Positions 1 to 64,000 of a stretch of 64,000 nt of DNA are shown here, one piece after another; the stretch's first letter is position 1; each line of letters begins with the position of its first letter. The notes beneath the pieces are model-generated. The model made no database searches. It had not been told where the DNA came from and saw only the letters and a list, made by a program, of their open reading frames with translations. The DNA is from Triglochin maritima (Eukaryota; Streptophyta; Magnoliopsida; Alismatales; Juncaginaceae), in NCBI GenBank assembly GCA_963682175.1, contig OY821787.1, forward strand, positions 17,400,501 to 17,464,500, written 5' to 3'. The position numbers were made by a program, and so were the translations under genes.

Positions 1-130
1 GAATTTGGGTTTGTGTCCATCAACATGACCCTGAACGTCCCTTTGTACTTCATGTTGGTGAGATCTTTCCTTTTTCATGCATATCTACATGTAGTATCTT
101 GTTCACATTCATTGAGGACAATGCATGAAG

Positions 131-150
131 TAGGTGTGGGGGGGGGTGTT
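131..150 (+). other. second, upstream polypurine tract of copy A1
   Basis: A G-rich tract beginning TAGGTGTGGGGG resembles the true polypurine tract at 1383-1397 but lies about 1.25 kb upstream of the LTR. Equivalent tracts occur at 52663-52678 (plus), near 2848-2875 (minus) and 22330-22357 (minus). Seen directly; a role as a second plus-strand primer is inference. Confidence 0.5.
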
Positions 151-1276
151 TTACGTGTGTACATAGTCGAGTCTTTTTCTTTTGATTTTGTTTTCTTTTT
201 GTGTGTATTGTTAGGGTCATGTTAGTGTGCCGCATTTAATATCGATATATCTGCTTGCCATGATCCTTGGGTGACTTGTCTTCTTTTGCTTGCCTAGTGC
301 TTTAAAATTTTCACATTTCTTTCAAAAACTTCATGTGTTTGCGAAAGAAAATGTTTTTGTGGGTTTTGCGTGTGTTTAGCATGTGCAAAACCGTTGAGAG
401 GCAAAGTAAAAAGAAAGCTCCCAAAATTGTCTTGAACTTGATGCATTAGGATTTTTGGTTTACTGGCTTTAGGTCTTGTCGAGTCGTTAGGATGCACCCT
501 GGTTTTCCCTCATGGGGCGTGTAATCATAGGGTTTCAGTACTCAAACATTTAAAGAAGTCCACCCTGAACCTAGTGAGTCAAATAATTCGTGTTTGTGAG
601 TATAAGGAAGTTTGTCGTAGTCGAGGGCCCTTAATCTCTTTTTGTGAAACTTAAGTGTAGGGGTTTTGGTTCCCATATAGATAAATAAGTGGTGTTCTCT
701 CTTCTCGCACGGCTCCTATCACTCGGGAAAGTAGGTCTGAGGGGACTTTGTGCCTGGTACTTTCGAGTCATCTGACTTGGGATGCGCCGACCGAACTCCC
801 GTTACACGGGTGGTAGGGATCGCCCTATGTGGAGATTTGGGGGAAGGTGTACGTGATAGTGTAAGTCCTCATAGGCAATGATGCACGAAACCTGACCCTG
901 GGAGAATCAAACACCAACCAATAAAATGCGACAAAGAAAAAGAAAAAAAAATGATGAAAAAAAGAAAAAAAAGTCAAATAAGAACCAAAATGGACTTTAC
1001 ACATTGTATCACATTCAGAAGTTAAGGTTGCCCATGTCTTTCACTTAAGTCCTTAACTAACTCTCACGAATAACTCATTAGGCTAGGTGTGTGGACCGAT
1101 TACATATATAGAGTCGACCCGTAGTATTACCGCGTCCCATGATCGACAATATGAGTCCAACGAGTCATGTAGCTAGATTGATTAATGCATCTTGTTCGGA
1201 TTTTGTGGGTGTATCCGCTAAAAACCCTCAGGAGACAACACTCCTCCTCCTTGGCGACAAGGAGGTTTAACGGCTT

Positions 1277-1297
1277 GTTGCACATGCTAAGTGCAAC
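1277..1297 (+). other. conserved hairpin upstream of the polypurine tract
   Basis: GTTGCAC and GTGCAAC form a perfect 7-bp stem with a 7-nt loop, about 100 nt before the polypurine tract. Just upstream (about 1244-1267), CCTCCTT-ggcgac-AAGGAGG can form a second stem. The first hairpin is kept at 53568-53588 and, on the minus strand, around 21422-21441. Confidence 0.6.
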
Positions 1298-1382
1298 CGT
1301 GATTCCTACGAAAGTGAGTTAGGATTTCTTGTTTTTCGTATGCTTTTCTCTTTCTTTGTTTTGCTCGGGACTAGCAAAAGTT

Positions 1383-1397
1383 AGGTGTGGGGGTATT
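1383..1397 (+). other. polypurine tract of copy A1
   Basis: AGGTGTGGGGGTATT sits immediately before the LTR start TGATTGACATCAT, as expected for the plus-strand primer of an LTR retrotransposon. The same sequence precedes the 3' LTR at 53684. Confidence 0.75.
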
Positions 1398-1768
1398 TGA
1401 TTGACATCATTTCATGCTTATATTTGTATCCTATATCCATTATCTTTCACCTAAACAATGCTATGTTACGAGTTTTATGTTTAGTTTTCAGGAATAAATA
1501 GGTTTGAAGAGATGAAACATAAAAGGACCCAAAAGCTGGGAAAAAGGACTGGATTGTGAGATCTGGGGACCAAGATGCAAGGGAGAAGGACCTGAACGCA
1601 AGATAGAAGGACCTAAGAGCAAAACAGAGAACTCCACACCATCATGGGGAGTATTTTGGCAATCCTATTCGGGTCGGAGCTCCAATAAACAAAGTAGATG
1701 CATCCAAGACCACCAAATACACAAAGCAAAGCCCAGAAGAAGATTCAACTGGATCGGGATCTTTTTGA
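1398..1768 (+). repeat. 5' portion of the 3' LTR of copy A1, truncated
   Basis: It begins TGATTGACATCAT right after a polypurine tract and runs parallel to the solo LTR at 3590-5183 for about 370 bp. It then breaks off before the TATA box and the palindrome pair seen in the other copies, and abuts the rearranged segment at 1776-2013. No target duplication can be read because the 3' part is missing. Confidence 0.75.
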
Positions 1769-1775
1769 ACCTTAA

Positions 1776-2013
1776 TGGACTTTACACTTTGTATCACTTG
1801 AGAATGTTAAGGTTGTCCATGTCTTTCACTTATGTCCTTAATTAACTTGCACGAATAATTCATTAGGAAGGAGTGTGGACTGATTACTTATATAGAGTCG
1901 GCCCGAAGAATTACCACATCCAATGATCAATAAAAATAAGCTCATCGAGTCGTGTTCTAGGTTGAATAATGCATCAATGTTCATTTCTCAAGTGATACAA
2001 AGTGTAAAGTCCA
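1776..2013. repeat. 238-bp segment bounded by perfect 27-bp inverted repeats
   Basis: Bases 1776-1802 and 1987-2013 are exact reverse complements over 27 bp. The enclosed sequence is a plus-oriented piece of the Athila-like 3' region (compare 990-1195), whereas everything from 2014 rightwards is minus-oriented. It marks the junction between the two facing elements, produced by inversion or by template switching during reverse transcription. Confidence 0.7.
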
Positions 2014-3197
2014 TTTTTTCCTTTTTTTCTTCTCTTTTCTTACTCTTTTTTTTTCTTTTCTCTTCTTTTTCTTACTAGTTTGTGTGTAATTCTCTCAGGG
2101 CAAGGTTTCGTGCATGATTGCCCATGAAGACTTACACTATCACATACACCTTTCCCCACATCTCTACATAGGACAATCCCTACCACCCGTGTAATGGGAG
2201 TTCGGTCGGTGCATCCGAAGTCAGATGACCCGAAAGCACCAGGCACAAAGTCCCCTCAGACCTAATTTCCCGAGTGAAAGGAGCCATGTGAGAAGAGACA
2301 ACCCCTACTCACTTATTTCTTATCTACACATGAACCAAAACCCTACACTTAATGTCTCACAACAAGATTTAAAAGGTCCTTGACTACAACAAACTTTATT
2401 GTATTAACATACAAATTTTTTTGACTCACTAGGTTTTTAGGGTGGACTTCTTTAATTGTTTGAGTACAGAAACCCTATGATTACTCACCCCCCGAGGGAA
2501 GACCGGGGTGCATCCTTACGACTCAATAAGACTTAAAAGCGGTATACTAGATATCCTAATGCATCATGCTCAAGACAATTTTGGGAGCTTTCTTTATATT
2601 TTGCCTCTCAACTGTTTTACACATGTTAAACACACGCAAAACCCACAAAATATTTTTTTTCGCACACACATGAAGATTTTGAAAGAGATGTGAAAATTGA
2701 AAGTAAAAGGCAAGCAAAAGAGACAAGTCACCCAAAGATCATGGCAAGCAGATATATCGATATTAAATGCAGCACACTAACATAACCCTAACAATACAAA
2801 CAAAAGAAAACAAAACAAAATGAGAAAGACTCAACTATGTACACACGTAAAACACCCTCCACACCTACTTCATGCATTGTCCTCAATGAGTGTGAGCATA
2901 AAACTACATGGATTTATGCATGAAAAAGAAAAGATCTCACCAACATGAAGCGTAATGGGAAGTTCACGTTTATGTTGATGGAAACAAACCCAAATTCCCT
3001 CAAAACCTGTGAGATGCTAAAGAAGGGATACATATACGTGAAAGAAATGAGACACAAATACACAAGCGTTGGATCCCACAACAATTAAAGCTCACTCATG
3101 GAGTCTTTTATTGTACTTTTTTTAATATAACTATGTACAAAAATAAGTTGGCATCTTCATTTGTCAAAGGACATCAAATGGGAACCTCAAAAGTGGG

Positions 3198-3589
3198 TCA
3201 ATGCACTTAGAATGGGAACATTACACTACGCGGGGTCAGAATACTCATATGTGGGCCCCCCTCACAAATAGCACAAGACGAAAGGAGAGGTTCATAAATT
3301 GGACGCAAATGCATCTAATTCAAAGGATCAAACTGAAAGAGCTTGAACCTACTTCATGCATTTGAAAAAATATGGGACAATGGAAGAAGAGTTTCTCCCG
3401 TTGCGGTACTGAAGTTATGATCGTCAATCCAAACTCTCCAACCAACAGGCTGGTGGGTCGGAACGAGGTCAAGTACCTTGTTATGCATGTCTAACTCACC
3501 AGGCGAACAGAAAATGGGTCTCTTGCCCAAGGTATCCTCTAAGACACTCCCAATACCCTCATTTGAATAAGAATTGTCTCCCCACGAAA
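3198..3589 (-). pseudogene. gag-like ORF, C-terminal remnant of copy A2
   Basis: The minus-strand translation parallels the end of the ORF at 51037-52341, including the block corresponding to PNKVLDLAPTHQPVGRR and the terminal stop. Compared with that ORF, about 0.67 kb is deleted: sequence equivalent to residue ~90 is joined directly to sequence equivalent to residue ~315. Frame disruptions are present. The ORF continues on the far side of the solo LTR at 3590-5183. It is not functional. Confidence 0.7.
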
Positions 3590-3960
3590 TGACTCACATC
3601 ATATCGTGCATATATTTGTGTCTTATATCCATTATCTTTCACCTAAACAATGCTATGTAACAAGTTTTATGTTTAAGTTTTAGGAATAACTAGGTTTGAG
3701 AAGGAGATACTATAAAAGGACTTAAAAGCAAGAAAAAAGACTAAGTTGCCAGACTTATGGACTGAGATGCAAGAGAAAGGGACCCGAATGTAAAACCAAA
3801 GGACGAATGAGCAAATGAAGAAACTCCACACCATCATGAGGAGTATTTTGGCAATTGGATTCGGGTCGCAAGCCACACAACCGATTAGGATGCATCATAC
3901 ATGAAGAAATCGAGCCAGACAACAACACTTCGAACCAGAGCCCGATCTGAACCTTATAGA

Positions 3961-3995
3961 CCGCCAATTGGCGGCCCAAGACCGCTGATTGGCGA
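3961..3995 (+). promoter_or_regulatory. in-phase palindrome pair in the A-family LTR
   Basis: CCGCCAATTGGCGG (3961-3974, perfect) is followed by CCGCTGATTGGCGA starting at 3982, 21 bp start to start, in otherwise AT-rich sequence about 120-155 bp upstream of the TATA box. The same arrangement recurs in every other A-family LTR that retains this region and in their leaders. Confidence 0.65.
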
Positions 3996-4117
3996 TCTAG
4001 ATTAGTCCGGATCTTCTGAGGTTTAGTCAGGTCATGTGTTAGGGTGTTTTATGTCTATTTTTAGTAGTGTATTAGTCCCATATCGGGGGATTGTCCCTGA
4101 TTGCCTTTTTCTTTGGC

Positions 4118-4126
4118 TATAAATAG
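4118..4126 (+). promoter_or_regulatory. TATA box of the solo LTR
   Basis: TATAAATAG sits in the middle of the LTR, at the expected end of U3. Transcription should start 25-35 bp downstream. The same motif is placed equivalently in all Athila-like LTRs here. Confidence 0.7.
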
Positions 4127-5183
4127 AACTCCTCCTCCTTTGTATTTACACATTGCTTGGTGGCATTCTCTCTACTGTGAATAAGCCTTGGAGCAAAAAC
4201 CCAAGGTGGAGAAGAGTGCTACTAGTAATGTGAGTCATTTAATAAAATAATTTATCATTGTTTTGTTCTCATGTTGTCTCTTTTTTATGCATGCTTAGCT
4301 TAGTCTTGTTTCTTTGATCTTAGGCTAAATTAGTTAGAATGTCTCCTTTCTTCTTTAGTTTATTGCTAGCATAATGTGTAGTTTGTAGATCCATCCCCTT
4401 TGGGGGGTGGAGATGATGTTCATATATATTGTGAAGTTTGTATGTTTGATGAATTTTTGATTGTGTAGACTTGCATGTTTTGTATGTTCATTGGGGTATT
4501 TTAATCATCAACATGTCGGGGAATTTTGATCGGTTTTGCTATAAGATCTAGACACTTCCCATGCTTAGTTTTCTCATGTTTATTGACTGAAATTTCCTGT
4601 TGAATATGCTACATGTTATTATGTGTTTGTATTTGTGTTTGCTTGCTTGATTGATTGAAGAAACTTTGTTTCGATGGGTTTTCCATAACATTTAGACACC
4701 TCCCATGCTTACCTCGTTCTTCACACGAGTTTATGGTTTTTGATTAGTCTTGTCATATCTTTAGACACTTCTCTTGCTGAGGCTAATCTTATGTTAATCA
4801 AGTAGTAATTGCCAATACGTTGTGCGAATGGATTGATAGGTTTTTCATCATCTTTAGACACTTTCTATGCATGAAGACACACACACGATACATACATATA
4901 TGCTTACATGCATCATTCATCACTTATTTCACGGCATATGTGCACACACCCCACTCCTTAGGGGTTTCTTTTTCTGATTTCCAATCTTTCGTGCTTTCTT
5001 TCGCATCTCGTACTTATTGGTTTAGTGTAGTTTAGCTTTTGTATTATCACATATTTTCTCCCTTTATTCGTCATCTGACTTCGATTATACAAGAGGTTGC
5101 TCACCTCCCTGCGGACGACCCGTACTTGTCTCGTCTTCACTGACAACTGTGCACTTGCGGTCTAAATTTAAAACAAACAAACA

Positions 5184-5629
5184 CGAATCTATCCCTCTCG
5201 GGTTGTGCGCGGATGCGTAGTGGTCATATTGAGCATTTTGGGAAAATGTATGCTCATACTCAGGCTTTTGGGAACTTCAGGAAATTCTCCGATAACATGA
5301 CCACTCAACCCACAACAATCATACAGTACGGCTACTGGAGCCAGTGGTGCACTCATGTCATCTACCACATGCATGAAAGAGGCCAAAGGTTCTTGTATTG
5401 TCTCAGTTTGTTGACCGACATTTGATCCAACATAACTACATGATGGTCTAGCAGTCGGTGTCTCTCTCATATTATCCCAATATGAAGATTGCACAGTCAT
5501 ACAATTAAGATTGTCCCTACCATACGAGGTATTTGTCTGAGCCACCCCAAGTTGTATGGCTCCGGAATACCAGGGAGAATTGTCCTGGTCCCAACAATGA
5601 CATGGATGGTCTCCCATGTAACCATCCAT
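5184..5629 (-). pseudogene. Athila-like Gag-like ORF, N-terminal remnant with decayed zinc knuckle (copy A2)
   Basis: The best ATG is at 5629-5627, opening with MDGYMGDHPCHCWDQDNS, nearly the start of the ORF at 51037. Unlike that ORF, this copy then contains VLYDCCGLSGHVIGEFPEV. It fits the CX2CX4HX4C zinc knuckle of plant Gag proteins with the first and last Cys replaced (Tyr, Phe). After it the frame shifts: the following nucleotides encode a block equivalent to AQYDHYASAYNP in another frame. No capsid domain is visible before the knuckle. The solo LTR at 3590-5183 separates it from its C-terminal part. Gag assignment is from the knuckle and the Athila-like block after it. Confidence 0.65.
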
Positions 5630-6540
5630 CTCAACAAAAAAACTCTCACGTCGACCACTCTCACCACCACGAGGCCAAGCTCGCAAAAAGTGCGACTCGA
5701 CCCTAAAATGCTAAGAGAGAGTGTAAATGGGACGAGACTAGAACGTAGAAGTAGGTGAGAAGAAGATGACTCAGATGAGAAGGGAAGAATCCCTAGAAAC
5801 TAGTGTGGGCAAAGGGTCAGGGTAGAAGCCTAGTCTAGTAAGCACGACTCAAACAACTTATGGTTATAGGTCCTTAGGCTAGACGACGCCTAACTTCGAG
5901 ATCACTAGTCTCGACACGCATCACCTCCCTACAACGAAGACCACAATGCCCAGCAAGTGATACCAAATCCGGAGATCTAGTACCTCCTACTATCGACAAG
6001 GCAGGTGTCACTCTCCTAGTGCGTCTGAACTCCTTAACGCCAATGTCTACTTGCTTTTAGATTTAGGCATTGATTTGTGTTTTTTGGGGATAAGGAAAGG
6101 GTGATGAAATCCCCCACCTTATCTTGTACGGGACAACCCCTCCTTAGTAGTATTTTGGAGTCCTAATCTATAAATCAACTCTCCAAACAAACGCTCAACT
6201 CACACTTGGGGCAATGCAATTCCTACTAACTAATGCATGGTCATACAAAATGCATGAATCAGACTAGGAAATGCGTACCTCACGCCAGTGCTCATCAACA
6301 GAAAGTAAAACTAAAATAAAAGACAACTACGTGTCTATGTCAAGTATATGATGCATGACCTAAACAAGTAATAATGCCTAATCTTTTGCTTTGGATTTTA
6401 GTGGCCAAGTTGATTAAAGAGGATTGATTGTTAATCTGGGAGCAAACTACAAGTCAAAACATTCCAAATTGAGCCCCAAGATGACCTAGTAAGTGTAGAA
6501 ACAACCAGAAACAATAAGAAGGAATTTGAAGCTTACCAGG

Positions 6541-6575
6541 CCACCAATTGGCAGTCCACAACCGCTGATTGGCGG
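6541..6575 (-). promoter_or_regulatory. in-phase palindrome pair in the A2 leader
   Basis: CCACCAATTGGCAG at 6541 and CCGCTGATTGGCGG at 6562 are 21 bp apart. Sequence and spacing match the pair in this element's LTR (7741-7775) although the surrounding sequences are unrelated. Confidence 0.65.
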
Positions 6576-6712
6576 TCCGTTAAGTCTTGTTCCCCTCCAG
6601 GCTTCTCCTGGCGACGTCTCCTGATCTTTAAAACCTCCTGAAATAAAGTAACACTACAAACAAAAAATTAAAACCACTCAAATCGTCCAAACCAAAGTCT
6701 GAACAGAACACC

Positions 6713-6730
6713 TCCCCGGGAAAGACGCCA
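6713..6730 (-). other. primer-binding site, Asp-type tRNA (degenerate)
   Basis: The minus strand reads TGGCGTCTTTCCCGGGGA six bases after the LTR end, matching TGGCGCCGTTGCCGGGGA at 49745-49762 with a few changes. This class of primer site, complementary to the 3' end of tRNA-Asp, is typical of Athila elements. Confidence 0.7.
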
Positions 6731-7609
6731 AAAACATGATTGAATAAGTTATAATAACCACAAGTGCACGGCCGCGTTGAAGCGGTGGTAAATACGGGTC
6801 GATCCACAGGAAGGTGTGTCGACTTTGGTTAGTTTGAAGGCGAGTGGAAAAGAAGATTGGAGAAAAAGTAATTACACTAAACTAGACTAAACTACACTAC
6901 ACAAGTAAGCAACAAACAAGATGAAAGTGCGAGAAGGAATGAAACTAAGTGACTAATAAAAGAAGCTAGAAATCAGGATTGGAAGACCCCAAAGGGGTGG
7001 AATGTGTACACATCAAATAAGTTGTGATGAATGCATTCATTAAGCACAAATGTAGGTAGTGTTTGCTATGCATAAGAAGTACCTCATCGAAAAACCTATC
7101 ATCCAAATCACTAACATAAGTGATTAATATGAGCATGCAAGCTTGTTATTAAGAACCAAAACAAGCATCGAATGTACCTAAATATTATGGCAGAAACCAT
7201 CAAGTTAAGTATTCTCTTTAATTCAAACAAACATACTAACATTTCTCACATACAACAACATATAACATTCATTCCATACTACATGACATGTATAAACATT
7301 AACTCCACCCCCAAAGGGGGATGAAACTACTCACTACTCATTCAAAGAAGACAAAACGAAATTAAGGAATAAGATGGGAAAGGGAGACATGCTAATTACT
7401 TCTACTAAGATTAAGACAAACAAAACAAGCTAAACAAGCAAGCATTAAAACAAAGACAATATTAAAACAAACTATGAAGAATTATTTTATTTACATGACT
7501 CACATTACAAGTAGCAATATTCTCCACCATGAGTTTTGCTCCAACGCTTACTCCAAGTAGAGAGAATGCCACCAAGCAATGGGTAGATTACAAGGGAAGA
7601 TGAAGAGTT

Positions 7610-7618
7610 CTATTTATA
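7610..7618 (-). promoter_or_regulatory. TATA box of the A2 5' LTR
   Basis: TATAAATAG on the minus strand, in the same relative place as in the other Athila-like LTRs. Confidence 0.65.
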
Positions 7619-7740
7619 GTCATAGAAAAAGGTAATCAGGGACAATTCCTTGATGTGGGACTAGTACAACACCAGAAATAGACATAAAACACCCTAATAC
7701 ATGATTTGCCCGAAGCTTGTCGGATCCGAAGTTGACCCGA

Positions 7741-7775
7741 CCGCCAATTTGCGGTCCCAGACCGCCAATTGACGG
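7741..7775 (-). promoter_or_regulatory. in-phase palindrome pair in the A2 5' LTR
   Basis: CCGCCAATTTGCGG at 7741 and CCGCCAATTGACGG at 7762, 21 bp start to start, upstream of the TATA box in element sense. Confidence 0.65.
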
Positions 7776-8146
7776 TCTATGGAGTCCGGATCCGGTCTGC
7801 ATTTTGAGTGTGCTTTCCTGGCTTGATTTCTTCATGTGTGATGCACCCAAGTCGGTTGTTGGAGTTTTAGACCCGAATTGAATTGCCAAAATACTCCTCA
7901 TGATGGTGTGAAGTTTCTAAATTTGCTCATTGGTCCTTTGAGCTTACATTCGGGTCCTTCTCTCTTGCATCTCATTCCCCAAGTCTTACAACTCAGTCTT
8001 TTTTCTTGCTTTACGGTCCTTTTATGCCTCTTCTCCTCAAACTTGTTTATTCCTGAAACTCAAACATAAAACTCGTTACATAGTATTATTTAGGTTCAAG
8101 ATAATGGATATAAGACACAAATGAATGCATGAAACGATGTCAATCA

Positions 8147-9222
8147 TGTACCTTGGAGAGGATATGGACAAGATGGAGGTCACTAGAATGATCAAGGATT
8201 TTCTATTTTCATGGTTTTAAAAAACAAAAGCGAAAAGTGTTATATTCTCTTTTACCAGGGTTGATTTTTTTTTCTTTAATTTAGGTTTAAGGATAAATAA
8301 ATATGTTTCAAATTGTATGTTATTATTCAATTTTGCGTTTAAGAATATTAAGTACAAATATGTTTACACAAAATAAATGTGTCCAAATTTTGTGTTTAAA
8401 AATATACTAAGTATAAATATGATATAGTTTGTGTTCGAGGCTAAATAAATACCTTAACACTTTTGATGTTAACATTGCATAAATTTATTGACTAAAAGTC
8501 TGTGTGATTGATTGATATTTCAATCAGCACAAGAGTTAATGATTTCTACCAAAAATATTCTAATGTTGCTTTCAGTATAACAACGTTACGTCCATGGACC
8601 GTGTTCTCGATTCCATATAAAAGGATTGGTTATGAAAAGTTTCAAGTAAAGAGATATCTATATGAAATTGGAAACTTTTTGTTCCCTAGATAAAAGTGGA
8701 GAAATTATAAAAATAAAACAAAACAACTCATGACCAAATAGTTATTTTCTCAGGGATCAACTACCCACCCATTGTATAAATACAATAAATTTACATCCTC
8801 CGAATTCAAAGTTGCACAGAAAGCTAACCTTTTATGAGACTCGTCTCATGGGATGAAAGATAAAAAGGATGGAAGAAAACCAACAAAATGGATATTGAGC
8901 CTTATCCTTTGTGAAGTTGTAATGATTCGGTAAGATAAGCTTTATTCGGCACGTCACTTTTATAACAGATTTATCAAATATTATTTTATTTACTAAAATT
9001 AAATTTAGCAAATAAGAATAACAGAAGGCCCCAATATTGAATTTCTCAAAATATTAATTTGTCAAATATAGCATTATGTCAAATTAAATAAGCAAAATAA
9101 TATCACACCTTTGAGAGTTGAGACGCTTAAGTGTTACACGCTAAGCTCCTATTAATTAGTATAGAAATTTTACACAAAAAAATATTATGATTATATATAT
9201 AATGACATTTAAAAGTTGAACT
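8147..9222. other. AT-rich unassigned sequence left of the chromovirus
   Basis: No ORF, LTR or RNA gene could be supported. A short imperfect repeat is visible: TTTTGCGTTTAAGAATATTA (about 8332) recurs as TTTTGTGTTTAAAAATATAC (about 8388) with similar flanks. It is contiguous with 17642 onwards before insertion of the 9228-17636 element. Confidence 0.5.
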
Positions 9223-9227
9223 AAATG
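9223..9227. repeat. target-site duplication AAATG (left)
   Basis: AAATG at 9223-9227 is repeated at 17637-17641, exactly flanking the element. Confidence 0.9.
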
Positions 9228-9476
9228 TGTAACATCCTCGAAAGCGGAAGGAATTTAATTTTTTAATAAAACACAACACGAGGATATTACCAAAGAAAAA
9301 GGCCAACTGGTGCACCAACATATATACAATATATATCTGAGAGTTTACAAAAGTGTGATTACAACAAGAGATAAGGGAAATATACATGTAATCACTCGGA
9401 CCTCAAAACCGGGAAAGCAGGATCCGATCCCGAAAGCACCCCGCCTCAGTCACCACCTCCTAACGCTGCTCACGAC

Positions 9477-10733
9477 CTGACATAAAACATGAATATGCCT
9501 GAGTTTCCCGAGAGGAAACCCTGTATGCCAAACCTCTATAACAATAAATGAATAGACATTTAAGGCATGCATGATATGAAGTGCAAAAGCCAATCAACGT
9601 CTCACTGGGTCCCCGGGAACTCTCTCCCTACCACAGTAGACACCCAACAGTGACGGGTCTCATGGGTCCTCTAGCCCAGCCCTCACACACGTGCCCCAGG
9701 CACCTCAGCCGGAAACTCCCTCGGCGACAACACACGTGCCCCAGGCACCACGACCGGAAATATCCTCGGTCAACACACACATGTGCCCCAGGCACAGCCG
9801 GATTACTCTCAGGTCGGTATCCTCTGTACCGCTGCCATCTTGAGCTGTCCAGAAGACCACTCTCAGGCCGGCACCGTCACCCCTCTAGGGTCGGAGATCC
9901 GTTGCCATCTTGAGCTGGCCCCACACGCGAACCACCCTCAGGCCGGCACCGGTCACCCCACTAGGGCCGGAGATCCGTTGCCTTCTTGGGCTGGCCCGAC
10001 AACACCCGTGAACCACTCTCAGGCCGGCACCGGTCACCCCACTAGAGCCGGAGATCCGTTGCCATCTCGAGTTGGCTTCACAACACAAGAACACACAAAA
10101 ACCGTACCAAACGATCGAACGAAATCTCCCAACCGGTCGACCGAATCCTCTCAGCAGGACTGGCCCAACCAACAAAACTGTCAATCGGTCGAATGGCAAA
10201 GGGGTCCCGTTCGACCGAATTCGACCAGTAAAAACTCGTGTCACAGTAATATGCACCAACGGTCTAGCGACCCAAACTCACCGGTCGACCGAAAACGACC
10301 AGTAAAACTCCAAACTCAAGCGTAGAGCACCGGTCGACCGAAACCTCACACGGTCGAACCAACTTAAGTTATTTTTAATCGCCGGTTGAACGAGTCAGCT
10401 AGGCGGTCGACCGTTTGGATGGTCAATGCCCCCAACCGACATACAACAGTGCTTTCGGTCGACCGGCAAAGGGGTCTCGTTCGACCGAAAACACACAGAG
10501 CAAGATTCCCTTGATAAAACGTACCACCGGTCGACCACTCGAAGAGTATCGTTCGACCGGTGCAAGGGTTTCCGCCCAAAATTCTCTACAACCGGTCGAC
10601 TGAACCATGTCACCGGTCGACCGATTATAGTGCAGAACAATGCTGCACGGGTCCGACGATCCCTCCGGCCTACCGTCGACCACCCCAACACCCACCAAAG
10701 CATAAGTGAGCATCAAAGTAAAGCTTGACATAC
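9477..10733 (-). other. possible LTR-internal intron
   Basis: In element sense CTTCAAG|GTATGTCAAGC begins at 10733 and TTTATGTCAG|GTCGTGAGC ends at 9477, giving 1257 nt with good plant splice-site consensus. The equivalent pair in the related LTR at 22358-24119 is 1242 nt. Splicing itself is inferred, not shown. Confidence 0.4.
10112..10623 (-). promoter_or_regulatory. array of CGGTCGACCG-like palindrome pairs, 3' LTR
   Basis: Pair start positions are 10112/10134, 10186/10208, 10260/10282, 10331/10351, 10383/10404, 10456/10478, 10528/10550 and 10593/10614. Spacings are 22, 22, 22, 20, 21, 22, 22 and 21 bp. Perfect decamers are at 10134, 10282, 10331, 10404, 10456 and 10614; the others differ by 1-3 bases, often CGTTCGACCG or CGGTCGAACG. 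Confidence 0.7.
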
Positions 10734-11125
10734 CTTGAAGACTTGAAGAAGTCTTCGAAGACTCGACGACGAGCTTTTCTTCGCAAAACACCTCCTCTGG
10801 CGAAAACCAACCGATCAACGATCCTCTCCTCTCCGACGAACGTCCGAGCTTCACCTCGCCTTCCGAGACCCACCCCACGAGCACCTTCACAAGCCGGAGA
10901 TCAGATCAGAGAGAGGGAGAGAGTTTGAGCGGGTGAGAGAGAGAACGCGAGAGAGAGAGAGAGAGAATCACTCACCACTCCTTAAACCCTTCTCTTCCAA
11001 TCTCCACCCTTCATCTCATCTCATCCAAACCAAACCAATCTCAGCCCTCCATCATAATCCAACCAATTAAGCACCTAATCAAAGCCAAAACATGATTAGT
11101 CTTAAGAAGGATTAAGGATATTACA

Positions 11126-11142
11126 ATCCACCCTCCTTAAAA
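11126..11142 (-). other. polypurine tract of the chromovirus
   Basis: The minus strand reads TTTTAAGGAGGGTGGAT directly before the 3' LTR. Upstream is AATTTCGTGGACGAAATTC, a phrase also found, with a few changes, before the 3' LTR at 38182. Confidence 0.8.
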
Positions 11143-11159
11143 GAATTTCGTCCACGAAA

Positions 11160-14100
11160 TTAGGACCGAAGCTCACCAAACAATTCCGGGAACTCCTTCC
11201 GGACCTCTTCTTCAACTTCCCAAGTAGCCTCTCGCTCACTATGGTGCTGCCACCTGACCTTCACCATCGGATTGGTCCTCCTCCTGAGTTGGTGGTCCAT
11301 CCGATCCACGATCTCCACAGGTCTCTCCTCGAGAGACAAATCCTGACGGATCTCCGGAACCTCTAACTGAATCACGAGAGAAGGATCCGCTACGTACTTC
11401 CTCAACATCGAAACATGGAAGACGTCGTGAAGACCCGAAAACTGCGGCGGCAACGCAATCCTGTAGGCAACCTCCCCGATCTGATCGAGAATCTCAAACG
11501 GCCCGACGTACCTCGGACTGAGCTTCCCTTTCTTCCCGAACCTCATCACTCCTCGAGATGGTGAAATCTTCAGGAAAACGTGATCGCCTACCTTAAACAT
11601 CAACACTCGCCTACGCCGATCCGCGTAGCTCTTCTGCCTGCTCTGCGCTGTCGCTAATCTCTGCCTGATCACATCAACTTTCTCGGCACACATCTGCACA
11701 ATCTCAGGCCCGATCAGCTGTCTCTCGCCTACATCGCTCCAGCACACTGGCGATCTACAAGGTCTCCCGTACAAAGCCTCGTACGACGCCATTCCGATAC
11801 TCGAATGGTAACTGTTGTTGTAGGCGAACTCTATAAGCGGTAGATGCTCATCCCAGTGCCCTGCCCAATCCAACGCACAAGCTCTCAGCATATCCTCCAG
11901 AGTCTGGATCGTCCTCTCTGACTGCCCATCTGTCTGCGGGTGAAATGCTGTACTAAACTTCAACCGTGTCCCCAGAGCCTGCTGCAGACTTCCCCAAAAT
12001 CTGGAAGTAAACCTGGTGTCTCGATCAGATATAATACTAACTGGTACCCCATGCAAGCGAACTATCTCATCAATGTACAGCCTAGCCAGGTCCTCCAAGG
12101 GTAATGTGGTCCGGATTGCCAGAAAATGCGACGACTTGGTCAGTCGATCAACTATCACCCAAATCGCGTCATGAGATCTCTTCGTCCTCGGCAACCCGGT
12201 GACGAAATCCATCGTCACGTGCTCCCATTTCCACTCTGGCAAATCTATCCTCTGCATCGGTCCCGCGGGTCTCTGGTGCTCAATCTTCACCTGCTGACAA
12301 ACCAGACATCTGCCAACAAACTTCGCTATCTCAGTCTTCATCCCCTTCCACCAGAAATTCCTCTGAAGATCCTTGTACATCTTCGTGCTACCCGGGTGGA
12401 TGGAATAACAGGACCTGTGTGCCTCCTCCAAGATTTCCTTCTTCAGCTCTCCCCCATTGGGCACCCAGACTCGGCCCCTGAATCTCAGACCTCCGTCAAC
12501 TCCTATACTGAAATCTGATCCGTCTCTGGCAACCAACTGCAACAAGCTAGCTAAATCCTTGTCAGCCCTCTGAGCCTGGACAATACTCGTGACCATCTGA
12601 GGCTCCACTCTCAGTCCAGCTATCACTGCGCCCTCAGAGTCCTTGGAGAATGGCTTCCACTCTGACAAAGACTCGGGCAGCTTCCACTCCTGAATACACA
12701 AACCAGCAGCTGAAATTTCCACCTTCCTACTCAAAGCATCTGCGACTGTATTCGCCTTCCCCGGATGGTAGGATATGGTGAAATCATAGTCCTTGATCAG
12801 CTCAAGCCACCTACGCTGCCTCATATTCAGCTCCTTCTGCGAAAACAGATACTTCAGACTCTGGTGGTCCGTGAAAACCTCGAACTTCTCCCCGTACAGA
12901 TAATGACGCCAGGTTTTCAGTGCGTGAACCACTGCCGCCAACTCCAAATCGTGAGTGGGGTAGTTCCTCTCGTGTACTTTCAACTGCCTCGACGTATAAG
13001 CAACCACCTGACCGTGCTGCATCAGTACACAACCCAACCCCACACCAGAAGCGTCACTATAAATCACAAAACCTCCACTGCCACTAGGAAGAGTCAGAAC
13101 TGGAGCAGTCGTCAACCGACTCTTCAGTTCCTGAAAACTGTCCTCGCACTTCTGGGACCAAACAAACTTCACTCCCTTCTGCGTCAGTGCCGTCAAAGGT
13201 GAAGCAAGCCTCGAGAAGTCCTTGATGAATCGACGATAATAACCCGCCAATCCAACAAAGCTCCTGATCTCCGTCACACTCGTCGGTGCTCTCCACTGAG
13301 TCACTGCCTCCACCTTCGCTGGATCCATTGATATCCCAGCCCCAGACACAATGTTACCAAGAAAAGCGACACTGTTCAACCAGAACTCGCACTTCGAAAA
13401 CTTGGCGAACAATTGATGATCTCTCAGAATGCCAAGCACGATCCGCAAGTGCTCCCTGTGCTGCTCTATGTCCGGTGAATAAATCAAGATGTCGTCTACA
13501 AAGACCACCACGAATCGGTCGAGGTACTGACTGAACGTCCTGTTCATCAGATCCATGAAAGCTGCAGGCCCGTTCGTCAACCCGAACGGCATCACTAGAA
13601 ACTCAAAGTGCCCGTACCTCATCCGAAAAGATGTCTTCTGAACATCTGCCTCTCTGATCCTCAACTGATGATACCCGGATCGCAAATCAATCTTCGAAAA
13701 TATCTTCGCTGACTGCAGCTGGTCAAACAGGTCCTCAATCCTGGGTAAAGGATATTGATTCCTCACAGTAACCTTGTTCAGCATCATGTAGTCGATGCAC
13801 ATCCTCAATGAGCCATCTTTCTTCTTCACACAGAGTACCGAAGCTCCCCAAGGCGAGACACTAGGGCGGATAAACCCAGTATCCAACAAATCCTGCAGCT
13901 GCTTCTTCAGCTTAGCTAACTCAGCCGGTGTCATCCTATAAGGAGCCTTCGACTGTGGAGTGGTCCCAGCCACCAAATCAATACCGAACTCCAACTCCCT
14001 GTGAGGCGGCAACCCAGAAACATCTGATAACACATCAACAAACTCCTGGACAATCTCTATGTCCTCCAACGATCTCATCTCTGGATCTGGAACAACCAAG

Positions 14101-14975
14101 GTAGCCACGAAAGCTCTGCAGCCCTGCTCAAGCAGCTTCCGTGCCCTCACTGCTGACACTACGACCCGACCACCACGGTCCTTCCTTCCTCTGATCAGCA
14201 AATCAGGTAGCCCATTCCTCGGGATCAGAATCTTCTTCTCCCGGCACAACACTCGAACATCATACTGGGATAGCCAATCCATCCCCAGTATAACATCGAA
14301 ATCCTCCATCGGCAACAAGATCAGGTCAGCAGGAAACTCCTGATCTTCCGAAACAATCGTGGCACCGGGGAGGAAGCTCCCCACAGTGCTTACCAAACCC
14401 AAGGGTGTGCTGACTTCCAACGTGGCAGTCAACATCGCAGGGGTACGGCCCCACACACTAGCAAATCTCTCAGAAATGAACGAATGTGTGGCCCCACAAT
14501 CAAACAACACTCTGGCTACAAACCCAGCAATCAAGAGCGTACCTTCCACCACAGTGCTGGCGTCCTTCGCCTCCTCTGCCTGAATGGTGAATACCCGTCC
14601 GGTCCTCTGTCCCTGCTGAGGTGGTGAAAAGGGATGACGGCCTCCACCTCTACCTGCTACCGGAGGTCTCACTCGAGAACTGGACTCGCCTGCTCCGCTC
14701 CTGCAGTCTCTGGCATAATGGCCTTGCTGGCCACAACTGAAACAAACTCCAGGACGGCTCCCACACTCACGACCTGGGTGGGCTCTGCCACACTTCCTGC
14801 ACGGCTCAGGCTGGCGTGCACCACTCCCCTCAATCTGGGGCCTCTTGCCCGGATTTCCTGTCATTGGAGCTCCTGGACGTCCACTGCTCTTCCCCTGAGG
14901 CCTCCTGGACTCTGCATAGTTTTCCTGATAGTCCTGGTCAATGAGAGTCGCGAACTTCACCGCATCTGCTAAGGT
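11160..14975 (-). CDS. gag C-terminus and pol polyprotein (protease, RT, RNase H, integrase, chromodomain)
   Basis: Open from just after the TAG at 14978-14976 to the stop at 11160; it is the in-frame continuation of gag, not a separate gene. Residues are numbered with the Val codon at 14960 as 1. Zinc knuckle [14 protein letters not shown] 73-86; protease FDCGATHSF with Asp154, but Cys155 where Ser/Thr is usual; reverse transcriptase with Asp425 and FVDDIL (Asp489, Asp490); RNase H with Asp636, Glu673, Asp698, Asp741; integrase HHCC finger (His848, His855, Cys885, Cys888) and DD35E core Asp918, Asp979, Glu1015; GPF motif near 1152; chromodomain about 1210-1262. It would copy and integrate the element; chromodomains can direct integration to particular chromatin. 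No frameshift was seen. Confidence 0.93.
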
Positions 14976-15608
14976 CTAAGGCATGCTGTAAGTCACACGG
15001 GTACGGAGCTGCTTCCGAAGCCCCCGTATAAACTTCCTTGCCCTCTGAATTGGGGTCACCCAGAACTCCGGACAATAACGCTCCAAAGCGTTGAACTTCC
15101 GGGCGTAGTCCGCCAGTGTCATCTCACCCTGCTCGAGGCTCATGAACTCCTCTCTCTTCCCGTCCCTGACATGCTCTGGGAAGTACTGCTCATTGAATTC
15201 CCCGAGGAACTCATCCCAACTGACATCTGTCCTGCCCGGAAACACCACTGCAGCCGTGGTTCTCCACCAGTTGGACGCCTCGCCGCCCAACACATACGTG
15301 GCCAATCCCACCATCCTCTTTGGTGGACTCCCAATCGCCTGGAAGATCTCCTGGATCTTAAAAACCCAGTCCTCGGCAGCCTCAACATCTCCTCTGCCGT
15401 CAAAAGTAGGTGGGTGTTGGCGCATAAACCGGTCGTGCACCGCCCCTACCCCTGTCGTCTCCTCTCTGCCAGACTGACAATCTAAAAGAACGCCCAGCCT
15501 CTGCACAGTGTCGAAGAGCATCCAGCGCTCCTCCGCCCAATCCATGGCGCCAGTCTCCTCACTGGTACTCGGACCACGTGGGGGAAGTCTCTTGCGTCTC
15601 GGAGGCAT
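14976..15608 (-). CDS. Gag N-terminal (capsid) part, ended by an in-frame TAG
   Basis: It starts at ATG 15608-15606 (MPPRRKRLPPRG) and ends after 210 residues at TAG (14978-14976). Residues ~70-185 match the plant retrotransposon Gag capsid domain: QHPPTFDGRGD, NWWRT, YFPEHVRDGKREEF and LEQGEMTLADYARKF. The next codons continue in the same frame into the zinc knuckle and pol, so the TAG is most simply a CAG-to-TAG nonsense change. The context TAG-ACC lacks the CAR-YYA pattern of known leaky stops. The start lies about 115 bp after the primer site. Gag would form the particle that packages element RNA. Confidence 0.85.
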   Translation of the reverse strand: MPPRRKRLPPRGPSTSEETGAMDWAEERWMLFDTVQRLGVLLDCQSGREETTGVGAVHDRFMRQHPPTFDGRGDVEAAEDWVFKIQEIFQAIGSPPKRMVGLATYVLGGEASNWWRTTAAVVFPGRTDVSWDEFLGEFNEQYFPEHVRDGKREEFMSLEQGEMTLADYARKFNALERYCPEFWVTPIQRARKFIRGLRKQLRTRVTYSMP

Positions 15609-15723
15609 CTACACACGAGACAACAAAACTGAAAATCAGATGATTATGGATGTATGCTCTAAAATGCAACTATCTAAAAGACATCTAAGGTGGCTCCTTT
15701 GGACAAGTGCGTCGGAACTGACT

Positions 15724-15735
15724 GCTCTGATACCA
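15724..15735 (-). other. primer-binding site, initiator-Met tRNA
   Basis: The minus strand reads TGGTATCAGAGC three bases after the 5' LTR, the standard plant tRNA-iMet primer site. Confidence 0.9.
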
Positions 15736-15738
15736 ATT

Positions 15739-17636
15739 TGTAACATCCTCGAAAGCGGAAGGAATTTAAATTTTTAATAAAACACAACACAAGGATATTA
15801 CCAAAGAAAAATGCCAACTGTTGCACCAACATATATACAATATATATCTGAGAGTTTACAAAAGTGTGATTACAACAAGAGATAAGGGAAATATACATGT
15901 AATCACTCGGACCTCAAAACCGGGAAAGCAGGATCCGATCCCGAAAGCACCCCGCCTCAGTCACCACCTCCTAACGCTGCTCACGACCTGACATAAAACA
16001 TGAATATGCCTGAGTTTCCCGAGAGGAAACCCCGTATGCCAAACCTCTATAACAATAAATGAATAGACATCTAAGGCATGCATGATATGAAGTGCAAAAG
16101 CCAATCAACGTCTCACTGGGTCCTCGGGAACTCTCTCCCTACCACAGTAGACACCAAACAGTGATGGGTCTCATGGGTCCTCTAGCCCAGCCCTCACACA
16201 CGTGCCCCAGGCACCTCAGCCGGAAACTCCCTCGGCGACAACACACGTGCCCCAGGCACCACGACGGGAAATATCCTCGGTCAACACACACATGTGCCCC
16301 AGGCACCGCAGGATTACTCTCAGGTCGGTATCCTCTGTACCGCTGCCATCTTGAGCTGTCCAGAAGACCACTCTCAGGCCGACACCGTCACCCCTCTAGG
16401 GTCGGAGATCCGTTGCCATCTTGAGCTGGCCCCACACGCGAACCACCCTCAGGCCGGCACCGGTCACCCGACTAGGGCCGGAGATCCGTTGCCTTCTTGG
16501 GCTGGCCCGACAACACCCGTGAACCACTCTCAGGCCGGCACCGGTCACCCCACTAGGGCCAGAGATCCGTTGTCATCTCGAGCTGGCTTCACAACACAAG
16601 AACACACAAAAACCGTACCAAACGGTCGAACGAAATCTCCCAACCGGTCGACCGAATCCTCTCAGCAGGACTGGCCCAACCAACAAAACTGTCAATCGGT
16701 CGAACGGCAAAGGGGTCCCGTTCGACCGAATTCGACCAGTAAAAACTCGTGCCACAGTAATATGCACCAACGGTCGAACGACCCAAACTCACTGGTCGAC
16801 CGAAAACGACCAGTAAAACTCCAAACTCAAGCGTAGAGCACCGGTCAACCGAAACCTCACACGGTCGAACCAACTTAAGTTATTTTTAATCGCCGGTCGA
16901 ACGAGTCAACTAGGCGGTCGACCGTTTGGATGGTCAACGCCCCCAACCGACATAAAACAGTGCTTTCGGTCGACCGGCAAAGGGGTCCCGTTCGACCAAA
17001 AACACACAGAGCAAGATTCCCTCGATAAAAGGTACCACCGGTCGACCACTCGAAGAGTATCGTTCGACCGGTGCAAGGGTTTCCGCCCAAAATTCTCTAC
17101 AACCGGTCGACCGAACCATGCCACCAGTCGACCGATTATAGTGCAGAACGCTGCTGCACGGGTCCGACGAGCGCTCCGGCCTACCGTCGACCACCCCAAC
17201 ACCCACCAAAGCATAAGTGAGCATCAAAGTAAAGCTTGACATACCTTGAAGACTTGAAGAAGTCTTGGAAGACTCGACGGCGAGCTTTACTTCGCAAAAC
17301 ACCTCCTCCGGCGAAAACCAACCGATCAACGATCCTCTCCTCTCCGGCGAACGTCCGAGCTTCACCTCACCTTCCGAGACCCACCCCACGAGCACCTTCA
17401 CAAGCCGGAGATCAGATCAGAGAGAGGGAGAGAGTTTGAGCGGGTGAGAGAGAGAACGTGAGAGAGAGAGAGAGAGAATCACTCACCACTCCTTAAACCC
17501 TTCTCTTCCAATCTCCACCCTTCATCTCATCTCATCCAAACCAAACCAATCTCAGCCCTCCATCATAATCCAACCAATTAAGCACCTAATCAAAGCCAAA
17601 ACATGATTAGTCTTAAGAAGGATTAAGGATATTAAA
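15739..17636 (-). repeat. 5' LTR of the chromovirus
   Basis: Same length (1898 bp) and content as 9228-11125, including the GA microsatellite (17422-17478) and the palindrome-pair array (about 16623-17134, offset +6511). Its first bases in element sense are TTTAATATCC instead of TGTAATATCC, damage after insertion that would impair a new round of integration. Confidence 0.95.
16623..17134 (-). promoter_or_regulatory. array of CGGTCGACCG-like palindrome pairs, 5' LTR
   Basis: Same pairs as in the 3' LTR at offset +6511, for example perfect decamers at 16645 and 16967. A few members differ by single bases between the two LTRs, e.g. CGGTTGAACG versus CGGTCGAACG at 16894. Confidence 0.65.
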
Positions 17637-17641
17637 AAATG
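17637..17641. repeat. target-site duplication AAATG (right)
   Basis: Identical to 9223-9227. Confidence 0.9.
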
Positions 17642-19539
17642 AGAGCATTGTGGTAAATACACAAGGCCATCTACGATACGATCCAATCAACCAGCAACGA
17701 CCAGGAAAACAAGAATGGGATTTTTGTTTGTGTACACTTGTAAAGTCCTCTTATTGGACATTTTCTCACCCATAATTTTATATTTATCATGTGCACTTGT
17801 GAAGTCCAAATATTGCATTTATACACTTGTTTCCTTTCCTCGTTACTTTCCAACCAACAGCATCAGTTTAACTTAACGGGACGTTTCCATCAGCAGTTAG
17901 CAGAGAATAATTAGTGTTTAATGTGGTTAATCATCTACAGTAATCCTCCCCCTTCGTTAACCCTAGCTTCGTCCCCAAATTCTACCGCACCCACCCTTCT
18001 CTCAATCTGACCACTTCTCTCAATCTGCACCCACACCAACCATTTCTCCTCCTCCCAATCTACCCAAACCTCTCCTTCCACCGTCCACCCAACATCCCCC
18101 CCTCCGAACCCGAGGTCCACCTATCTGAACCCGACCGCATCTATGTTTCTTGAACCCCAATAGTTTGCTCTGGCCGCCTCCTGCTCCATGAAGCCACCCT
18201 TGTGCGAAGTTCGTCATCTCATCCCACTCAGTATAATGCACACAAGAAATGGACTTGCTGGTAGGCGTCTCAGGTAGGCATTTCGAAATACTCCCTCTTG
18301 TGGTTTTAGGATCCGATTTTCGGAAATTTTGGTTTGGGATGTTAGATTTGGTTGTGGATATTGGAGATAGGGATCGTTTAACCTACATTATTAAAATATA
18401 TGTTAAATATATGATATTCGGCTTTGTTGATCTAAAATCTCCATTTCAGCTGACAGTCGGTTTTGAGGTGTCTTGGGATTTTAGGTGGATTTTGAGATTT
18501 TCTGGAATTCCAAAATATGTGTATGTTTCTTTCGTTCGTTGGTTTTGAGTGCGTTTGGGACTGCGTTTCCAAAATTTATGGTATGCTCGAAACTAAGTTT
18601 TCGAGATGAGTTTCGGGATTTGCATTTACGCCCGGATTTTGTGAAATTCAAAAGAAGTTGTTTGGAGAGTAGCCTTTTTGGGTACTGGGTTTCGTGTGGT
18701 TGGGACCTGAAGTTATGGTTGCTTGAGGTGTTCTTGAGATAGCACTAACCGAGATTTAACTTGTTAGCACTTGTACTCTGTGGTTCTAAAAGTTCATGGT
18801 TTTGTGTAACCTCTGGACGTCGTCTGGTGAAGTAGAATTTCGGAAGTGACTTTTGCATGATTCAAGTGACTATTATTATTATTATTAAAAATGTCTTTAA
18901 AGTAATATTTGTTTGTTTGGATAAGCATTGCACATATGGATATTATAGTAAGATAACATCTGCTTATGGTAAAACAGCAAATCACTATGTTCTCCAACCT
19001 GTGTTTGAAATATTATTTCCAGAAGAGTAAACATTCTATTTCGGAAACTGATTAACATTATTCAGATTAACATGTGCCTTTGAATTTACATTTGCAAACT
19101 CAGTTCCAAATAAGCCCTTACTAGTTTGAAATGGTATTATGGGTTGTGATTGATGTGTGAAGCAATTACCTTGTGGATCAAAATAACACAAAATATGAAA
19201 AGGATTCACAATTGCATGAAATATTTAATTAGTTACCAAATAATCCAAAAATGGCAACATGGAGACTAACAGTACATAATCTAAGAAGGTAACAAGTTCA
19301 AAAGAACAAAGTCGGTTCTCGTTTGGGATTTTGTTTGATTTTACTAGTTGTAGAGTGATATACTCCATTTTAGTTTGAACGTTTTTATAAATAACTTTGT
19401 TTTGGAGACCCTTCATTTCAATCTCTCACTTGTTATCAAAGTTTTCTTGCACATACATTCACAATGTATAAAACTATAATAACTAGGGTAACCATCTCAT
19501 CTTACTCATCAAGTCACTCTACATGGTTCTTCAAACCGA
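17642..19539. other. unassigned sequence with one richer stretch
   Basis: No repeat from elsewhere in the window is recognisable. 17940-18560 is less AT-rich than its surroundings and has a C/T-rich stretch (17940-18120), but the small ORFs on either strand show no family pattern. Two diverged copies of a phrase near GTGTACACTTGTAAAGTCC lie at 17733 and 17793. 18840-19539 is AT-rich and probably includes the 3' non-coding part of the copia remnant to its right. Confidence 0.45.
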
Positions 19540-21040
19540 TGGACTCGAAATGTATTTCGCATTTGGCTTGCGATAAGGGTTTGGTGATGGATCAGTTGTA
19601 TTGCTGTTTGTGTCCACCCATAATAAATTTATTTTGCCTTCGTTGATTAAATCACGAGTGACAAAGTACTTGCAATTCATGTACTTCACCTTGTGATGTG
19701 ATTTAAGATCCTTGATTTGCGAGATATATGTGATATTGTCACAAAATAACTCTATGAGTCTCTCACTAGAGGGAACTACTCAAAGCTCTTCAAGGAACTT
19801 CTTAATCCACACTCCTTCCTTGCTCGCTTCAGCGGCAGGCATGACATATGAAGTGGTGGTTGAGTTAGTGATAGTGGTCTGCTTCCATCTACGCCAACTC
19901 ATGGCTCCACCATTTAGAAGAAAGACATATCCTGATTGAGACCTCCTATCATCTGGATCACTCATGAAACTCGCATCCAAGTAGCCCTCGGCCACTAGCT
20001 CCCTTTTTACTCCATAAACATGAAACTTATCTTTGGTCCTGTTAAGATTCCTTAGGATATTCTTAACCATAGTCCAATGATCAAGACCCACGTCGGATTG
20101 GTGACGACTTGTCATCCTTAAAGCATATGAGACATCGGGTCTTGTGCAAGTCATCGCGTACATGATTGATTTTATTGCTGAAGCATAAGGAATGTCTCTC
20201 ATGTACTATAAATCTTAATGTGATATTGCACGTTTAGACTTCTTGAGTTGCACTCCCATACTCATTGGCACATTGCCCTCTTTGGAATTGTTCATACTAA
20301 ACCACCAAGATCTTATCAATGTATGTACGTTAACTTAAGTCAATGAGTCTACGGGGTCTATCTCTATAAATCTTGATTCCCAAGATGTATTGAGCCTCAC
20401 CCGTGTCTTTCATTGAAAATGCAGATTTGAATGAACTTCTCGTTTGCTCTAGCAAAAGGAAATGATTTTCCATGACGAGTATGTCATCGATATATAAGAT
20501 CAGAAACACTACATGACTCCCACTGACCTTCTTGTATATATAAGGTTCTCCCTTGCTTTGGACAAAGTTAATCTTTTTGAATTCTTCGTCAAAGCGTTTG
20601 TTCCAACTCCTCCATGTTTGCTTCAATTCATAAATGGATCGTTTAAGCTTGTATACTTTATCATTATTCTTTGGATCTTCAAAACCTTGAGGTTGTACCA
20701 TGTACACATACTCCTCCAAGTTCTCATTAAGGAACATTGTTTTGACATCCATTTGTCATATTTCATAGTCATGAGATGCGGCAATAGCGAGCATAATCTG
20801 AATGATTTGAACATGACAACCAGTGAAAAAGTTTATCATAGTCAATTCCTTGAATTTGAGTGAAAGCTTTCACTACAAGCCCCTCTTTATTCGTTGTCAT
20901 GTTCCCATCCATATCCATCTCTCTCTTAAAAACCCATTTATTTTGAAAGGCTTTCTTTCCTTGAGGAAGATCAACCAAGTCCCATACTTAATTGTCATAC
21001 ATTGATTGTATTTCAGATTCCGTGGCACTAAGCCATAACA
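19540..21040 (-). pseudogene. Ty1/copia pol remnant (RT and RNase H)
   Basis: Minus-strand fragments in order: NKWVFKREMDMDGN and GIDYDKLF (RT start, 20978-20769), MDVKTMFLNENLEEYVYMVQ through LYIDDILV and QYILGIKIY (RT, 20752-20330), CTRPDVSYALRMTSRHQS through MSWRRWKQTT (RNase H, 20202-19780), then KYFVTRDLINEGKINLLWVD near 19650. Several frameshifts and stops separate them. Gag, protease and integrase are absent and no LTR was recognised. It is the same family as 27392-31527, which helps to read both. It is dead. Confidence 0.85.
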
Positions 21041-21044
21041 AGTA

Positions 21045-21303
21045 TGTGTAGGTGTGTGTGCACATATGAGGATATTCTTCTTTTTTTCTTTTCTTCATTC
21101 TTTCTCTTCTCCTCTTTATTTTCTTCTCTCTCATTTTACACTCTCTTCTTCTTTCCTTTTCTCTTTCATTTAACTTTTTCTCTTCACTTCTCTTCTTTAT
21201 TACCTAATACCTGAAATATAACAACAAACACTCAAGTAACACAATATTGGGGTAAAATTAAGGTTATATAACATGAATATGAAGCATGATATGCTACTAA
21301 TCA
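21045..21303 (-). repeat. truncated 3' LTR of the pol-bearing Athila-like element
   Basis: In element sense it starts TGATTAGTAGCATATCATGC at 21303 and runs into a long purine-rich stretch before being cut by the copia remnant near 21045. The LTR at 43193-44683 begins the same way, so they belong to one family. Confidence 0.75.
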
Positions 21304-22652
21304 AATAACCCCACACTTACCTTTTGCTAGTTCCGAGCGAAAGAAAGAAAGAGAAAAATAAAAGAAATGAGAAACATACAAAAAATAGGGAAATCCTAAC
21401 TCACTTTCGTAGGAATCACAATTGCACTTTGCACGTGCAACAAGCCGTTAAACCATTTTTTCGCTAAGGAGGATGAGTGTTGTCTCCTAAGGGTTTTCAG
21501 CGGATATACCCACAAAATCCGAACATTGATGTATTATTCCACCTAGCAACTCGACTCGTCGGACCTACTTTTGTCGATCATTGGACACGGTAATCCTACG
21601 GGCCGACTCTACATATGTATCCAGTCCACACACCTAGCCTAGGGAACCATTTGTGCAAGTTAATTAAGGACTTAAGTGAAAGACATGGGCAACCTTAACA
21701 TCCTCTAGTGATATAGAGTGTAACAAAACTTCCTCAGACCTGATTTCCCGAGTGATAAGAGCCATGCAACAAAAGAGAACACCATACTCACTTATTTTCT
21801 TATCTACACATGAAGCAAAACCCCTACACTTAAGGTTTCACAACAGGAGTTTACGGGTCCCTGACTACACCAAACTTCCTTATACTATCAGACACAAATT
21901 ATTTTACTCACTAGGTTCAGGGTGGACTTCTTTATTTATTTAAGTAATAAAATAGTATGATTACTCTTCCATCGAGGGAAAATCGGGGTGCACCCTTACG
22001 ACTAGATAAGACCTAAAGTCAGTGTACTAGATATCCTAATGCATCACGTTCAAGTTAATTTTGGGAGCTTCCTTTTACTTTGACTCTCAACGGTTTTGCA
22101 CCTGCTAAACACATGCAAAACCCACAAAACATTTTTCTTTCACAAACACATGAAGATTTTGAAAGAAATTGAAAATTTAAAGTACTAAGCAAGGAAAATA
22201 AAGCAAGTCACCCAAGGATCATGGTATAGCAGATATATCAATGTAAAGTGCAGCACACTATCATGACCCTAACAATGCCAACAAAAGCATACAAAAGAAA
22301 ATAAAAGAAAAGACTCGACTATATACACACGTAAAACACCCCCCCACACACACTTACTGTTATATCCTAATCCTTGATTAGTGGGTTAATTGTGTTTAAG
22401 TGGTTGGTCAGGGTATTTGGGGGTGCAAACCCTTCTTTTCTTCTCATTATCCTCTCTAACCTCACTCTCTAACCTTCTCTCTCTCTCAAAGCCATCTGAG
22501 CATCGTTGACGTGTTGTGATCGGCGAAGAAGGAATAGGTCGGTGAAGTTGACAGAGTTGGGTGATCGTGATCGGGAAGAGATTTGCCGGAGAAACGCTTG
22601 CGGTGAGGAGGTGATCGTTGTGGGTCTTCAAAGGTTTCTTCAAGCCTTCAAG

Positions 22653-23894
22653 GTATGTCAAGCTTCTCTTTAATACTCACCCGAGGTGTGCGCGTGGTCG
22701 ATTTAGTCGATGGTGGCTGTTAGGCTCGTCAGAGGTTAAAGTGCAGCAGGTTTCTGCTGAATAACGGTTGACTGACGTATGCCTTGGTCGACCGATGCTA
22801 GTGTAATTACGGGTTTCAGCCTAGCACCGGTCGAATAAAGCCTTTGGGCGATCGACCAGTTGTGTGATTTGGGCAAGCTCTCTTGTTCTTCGGTTGAATG
22901 GGTCCCCTTTGCCGTTCGACCGGTTGCACTTTGAGTGAGTTGGTTGGGGCATAGACCACCTAAACGGTCAACCGCCTTGATGACAAGTTCGACTGATTTC
23001 ACCTGTAGCAAGTTAGTTGGGGACTAGACATTCTAAATGGTCGACCGCCTATATGATTTTTTCCACCAATAGCTTCTGTTAACTTAAAGTCTTTTCGACC
23101 AGTTCTTGCTCTATTCGACCGGTTTTGGACTTGAGAAAAACGTTGGAAACTTCTATTTTCGGTAGACCTTGTCCATTTTGTCATTCGACCGATGGGATGT
23201 TTATTTTTAAAGATACTTGGGGCGTAGACCTTCAAAACGGTCGACCGCCTATGACCATCTATTCGACCGATTGGTCATTTTGTTAGTTGAACCCGGGAGT
23301 TGACTATCCAAACGGTCAACCGCCCATGTCTTTTGGTTCGACCATTGTATGTTGGATTTCGTTCGAGCGGCTAGGTGACAGTTGATCCATGTATGTTTCT
23401 TGAGGGAGCCGGTCGACCGGTATGCTTGGTTCGGTTGACCGTTGTTGCTTTGTTTTGTGTTTTGTTGTTTGTGTGATCGGCTTTGAAGGCAATGGGTTCA
23501 CCGGCCCTTTTGGGGCAATGGAAAGAACAGGTCGGCTGGATAGCAATCAGGTGGTGGCTCTACGGAGCGAGTGGTGGCTCTATGGAGTGATTCTGGGCTC
23601 TAGAGCAACTGTCCTTGTGAGGCGGGGTTTGTTGGCCAACGATGTTTCAGCGGGTGCCTTGTGTGCACCTGTGGTGTGGGTGATGGGTGAGAGGACCTTG
23701 GAGTCTTATTGTGGATCGTGTCTGCTGTGGTTGTGAGAGAGGTCCCTGATGCCCAGTATCGACTATGATGTTTTATATCTATTGCATTTTGTATCATGTT
23801 ATGCTTGTTGTAGTCAAGTTCATATATGTGTTAGGGTTTGGCATACATGGTTTCCTTATGGAAACTCAGACATAGTTTTATGTTTGCATTTCAG
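22653..23894 (+). other. possible LTR-internal intron
   Basis: TTCAAG|GTATGTCAAG at 22653 and GCATTTCAG|GTCGTAAGC ending 23894 mirror the sites in the 9228-17636 LTRs (1242 versus 1257 nt). The segment between is poorly conserved, whereas sequence around both sites is conserved. Confidence 0.4.
22765..23441 (+). promoter_or_regulatory. array of CGGTCGACCG-like palindrome pairs
   Basis: Pair starts 22765/22785, 22828/22849, 22891/22913, 22965/22986, 23238/23260, 23313/23335 and 23410/23432, spacings 20-22 bp. Members are more degenerate than in the chromovirus LTR. Confidence 0.6.
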
Positions 23895-24429
23895 GTCGTA
23901 AGCGGCATTAGAAGGTGGTGACCGTGGAGGAGCACATCACAGTAGCTGAATTCTTAGGTAGTTTATGATTACATGTGTTATATATACTCGTCGTTGACAT
24001 CTTTGATGTAATCATACTTTTGACAAATTCTATTGTATTCTGGTGCAGCGGTCCCGCTCTTTTGGATTGTAATTCTATTGTTATTTGTTTTAAATTTTCC
24101 ATTGTTTCTAGACGTTACACTTACTTTATGCATTGTCCTCAAGTAATGTACATATGATACTACATGGATTTATGCATGAAAAATAAAAGATCTCACCAAC
24201 GTGAAGTGCAAAAGGAAGTTCATGGTTTTGTGGATGGACATATACTCGAATTCCCGAAAACCTGTGAGATACTTAAGAAGGGAGACAAATACGTGAAACA
24301 AATGTGGCCCAAATACACTAGGGTTGGGGCCAACAACAACCGATGCTCACTTCTTCTTCTTTTTCTTGTTTTTTTCTTTTTTTTTAAACTAACAAAGTAT
24401 GTAGAAAATGAAAGGAATGATCACGTCAA

Positions 24430-26504
24430 GTGATCACATCCGTAGGATGTTTGTGTAAAGACACGACTTCCACCTCTACCTCTGTCATAGTCCCCAAGTA
24501 CAGCTTTAGTCGGTGTCCATTAACTTTGAACACGTCGTTGTTACTTGGGTTTTGAAGCTCAAATGCCTCGTGAGGGAAAATGGTTAACACGATATAGGGT
24601 CCAGACCAACGACTCCGAAGTTTTCCCGAAAACAAGTGGAGACCAGAGTTATACAATAAGACCTTTTGGCCCACTGTGAAAGTTTTGATCCGGACCGTGC
24701 GACCGTGGAAAATTTTGGTGCGGCACATGCAAACTTGGCATTTTTGAATGCCTCCAACTCCTCCAACTTGTTGAGGTCCAACTTCCGGTTGGCATCGGCA
24801 ATATCAAGGCTCATGTTAAGATGTTTGATTGCCCATAATGCCCGATGTTCAAGCTCTACCGGGAGATGGCGAGCCTTGCCATACACAATATGATAGGGGG
24901 ACATGCCTAGGTCGGTTATATACGCGGTGCGGAAGGCCCACAATGCGTCATTCAACTTAACCGGCCAATCTTTCCTCGAAGCATTAACCGTCTTTTCGAG
25001 TATCTGCTTGATTTGACGATTGGAGATTTCCACCTGGCCACTGGTTTGAGGATGACAAGGTGTGCTCAACTTGTGTGTGATGGAATATTTCCTCATCACT
25101 AATTCGAAGGATCAGTTCACAAAGTGAGTCCCTCAATCACTAATGATGCAACGAGGTGTCCCAAACCGTGCAAAATGTGTTCTTTTAAGAATTTGATCAC
25201 GACCTTGCAATCGTTAGTGAGAGTGGGGATCGCCTCAACCCACTTCGACACATAATGAACCGCCACAAGAATGTAGGTGTGACCATGGGACACGGGAAAA
25301 TGAACCATGAAGTCAATTCCCCAACCATCAAAGATGTCGACCACTAGGATAGGATTTAGTGGCATCATATCACGTCTCCCAATGCGGCCCACACGTTGAC
25401 ACCGATCGCATGCTTTGCAAAATGCAAAAGTGTCTTGGAATAACGTGGGCCAATAAAAACCACTTTTGAGAACTTTGGCAGAGGTTTTCCTGGCACCAAA
25501 GTGCGCACCATACGTCCTTCTCAGGGCAAAAGGACATGACACTATGAATCTCATCGTTAGGAATGCACCTTCTCATGATTTGATGGGCAAAATACTTAAA
25601 TAAGTTAGGGTCATCCCAGTAGAAGTGCTTGACTAACGACTTGAACGTGGCTATCTCATTTCGTGTCTAATGCGCCGGCACCTACCTGGTTACTAAATAG
25701 TTCACAATGTCCGCAAACCAGGGCGGTGAGGCTATTGCCATGAGATTCTCGTCAGGGAAGTACTCATTCCCCGATGAGTTCGGTGAAGGCTCAACATGAA
25801 TGTATGACAAATGGTCAACGACGACATTTTCACACCCTTTCTTGTCTCGTATCTCAATGTCAAACTCTTGCAACAACAAGATCCAACGAAGTAGACCGGG
25901 TTTCGCATCCTTCTTAGACAAAAGGTAGCGAAGAGATGAGTGATCATTGTAGATGATGACCTGCGACCCAATGAGGTACTGACGAAATTTTTCCAATGCA
26001 AATATAATCGCGAGGAACTCTTTCTCAGTAACGGAGTAGTTTAGTTGGGTGTCATTGAGAGTACGACTAGCATAATATATTACATGAGGCAATTTGACGA
26101 CTCTCTCACCCAAGACTAGTCCAACCGCATTGTCAGAAGTGTCAAATTGGAGTGGAGGTCAGCTCACGCTACAAGAACTCAAAGGACGTGAGACACTCGG
26201 GTGTGAACTCAAAAGGGGTGTCTTTGTCAAGTAGGCTCATTAATTGTCGGGCTAGCTTGCTGAAGTCTTTAATGAAACACTGATAAAACCAGCATGTCCA
26301 AGGAAGGAAGGAATGTCCTTTACCGAGGTGGGTGGTGGTAGCTTAGAAATAAGCTCAATCTTTACTTGACCCACCTCAATTCCATCCTGAGAAACCATGT
26401 ATCCCAACACAATGCCTTTCGTGACCATAAAATGACACTTTTCCCAATTAAGGGCTAAGTTCGTTTCCGTACATATCTTAAAAACCATGCTTAAGTGGTG
26501 TAAG
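24430..26504 (-). pseudogene. Athila-like pol remnant (RT end, RNase H, integrase)
   Basis: Minus-strand blocks: RT C-terminus with NWEKCHFMVTKGIVLGYMVS (about 26450-26390), RNase H with [20 protein letters not shown] and [20 protein letters not shown] (26113-25682), integrase finger [19 protein letters not shown] and core GWGIDFM (25554-25250), then [20 protein letters not shown] and [20 protein letters not shown] (25099-24800). These phrases are characteristic of plant Athila-type integrases. The second catalytic Asp region reads SD-stop-GTHFVN-stop (near 25150-25110), and frameshifts lie between blocks. Gag, protease and most of RT are missing beyond 26505. This is the only copy in the window with pol; the others share its 3' region. 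Confidence 0.85.
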
Positions 26505-27391
26505 TGTAGGATTTCGTGTCCTATACTTGTGTATATTTTTATAAACTTAAGAAGCATTTAGGTTCGATTTTCATACAATAATTTTCATGTAGAAAACATA
26601 GACTATACATTTTAATATATGTATCCTACAAAAATATTAAATTGTATAGAAGAAAATCATACCCAAAAGGTACTCAAAAACCTTTTCGTAGATCTAGAGT
26701 CGCGTTACATTTGGATTAACTCGGAATTCCTCCAAGTGTTCACCAAACTCTAAACAAGATTTAGAGAGAAATGAGCTAGCCAATCAATCTCTAATTCAAG
26801 GCTAGAATCGAGCTAATTACCCATTTTTGCTCCTGAGAATTTAATCTCTCAAACAATCAACTAACAAGAAAATTTTCGGATGGTTTGCTGAAGAAATATG
26901 GAGAGAAGAATTTTGCATTCATATATTAACAATGAGGAGAGGAGGGTCCTATTTATAGGACTTCCTCAAAACCTATTAATGTGAAACCCACTTGCACATG
27001 ATTCCTTGTTAATAGCTCCTCTAATCTAATAATTTTTCGACACGTAATCATCTTTTAACCTCCTCTAACCGAATTGGAATAAATCCAACCCATGATCAAA
27101 GAAATCCTCTTATTAATTCAAGCAAACCTTTGCAAAAATGTTTTCAAAAACTAGAAATTATTGTTCACCGGTCGACCGTTTTGCAAAAAAACGTTCAACC
27201 GTTTTGCACTATTTTTTGCCTTTTGCCAAATTTTGGATCAATATCCAACAAAATTTGATCTTCGGGATTTTAGAAAATTTATATAATTATAAACCACATT
27301 ATAATATGAAACATATTATCATATATAATGTCAAACATTACACCTCATAATATATTTAAATCTCATATAAATTTATTTATTATTCTAACCA
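26505..27391 (-). repeat. LTR of family C
   Basis: In element sense it ends GACACGAAATCCTACA at 26505 and seems to start TGGTTAGAATAATAAAT at 27391, matching 61470-62673 in the opposite orientation though shorter. A TATA box (TATAAATAG, minus) lies at 26949-26957. CGGTCGACCG (about 27172) and CGTTCAACCG (about 27191) are the only palindrome members left. Flanking 5-mers GTAAG and TGTAT do not match, and it joins two unrelated fragments, so this is probably a rearranged copy. Confidence 0.65.
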
Positions 27392-28409
27392 TGTATTTGG
27401 GACTTCACGAAATCATGGTACTCGATACCGATGATCCCTCGACCTTTCAAGAAGTAATAGAAAGGAAGACTCCAAACTATGGCTTAGTTCCATGGAATCC
27501 GAAATACAATCCATGTATGACAATCAAGTATGGGACTTGGTTGACCTTCGTTAAGGAAAGAAAATCGTTCAAAATAAATGAGTTTTTAGGAGGAAGATGG
27601 ACAAGGATGGGAACTTGAAAACCTACAAAGCGAGGCTTGTAGTGAAGGGTTTCACTCAAAGTCAAGGAATTGATTATGATGAAACTTCTTCACGGGTTGT
27701 CATGTTCAAGTCTATTCGGATTTTGCTAGTTATTGCCGCATTTCATGATTGTGAAATATGGCAAATGGATGTCAAAACAACATTCCTTAACGGGAACTTG
27801 GAGGACGATGTGTACATGGTACAACCTTAACGTTTTGAAGATCCAAAGAATAGAAAGAAAGTATGCAAGCTTAAACAATCCATTTATGGATTGAAGCAAG
27901 CATCGACGAGTTGGAACAAACGCTTTGACGAAGAAGTCAAAAAAGATTAGCTTCGTCCAAAGTAAGGAAAAACCTTGTATAAGAAGATCAGTGAGAGCCA
28001 CATAATGTTTCTGATCTTATATGTCGAGGACATACTCCTCATGGGAAATCATATCCCTTTGCTAGACCAAACGAGAAGTTCATTGAAATCTGCATTTTCA
28101 ATGAAAGCCATGGGTGAGGCTCAATACATCTTGGGAATCAAGATATATTGAGACAAAGCCCATAGACTCAATTGCCTAAGTCAACGTACGTACAACGACA
28201 AGGTCTTGGAGAGGTTCAGTATGAACAAATCCAAATATGGCAATGTGCCAATGACTGTAGGTGTGCAACTCAAGAAGTCTCAACGTGCGATATCATGTAA
28301 GGACTTAGAGCACATGACATATATTCCTTATGCTTCAGCAATAGGATTGATCATTTACGTGATGACTTGCACAAGACCCGATGTCTCGTATGCTTTAAGC
28401 GTTACAAGT
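27392..28409 (+). pseudogene. Ty1/copia pol remnant, left part (RT)
   Basis: Plus-strand blocks: KARLVVKGFTQSQGIDYDE, MDVKTTFLNGNLEDDVYMVQ, KLKQSIYGLKQASTSWNKRF, LILYVEDILLMGN (catalytic YVDD box as YVED), EAQYILGIKIY and CTRPDVSYALSVTS. In-frame stops follow VQP, after IKIY and elsewhere. It is interrupted between the codons for VTS and RHQS by the solo LTR at 28410-31259 and continues at 31265. Same family as 19540-21040. Confidence 0.85.
28405..28409. repeat. target-site duplication CAAGT
   Basis: CAAGT at 28405-28409 is repeated at 31260-31264. Removing one copy and the LTR restores the reading VTSRHQS known from the sister copia copy. Confidence 0.9.
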
Positions 28410-31259
28410 TGTAAGACCCGCTCGCCTGCGACACTATTATGTCTTATTTATCCTTATGCTTGATTATGGATCATCTTTATGTTGTTGTATGATTTGTGTG
28501 ACTTTGGTTTTGTTTCGGGAAAGTTTCCTTCCGGGGAAAAGTTTCCTTTTTGGGCGAGTTAAATTGACTCGTAGGAGGGCACAACCCGTCTGGCGGTTTT
28601 GTAATCGGTTGACTTAATCGGGTCGATCAGGTGCAAATCGAGTGTAGGAGTTGGCTTGGATTTGGATTAGGCGTGTAGAGCTAAGGTGTGTAGGTGGGAT
28701 GACATGGCCTCCATGTCAGCAAGGAGATCTGGAATGATTGCAAACAAATTTGAATTATGCACATTTAGGCAAGTCATGATGGAGTATTATTTAGCAATTA
28801 CCATATTCCTTTTGTGTTAGTTTCCTAGAAACAAAAGCACAACCCTAACCCCCAGTCGTCCTCCATCTCCTTTCCCTTCCCCTTCTCCATGCCACCACCT
28901 CAGGCCACCACCACCTCCATCTCCAGCGAGCTATTGGCTGATCTCCGACAGACTTTAAAGAAACAACTAGTGGGCATCATTGTGTGCGGCTTGGAGGAAG
29001 TTTTTGGTGGCTGTTTTCCGGCAAGCTCAGGTCCTATTCTGGAAAATCAGGTATGCTCCTATACTTTGAAGAGTTTTGTGGGAGGGGATGTTGTCTGGAG
29101 GGGCCGACCAACATCAGGTGGTGGCTGGTGCAACGATTGCACCACCAATCGATTTCTTTCTAGCGCGTGCTGGTTGCATGCGCTAGATGGGGCTGGTTGT
29201 GGGCAGCCAGGGGGACCGATGCTCTGGTGAGCTTAGGTGAGATCCGACCAGGGATCCTGAGGTTTCGTCTGGGCTGAGTTTTGTGGTGGACACGGATCTG
29301 GTTGGGTGTCGCTGGCGCACACAAGATCTGGCTAGGGTTTGTCCTCCACCCTCTTGGCTCCTTGTTTGAGTCGGCTGGCTGATGCAACCTTCTTAGATGG
29401 TGTCTGGGTTCAGGAGGTGGTGAGGATGGATCCAAGGGAAGCTAGGGAAGTGAGGGGATGGGCTGGGGTTGCATGGTCTGAGCTGGGTGCGCTGAAGTCA
29501 ACTAGTCATGAGGCTAGTGCACCTCATGCGTCTTCCGGCTCGGTGGATGGACTGAGCAACCTAGACTGACCCCCGCTGACCTCCTCCCACTCCAGATTTC
29601 CTGAGATTTTTTCCCTAAGCCCTTGGGGTTGATGGTCCTGAGTCTCACAGGTCTGGTTGTGAGCTGAGTTGCTTGATTGGCTCGTTATTTGAAACAATTA
29701 AGTTCTATGTGTTGATTGGTGCAATTCGGCATATATGTTACCAGATTTCAGTAGAAGTATATTACATCTATATGACCTGATTGTAGGTGTAACTCCTGAT
29801 GTTGGAGATATGCATGCATAATTGAAAATAATCTAGCTCTGTTATATCATGCACTAATCATATTACACTTAAATGCTATGTGTTAACTAGATCGTATGCA
29901 TGAGGTTTAGTTCAAGATATATCTTTGGACTGTTGATATCATGCACATATCCATCTTATTAGCTTACTAATTATCATGTTATTTTGTGCATTTATCATTA
30001 TTGATCGTGCGCTGAAATGTTCATTATATGCGGGTATATGTTCTGAAATGAATGATGCGTATTTCCTAGTATAGTGTGATTCGAATGCGATTCCTTTTGC
30101 TCTATAACACATCAATTTTGTACTTATTCATGTCTATGTATTATTTATTTGTTATGTAATTTTTTGTTGAGTTTGACCCTTAGGTAATGGTTCCCATAAC
30201 CTTTATGCATGACCCGTGATGACATTGACTTGTGGTTGAGTTGATTTTCCGATCCGGTAATGATTGTTGTTGTTGCGAGCTTCGTTTGTTTACTGATTGG
30301 GACGTCTGATTTCTGATTTGTTCGGGGCTGTTAGGAGGGCATCTGGATACTCCTCCTTGAGCTCGTTCCATATATTGTAGCTTCATTATATTTTAGATGC
30401 TTTAGTATCTTGCATTTCATTTAATCTGATTAATAATTCTGGGCACGTTCTATTTTCTGGGCCGACGGTCCACGAGTGGGTCTTCTAGCTCCAGAGGCCA
30501 TTCGCATAAGACCTTCACGTTGGGAGGCCAGGCGTAAGATAAGTCCTGGGCAGGCGCGCTGTCATTCTGTCTTAGGGTAGGTGTTCCCAAGTTCGCGATG
30601 GCACCATGTAGGTCACTTGCCGCGAATTGGGACACTTATCCGGCGCACCGCTTTGTGCCGAGCGGTGGGTCACTGTCCAGTGACCGCCTATGACAAGCAA
30701 GGTTGGTGTTCTAATTCCTTTCAAGGAATGGGTTCGGGTGCGCCCGACCGGCACGGCTTATGGAGTTGTAGCCTTCTATTGCATTTGATGCTTTTCTGTT
30801 CTATTTCTGATACTTTCGTATTAGTTAGGTTGCATGCATTCTTCCGTAAAACTCTCTTTGGACCGGGGCATACTGGATTGTCTTTATAGAAAACTCACGC
30901 ATATGTTGATGCAGTGCTTGCAGGTACTTAGGTTTCCACAGGGCAGACTGGACGAGTGTTGAAGATTCTGTACACGAGGGACACGTCGACCAGAGACTTC
31001 AGTTATCATTTGTTTCCGCTTATGTTATTGTATTTCCTTTGAAACTCGATGTATTATAATTGGATCTTTTATGTGTACATGGATAATCATTTGTTTCAGT
31101 TTTATATGCTAGTTGACTATCCATGTATGTCTGTTACGTATTGTCGAGTTAATCAGAATTGTCTTTCTTTCGTAACTCCTTCGGTCGTCACGGAAGTCTC
31201 TGATCATGACACTTGTGTTCCTTTCCCAGTGTGCATACCCGCGAGATCGGGGCGTTACA
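28410..31259 (+). mobile_element. solo LTR related to the 32461-40999 element, inserted in copia
   Basis: It starts TGTAAGACCCGCTCGCC and ends GATCGGGGCGTTACA, 2850 bp, with an exact 5-bp duplication. It shares both ends, the CAGGTATGCTCC phrase (29048) and the TTGCAGGTACTTAGG phrase (30918) with the LTRs at 32461 and 38182, but the middle is diverged, so it is a sister subfamily. It contains no credible ORF. Confidence 0.92.
29051..30923 (+). other. possible LTR-internal intron
   Basis: ATCAG|GTATGC at 29051 and GCTTGCAG|GTAC ending 30923, 1873 nt, parallel to the sites in 32461-35234 and 38182-40999. Confidence 0.4.
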
Positions 31260-31264
31260 CAAGT

Positions 31265-31527
31265 CGTCACCAATCCAACGTAGGTCCTGATCATTGGACT
31301 GTGGTCAAGAATATTCTAAGGTACAATAACCAGAGCAAAGATAAGTTTCTTGTTTCTGGAGGATAAAGATAACTAGTAGCTGAGGGCTACTCAGATGCAA
31401 GTTTCATGAGTCAGCCAGACGATAGGAGGTCCCTATCAAGATATGTCTTTACTCTGAATGGCGAAGTCATGAGTTGGCATAGTTGGAAGAAGACCACTAT
31501 GGCCGACTCCACCACTGCTTCAGAAGT
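31265..31527 (+). pseudogene. Ty1/copia pol remnant, right part (RNase H)
   Basis: It resumes at RHQSNVGPDHWTVVKNILRY and continues to a block equivalent to SYVFTLNGEVMSW and DSTTASE. It is then cut by the Athila-like LTR at 31528 in the middle of the RNase H domain. It contains stops and at least one frameshift. Confidence 0.8.
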
Positions 31528-31898
31528 TGATTGACATCATATAATTTATATATTCATGTTTTATATCCTCTATTTTGAATCTAAGCAATCTTATGTAATG
31601 ATTTTTATGTTTAAGTTTCAGGAATAAACAGATTTGAGTAGAAGAGACACAAAAAGGACCTCAACACAAGAAAAAGGACTAACCAGTGAGACTTATGGAC
31701 TAATATGCAAGAGGGAAGGACCCGGATGTAAGCGAAAAGGACCAACTAGAAAATCGAGAAACTCCACACCATCATGAAGGGTATTTTGGCAATTAGATTC
31801 GGGTCTAAACTCCAGCAACCGATTAGGGTGCACTCCACGTCAAGAAATCAAGCAATTAAAGCGTCATCCAAAAATAGGTCAGATCAAAGCAATCCAGA

Positions 31899-31933
31899 CC
31901 GCCAATTGACAGTTCCAGACCGCTGATTGGCAG
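31899..31933 (+). promoter_or_regulatory. in-phase palindrome pair in the A3 LTR
   Basis: CCGCCAATTGACAG at 31899 and CCGCTGATTGGCAG at 31920, 21 bp apart. Both have lost symmetry in one arm compared with 3961-3995. Confidence 0.6.
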
Positions 31934-32054
31934 TTGGTTCTTCTTTGGATCCAATTTGGTTTAGCCCAGTTGTGTATTAGTTTGTTATGTCTATTTTTAG
32001 TAGGTATATTAGTCACACATCGGAGGATTGTCCTCGATTACCTTTTTTCATGCC

Positions 32055-32063
32055 TATAAATAG
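32055..32063 (+). promoter_or_regulatory. TATA box of the A3 LTR
   Basis: TATAAATAG, same placement as in the other A-family LTRs. Confidence 0.65.
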
Positions 32064-32460
32064 AACTCTCCCTCCTCCTTTGTAAGTACTCCTTGCTTGG
32101 TGGCCATTCTCTCTACTTGGAGTAAAGCCTTTGACCAAAACTCTAGTGGAGAGATGCTACTTGTAATGTGAGTGAGTAATAAAATAAATCTTTGTTAGTT
32201 TTATGTTGTCTCTTTTAATTCTTGCATGCTTAACTTAATCTTGTTTTAGTAATCATAGTATAATTAGTTAGAATGCTTTCTTTTCTTAATATAAATGCTA
32301 GCTTAATGAGTAGTGAGTAGTTTCATCCCCCTTTGGGGGGTGGAGATGATGTACATTTATGTTTTGAGGCTTTGATGTTTGACGAATTTAGATTGTGTAG
32401 ACTTGAATGTTGGTATGTTCATTGGGTTTGTTTTAATCATCTACATGTTGGGGGATTCTT

Positions 32461-35234
32461 TGTAAGACCCGCTAACCTGCTATAATATTAATAAATCCAC
32501 TCTCCTCGGTTATGCATAGTTTAGTTCTTAGAATGTCAATTTATGTTATGGCATGTTAGTTTGAGCTGATTCGATCGGATTTCTCATTGGTCGATCGGGT
32601 GCGACACATCAGGCTGGTGCACGGTGGGTTGATGTGATCAACTCAATTTGGGCCCTAATGAGTGTAGAGACGGCTTTGGGCTGAGCCAGGTTGGAGGTGT
32701 TGTGGAATTTGAAGGGAGCTTGGGAGTTACACGCATCTTTCAAGGGAGGCTTTTGGGAGTCCTTGCTGGTGCCACTTTTGGCAAGTCTTGAAGTGGCTTG
32801 ATAGCTAGGAAGTTGGAGAGTTGTATGCAACCTATAAGGCCCTCCCAGCCGTCCTCTTCCTCCCTTTTCCTTCCACACAGACATCACTCCATACCACTCA
32901 TTCCTTCCTCTCCAGCTGATTGGTGGGCTGATCTCCGGCGAGTTGGGAGCTACGTCTAGTGCAACCTTGTGCGGCTAGAAGAGGAGTTGGTGGGCAGAAT
33001 CTCCAGAAAAGCTCGGTCAATCTTCCTTGCTGATCAGGTATGCTCCTGGACCTTTAGTGCAATGGGAAAGTAGGGGGTGTTGGATGGAGTTTAGTCCAGC
33101 ACTAGTGGGCTGGTCGGTCTGAGGTTTGGAGTTGCACAAGTGGAGTTCTACCCGATAGGGTGGACTGTGGTGCACTCTCTGAATTTCAGAGGTTGGCTGG
33201 GCTTCCCACACATCATCACACCCCTCACCTCATGTTTTTTAGTCATAGGTTTGAGGAAGAAACTGGAAGGGAGGAGGCTGGGCTGTGGGGAGAACGTCGG
33301 GAAGGGTGCTTGCATGCATGCTTACGTATGGTGCAACTTTCCCTTGTCGTGAGTTGTGATGATTGACGATTTTTGTTGATGGTGTTCTTAATGCTTATGA
33401 TATGCGATTTCCTATGATATGTTACTTATCTTAGATCACATGAGCTTGCATAATTTCGTGCCTGGTTATAGTTGTGAATCATCTTGGGTTTCAGACATCG
33501 CATCTAAACGTGGTCTAGCTTTTAGGTCCGAATAATGTTGCATGTATCACTTTGAATGTTAAGATAAGTTTGTCATGATTTCATTCCAGTAAAGACTAAA
33601 CCATGTATATGCTCTGAGTATAAGTGACATATTTCAATCTAGATGTTAAAGCAATTGGCAGAATGGAGTTGTGTTAATTTCATAATTTGGTAATCGGCGT
33701 GATTTCGTCCAGCAATAATGACGTCTTATATATGATCTGATTTTCATAAACCGCTACTGATTTACATTGGTATAGGCTAGCATGAAGGCAAATTAGAACT
33801 CATCCATGATCTATGCAACTCGCCATTTAATTTATTGTATAGTAGAACCACGTATGCGTATGTGTTTTTATGTATATACCTATAGATCCGTCTGGACTGT
33901 GAGATCAAAAGCATATTTTATTAAGTCATGTTACTGCAGCATACTTGTACATGGCCATATCTTTGCTGATCATGTTTAGAGTGGTAAGAGGTAATGTGCA
34001 TATGTCTGAAATGGAATGTTCATGTAATGTAATGTAATGTTGATGGTGTTATTTTAGATATCTTGTTGTATCACATGTTTTATCTTCATTTCACATATGT
34101 AAGCTTATGATGTGATTTATTGTTGTGTGGTTATGTAGTGATCATCTAGGACCGTTAGGATATCAGACCTTATGAAATCCTTATCATGACCCGTAGATGA
34201 CTCAATGTGTTGTTTACCTTGAATTGCCGATCTGGGTATGTTTGCTTGCTGATTTTGGTTTGGTTCCTGTTGGGATGTTCTGATTTTGTTTTGTTCGGGG
34301 CTGTTAGGAGGGTATCCTGATACTCTTCCTTGAGCTCGTTCCGTAGCTTGTAGCTGCATTAGACTTTAGCTGCTTAAGTAGCTTGCATTGCATTTAATCT
34401 GATTAATAATTCTGGACACGTTCTGTTTTTTGGACCGACGGTCCACGAGTGGGTCCTCTAGCTCCAGACGCCATTCGCATAAGACCTTTATGTTGGGAGG
34501 CCAGGTGTAAGATAAGTCATGGGCAGGCGCACTGCCATTCTGTCTCAGGGTAGGTTTCCCAAGTTCGCGATGGCACCATGTAGGTCACTTGCCGCGAATT
34601 GGGACACTTATCCAGCACACCGCTTTGTGCCGAGTGGTGGGTCACTGTCAAGAGACCGCCTTTGACCAGCGAGGCTGGTGTTCTGGTTCCTCTCGAGGAA
34701 TGGCTTCAGGTGCGCCCAACCGGCGCGGCTTATGGAGTCATAACCTTTTGTTGCACTTGGTGTTTTCTGTTCTATTTTGGATGCTTTTGTCTTAATTAGA
34801 CTCCATGCATAATTCTGTAAAATGTTGTTTTGGCAAGGAAATACTGAGTTTTCTTAATTGAAAACTCACACATTTGTTAATGCGGTGCTTGCAGGTACTT
34901 AGGTTCCCACAGGGCAGACTGGACGAGTGTCGAAGATTCTGTACACGAGGGATACGTCGACCAAATTCTTCAGTTTGTCTTTTGCTTCTGCATTATTTAT
35001 GATGTATTTCTCTTTTGAACTCGATGTAATGTATTTGACCTTGTTACCATATATGGATAATCTCTCACTTTTAGTTATGTTTTATGTTAGTCTATCCATG
35101 TATGATCTCTCTATTTATTGTCGAGTCATTGTTTGATCTGTCTTTTGTAACTCCTTCGGTTGTTCAGGAGGTCTCTGATCGCGACAGTGGTAGTCTTTCC
35201 CAGTGTGCATACCCACGAGATCGGGGGCCTTACA
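32461..35234 (+). repeat. 5' LTR of the LARD-type element
   Basis: It starts TGTAAGACCCGCTAACC and ends GGGGGCCTTACA. It carries CGATCG at 32572 and 32592 (20 bp apart), a possible TATA-like CTATAAGG near 32832, a GT...AG segment (33038-34894) and a hairpin just before the acceptor (about 34846-34867). It lacks a ~28-bp block present in the 3' LTR (about 39341-39369). Confidence 0.92.
33038..34894 (+). other. possible LTR-internal intron
   Basis: TGATCAG|GTATGC at 33038 and GCTTGCAG|GTAC ending 34894, 1857 nt. The 3' LTR equivalent is 38760-40659, where the acceptor reads TTGTAG. Confidence 0.4.
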
Positions 35235-35237
35235 ACT

Positions 35238-35249
35238 CGGTATCAGAGC
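35238..35249 (+). other. primer-binding site, initiator-Met type
   Basis: CGGTATCAGAGC lies three bases after the 5' LTR; it differs from TGGTATCAGAGC only at the first base. Confidence 0.85.
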
Positions 35250-35439
35250 AGGTCGGTCCCTGAAGTGTACAGAATCTGAAGACTCTCCAGTGGGGCATCT
35301 TGCCCAAACCCTGTCGGTAATTTCTTATCTTTTAGAATTGCATTATGATAGTGTTAGATCATCTTTGCATTGGTTAAATTGCTTTCTTGTGGTTTGCCTT
35401 GTGTACTTGGCAACCAAAACCACCTAGCCCTATCTATCT

Positions 35440-36700
35440 TTATCAATTCCCTCGCCTCCTCCCCCATTTTTGTGTCGAGATCTCCAACAAGTCTAGCCGG
35501 TCGAGCAAGCAAAAAGGCAAGTGTGAGAAGCGACTAGCTAGCAAGCTTGGGAGGCAGTTGCAGCGGGATTCCAAAAAATTTAGGGCTCTTCTGCACCAGT
35601 TTCAGGTATGCTTCTACCCCCTTAGCATAAGAGGATGTAGAGTGGGTGTTGGACGAAGTTTAGTCCAACACCATTGGGTTAGCCGATCTTAGGTTCGGAG
35701 TGCACAAGTGGAGATCCACCTGATAGTGTGGACTGTGTAGCACCATCCGAATTTCAGAGGTTGGTTGGGCTTTTCTCCCACTAGCATGACCCTTGCTTCA
35801 AGCTTTCTTTGTTGGTTTGATGAAGAAACCAGAAGGGATGAGGCTGGGTTGTGGGGAGCAAGTTGGGGTTGCGTTTGCATGCATTTTGTGCGTGATTTGC
35901 CACCACCTCTTGTTGTTTGAAATTATGATTCCTTGGTTGATTTGTTAATGTATTTAACAAATCAACCAACATGGGATTTTTCAAGGGTGTGTTACTGATT
36001 TTAGAACTCATGCTCCTTCATTTCGTGACTTTGTTCAGGTGATATTTGCATGAATCATTACTGATCACAGATCTGATATCTATGCGTGATCTAGCTAATA
36101 GGTCTAAATAATACAGTATGACTTATTTTGATTTTAGTCCAGTACCGATCAATACAAGTATACGCTCTGATTTGACAATTTCCTAAGATATATTCATGAC
36201 ATCTCCTCTAAGAATAAGTTGCATATTTTCAATTGTGATGTTGAGGCAATCGGTAGTGTTGTTATGTGTTGATTGCTTTGATTGGTAATCTAGTTTGATT
36301 TCGTTCCAGCAGTAGCCATATCACATATATAATCTGATTTTCATATGCCTCCTCTGATGTCTCTTGTTATGATCTCACATGAAAATGAAATCAGAACTTA
36401 TCCATGTTTTATGCAACTCATTCTATGACTTATAAGTAGTAAGCAAATCTGAATGTATGCATGTATATCAATTTATAAATCGGTTTGGACTATTGATATT
36501 ACAAGCAAGTTTCATTACCTTATGTTATTGTTATATACTTGTGCATGTTCATATCATCTCTGATCATGTTGGGTGTTGCTAGAACTAACGTGCATGTGGT
36601 CTGAAATTTAATGTTCTTGCTATATAATGCTTGTAGTATCTCTTTTGTAATACCTCTTTTTGTTATGGATGTGTTTCTCATACTGAATACATGCTATTGT
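35440..36700 (+). repeat. internal segment derived from an LTR of the same family
   Basis: It runs parallel to about 32880-34050 of the LTR: a CAGGTATGC donor-like site (35604), GTGTTGG...GTCCAACACCA, a phrase ending CGAATTTCAGAGGTTGGTTGGGCTT, then a long AT-rich part with shared phrases such as TATACGCTCTGA. Divergence is much higher than between the two terminal LTRs, so this copy is older than the element's last transposition. Confidence 0.7.
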
Positions 36701-38170
36701 TTGAGTTTCATTTTCTGTTAATTAGGTACATCACATACATGTATAATTATCCTTTGAGATCTGGGTTTTTTATCCCATATATTAATTGTTGTGAAGGTGC
36801 AACATGTTGATGTATCTTTAGTTGCTAAATACATGTGATCCTTCCTAACTAAGTTGCTGTTAAGATGTTGCATGACTATGTATTATTTAGCTACTAGATT
36901 TATGGGACTATTCATGTTTAGATTGTTGTTAGGAAGTTATACTAGCACGCATGACATAGTTTCTGGAAACAGGAAATTGCACTACACGAAAAGGCTAACC
37001 GAACATTTTAATTCAACTATGTGCATGATGCTATGCTCTAAAATGTTGAAATCAGAAGTGATTTGCCATCCATTCATGCATGCATGCCTATCACTTGTAT
37101 TATCATGATTGCATCGTGGGATCTTATATTATGCATATAGTCTCATATATCTCCTAAATATACTTAGATTCATGCATGAGTGAATTCTAAACCAATGAAT
37201 GAGTTATAATAGAGTGAAGTGTTATTAAATCATCTCATCATGACTCATAGCTCCCACAGGTTGCATGTTTGATTCCCATGATCTACGATTATTATGGCAT
37301 GTGCTTTACCTAATTTATTATAATTCTTGTTGCTTTTGTTATGTGTATGATGACGTGAGTGCATGTCGTGCATGCAAGTAAGTTCATGTTGTGATGTTAT
37401 GACTATGATTTAATGATTTAATGATTTATTGGTTGTCTAGAAACATCATGCCCCTGTATATTTGGCCATCGAGATCTTATTATGATTACACATTATAATT
37501 GTTGTCCTCATACATCATGTGCATGTAGATGTATAAATGCATGGGGATCTTGTTATTAGCACACAATTTAATTTCTGCCTAAATATATCTTGTGCATATG
37601 TATTGTCTATCGAGATCTTGTCATTATTTCCATGTTTTATTTGTTGTTCTCATACACCCTGTGCATATAGATATAAATATATTGTATGTTTAGTGACTGC
37701 ATTTTGTGTGACCTTCCTAATTAGTTTATTGTCAATATACATTATGATCATGTATGATTAGCTTGTTGTTGTTAGGTCATACATATATAAGTTGTCAGTT
37801 GCTGGATTTATGCGACCTTCATGATTTATTTGTGTCAATACGTCCCATGTCCATGTATTACTAGTTGTTGGATTCATGTGATTTGTTCATGATTAGTTCT
37901 CAGAATCTATGACTATCATGACACTTGTATTTCTTTGTCTTATAGCCATTGTTGCTTCTGTTTGAGTGCGATGATGTTGATGAAGGTTTATAGGTCAAGA
38001 ATTCGATACTACAGTTATTGTTTCATGGCCATTATTGGCAATGTTTTTCCAGTGCCCCTTGTTTTTGTTGTTAATGCAAGGTTTGTGTTCGGAGGATGAT
38101 GTAAGGAGTTTGTATCCATAGCTCTTATTAAGAGTTAGGGATAGCAAATTTCGAGGACAAAATTTATTTA
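36700..38170 (+). other. AT-rich interior of the LARD-type element with decayed short repeats
   Basis: No ORF is supported. Loosely repeated phrases occur, for example CGAGATCTTATTATG (37469), GGGGATCTTGTTATT (37546) and CGAGATCTTGTCATT (37612), with related CATACA...TGTGCAT stretches between. Confidence 0.5.
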
Positions 38171-38181
38171 AGGGGGTAGGT
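38171..38181 (+). other. polypurine tract of the LARD-type element
   Basis: AGGGGGTAGGT directly before the 3' LTR. Confidence 0.8.
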
Positions 38182-40999
38182 TGTAAGACCCGCTCTCCTG
38201 CTATAATATTAATAAGTCCACTCTCCTCGGTTATGCATAATTTAGTTCTTAGAATGTCAATTTGTGTTATGGCATGTTAGTTTGAGCTGATTCGATCGGA
38301 TTTCTCATTGGTCGATCGGGTGCGATACATCGGGCTAGTGCACGGTGGGTTGACGTGATCGACTCAATTTGGGCCCTGGTGGGTGTAGAGACGGCTTTGG
38401 GCCGAGCCAGGTTGGAGGTGGCGTGGAATTGGAAGGGAGCTTGGGAGTTACACGCATCTTTAAAAGGAGGCTTTTGGGGGGTCCTTGCTGGTGCCACTTT
38501 TGGCAAGTCTTGAAGTGGCTTGATAGCTAGGAAGTTGGAGAGTTGTATGCAACCTATAAGGCCCTCCCAGCCGTCCTCTTCCTCCCTTTTCCTTCCACAC
38601 ACACATCACTCCAGACCACTCATTCCTTCCTCTCCAGCTGATTGGTGGCCTGATCTCCGGCGAGTTGGGAGCTACGTCTAGTGCAGCCTTGTGCGGCTAG
38701 AAGAGGAGTTGGTGGGCAGAATCTCCGGAAAAGCTCGGTCAATCTTCCTTTCTGATCAGGTATGGTCCTGGACCTTTAGTGCAATGGGAAAGTAGGGGGT
38801 GTTGGATGGAGTTCAGTCCAGCACTAGTGGGCTGGTCGGTCTGAGGTTTGGAGTTGCACAAGTGTAGTTCTACCCGATAGGGTGGACACTGTAGTGCAGT
38901 CTCTGAATTTCAGAGGCTCGCTGGGCTTCCCACACATCATCACGCCCCTCACCTCATGTTTTTTCCTCAGAGGTTTGAGGAAGAAACCGGAAGGGAGGAG
39001 GCTGGGCTGTGGGGAGAACGTCGGGAAGGGTGCTTGCATGCATGCTTGCGTATCGTGTAACTTTCCGTTGTCGTGAGTTGTGATGATTGACGATTTTTGT
39101 TGATGGTATTCTTAATGCTTATGATATGTGATTTCCTATGATATGTTACTTATCTTAGATCACATGAGCTTACATAATTTCGTGACTGGTTATAGTTGTG
39201 AATCATCTTGGATTTCAGACCTCACATCTAAATGTGGTCTAGCTTTTAGGTCCGAATAATGTTGCATGTATCACTTTGAATGTTAAGATAAGTTTGTCAT
39301 GATTTCATTCCAGTAAAGACTAAACCATGTATATGCTCTGATTGGTAATCACCCTAATACACCCCATCTGAGTATAAGTGTCATATTTCAATCTAGATGT
39401 TAAAGCAATCTGCAGAATGGAGTTGTGTTAATTTCTTAATTTGGTAATCGGCGTGATTTCGTCCAGCAGTAATCACGTCTTATATATGATCTGATCTTCA
39501 TAAACCGCTACTGATTTACATTGGTATACGCTAGCTAGCATGAAGGCAAATTAGAACTCATCCATGATCTATGCAACTCACCATTTAATTTATAGTATAG
39601 TAGAACCACGTATGCGTGTGTGTTTTTATGTATATACCTATAGATCCGTCTGGACTGTGAGATCACAAGCATATTTCATTAAGTCATGTTACTGCAACAT
39701 ACTTGTACACGGCCATGTCTTTGCTGATCATGTGTAGAGTGGTAAGAGGTAATGTGCCTATGTCTGAAATGGAATGTTCATGTAATGTAATGGAATGTAA
39801 TGTTCATGGCGTTATTTGTGATATCTTGTTGTATCACATGTTTTATCTTCATTTCACATATGTAAGCTTATGATGTGATTTATTGTTGTGTGGTTATGTA
39901 GTGATCATGTAGGACCCTTAGTATATCAGACCTTAGGACATCCTTATCATGACCCGTAGATGACTCAATGTGTTATTTACCTTGAATTGCCAATATGGGT
40001 ATGTTTGCTTGCTGATTTTGGTTTGGTTCCTGTTGGGATGTTCTGATTTTGTTTCGTTCGGGGCCGTTAGGAGGGTATCCGGATATTTTTCCTTGAGATC
40101 GTTCCCTAGCTTGTAGCTGCATTAGACTTTAGATGCTTAAGTAGCTTGCATTGCATTTAATCTGATTAATAATTCTGGGCATATTCTGTTTTCTGGGCCG
40201 ACAAGCCACGAGTGGGTCCTCTAGCTCCAAAGACCATTTGCATAAGACCTTCACGTTTGGAGGCCAGGCATAAGATAAGTCCAGGGCAGGCACGCTGTCA
40301 TTCTGTCTCAGAGTAGGTATTCCCAAGTTCGTGATGGCACCATGTAGGTCACTTGCCACGAATTGGGACACTTATCCGGCGCACCGCTTTGTGCCGAGCG
40401 GTGGGTCACTATCGAGTGACCACCTTTGACCAGCGAGGCTGGTGTTCTGGTTCCTCTTGAGGAATGGGTTCGGGTGCGCCCGACCGGCGCGGCATATGGA
40501 GTCGTAGCCTTTTGTTGCACTTGGTGTTTTCTGTTCTGTTTTGGATGCTTTTGTCTTAATTAGACTCCATGCATAATTCTGTAAAATGTTGTTTTGGCCA
40601 GGAGCATACTGAGTTTTCTTAATTGAAAACTCACGCATTTGTTAATGCGATGCTTGTAGGTACTTAGGTTCCCACAGGGCAAACTGGACGAGTGTCAAAG
40701 ATTCTGTACACGAGGGATACGTCGACCAAATTCTTCAGTTTGTCTTTTGCTTCCGCATTATTTATGATGTATTTCCTTTTTGAACTCGATGTATGTATTT
40801 GACCTTGTTACCATATATGGATAATCTGTCACTTTTTAGTTATGTTTTATGTTAGTCTATCCATGTATGATCTCTCTATTTATTGTCGAGTCATTGTTTG
40901 GTCTATCTTTCGTAACTCCTTCGGTCGTCGCGGAGGTTTCTGATCGCGACACTGGTAGTCTTTCCTAGTGTGCGTACCCACGAGATCGGGGGCGTTACA
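38182..40999 (+). repeat. 3' LTR of the LARD-type element
   Basis: It starts TGTAAGACCCGCTCTCC and ends GGGGGCGTTACA. It is collinear with 32461-35234 apart from small indels and scattered base changes. It keeps the CGATCG pair (38293 and 38313), the splice-like sites and a perfect hairpin GAGTTTTC-ttaatt-GAAAACTC at 40611-40632. Confidence 0.92.
38760..40659 (+). other. possible LTR-internal intron, 3' LTR
   Basis: GATCAG|GTATGG at 38760 and GCTTGTAG|GTAC ending 40659, 1900 nt. Confidence 0.35.
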
Positions 41000-41004
41000 T
41001 TCTT

Positions 41005-41685
41005 GATGGGTTTTGCCATAAGATTTAGACATGCCCATGCTTGATTTCATCATGTTTATTGGCTGAAAGTTCCTGTTGGATATGCTACATATTAGTCGTG
41101 TGTTTGTATAAGTGTTTAATCGCTTGATCGATGGAAGAAACTTTGTTTTTTATGGGTTATGCCATAAATTTTAGACACCTCCCATGCTTAGCTTTGTTCT
41201 TCACATGAGTTCGTGATTTTTGATGAGTCTTGCCATAATTTTAGACATTTCTCATGTTGAGCCTCATATTGTGATAATCAAGTAGTAAATGTTAATATGT
41301 TTTGTGGATGGATTGATAGGTCTTGCCCCATCTTTAGACACCTCCTATGCATGAAGACACACACATGACACACACAAATGCTTACATACGTAATTCATCA
41401 CTTCTCTCACCTCATATGTGTTCACGCTCCACCCCCTAGGGGTTCATCCATATTTCGTTCCATATCATTTGTTGCATCTCTTTAGTTTTCATTTGCATTG
41501 TAATCTAGTTTGTTTTGCGTTCTAGTATAATTGTCTTTTACTAGTAGCATAATAATATCTTCTTCACCATATTTGCCACTTGATTTCCGAAGAACTAGAG
41601 CCAACACACCTCCTTGTGGATTGACCAATACTTGTCACGTCTTCACCGACGGTCGTGCGCTTGCGGTTAATACATAATTGAAACA
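41005..41685 (+). repeat. Athila-like A-family 5' LTR (copy A3), right part
   Basis: It continues 31528-32460 after the nested element and ends AATTGAAACA. A primer-binding site follows within a few bases, so this is a 5' LTR and not a solo LTR. Confidence 0.85.
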
Positions 41686-41900
41686 AGTTTTTTGCCCCGT
41701 TGTCGGGGAGGTGCTCAGTCCAGACTCTGGTTTGGACGATTTGAGTGGATTTGATCTTTTTCATTTAGTGTTTTGTTATCTCGGGACATTCAAGGTGCAA
41801 AGTTCAAGCAGTGGCAAAAAGGTGGGAGGATTTGAAGCTATTCTGATAGCCAATTAGCAGTCTGGGACTGCCAACTAGCGGCTTAGTGAGCGATTCTAAC
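41686..41900 (+). other. primer site and start of the A3 leader
   Basis: TTGCCCCGTTGTCGGGGA (about 41691-41708) is a degenerate Asp-type primer site. The leader then continues and is lost near 41900. It contains a palindrome pair: TAGCCAATTAGCAG at 41847 and CTGCCAACTAGCGG at 41868, 21 bp apart. Confidence 0.65.
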
Positions 41901-41985
41901 GTCCTATTATGAAAATAAGAAAATTGATCATAAATGCTTGGTAAAATTTTAAAAATTATACACAAGTATAGGGGACGAAATTCTA
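41901..41985 (+). repeat. terminal fragment of a family C LTR
   Basis: It ends with GGACGAAATTCTACA, matching the LTR ends at 62673 (plus) and 26505 (minus), preceded by about 70 bp of related AT-rich sequence. It lies between fragments of two Athila-like elements. Confidence 0.5.
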
Positions 41986-43192
41986 CAGCATGTACGGAGA
42001 TAACGATCACCTAGACCATCCATCTCAACAAAAGGATTGACTCTCTCAATTCGGGCACCCTCACCAAGATGAGTCAAACCTCGCATAAATGTGCTCTACT
42101 TGACTCAATGACCACACACAAAAAGAGGGTTTAATCAGAGGAGGAGATTATAACGCGGAATGGGGATAAGGAGAAGACTCAGAAGAGAATGGAAAAATCC
42201 TTAGCACAAACGTGGGTAAGGGTGAGGGTAGAAACCTAATCTAGCAATTACGATTCAAACAAGCTTAGACTGGCCATGGTCCTTAGATTAGATGACGTCT
42301 AACCGCAACTCTCCACACTCCCGAATACCTCACCTCACTCGGCTGAAGGTTGCAAAGCCAAATGAGAAAGTCATGACCCAGAGGTCCCAAAAGTCTCAAT
42401 GCAACTAAGCAAACGACAATGTTTGGGCCACGACGTCGAGAATGGGATTGTCTCCTAAGTGTGCCCAAATCCTAGTGGTCAATATTTACTTGATTTTAGA
42501 TTAAGTCTTTTAATTAAGTGTTATTTTTGGGGCCAAAGAATGGATGATAAAATCTCTTACCTTATCTGGTATGGGACAACCCCCTTAAGGTATTTTGATC
42601 CCTAATCTAGAATCTTGCCCTCCAATCAAACACTCACCTCACTCTTATTCCAATGCAATCTTACTAATTAATGCTTGCAAGATAATGCATGAATGTGTGA
42701 AAAAGGTGTCGTACCTCAACCCAACATTCAACAACTAGAAAGTAAAGCAAAGGAAAGACAATATGCGTGCAAGGCCTATGTATGGTGCAAGACCTAGATG
42801 ACATTCATCTACCATTTTTCTTTGAGTTTTAATATCCACGTTGTCTTAAATAGGGAAATATGCATGTCAAATTAATTTCTAGCATCAAAACAGAGCATAT
42901 ATGAAGTGGAAGTTGTCATATATCAACTAGGAACAACAAGGAGCTACTGGGGAAACATAAATGTAAACAGACTCACCAAATCCGCCACTAGCGGATGCAA
43001 ATCCACCCGTGGCAGATTGTTTGGGGATTGTAGTCCCCAAACTCTTTCTCGATGCTTTTTTGCCTATATGACGTTTCCCGGTCCACTTGTTCCTCTGTCT
43101 AGTAACAAAACTAAAACGAAAATGTAAGAAAACCCACCAAAATAGTAAACATGACTACGAAACTCACTCCCCCGGCAACGACGCCAAAAACA
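41986..43192 (-). mobile_element. leader and first codons of an Athila-like element (copy D)
   Basis: Minus strand from the LTR at 43193: primer site (43169-43186, TGGCGTCGTTGCCGGGGG), a ~1.1-kb leader like those at 5630-6736 and 49763-51036, and then PFVEMDG, the same ORF start as in copies A2 and B, cut off after three codons. A palindrome pair sits at 42981-43016. Confidence 0.75.
42981..43016 (-). promoter_or_regulatory. in-phase palindrome pair in the D leader
   Basis: TCCGCCACTAGCGGA at 42981 and TCCACCCGTGGCAGA at 43002, 21 bp apart. A further near-palindrome, TTGGGGATTGTAGTCCCCAA, follows at 43020-43040. Confidence 0.65.
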
Positions 43193-44683
43193 TGATTGAG
43201 ATTTTTATCACTTCATTTACAGCAAAAGCACGACGTCGGTGAAGATGTGGAAAATACGGGTCGTGTTGTCGAGGAGTGAGTGTGGATCAACAGCGACCAA
43301 ACTCAAGTGGGGGAAGAAAATGAAGAATGAGGATACCTAATCTAGGCAACAAACGTAACACAAAACAATAACGACTAATCAAAAATAAATCTCGTAGGAG
43401 GTGGCGAATGAATGAAAAGGTATAGATGTGTATTTGTGTGTGCATACAATTAAGTGCTCATGACATGCATAACATGGATCCATGATGATAAAAACCCCAA
43501 CTATATCTCCACATAAATAAGATTTACATTATCATTAAACATACAATACATTAATTAAGATCAGGCCAACAAGAGTACATGCTCTGACATGCCATCCTTA
43601 TTTCTTTACCACTCTAATCTTATCCTCAGCTCACCATTCCCCATAAAATAGGCCCACTAAAAAAACATGTGCTAAGCATCAATTAAGACCATTAGCACAT
43701 CAAAGGCAAGAGTGAGGAACCCACTACATGGCTATAACATTCATGTGAGGCTCCAAAATTAAGATTAAACACACACACTAATACAACATATCAACACTTC
43801 ACATCACCCTTCACCCGCCAAAGGGGATGGAGTACTCTCTACTCATCTACATAACCAAGAAAACAACAAAATCAAAACAACCTATAAGCAAGTAAAGAAA
43901 CTTAAAGCTAACCATGGTAAGTGAAAAAATTGCATCAAATGAAAGATAATAACATAAAGAACATGAAACTTAACTTGATTAAGAAATGAAGATTACAAAA
44001 TTTGCTCCTCTTCTCCTCCACTATACTACTAAGAAAGAGAACTAAAACCTACTCTAATGGGAGAGGATGGAAGAAGAGGAAAGGTAGGAGAAACATTGCT
44101 ATTTATAGAAGAAAGACTTGTGTAGATGAATCTGGAAGCAATCCGACGACTATAATCGATTTTTCTTTTGTCTGGTGTAGACAAATAAACAAGCTTGAGC
44201 CACGGGAGATATTGGGGACGAAATGGTCCAACTAAATCTGCCACTTCTGGATTTTCATCCGCCATTGGCAGATCAGATTAGTCTGATCCACCCCGAATTC
44301 GCTCAGCACCTTAAGTTTGTCATTTAGCACATGGGGTGCACTCTTGGTCTTCTGGTTTGAGCCCGTTTGACCTTAATTTCACAAATACTCTTCAAGATCA
44401 TTGTATTGAGTGATTGATGCGCAAGAAATATTTTCCTTTCGTTCAGGTCACTTCGGGTTTCATATGGGTCCTTCCTGAAGTGCAGATGAGTCCTTGATCA
44501 TGACGAACAGGTCCAGGATGCTTTGATAAGGTCCTTTCTTTTTGCATTTTAATGTTTTCCCTTCCTTTCTCTTCTTTATTACTTAAAACCTGAAACACAC
44601 CAAACAAATACACGAGTAGCACAAAATTGGTGTAAAATAAAGGATATATAGCATGAATGTAATGTATGATATGCTACTAATCA
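43193..44683 (-). repeat. 5' LTR of copy D
   Basis: In element sense it starts TGATTAGTAGCATATCATAC at 44683 and ends AATCTCAATCA at 43193, then the primer site. TATA box on the minus strand at 44099-44107. 1491 bp. It borders the tandem-repeat array at 44684. The same LTR start occurs in the pol-bearing element at 21303. Confidence 0.85.
44237..44272 (-). promoter_or_regulatory. in-phase palindrome pair in the D LTR
   Basis: TCTGCCACTTCTGGA at 44237 and TCCGCCATTGGCAGA at 44258, 21 bp apart. The arms match this element's own leader pair (42981-43016) better than they match the A family. Confidence 0.65.
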
Positions 44684-46345
44684 TTTTGCGTCTTGAAATA
44701 TTCTTTGTAACGAATCTTGAATCTCCTTATTTGGATATGGGAGAGAGAGTTATGCACATATTAGTGGTGATGTGTCAATTGTCCAGTTTCCAAATACAGT
44801 GTGTCTTAACACACGTTTTACACCCTCGTATCATTGGAATTTGGCAAGTCATAAGAGAAACTAATATGTGCACCTTTAAATTATCTTTCCAACATATTTC
44901 GAATAATCAAACTATATTTGGACGCGGATGTGATGAGTAAAATAAATGATGCGTCCCATACGGGACGAGTGCTTCTTTACTGGGATTGGTGTGTCACCTA
45001 ATTTTAAAATATGTCGAATCTCAACATTTTGCGTCTCAAACGTTCTTTGTAACGAGTCTTAAATCGCCTTATTTGGATATCAGAGAAGAGTGCTATGCAC
45101 AAATTGGTTATGATGTGTCGATTTTCCAGTTTCTAAATACGTTATGTATTAACACGCATTTTTCAACCTCGTATCATTGGAATTTGGCAAGTATTAATTG
45201 AAACTAATATGTGGGCATTTTAGTAATCTTTCCAACGGATTTCAAATCATAAAATTCTATATTTGGATAAAGTGCTTCTTGAGCAGGATTGGTGTGTCTT
45301 CCACGCCATTTAGTATCCCATTAGGTTCCTAATTTAGAAATATGTTAAACTTCAACATTTTTTGTCTCAAAATCTTCTTTGTAAAAAGTTTTGAACCACC
45401 TTATTTGGATATCGGATGTCAGAGTTATGTACATATTATTGGTGATGTGTTTAGTGTCCAGTTTCCAAATACCGTCTGTCATGAGACACATTTTTCACCC
45501 TCGTATCATCAGAATTTGGCAAGTCGTAAGAGTAACTAATATGTGTTCCTTTCAATTATCTTTCCAACGGATTTTGAATCATCAAATTCTATATTTGAAT
45601 GTGAATATTATGAGAAAAATAAGTGATGTGTCCCGCGAGGGACGAGTGTACCTCGAGCGGGACTAGTGCATCTTCCATGCCAATTATGAGCCCATTGGCT
45701 TCCTGATATGGAAATTCGTCATATATTAAAGTTTTGCGTCTCAAAATATTCTTTGTAACAAGTCTTGAATGGACTTATTGGGATATCGGAGGAGAGAGTT
45801 ATCCACATATTATTGGTGATGTGTTGAATGTCTGCTTTCCAAATACGGTCTGTCTTGGTACACGTTTTTCACCCTCGTATCATCGGAATTTGGCAAGTTG
45901 TAACGAAACTAATATGTGATCCTTTCAATTATCTTTTGCAACAGATATGGAATCATCAAATTACATATTTGGATGTGGATGTTATGAAAAACATAAGTGA
46001 TGTGTCCCATGCGGGATTGGTATGTCTCCCAGCCATGTTTGAGCCCATTAAGTTCCTAATTTAGAAATCTGTTGAATAACTAAGTTGTGTGTCTCTACAT
46101 CTTCTTTGTAACGAATCTTGAATCCCCTTATTTGGATTTTGGAAGCGACAGGTATGCACAAATTATTGATGATGTGTCGATTGTCCAATTTCCAAATACG
46201 AACTGTCTTCACACAGTTTTTAGTCCTCAAAATTTGGCAAGTGGTAAGATAGTAATATGTGCTCATTTCAATTATCTTTCCAATGGAAATGGAATCATCA
46301 GATTTTATATTTGGATACGGATGTTATGAGTAAACTAAGTGATGC

Positions 46346-46399
46346 GTCCCACGCGGGACGAGTGTGCCCAGTGCGGGACTGTTGTGTCCCGTGCGGGGT
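46346..46399 (+). promoter_or_regulatory. triplet of GTCCCNNGCGGGAC palindromes in the tandem repeat
   Basis: Starts at 46346, 46366 and 46386, 20 bp apart. The same 20-bp spacing is seen at 45630/45650, 47110/47130 and 56329/56349/56369. Confidence 0.6.
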
Positions 46400-47145
46400 A
46401 GTGCGTCTTCCACGCCATTTATGAGTCTATTAGTTTCCTAAATTGGAAATATGAAAAATATCATCATTTTTTGCCTTGAAATGGTCTTCGTGACGAGTCT
46501 TGAATCGCCTAATTTGGATATAGGAGGAGAGCATAATGCACAAATTATTGATGAGGTGTTGATTGTTCAGTTTTCAAATACGGTTTGTGTTAACACTTGT
46601 TTTTAACCCTCGTATTATCCAAATTTGGAAAGTCATAAGAGAAACTAATATTTGCTTCTTTCCATTATCTTTCCAACGGATCAAAAATCATCCAATTACA
46701 TATTTGGATGTGGATGTTATGAGAAACATAAGTGATGTGTCCCGTGCGGGACGAATTCGCCACATGTAGGACTAGTGTGTCTTCCAAGCCATGTTTGAGC
46801 CCATTAAGTTCGTAATTTAGAAATTTATTAAATAACAAAGTTTTACATCTCTACATATTCTTTGTAAAGACTCTGGAATCCTCTTATTAGAATTTTAGAG
46901 GAGAGAGGTATGCACAAATTATTGATGATGTGTCGATTGTCCAATTTCCAAATACGGTCTGTCTTTACACAGCTTTTCGCCCTCGTATCATCAGAATTTG
47001 GCAAGTCGTAAGAAAGTAATATGTGCTCCTTTAAATAATTTTTCGAATGGATATGGAATCATTACATTTTATATTTGGATGTGAATGTTATGAGTAAAAT
47101 AAGTGATAAATCCCGCGCGGGAAAAGTGAGCCCTGTGCGGGATTG

Positions 47146-47150
47146 GTGTG
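47146..47150. repeat. target-site duplication GTGTG
   Basis: GTGTG here and at 54886-54890 flank the inserted element; the tandem repeat reads through once the insert is removed. Confidence 0.85.
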
Positions 47151-48050
47151 TGATGCATTGCATACATTGCATCATATGTCTTTCATTTAGATTAATTGTA
47201 TATCAATAAATGCTACTAAGGCATGTTTTTAGTCTTATTTACATAATACAGGGACCTGAATGCAAATTACCCATATCCCGAGCATAAATGCGTGCAAGAG
47301 AGTCATTTCTATCATAAAGACCAAGTCAAGATTATCGGGATTCAAATGGAAGTTCATCCAAGCATAAAAGCATTCAAATACCTAATTACAAAAAGGTCAG
47401 GGACTTAAGCACAAAAGTAGTCAGGGACTTAATTGCAAAAGCCGAGGACCCGACTGCAAATTACGAGTACCAAAAGATTATTTTGGAGAAGTTCTAGAGA
47501 AAAATCAATTTGGATCTCCAAATATATGAAGAAATTAACTCGGGTCTGTAAAGATATGCAATAATTAATCTGGACGCGCAAATGACAGCTAAAACATACC
47601 ATAAACACACAGGAAAAATCCGGGTCGATTCTGAGCCAAAAAGGTGGTGATTCCGCCGCACCTCATGTAAAAATTGCGGCAATTCCGCCGCACAAAAGTT
47701 GATTCGTGCGCTCAAATTTTTACCAATGATGTATTGACACGTGTACTTTCCTTTTATATATTGGTATCCCTTGTATCGGTTATAAATAGCCCCGAAACGA
47801 TGTTGTAAAGAGTCTTAGTTTTTGTTCCATATTTTAGTAATAAAATTCTGTTCTTGTATTTCTTGTTTTTTTAGTTTTCTTTTGTAGTTTCTCTAGGACC
47901 CCTTCTCCTTCCCTCCATCCATGAGTTTCTAACTCTCCCCAAAGGGTGGGGGTGACGGATTTAGGGTGATGAGAAGATGAATAAAGTTATTATTTTATTC
48001 GTGTTAGTATATTTTGATTACTTGAGTTTATATTCAATCATTTATCATGT
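47151..48050 (+). repeat. 5' LTR of copy B, left part
   Basis: It starts TGATGCATTGCATACATTGC. Contains a palindrome pair (47644 and 47676, 32 bp apart) and TATAAATAG at 47781-47789. It continues at 49439. Confidence 0.9.
47644..47691 (+). promoter_or_regulatory. palindrome pair with 32-bp spacing in the B 5' LTR
   Basis: GTGGTGATTCCGCCGC at 47644 and GCGGCAATTCCGCCGC at 47676. The 3' LTR has the same at 54175 and 54207, and the leader at 49899 and 49931, all 32 bp apart. Confidence 0.65.
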
Positions 48051-49433
48051 TGTTGAACGTTTTATTTAAAACAGCAAGTGCACGGCTACGATGAAGCGGT
48101 GGCAAGTACGGGTCGTCCTCAGGGAGGTGAGCAGCCTCTTGTTTATCAGAAATCAAGTGGCAAAAATTGGGGGAGAAAGATTGATTATGCTACTCTACAC
48201 TAAACTACGCTAAGAAGTATGAAATACGAACGAAAGAAACAAACCATGAAATGACAACTAAGCAAAGAACAAAAGAAGAATGCTGGAATACAGAAATGGG
48301 AAAAACCCTAAGAGGTGGAGTGAGTGCACACAAGCAAAGAGGTGGGTGTTGAATACATTCTTTAAGCACAAATAAAGGTGGTGTTATCATGCATAGGAAG
48401 TGTCTAAATGTTGTGTCAAAACCTATCAATCTATTCACCAACTTAGTTGATCAACATTTACATATGCAAGATGTTTATTTCAGAACCTAAACAAGCATGA
48501 GAGGTGTCTAATCATTTTGGAAAAACTCATCAAGTTATAAATTCTATCCTAAACAAGCAAGCATACATTCATGTTTGATCAACACATCAAAAATAAAGCA
48601 TTCATCCCATTCTCTAATGCATGTATGTACATCTACTCCACCCCCCAAAGGGGATGGAACTACTCACTAAACATTACACTAATTATTAAACTAAACAAAG
48701 AAAGCATATTAACTAAGCTAATAATACTAATGAAATGAGATTAAGCAAAGCAAAACAAGAAACATAAAACAAACAACATAATAAAGAAAACTTGTATTAA
48801 AATGACTATCATTAAAAGTAGCATCCTCCTACTTTAGTGTGTGCTTCAAGGCCTCACTTCTACTAGGAAGAATAGTCACTTAAAATATGGAGTGATTACA
48901 ATGGAAGGTGAAGAGTTCTATTTATAGCCATGGAAAAAGGCAAACCGGGACAATCCCCCGATGTGGGACTAAACCAATACCAAAAATAGCCTAAACAAAC
49001 ATTAATACAAGTCCAGGAGAAATTTGGGCGGATCCCGAGTAATATGGACCGCCAATTAGCGGTCCATAAACTTCGGATCGCGTTGGAATTTTTTGTGGGC
49101 TTTTCTTTCTGGTATTGTTGGTCTTTGATGCGGTTACTTGACTTGTTGGAGCTCCGACCCGAATCGAATTGGTAAAATACTCCCCATGATGGTGTGGAGT
49201 ATTCTGTTTTGCTCTTAGGTCCTTCTGTCTTACATTCAGGTCATTCTCCTTTGCATCTTAGTCCCCAGATCTCACAATCCAGTCCTTTTTCCCAGCTTTT
49301 GGGTCCTTTTATGTTTCATCTCTTCAAACCTATTTATTCCTGAAAACTAAACATAAAACTCGTAACATAGCATTGTTTAGGTGAAAGATAATGGATATAA
49401 GATACAAATATAAGCATAAAATGATGTCAATCA
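48051..49433 (-). mobile_element. solo LTR of the A family inside the B 5' LTR
   Basis: Minus orientation: starts TGATTGACATCATTTTATGC at 49433 and ends CGTTCAACA at 48051, 1383 bp. Exact duplication CATGT (48046-48050 and 49434-49438); the undisturbed site is visible in the 3' LTR near 54585. TATA box on the minus strand at 48918-48926. Only one palindrome remains, ATGGACCGCC-aatt-AGCGGTCCAT at about 49045-49068. Confidence 0.93.
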
Positions 49434-49438
49434 CATGT

Positions 49439-49738
49439 AATGCTTTATAACTAATGTGATTTATTATAAGTTTCAGAATTCTCTAATCTAAACCAGATAT
49501 CTAAACCTCCACCCGCTGGACTCCCAACCATATTTGTTTTCTTTTTAGTTTTTCTTTTGTTGTTCTCGCTTTAGATAATTAAAAAAACCAAAAATCTCAA
49601 ACAAACATTATTTCTCTTTCTTTCTTCCTTAATCGAAAATCACAAAAATAACAACATGTCTCTCTCCTTGTGTTCGACCCGTACTTGCCACGTCTTCATT
49701 GACGCCATGAACTTGCGGTATAAATAAAATTCTCATCA
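49439..49738 (+). repeat. 5' LTR of copy B, right part
   Basis: Continues the LTR after the nested insertion and ends ATAAAATTCTCATCA, identical to the end at 54885. Confidence 0.9.
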
Positions 49739-49744
49739 AGTTTT

Positions 49745-49762
49745 TGGCGCCGTTGCCGGGGA
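49745..49762 (+). other. primer-binding site, Asp-type tRNA
   Basis: TGGCGCCGTTGCCGGGGA, the best preserved copy in the window, six bases after the LTR. It is the typical Athila-clade primer site. Confidence 0.85.
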
Positions 49763-51036
49763 GGCGACGAAGATTTTGTTTATTTTTAGTGATTTCGATT
49801 TTTTCTGTTTATCGTGTGCGCGATCTAACTACTTGGATTTGCGTTTCAGGAGACAACAGAGTGTGCGGCGAAATCTGGGCACATTCAGAGCAAGAAGGGC
49901 GGCGAAATCGCCGCATCTCAAGCACAACCTGCGGTGGATCCACCGCACATCTGAAGCATCTGGGCTTCAATTTTTTCTGGGGTTGTCTCCATCTCTGGGT
50001 GGACGCGTAGAGCATCTGGGAAATTTCGAGAGCGGGCGACGAACCCGTCTGAGCATTGCGGAGGTAACTTTTCTTGCCTTTCTCATAAAATCTTAATTTT
50101 TGAAATGTTCCTTTTCGTAGAACTGCGCGTGTTAGGGCAAAAATACCATAATTGGCAATAATTCAACTCTGACCTAAAAATTGGGAAAATTAGAAGGACT
50201 TAGTGCATGCATCATATAGTGTTTTGTTTGCATTATTCTTGCTAAATTCTTGCAAAGAAATTTTTTTTGTTGAAGAGTGCTGGAGGCAAGGTACGTGCGC
50301 GGTTTTTATCGATTGCATTTAAGCATATAATCTAGTTTGCATACAACCTTGCAATTGCCCCCCACTAAACAGACCAATGTTTGACTATCTTTGCTAGATT
50401 TAAGTTAAACTATCTTAAGGGCAACTCCGTAGGAAAAGATACGGTGGGGATTTCATCACCCTTCCGTGGCCCACAAATCACAATCCTAAAGTGTCACCCA
50501 AGCCTTAAAATTAAAATCAATTAGACATTGGCCCCTAAGGACTCGGACTTAATTAAGGAGAAGATTGGTTTGACTTGCTATGACTTGAAGCTGATCGAAT
50601 TTGATTTGGTGTCTAGAAAGTGTTTTTGTGTTGACGTAAGTCTTCCAAGCGAAGTGGTTGTCTAATTGGCACCGACTCTGTCGGAAGCGCCCCCATTAGC
50701 TGTACACTGCCTTGCCAAGTTGGTTTGATTAGTGAGGGAGGTGAATCAAGCGAGCCAATTCGACTCAACCAGTTAGGAGTCGTCTAGAATTAGGCTCCCT
50801 TAAGTCTAGGATTGTTTGAACCGTGCTTGTTTAGGAAACTTCTGACCAACCCTCTCATCTATCTCTTAGAGTTAAGTTTCCCCTCTCCTCTGAGTCATCT
50901 TCTTCTCACCTTCTTCTATGTTATAGTCTCCTCTCCTTTACACTCTCTGGTAGCATTTTTAGGGTCGAGTCGAGCACTTTTTACGAGTTTAGCCTCGTGG
51001 TGGTGAGAGTGGTCGACTCTAGAGTTCTTTGTGAAG
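49763..51036 (+). other. untranslated leader of copy B
   Basis: 1.27 kb without credible ORF, similar to the leaders of A2 and D. It contains GCGGCGAAATCGCCGC (49899-49914) and the perfect palindrome TGCGGTGGATCCACCGCA (49930-49947). The hairpin-like CACCGACTCTGTCGGAAGC lies near 50670. Confidence 0.75.
49899..49946 (+). promoter_or_regulatory. palindrome pair with 32-bp spacing in the B leader
   Basis: GCGGCGAAATCGCCGC at 49899 and GCGGTGGATCCACCGC at 49931. Same spacing as in both LTRs of this element, within unrelated flanking sequence. Confidence 0.65.
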
Positions 51037-52341
51037 ATGGATAGTTACATGGGCGACCATCCATATCATTGTTGGGACCAGGACAATTCGTCCTGGTATT
51101 CCGGACCCATGCAACCTGGGGTGGCTCAGTCGAACACTTCGTATGGTTGGGATAATCCTCATTGTGTGACTGAGCAATCTTCATATTGGGGTAACATAAG
51201 AGAGACACTGACTGCTAGACCACAATCTAGTTATGTCGGATCAAATGCTCAATATGACCATTACGCATCCGCGTACAACCCGAGAGTGATGGATTCGTGG
51301 GGAGACAATTCATATCCAAATTCTTATACTTCATTTTCACCCCAGTACCCTCCTCCCGAATACCCAGAATTCTACCAACACCCCACTTCAAATCATTGGA
51401 CCCATTCTCAACCCATCAACACCCAACCTCAAAATTTCCCAAACTCTGACTTGAACCTCATAGTTGACCGCATACCTGATTCCTTGGAACAAACTTTCCT
51501 TACGTTCATGAAAACCGCTCAACAGTCCACACAAAATATGGTATTGCAATTGAGTCAAATGTCGCAGCAATTACGTAAACGTGAGGAGAGTAACTTTTCT
51601 TGTCAACATGAGGATTCACCTTTTGATATTGAACGACCACCACATCCACAAATTCAAAGCACAATCTTTCAAAGTCAAACTCCTGGTCAGTCTGAGGGAC
51701 TTGGGGTTTCAATTCACGATCACTTAGTGGAGGATTCGATTCAAATTGAGAAAAACATGGACCAAATTCATTATGAGTCGGCACAGGATTGTGCCTTGTC
51801 TTCTTGTCCCGTGGCCCTAAAGCCACAAGATCTCCATGTTGTGCCTCTTAATGACTCACCTCTGGTGGAGCAACATCTCCCTAGTACCCTCAATTTCAAA
51901 CAATCTGATGAGAGTCTGCCTCTCACCATTGTTCCTGATCATCTTGGAAATGATGGAACATCAAACAACTACATAGCTCACGAGGGTATTAGGAGCTCCT
52001 TGGAGGATACCTTGGGTATGAGACCCACTTTTTGTTCGCCTGGTGAGTCGGACTTGCCTAACAAGGTTCTTGACCTCGCTCCGACGCACCAGCCAGTTGG
52101 TAGGAGAGTTTGGATTGACGATCATAACTTGAACGCCGCAACGGGAGAAACTCTTCTTCAGTTGCCCCTTATTTCCCAAACTCTCGAGAGGTTCAAGCTC
52201 TTTCAGTTTGATCCTTTGAATGAGACGCATTTGCGTCCAATTCATGAACCTCTCATTTCATCATGTGCTCTTTGTGAAGGGGGCCCACGCATGCGTATTC
52301 TGGCCCCGCGTGGTGTCATGTTTCCTTTCCAAGTGCATTGA
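51037..52341 (+). CDS. Athila Gag-like protein lacking capsid domain and zinc knuckle (copy B)
   Basis: 434 residues from ATG 51037 (an upstream in-frame GTG at 51031 exists; stop at 51004) to TGA. The N-terminus MDSYMGDHPYHCWDQDNSSW is conserved in A2. Then comes SSYVGSNAQYDHYASAYNP, which resembles the stretch after the zinc knuckle in Athila Gag. A predicted coiled coil follows at about residues 149-188 (SLEQTFLTFMKTAQQSTQNM onward), and the rest is Q/S/P-rich and acidic. Where A2 has a decayed knuckle, this ORF has none, apparently by deletion. No protease motif. It is intact, which suggests selection or recent spread. The Gag link is inferred; the function is unknown. Confidence 0.75.
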   Translation: MDSYMGDHPYHCWDQDNSSWYSGPMQPGVAQSNTSYGWDNPHCVTEQSSYWGNIRETLTARPQSSYVGSNAQYDHYASAYNPRVMDSWGDNSYPNSYTSFSPQYPPPEYPEFYQHPTSNHWTHSQPINTQPQNFPNSDLNLIVDRIPDSLEQTFLTFMKTAQQSTQNMVLQLSQMSQQLRKREESNFSCQHEDSPFDIERPPHPQIQSTIFQSQTPGQSEGLGVSIHDHLVEDSIQIEKNMDQIHYESAQDCALSSCPVALKPQDLHVVPLNDSPLVEQHLPSTLNFKQSDESLPLTIVPDHLGNDGTSNNYIAHEGIRSSLEDTLGMRPTFCSPGESDLPNKVLDLAPTHQPVGRRVWIDDHNLNAATGETLLQLPLISQTLERFKLFQFDPLNETHLRPIHEPLISSCALCEGGPRMRILAPRGVMFPFQVH

Positions 52342-53683
52342 CTCACTTTTGAGGTTCTCATTTGATGTCCTTTGACAAATGAAGATGGGAACTTATGTTT
52401 GTACATAATTATATTAAAAAAATACAATAAAAGACTCCTTCAGTGAGCATCGTTTATGTGGCTCCAAGAGTATTTGGGCCCCATTTTTTCCCCGTATTTG
52501 AATCCCTTCTATAGCATCTGACAAGTTTTGAGGGAATTCGGGTTTTTGTCCATCAACAGAGCCATGAACTTTCCTTTGTACTTTACGTTGGTGAGATCTT
52601 TCCTTTTTCATGCATAAATCCATGTAGTATCTTGCTCACATTCATTGAGGACAATGCATGATTTAGGTGTGGGGGGTGTTTATCTATTTATATATTCTTT
52701 TTTTTTTAATATATAAAAAAAAATTAAAAATTAAAAAAATTTAATGTTCCATGACATAGGTTAAGATTGAACCACCAAAACCCGAGTGCAAATTGCATTG
52801 AGTTTTTGTTCCTTATTATATAGTTCTGCTTGTAGAAACTATGACATAAATCTAAGTTCCAAAGAAATAACTCATTACCCTTTAAGACATGTATGCACTT
52901 AAATTGGATGAATCAAATCTTTGAAGTGGTTGATAAAAAACAGAGGTTGAGGAAAATATACCAGGAAGTGTGGACTTCTAATAACAATTAAGCCTTGAGG
53001 AAAATAAAAGTAAAATAATAATAATAAAGGAATAAAGTGAGGAAAGCACATTTTGCAAAATGATTACAAAACCCAAGCCTTCGAGTCACTAGTCCGTAGG
53101 GGTATCTTGAAACCCGGTAACTTGAGTCTGCCAGCTCGGGATTATCGACCAAACTCGCTACACGAATGCAAAAAGGGTAAAAGTGTAAAAAAAAGCAAAT
53201 GTGTTGAATCACGGGGAAAAAATATACTTTAAGATACTCAAGGCCCAAAGCTAAAAGAATGATTCATGCCATGGTTGATCCGAATGATACTTCACCACCA
53301 GAGGAGGCGTGCAAAATAATTTAAGTGATAACATGTGTCGAAGGGTTAGTGGTGTGAATATTGGAGGAATGAAGACCAAGTCAGATTTTTTATGGGTTAG
53401 ACTTATATAATAAGCATGCAAGAATTCTAAGTAAGATGTATAAGGTTGAGGTGGAGATATTGAGAGCTATTAATGAAATGTTGAATTAAGACTTTGTGGG
53501 TGTGTCAACTGAAAACCCTCACGAGACAAAACTCGTCCTCTAAGGAAACTTGGGGGTTTAAAGGCTTGTTGCACATGCTAAGTGCAACCGTGATTCCTAC
53601 GAAAGTGAGTTAGGATTTCTCTGTTTTTTTTTTTCTTATATTTTGTTTTGCTAGGGACTAGCAAATCTAGGTGTGGGGGTATT
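52342..53683 (+). other. 3' non-coding region of copy B
   Basis: It includes the G-rich tract at about 52663-52678, an AT-only stretch (52690-52740), the conserved hairpin 53568-53588 and the polypurine tract 53669-53683. It matches 1-1397 in order. Confidence 0.8.
53568..53588 (+). other. conserved hairpin upstream of the polypurine tract (copy B)
   Basis: GTTGCAC...GTGCAAC, identical in stem and loop to 1277-1297. Confidence 0.6.
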
Positions 53684-54885
53684 TGATGCATTGCATACAT
53701 TGCATCGTATGTCTTTCATTCAGATTAATTTTATATCAATAAATGCTACTAAGGTATGTTTTCAGTCTTATTTACATAATACAGGGACCTGAATGCAAAT
53801 TACCCATATCCCGAGCATAAATGCGTGCAAGAGAGTCATTTCTATCATAAAGACCAAGTCAAGATTATCGGGATTCAAATGGAAGTTCATCCAAGCATAA
53901 AAGCATTCAAATACCTAATTACAAAAAGGTCAGGGACTTAAGCACAAAAGTAGTCAGGGACTTAATTGCAAAAGCCGAGGACCCGACTGCAAATTACGAG
54001 TACCAAAAGATTATCTTGGAGAAGTTCTATAGAAAAATCAATTTGGATCTCCAAATATATGAAGAAATTAACTCGAATCTCCAAAGATATGCAATAATTA
54101 ATCCGGACGCGCAAATGACAGCTAAAACATACCATAAACACAGGAAAAATCCGGGTCGATTCTGAGCCAAAAAGGTGGCGATTCCGCCGCACCTCATGTA
54201 CAAATTACGGCGATTCCGCCGCACAAAAGTTGATCCGTGCGCTCAATTTTTTACCAATGATGTATTGACACGTGTACTTTCCTTTTATATATTGGGATCC
54301 CTTGTATCGGCTATAAATAGCCCCGAAACGATGTTGTAAAGAGTCTTAGTTTTTGTTCCATATTTTAGTAATAAAATTCTGTTCTTTTATTTCTTGTTTT
54401 TTTAGTTTTCTTTTGTAGTTTCTCTAGGACCCCTTCTCCTTCCCTCCATCCATGAGTTTCTAACTCTCTCCACAGGGTGGGGGTGACGGATTTAGGGTGA
54501 TGAGAAGAAGAAGAATAAAGTTATTATTTTAATTTCGTGTTAGTATATTTTGATTATTTGAGTTTATGTTGAATCATTTATCATGTAATGCTTTATAACT
54601 AATGTGATTTATTATAAGTTTCAGAATTCTCTAATCTAAACCCGATATCTAAACCTCCACCCGCTGGACTCCCAACCATATTTGTTTTCTTTTTAGTTTT
54701 TCTTTTGTTGTTCTCGCTTTAGATAATTAAAAAACCAAAAATCTCAAACCAACATTATTTCTCTTTCTTTCTTCCTTAATCGAAAATCACAAAAATAACA
54801 ACATCTCTCCCTCCTTGTGTTCGACCCGTACTTGCCACGTCTTCATTGACGTTGTGCACTTGCGGTATAAATAAAATTCTCATCA
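53684..54885 (+). repeat. 3' LTR of copy B
   Basis: 1202 bp, TGATGCATTGCATACATTGC to ATAAAATTCTCATCA. TATA box 54312-54320. Palindrome pair 54175/54207. It preserves the empty site of the solo LTR found in the 5' LTR. Confidence 0.93.
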
Positions 54886-54890
54886 GTGTG

Positions 54891-57620
54891 TCCCATGTGT
54901 GACTAGTGCGTCTTCCACGTCATTTATGAGCCTATTTGTTTCCTATATTGGAAATATGAAATATCAGTGTTTTTCCCCTCAAAATGGTCTTTGTGACGTG
55001 TCTTGAATCTCCTTATTTGGATAAAGGAGGAGAGCGTTACGTACAAATTATTGATGAGATGTCGATTATTCAATTTTCAAATACGATCTATCTTAACACC
55101 TATTTTTCACCCTTGTATCATCGGAATTTGTCAAGTCGTAAGAAAAACTAATATGTGCTCATTTCCATTATCTTTCCAACGGATTAGGAATCATCAAATT
55201 CTATATTTCTATGTGGATGTTATGAGTAAAATAAGTGATGCGTCCCGCGTGACGAGTGCGCCTCGAGTGGGACTGGTGCATTTTCCACTCCATTTATGAG
55301 CCCATTAGGTTCCTATTTTGGAAATATGTTAAATACCAAAATTTTGCATTTCTAAATATTCTTCGTAATGAGTCTTCAATTGCCTTATTTGGATATCGGA
55401 GGAGAGAGTTATGCATAAATTAATGATGATGAGACGATTGTCCTATTTTAAAATACCTTCTGTCATCACACACGCTTTTCACCCTCGTGTCATCGGAATT
55501 TGGTAAGTCAAAAGGGAAACTAAAATGTGATCCTCTCAATTATCTTTCAATGGATCTAGAATCATCAAATTTTGTAATTGGATGTGGATGTTATTAGTAA
55601 AACAAGTGATGTGTCCCGCACGGACGATTACGTCCCGGGCGGAACTAGTGTGTCTTCCAACCCCTTTAAGAGCCCATTAGTTTCTTAATTTGGAAATATA
55701 TAAAATATAAGTGCTTTTTCTCAAAATCATCTTTGTAATGAGTCTTTAATTGCCTTATTCGGATATCAGATCAGAGAGTTATGTACAAATTATTGGTGAT
55801 GTGTCGATTGTCCCGTTTCAAGATACGGTCTTTCTCCACACACATTTTTCACCATCGTATCATTAGAATTTGGCAAGTAGTAAGTATAAACTAATATGTT
55901 CTCCTTTCAATTATCTTTCCAACGGATCTAGAATCATTAAATTCTATATTTGAATGTGGATGCTATGAGTAAAATAAAGTGATGCATCCTAGGCGGGATT
56001 GGTGCGTCTTTCATGCTATTTATTAGCCCATTGGGTTCCTAATTTGAAATTTTGTTACATATCAAAGTTTTGCGTATCTAAATGTTCTTTGTAATAAGTG
56101 TTGAATCACCTTATTTGGATATTGGAGGAGATAGGTATACACAAATCATTGATGATGTGTTGATCGTCCAGTTTCCAAATACGGTATGTCTTCACACGTT
56201 CTCGTATCATAAGAATTTGGCAATTTGTAAGAAACTAATATGTGATCCTTTCATTTATCTTTCCAATGGATCTGGAATCATCAGATTTTACATTTAGATA
56301 TGGACGTTATAAATAAAATAAGTGACGCGTCTCGCGCAGAACGAGTGCGTCCAGTGGGGGACAAGTGCGTCCCGAGCGGGACTGGTGCGTCTTCCACGCC
56401 CTTTATTAGCCTATTAATTTCCTAATTTGGAAATATATAAAATATCAAAATTTTGCTTCTCCAAATCCCCTTTCTAACGAGTCATGAATCACCTTATTTG
56501 GATATCGGATGAGAGAGTTATGCACAAATTACTGATGATATATCGATTGTTCAGTTTCCAAATACGGTAAGTCTTGATACACGTTTTTCACCCTCATATC
56601 ATCAGAATTTAGAAAATCATAAGAAATGGATATGTGATCCTTAAAGTTTTATTTCCAACAAATTTGGAGTTATCAATTTCCACATTTGGACGTTGATGTT
56701 ATGAATAAAACAACACAACTCGTTTGGTCAACGACCCAACTCGTTTAGTGAAAACGACCCAGGTCGTTCGACTCGTTTGTTGAAAATAAGTCGGCTCCTT
56801 TGGTTGAATGACTCAGATTGTTTGGTAATTTTGACAACTCTTTTATATTGATTCAATGTGCCCATGTAACAAGTTGGTTGGTCACGTCTCGATGTTCATG
56901 TGCGTACAAGTTTACATGTAACAAGTTGGTTTGTGATCTTTTCAACTCGTTTGTCTTGATTGAATTTGAATCTAACAATGATGCCATAATATTATTTCAC
57001 AACATATGATTTTTCATAATAACACAAATAATTAAGAAATGGAACATAAGAAGTTCATCTAGGAAATTAAATTGTGCACATATTAATGTTCTAATACTCA
57101 AAAAAATCATTCATAATTGTATATGTTGTTAATTAAGTTGTCTCATGTAGAACAAATTGTTTAATATCTTAGAGAGAAGTACATTTTTTGTTACAAATGC
57201 CAAGTTGTTAATTAAATTGAACCGACCCAGCTCGTTTGATGAAAACAATCAACTTGTTTGGTGAAAATGACTCAACTCGTTGGTGGGGCCCGTGTGATCC
57301 TGGTGCATCCCAACTCATTTCGGGGGGGGGGGGGGGGGGGGGGACCCAACTCATTTGGTGGAAAAATAACCCAGCTCGTTTGGTGGAAAAAACGACCCAG
57401 CTCATTTTCTGTTTTCTCAAAACAACAATTTTCCATGCCCTTTATGAGTCCACTACATTACTAATATGGAAATATGTAAAATATCAAAGTTTTGTTTCTC
57501 AAAATTGTCTTTGTAACAAATCTTAAATCACATTATTTGGATATTGAAGGCGAGAGTTATTCCCAAATTATTGAAGATTTGTCAATTATCCAGTTTCCAA
57601 ATACGATATGTCTTGACACA
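54891..57620 (+). repeat. ~350-385 bp tandem repeat array, right block
   Basis: Units resume in phase and start near 54975, 55347, 55717, 56070 and 56453. A ~0.75-kb unrelated stretch (56700-57430) then interrupts, and one last unit starts near 57492 and decays by about 57620. GC-rich palindromes persist, e.g. 56329/56349/56369. Confidence 0.8.
56717..57430 (+). repeat. interspersed ACTCGTTTGGT repeats with a 22-G run
   Basis: Phrases like ACCCAACTCGTTTGGTGAAA recur in two clusters, 56717-56830 and 57229-57410, with neighbouring copies often 21-23 bp apart (56717/56738, 57229/57251). Between the clusters lies AT-rich sequence without signals. 57322-57343 is an uninterrupted run of 22 G. Confidence 0.65.
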
Positions 57621-57729
57621 CTTTTTTACACCAACCTAAAATATCAAAAGATTTTTACACAGCAATAGTTATGTGCATTTCAATGTTTAAATATCAAGTT
57701 AATTCATTTTGTATTTCATTTTGCACTAA

Positions 57730-57804
57730 TTTTAATTTTTTTGACTTAACCAATTCCATTGGGAGTCGTCATCATCTGGATCCAATGCATATGGAGGTGG
57801 TTGT
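57730..57804 (-). pseudogene. hAT-like transposase remnant, C-terminal end
   Basis: Minus strand encodes PPPYALDPDDDDSQWNWLSQ, in direct continuation of the coding-like sequence at 59293 once the solo LTR is removed. An acidic tail is plausible for hAT-like proteins, but this piece alone is not diagnostic. Confidence 0.35.
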
Positions 57805-59287
57805 TGTGGGATCGTAAGGGTCTCTAATTCTAATCACTTTTAAGCTAATTACCTACTTGTTTAATCGATCAAGTATATGCATCAGAATTAAAACAAATAA
57901 ACAAGTAAAAGAGGAAATAAGCAAACCACAATGAGACGGGGGATTTTTATATAGGTTCGTCACCCCACCCGGGTCCTAGTCCTCTCTTGCTAGCTCCGCT
58001 CGGATCATCGATATCCGCTCACAACTTCACTAACCACTCCCCATTTCAGGCCGGGAGAGAACGCGTTTACAACACAAGCACCGTGAACACCCTCGCTAGC
58101 TTGACTTTTTTCCTCTCATAATCCGAGAGGGAACACTTCGGGCTTTCACTGAAATCCTTGCTTCTTGAACAACAATTGAGTGGGACAACACTCTCTAAAT
58201 CTTGAGCACACTTTGAGTATGATTTGGCTATGATCAAATGTGTGGAATTTAGGCTTAGAGTGTAGGATTGGGTAATTTGGCGCTTGGGAGTTTAATGTAA
58301 TGGACAAATAGTAGTGGGAGAGTTGTGTTAAAATATGTTTTACAACTCTATTAATAAGCTCCAAGACAATTATAGTTGTTGGGGATGAATTGGGTAAAGG
58401 TTGTGTAAAATACACAAATTAGAAATCTGCAGGACCCAATTCAGAATAAAATCGGTCGACCGAATCGGGTATGTCGGTCGACCGGTTGATCAAATATGGC
58501 TTTGACTTAAGTTCACATAAGTGATTGGTCGAACGCCATATAGGGATTGGTCGACCGATCATAACGGGCTCTATGGGGTTGACAAACACAAGTTAGAATT
58601 AGGTCGACCGAAACAAGGTCCACGGTCGACCGAAAACCGACAGGCGGTTTGGGTTTGTAGAGACATCTTAAGTTCGTTCGACCGAACAAGGTCCTCGGTC
58701 GACCGATAGGAAAAAGTATTTTTGGGGTATTTGAAAAAATACGAATACGATCGTTAGGTATAAAACAACAAAACAAACGGTCAGAAAATTGTGTTAACTC
58801 GGTCGACCGAAAAGGTCTGGACGGTCGAACAAAACCAAGCAGTAAAACACTAACAGGGTAATTGATCACTCGGTCGACCGAACGGTCTGTTGCGGTCGAC
58901 CGAATGTGGGCAGATAGTTCAGGTTAAGTGTTAAGTGTTTAGTGTTTTCCGGTCTAGGTTTGGGTGATCTATTGAAGTCCAAATTATATGAAATTTTGTG
59001 TGTAACTTATATAAGAAACATAGTGTGTGGCTGAGTAGTTTTTAGCTCAAGTATGCTCATTTACACAATGTTCCTAAGACTCAAAAGAAATGCAAATTAC
59101 ATGTCTTCAATTGAGCTTCATTACATGTCTTGACTTGAATCCTTTCTTTGTTGAGTCTTGATCACCTGTAGAAGTTAGTACAAAACAATATATATGCGAT
59201 GCAATATGTGTTCTACTCTACATTGATTATAATTAAGATTAGGTTGATTAAATCATCAAAACATAGATTAAGGCCAAAAAGCCAACA
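57805..59287 (-). mobile_element. solo LTR of family F inside hAT remnants
   Basis: Minus orientation: starts TGTTGGCTTTTTGGCC at 59287 and ends CTTACGATCCCACA at 57805, 1483 bp, flanked by GTTGT (57800-57804 and 59288-59292). The LTR at 63419 begins the same way in plus orientation. It carries five CGGTCGACCG pairs. Confidence 0.88.
58453..58902 (-). promoter_or_regulatory. array of CGGTCGACCG palindrome pairs in the F LTR
   Basis: Pair starts 58453/58475, 58601/58623, 58675/58696, 58800/58822 and 58871/58893: spacings 22, 22, 21, 22, 22. Most members are perfect decamers. Confidence 0.7.
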
Positions 59288-59292
59288 GTTGT

Positions 59293-59940
59293 CATGATGA
59301 ACTAGCAACATTTGAACCCATTTGATTTACATTATGTAGTCTTTCATATTCTTCAAAATATTTGTTTAATAAAGACTTACAACATGATTTTGAAAATTTT
59401 CATAATTCATATTTGCAAAAATTTCTTTTACGAAAACCTGTAAACCACTAATTTTAAATCTAGGATCCATAATAAAAGCTAAACAAAAATTAAATGAATG
59501 AGGATTCCAATATTTATTAAACTTAGCATCCATTAAATTTAAATTTTCAACAAAACCAGCATGTGGCTTATATTTCGCAAATATTTTAATAATTGGAAGT
59601 AATTCATAGATAAATATGTTAAATGTGGGGTAATATTGTCCACTTAATCTAGTAGTGAATGTGAAAAACAATTTTCAAAAATATAACATAATTTTACAAT
59701 TATACCAATCTATGGGGGTTAACTCATACTCATTTTGTTTTTCATTATAAAATGTTGTAATTGCAGGATTATAAGGATAACAACATTTTAACAGTTCATA
59801 TATAGAATTTCATCTATAAGGGACATCTAATTTAAACTTCTTAGGTTTAACATGATTCTATACACAAAATTCTCTTAATTTTTGATAGGCAACTACGTAC
59901 ATTCCTAATACTTTTTAGTAAGGTTTAATTTGAAATGAAT
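59293..59940 (-). pseudogene. hAT-superfamily transposase remnant
   Basis: Minus-strand frames include a block near NSIYELLKC and YPYNPAITTFYNE (about 59830-59740), LSGQYYPTFNIFIYELLPI and AKFNKYWNPHSFNFCLAFIM with DPRFK (59671-59366), then SLLNKYFEEYERLH in a shifted frame. LSG-YPT-N and KYW...DPR(F/Y)K are recurring features of plant hAT transposases. Stops and frameshifts make it non-functional; ends and terminal inverted repeats were not found. Confidence 0.7.
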
Positions 59941-60202
59941 GTGTTCTAAAAGTTTTACTTTTATATGTCAACTATTATGAATTGGATGTGCAAACATTTT
60001 GTTCATTGATTATGGTATTCGTCTTTTGGAAGTGTTAAGGAAGAGGCGCTTGGTCCTTAACCGTAGAGCTCTAAAAGATAATGGTTTACATAAATCAAAA
60101 GTTATTCACAATCATGGTAATTAACATGAAACATTAATCACCGAGATAAGATTGTCGTGTTGGTCATCGATTGTTGTAGCTCTACAAATAATTGACGACA
60201 CG
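59941..60202. other. AT-rich sequence between hAT remnant and tandem duplication
   Basis: No feature recognised. Confidence 0.4.
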
Positions 60203-60780
60203 AGTATATAAAAGAGGAAGAGATTACTTTTATATATTGAATAGACCTAACAAGTAAAACATTATGGAATTGTGTTTCGTGTCATTAATGTTTTAGTGTG
60301 TCTTGGATCCTAAGATATGAGACTTATATCTTTTCACTCAAGAAATGCTTAATTTGATTATTGTCAAAAGCTATCAATGAGTATAGTGATAAAGGCAATA
60401 GTTGGTTGAACATGACTTGTGATGGAAAAGATAGCTACTCAAACGATTATCATTGCCCCTCTTTATTGAGTGATGATATTAATGGGCCCCTTGATAAAGC
60501 AAAATTATAATGTGCACAATGTAACTTGAGTTAAGTTACATCGTTATAATTAGCTTAAAGAGATCAAGAAATGAATATAATACAAAGGTGACACATTTCT
60601 ACTTTGTATATATTCTTAATATCACGAGGCAAGGGACGGAAACAAGTGGTGCACTTACATCACTAAATGGATCGTGTTTAGTTCGAGTGGAACAAAGACA
60701 TGTATGCTAATTGGGTAACTATAATGTGTAGCTAGATACAGCTTATAGTTTGGGATATTAAGTGTTTAATATCGCTGCCA
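60203..60780 (+). repeat. 578-bp tandem duplication, unit 1
   Basis: It begins AGTATATAAAAGAGGAAGAG, the same as unit 2 at 60781; offset 578 bp throughout. It contains an inverted repeat TGTAACTT-gagtt-AAGTTACA (about 60519-60539). No ORF or known family recognised. Confidence 0.9.
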
Positions 60781-61354
60781 AGTATATAAAAGAGGAAGAG
60801 ATTACTTTTATATATTGAATAGACCTAACAAGTAAAACATTATGGAATTGTGTTTCGTGTCATTAATGTTTTACTGTGTCTTGGATCCTAGGATATGAGA
60901 CTTATATCTTTTCACTCAAGAAATGCTTAATTTGATTATTGTCAAAAGCTATCAATGAGTATAGTGATAAAGACAATAGTTGGTTGAACATGACTTGTGC
61001 TGGAAAAGATAGCTAGTCAAACGATTATCGTTGCCCCTCTTTATTGAGTGATGATATTGATTGGCCCCTTGATAAAGCAAAATTATAATGTGCACAATGT
61101 AACTTGAGTTAAGTTACATCGTTATAATTAGCTTAAAGAGATCAAGAAATGAATATAATACAAAGGTGACACATTTCTACTTTGTATATATTCTTAATAT
61201 CACGAGGCAAGGGACGGACACAAGTGGTGCACTTACATCACTAAATGGATCGTGTTTAGTTCGAGTGGAACAAAGCCATCTTTGCTAATTGGGTAACTAT
61301 AATGTGTAGCTAGATACAGCTTATAGTTTGGGATATTAAGTGTTTAATATCGCT
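60781..61354 (+). repeat. 578-bp tandem duplication, unit 2
   Basis: Nearly identical to unit 1, with a few single-base differences (for example GATAAAGACAATAG versus GATAAAGGCAATAG). It ends at ATATCGCT, after which the copies part. Confidence 0.9.
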
Positions 61355-61469
61355 CACACCACAAAACTGGGAAACAAGAACCTTGATTTTGAGTTCATAT
61401 GATGTGTCGGGTTTCATGTGAAAAAGGAACACATGTGGTGAATGAATAAAATCAATATGTCATGAGAAT

Positions 61470-62673
61470 TGACATAATTAGAATCATAATAAATTCATAT
61501 GAGGTGTATATATTATGGGGTATAATAATTTAATATTAAATAGGATAATATATTACATAAGATATGAATTTGCTAAAAACCCCCAAAAGATCAAATTTTG
61601 TTGGAAATAAATCCAAAATTTGACAAAGGCAAAATCGGGGTCAAACACGGTAAACCATTTAGGGTTCGGTCGACCGAGGTATCTTCGGAACGGTCAACCA
61701 AATGGGGAATGGGTAAACACAATTGGTTGACCGAAATTGTCTGGATTGCCTGGACAATTGAGTTCGGTCAACCGAGCGTGAACGGTCAACCGAGAGAAAA
61801 TATACAAGAGATATCTTTGGATATTTTCGGTAGACCAAAGGTGACACGGTCGTCCGTTGAATATTCGCCAGGAGAAATTTTGGTGGGTCAACGGTCGACC
61901 GGAGCAAGACGCGGATCGTTCGAATTTTTTCAGAGAATTTTTCTCATGCATATTCGGTCGACCGTCTAGCTCACGGTCATCCGAACATGTGTCAAAACCG
62001 AACGGTTTGGTTGACCGAGAAGAATTCTCGGTTAACTGAACAACACGATTTTTGCCTGAATTATTAAGAGAATAATTAGATCATGGGTTGGATTAATACA
62101 AGATTTAATTAAATGTTTTGAGGATGCTTATGCGGCAATTTGAGATTAATTTTAGGAGAGAATAAGCAAGAGATCATGACTAAAGAATAGTTCTTGGTAA
62201 GGATGTTTTGGGAGCCTGTAAAAGGACCCCTTATCCTACTTGTTTATGTTAATGCAAAAAAAAAATCTCTCATTAATCTCTCCCTTAATCACCACGAAAA
62301 TCTCTTAATAGTTTTAAGTTTTGGAGATAGAAACCTCAGGAGCTTAAAGATGGGTTATTAGATAGATTCTAAGCCTAATTTGAGATTGATTGGTTAGCTC
62401 CTTTCTCCCTAATCTTGTTTAGAGTTTGGTGAACACTTGGAGGCGTATCAGCGGGCGATTCGACGAGCAACGGAACTCCAGATCTTCTTAAAGGTTTAAG
62501 AGAACCTTTGGGTATGATCATCTATCCTTTGTTTATTTTAATATGCGTAGGAATGCATGATATTAGAATAAACAAATACATGTACGTAAAATCAATAAAA
62601 ATATGAAATCGATCTTGTTTGTTTGTATTAAAATTTTAAAATATATACATACATGGGGACACGAAATCCTACA
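61470..62673 (+). repeat. 5' LTR of family C
   Basis: It ends GGGACACGAAATCCTACA, followed by TGGTATCAGAGT, an iMet-type primer site. The start near TGACATAATTAGAATC is less certain; the minus-oriented copy at 26505-27391 aligns from there. It has CGGTCGACCG-like pairs between 61667 and 62040. Length about 1.2 kb. Confidence 0.75.
61667..62040 (+). promoter_or_regulatory. looser CGGTCGACCG-like pairs in the C LTR
   Basis: Pairs at 61667/61691, 61766/61783, 61828/61847, 61892/61918 and 61955/61974, spacings 17-26 bp. Spacing and sequence are more relaxed than in the chromovirus and F LTRs. Confidence 0.5.
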
Positions 62674-63418
62674 GTGGTATCAGAGTATTTAGTTCATATT
62701 TTCAATGATTAGACTATATAAGTAATTTTAGTTTACCATCTACAATCAAAACAATTCATGTTCTATGTCTTCTTCGAGTTTTCCGATAGTTTTGTTGATT
62801 TAATTCTAATTAATTCTTTTGATAGTTTTAAATGAAATACATCATGTCAATGTTAAAATTAAAATTTAGACTTATGTCTAATATATATAATTTTCGTTTT
62901 TAATTAAATGATTATTTTATAAGGAATCGACAAAACGAAAAAGGCATATGTTTATCTTTCCTCAAAAAAAATATTCTTGGAAATTGGATAAAGTGCGGTT
63001 CAAATGTTTTATGTTTTGAACTATGGATGCATAAAATCATTTTTAATGAGTTTCAAATGATTTTAGAATTGTTTGATTTAGAGATGCATGATAAACTAAA
63101 TCAAGTAATATATAGTATATGTACATGCGTTGCTCGAGTTCTCTAATGCAGAGATATGTGAGTTTGTATGTTCCGATGAAGCCATGTGTGAATGAATGAA
63201 TAAATGTGTATGTTATTATTATTCAATCACAGGGGCTTATGTATATGTGAAAGCCAAATTTCTATTTCTATGTATATGCATGCATATGAGAGAGTTTTAC
63301 ATATGACTTACACTAGACAATTTTTAAAATTGAGAGATGCATGTTTATATTTTTGCAATATCAACATCCACGGTGCAACAGGAAGACGCTGAAAAATCGC
63401 AAGGATCAAGGACGCAGG
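62674..63418 (+). mobile_element. start of the internal region of the family C element
   Basis: AT-rich leader after the primer site without a credible ORF. It is cut by the family F LTR at 63419, so the element's superfamily cannot be read from this window. Confidence 0.55.
62675..62686 (+). other. primer-binding site, initiator-Met type
   Basis: TGGTATCAGAGT one base after the LTR; last base differs from TGGTATCAGAGC. Confidence 0.8.
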
Positions 63419-64000
63419 TGTTGGCTTTTTGGCCTTAATCTATGTTTTGATGTTTTAATCAACCTAATCTTAATTATAATCATGTAGAGTAGCACACATA
63501 TTGCATTGCATATATATTGCTTTGTGCTAACCTCTACAGGTGATCAAGACTCAAGGAAGAAAGGAAATCAAGTCAATACATGTAATCAAGCTCATTTGAA
63601 GACATGTATTTTGTATTTCTTTGAGTCTTTAGGAACCTTGTGTAATTGAGCATACATGAGCTAAAAACTACTCAACCATACACTAGGTTCCCTATAGAAG
63701 TCACACACAAAATTTCACATAATTTGGACTTCAATAGATCATCCAAACTAGAACTGGAAAACACCTAAACAAAACTTGAACTGTTTGGACCAAAACGGTC
63801 GATCATTGAAACCTTTTCGTTCGACCGTTCACACGTTTCACATGACCGTTTGTTTTGTCGTATTATACCCAACGGTCGTATTCGTATTTTTTCCAAATAC
63901 CCCAAAATTACCAAACATCCGGTCGACCGAAACTTTCCTAACGGTCGACCGAACCAACACAATTTGGTCTCCCAGAAGTGCCTGGACTTATTCGGTCGAC
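63419..64000 (+). repeat. family F LTR, 5' part, running off the window
   Basis: It starts TGTTGGCTTTTTGGCC and matches the sense strand of 57805-59287. Palindrome pairs at 63796/63818 and 63920/63942 are each 22 bp apart. The right end is outside the window. Confidence 0.85.

Follow-up and report, generated by a model that had tools for sequence, protein, structure and literature searches.

The ten-bp palindrome CGGTCGACCG is shared by LTR retrotransposons of two superfamilies in Triglochin maritima. Among the copies examined, it is clustered in arrays, frequently as pairs some 22 bp apart, within LTRs of both Ty3/gypsy and Ty1/copia elements. Such LTRs belong to a chromovirus (C), a Ty1/copia family (G) and a further family (F) in the window, the 64-kb stretch of DNA that was analysed, and to a second Ty1/copia family (J) elsewhere in the genome. 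The arrays are putative enhancer platforms for a host-encoded dimeric DNA-binding protein, a reading of the sequence that we give an even chance of being right.

Abundance and setting of the arrays

Perfect copies of CGGTCGACCG number 25 in the window, with 0.008 expected, out of 115 ten-bp palindromes of any kind. The original prediction held that the palindrome changes with the repeat family while the arrangement stays, each family having its own address. Instead, a single palindrome accounts for these 25, and in the strong cases unrelated families carry the same one. Two of the palindromes named earlier, CCGCCAATTGGCGG and TCCGCCACTAGCGGA, occur once each in the window, and GCGGCGATTCCGCCGC and GTCCCGCGCGGGAC never in exact form. 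Across the 1.06-Gb genome, CGGTCGACCG was counted 359,535 times against 90 for the reversed control, and perfect pairs at a distance of 20-24 bp 76,550 times against 0. The first 100 listed pairs, all within the first 1 Mb of contig C1, include 62 at 22 bp and 21 at 21 bp. By site counts alone, loci L001-L039 hold at most three perfect sites each.

The LTRs of C, F, G and J each contain 11-17 sites at up to 2 mismatches, and the array is present in both LTRs of C, of G and of J. The first such site lies at position 444 of the LTR in C, 408 in its distant relative C2 and 386 in F; the first site is at about 266 in G, where the LTR start is approximate, and at about 55 bp in J. The arrays of C and C2 exceed 500 bp. 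Measured in six arrays without an island caller, the CpG observed/expected ratio is 1.11-2.03; it falls to 0.17-0.76 over the remainder of each LTR and is 0.72 for the window. No TATA[AT]A word lies close downstream of the arrays of C, C2, F or G, weaker TATA variants being outside the scored pattern.

C is a plant chromovirus of the Ty3/gypsy superfamily, with the order gag-protease-RT-RNase H-integrase and a chromodomain; protease, RT, RNase H, integrase and chromodomain were all found in its pol frame, scanned in three pieces. Its two LTRs have 48 differences in 1898 bp. Both G and J are Ty1/copia elements with a copia-type gag and RVT_2, to which J adds pre-integrase and integrase domains. 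The next G LTR lies beyond the window (L067 6261-7531, 93.8%). Family F is known from two copies, both solo LTRs with target duplications, and is unassigned to a superfamily; the second copy, F2, extends beyond the window to about L067 727. An array at L053, considered as part of the adjacent copia element, has its own ends and a TAAAC repeat and is a separate solo LTR.

Table 1. Coordinates of array-bearing LTRs and other palindrome pairs in the window.
Feature	Position	Strand	Details
Athila-like LTR pair	3961..3995	.	21 bp; second member weak
Relatives of the Athila-like pair	7741-7775; about 31899-31936		21-bp tandem repeat (second position)
C 3' LTR (TGTAAT...TTACA)	9228..11125	-	target duplication AAATG at 9223-9227
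CGGTCGACCG array, C 3' LTR	10112..10682	.	17 sites, up to 2 mismatches; mostly 22/50-52 bp spacing
C internal region	11126..15738	-	gag 14979-15608; pol 11163-14975; PBS at about 15726-15737, presumably tRNA-Met type
C 5' LTR	15739..17636	-	target duplication AAATG at 17637-17641
CGGTCGACCG array, C 5' LTR	16623..17193	.
Solo LTR C2, distantly related to C	22358..24119	+	CTTAC target duplication flanking both ends
CGGTCGACCG-like array, C2	22765..23441	.	13 sites, up to 2 mismatches
G-related LTR fragment (far end approximate)	26505..27425	-	perfect and 2-mismatch sites, 27169 and 27192
B LTRs, weaker palindromes 32 bp apart	47644/47676 and 54175/54207
Element B, just past left LTR	49899..49947	.	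palindromes centred 32 bp apart
Solo LTR, family F	57805..59287	-	GTTGT target duplication at both ends
CGGTCGACCG array, F	58453..58902	.	12 sites; mostly 22/49-53 bp spacing
Ty1/copia G LTR (start approximate)	61402..62673	+	PBS TGGTATCAGAG at 62675
CGGTCGACCG-like array, G	61667..62017	.	11 sites, up to 2 mismatches; spacing irregular
F2, second F LTR, solo, within G leader	63419..64000	+	GCAGG target duplication at both ends
CGGTCGACCG pairs, F2	63796..63951	.	two 22-bp pairs within the window

Spacing and helical phase

Successive sites are separated by 22, 52, 22, 52, 22, 49, 20, 32, 21, 52, 22, 50, 22, 43, 21 and 52 bp in C, and by 22, 51, 22, 53, 22, 52, 21, 104, 22, 49 and 22 bp in F. 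Gaps of 20-22 bp make up 8 of 16 in C, where 1.2 are expected, and 6 of 11 in F, where 0.7 are, each count being reached in 0 of 5,000 random placements; C2, with sites at up to 2 mismatches, has 3 of 12 (P 0.016). In C, F and J, one pair follows the next at a step of about 74 bp, with mostly 22 bp inside the pair. G has gaps of 18-24, 33-34, 41-45 and 63 bp, so that the palindrome is retained and the 22/50-53 spacing is absent. Pooled over 13 arrays, several of them related, the 164 gaps include 36 at 22 bp and 14 at 21 bp (3.8 expected for each), 27 at 50-53 bp (5.6 expected) and 3 at 25-30 bp (18.7 expected).

Helical phase exceeds that of random placement (P<0.05) in 7 of the 13 arrays and is at chance level in 6; the proposal that paired sites face the same side of the DNA is thus supported in part, and outside the array-bearing LTRs no phase was found. 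Within C, C2 or F, the 12-bp spacers inside pairs resemble one another no more than shuffled spacers do (P 0.10, 0.67 and 0.37; five spacers each), so the distance is kept and the spacer letters are not. Recent tandem duplication as the sole origin of the spacing was rejected because in-pair spacers within families are not alike. Between-pair spacers within C2 are somewhat more alike than shuffled (P 0.015).

Palindrome pairs elsewhere in the window

Pairs at a fixed distance had been proposed for almost every repeat family. The proposal stands for C, the solo LTR at 22358 and F, whose pairs are of CGGTCGACCG, whereas the other families mostly offer one weak pair. The Athila-like, D, LARD and satellite families have one pair per family copy (three sites in the satellite), and the second member is often poor (4/7 pairs at 3982, 4/7 at 43002 and 3-4/5 in LARD). 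The LTR palindromes of B are weak (4-5/8), the better pair lying past the left LTR (7/8 and 9/9). Perfect CpG palindromes of at least 8 bp at a distance of 20-22 bp are in excess in the window, as predicted (4 against 0.12 expected, reached in 0 of 200 shuffles). The companion excess at 32 bp did not clearly emerge, with 3 pairs against 1.08 expected at a length of at least 8 bp (reached in 18 of 200 shuffles) and 1 at a length of at least 10 bp (15 of 200).

With array-bearing LTRs and extra copies masked, imperfect CpG palindrome pairs 15-60 bp apart numbered 29, against a shuffle mean of 12.3 and a maximum of 28 in 40; a 10.5-bp phase was not found among these 29 (mean cosine 0.02). A stricter scan outside the array-bearing LTRs, with 7-letter arms and no more than 1 mismatch, gave 3 pairs at 20-22 bp (0.08 expected) and 2 at 31-33 bp (0.05 expected), each reached in 0 of 60 shuffles, with three of the five pairs coming from a single place, 7747-7790. 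A window-wide grammar of family-specific palindromes was rejected, the families other than those with CGGTCGACCG arrays mostly having one weak pair without helical phasing, although the stricter scan speaks in its favour.

Proposed mechanism and competing explanations

In the preferred reading, one palindrome would bind one dimer, with cooperation between two dimers spaced by about two turns of the helix. The array would be located in U3 and drive transcription, and families would have gained or retained the site because the host factor was available to all, G being a family that kept the site in a looser layout. The best reading is still the one first proposed, in which the pairs are sites of a dimeric DNA-binding protein; the suggestion that the element itself encodes the protein fares worse, being unlikely for C because gag and pol frames occupy 4,443 of its 4,613 internal bases. 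A broader version is more doubtful, though conceivable: the paired-palindrome code of one host protein may have been adopted separately by Ty3/gypsy and Ty1/copia, the roughly 360,000 sites forming a genome-wide transposon regulon with a shared switch and the 22/52-bp grammar being the footprint of a multimer.

A shared ancestral module may lie behind the arrays, given their kinship, near-threshold masked scores, a match between F and J and some likeness of spacers. Had a single U3 module spread between element families through recombination or template switching, its 22/52 spacing would be a matter of inheritance and not of selection; we consider this improbable but well worth weighing. LTR sequence similarity among C, C2, H and I indicates that their arrays are in part related by descent, and F and J match across the array over 110 bp at 73.6%, sites included. 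With sites masked and both strands scored, no score from the six comparisons between LTRs of C, F, G and J is higher than the best of 150 shuffles, which counts against a common module, but the C-J score is reached by 4 of 150 shuffles, the C-G score by 12 of 150, and in a separate one-strand test both lay above the maximum of 20 shuffles. Spacers are similarly divided. Those between pairs are slightly more alike in C and F than shuffled spacers (0.296 against 0.258, P 0.004) and those within pairs weakly so in C2 and F (P 0.02), but C-F in-pair (P 0.07) and C2-F between-pair spacers (P 0.61) are not significantly alike. The layout of G also differs, and selection would still be needed for the module to outlast its spacers.

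When related copies within the C, I and H groups are compared, site letters do outlast spacers. C and L050 keep 102/110 site letters and 237/380 spacer letters, C and C2 89/110 and 226/380, and copies of I 105/110 and 375/528. Sites in the C and I groups are better kept despite their CpG richness, CpG being mutable in this genome. Better conservation of sites than spacers was not found in G (34/60 against 138/238), nor was protection of CpGs in C sites after insertion (9/100 changed, against 16/163 other CpGs).

It is quite unlikely that the arrays act as RNA. On this view transcribed palindromes would form hairpins, each 22-bp pair giving a stem of 10 bp and a loop of 12 nt, and the hairpins would supply small-RNA silencing or aid packaging. 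As single strands, the arrays of C and F do fold far more strongly than shuffled sequence (z -6.8 with 20 shuffles and -8.4 with 100), but repeating one self-complementary word gives strong folding automatically. Maize small RNAs are in excess at Sirevirus LTR palindrome clusters, in the passages of PMC10760457 that cite Bousios 2016. That pair members are under selection to pair as RNA was nevertheless rejected, since they match no better than members of other pairs in six sets (P 0.84, 0.90, 0.92, 1.00, 0.50 and 0.92). Finally, the arrays are most improbable as targets of a transposon-encoded anti-silencing protein, like VANC for VANDAL: dense short motifs in non-coding element DNA do fit the way VANC works, and VANC6 has an effect on an unrelated element bearing its motif too (excerpts of PMC5735166), but C codes for gag and pol only, CpGs in its sites decay like other CpGs, and VANC21 motifs, as described there, share one orientation while CGGTCGACCG sites are palindromic.

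Further searches

Pooled half-site mismatches are fewer in outer (15/240) than in inner half-sites (38/240; P 0.001, by pair P 0.004). C (4 vs 11), C2 (6 vs 22) and F2 (0 vs 3) produce this asymmetry; it was set aside as a general feature because F (5 vs 2) and G (12 vs 5, outside the pooled count) run the opposite way. Reading frames of the F array gave no match in a protein search, and those of the C array one relative, in a 2.5-kb contig from a jgi source; tRNA and Rfam scans gave no match. The word TTGACC, the WRKY W-box, which we take to be the deaminated centre of the CGGTCGACCG site, occurs 6 times in the G array, 3 times in C2, once in C and 0 times in F. A WRKY link is only a lead.

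Relation to known systems

The arrangement was first put forward as having no known description for plant LTR elements, yet palindromic repeat boxes in LTRs were published in 2010, among them CGGTCGACCG itself as the repeated LTR palindrome (RM) of a Vitis Sirevirus, with 10 copies in the 3' LTR (Bousios 2010, PMC2829016). In the sections of that paper drawn on here, RM boxes are CGG-CCG palindromes in at least 8 copies per element, clustered from 200-400 bp into the LTR over 300-500 bp and mostly in its upper half, with a CpG island and a TATA box shortly after; the paper reports them for Sireviruses alone and as lacking in classic Ty1/copia elements. The boxes of C, F, G and J are likewise CpG-rich CGG-CCG palindromes in at least 8 copies, identical to the Vitis RM (PMC2829016), and CpG enrichment is present over the arrays measured. 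They differ in extending to a Ty3/gypsy chromovirus and to several families of one genome, and in a spacing of 22 and 50-53 bp where those sections fix none (PMC2829016). A TATA box, scored as TATA[AT]A, does not follow the cluster in C, C2, F and G.

C was rejected as a Sirevirus element because it is not Ty1/copia but Ty3/gypsy, with RT_RNaseH and chromodomain. For G, the Sirevirus PPT AGGGGGAG was not found in L067 5200-6300 or at window positions 60000-61420. J has AGGTGGAG-AT-TG before its 3' LTR, one letter off the Sirevirus PPT AGGGGGAG with its AT/TG attachment site.

In maize, Sirevirus palindromes are small-RNA hotspots (Bousios 2016, as relayed in PMC10760457 and PMC5311732). They too cluster within the LTR regulatory region, but the palindrome is a different one and the host response there is small RNA. 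According to the relevant part of the 2023 paper (PMC10760457), the Sirevirus palindrome is also the top motif in structured regions of Helitrons, so sharing across element types has already been seen. Further papers contain both GGTCGACC and the word retrotransposon, among them one on a soybean copia element (PMC6712407). The VANDAL/VANC system, as excerpted from PMC5735166, also has a short motif densely repeated in non-coding element DNA, with an element-encoded factor and directional, family-specific motifs. Unlike those, CGGTCGACCG is palindromic and common to superfamilies, and C encodes no such factor. ONSEN-type heat-responsive LTRs use a host transcription-factor site, with defined heat-shock sites in few copies; the CGGTCGACCG array, by contrast, is long and regularly paired, and its factor is putative.

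Significance

The novel points are the occurrence of the motif in a Ty3/gypsy chromovirus and in further families within a single genome, how many copies it has, and its 22/50-53 spacing. Different LTR retrotransposon superfamilies of one genome can share a class of motif that had been described as exclusive to Sireviruses, with a measurable spacing rule. The site and its spacing are specific enough to fish out a candidate factor, and array decay through CpG loss could help to date the end of copy renewal. If one host factor reads the site, it may activate much of this genome's transposon complement at once, or mark it for silencing.

Abundance and location of the palindrome

Nested LTR elements make up most of the 64-kb window, positions 17,400,501-17,464,500 of contig C19. 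The 10-bp CpG-rich palindrome CGGTCGACCG accounts for 25 of its 115 ten-bp palindromes; a first-order model expects 0.008 copies, and the runner-up palindrome occurs three times. Tolerating up to two mismatches brings the number of matches to 87, of which 79 fall within 9.8 kb of LTR. They lie in both LTRs of the Ty3/gypsy chromovirus C, in its distant relative C2 (a solo LTR), in F and F2 (two solo LTRs, the only known members of their family), and in the Ty1/copia element G and a G fragment. The genome (1.06 Gb, 167 contigs) has 359,535 perfect copies, a density near one per 3 kb, against 90 for the reversed-word control. Nineteen unselected 10-kb stretches contained 30 copies, spread over five of them, and CGGTCGACCG was their top palindrome once AT runs were set aside. 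Among the best 120 of 7,990 listed RT proteins, the relatives with names are from flowering plants.

A second palindrome, ACTTAAGT, occurs eight times in 19 RM arrays (clusters of CGGTCGACCG sites inside an LTR) from the window and fetched loci, some of them related or duplicate copies. Its density is 1.02 per kb inside the arrays against 0.048 per kb outside them.

Coordinates of array-bearing elements and neighbouring repeats (window positions unless a locus or contig is named)
Feature	Position	Remark
C, LTRs	9228-11125; 15739-17636	
Tandem repeats adjoining the RM array, both C LTRs	9684-10086; 16195-16597	45-bp and 81-bp repeats
C2, solo LTR	22358-24119	
Satellite	44680-47144; 54887-56713	~372 bp; appears split by B
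LTR element B	47145-54885	
Athila-like LTR	48051-49433	breaks left LTR of B
Open frame	51007-52338	444 residues, no Pfam match
F, solo LTR	57805-59287	
F2, solo LTR	from 63419	
G, LTR	61402-62673 (start approximate)	
Alike sequence preceding both G LTRs	59930-62673; L067 5338-7531	
Direct tandem duplication adjoining G LTR	60203-60776; 60781-61354	574 bp, 97.9% identical
G stretch searched for Sirevirus PPT	60000-61420; L067 5200-6300	
J, Ty1/copia (L046/L068/L069)	contig C1 126281-131989	LTRs ~840 bp, 91.6% alike

Because the stretches ahead of both G LTRs are alike, G seems to be built in tandem, as LTR-internal-LTR-internal-LTR, and its leader holds an F solo LTR.

Spacing and helical phase

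The gaps between sites in C and F alternate between 22 and ~52 bp. A near-regular 22/51 array is present in both LTRs of J, with gaps of 22,50,22,52,50,23,51,22,31,21 bp in the first and 22,50,22,51,22,51,23,51,22,31 bp in the second. Pooled over 13 arrays, several of which are related to one another, 36 of 164 gaps measure 22 bp and 14 measure 21 bp (random placement expects 3.8 of each), and 27 measure 50-53 bp (5.6 expected). Of the first 100 CGGTCGACCG pairs listed from the genome at 20-24 bp, all in the first 1 Mb of contig C1, 62 are at 22 bp. The layout of G deviates, with gaps of 18-24, 33-34, 41-45 and 63 bp.

Steps of 22 and 52 bp amount to roughly 2.1 and 5 turns of the helix. Phase coherence at about 10.5 bp exceeded random placement at P<0.05 in seven of the 13 arrays, namely C, F, J, G, the copy at locus L050, and one copy each from H and I, array-bearing LTR groups elsewhere in the genome; the remaining six showed none above random placement. 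Phase contributes little past the gap lengths, since arrays with their gaps in shuffled order mostly matched the real ones, with P 0.28 for C, 0.39 for F and, depending on the threshold, 0.15 or 0.04 for G. Palindrome pairs outside the array-bearing LTRs showed no phase.

The original prediction was that short CpG palindromes, paired about 20-22 or 32 bp apart, form a grammar common to most families. The letters of the pairs in Athila-like A and D, B, the LARD and the satellite are real, but there is mostly one pair per family and its second member is often weak. In element B, pairs at 32 bp occur within the LTRs as well as immediately beyond the left one.

Maintenance and decay of sites

Site and spacer conservation was compared in eight pairings of related arrays, a site being counted where the first sequence of the pairing had no more than one mismatch. 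Letters kept in the C group were 102/110 in sites vs 237/380 in spacers (C vs L050) and 89/110 vs 226/380 (C vs C2). The I copies gave 105/110 vs 375/528, and 136/160 vs 385/514 reciprocally; H gave 98/110 vs 228/282, 88/110 vs 236/415 and 91/110 vs 215/282. Sites in G were no better kept than spacers (34/60 vs 138/238).

Between the two C LTRs, CpG bases differ at 9/100 positions inside sites and 16/163 outside, and non-CpG bases at 2/80 and 21/1,555. Sites outlast spacers between copies in the C, I and H groups, and those of the C array decay after insertion. This fits selection on element lineages, with presumed germline CpG methylation and no sign that the fixed copy is protected.

Relatedness of array-bearing families

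C, C2, H and I form a related set. Among C, F, G and J, which include both Ty3/gypsy (C) and Ty1/copia (G and J), none of six masked LTR comparisons beat 150 shuffles; the C-J score was reached by four shuffles and the C-G score by 12. A smaller masked test with 20 one-strand shuffles put both pairs slightly over the shuffled maximum, at 29 vs 24 for C-J and 27 vs 25 for C-G; by comparison, C vs C2 scores 120. Separate acquisition of the array by different families is therefore likely. Passage between families as a module is possible, given that F and the J LTR match at 73.6% across 110 bp of array, sites counted in, and that between-pair spacers of C and F are slightly more alike than shuffled spacers.

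Known palindromic boxes

According to Bousios et al. 2010 (PMC2829016), Sirevirus LTRs carry palindromic repeat boxes, and with a single exception these have a CGG-CCG core. The box from Vitis has the same ten letters, CGGTCGACCG, and the boxes are there termed Sirevirus-specific. C is not a Sirevirus, the Sirevirus PPT is absent from the G stretch searched, and the PPT of J is one letter off. A maize study (PMC10760457) reports a Sirevirus palindrome in Helitrons too. This kind of LTR box is thus already known; new, as far as the literature searched shows, are its spread to Ty3/gypsy, the number of copies and the rule for their spacing.

A possible reader of the array

RNA hairpins form in silico from the C and F arrays, but pair members show no co-variation. 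The repeated, evenly spaced palindrome suggests binding in the LTR, where dimers would sit side by side along the array. Since gag and pol fill 4,443 of the 4,613 internal bases of C, leaving no coding room for a factor of its own, the simplest candidate reader would be a host factor.
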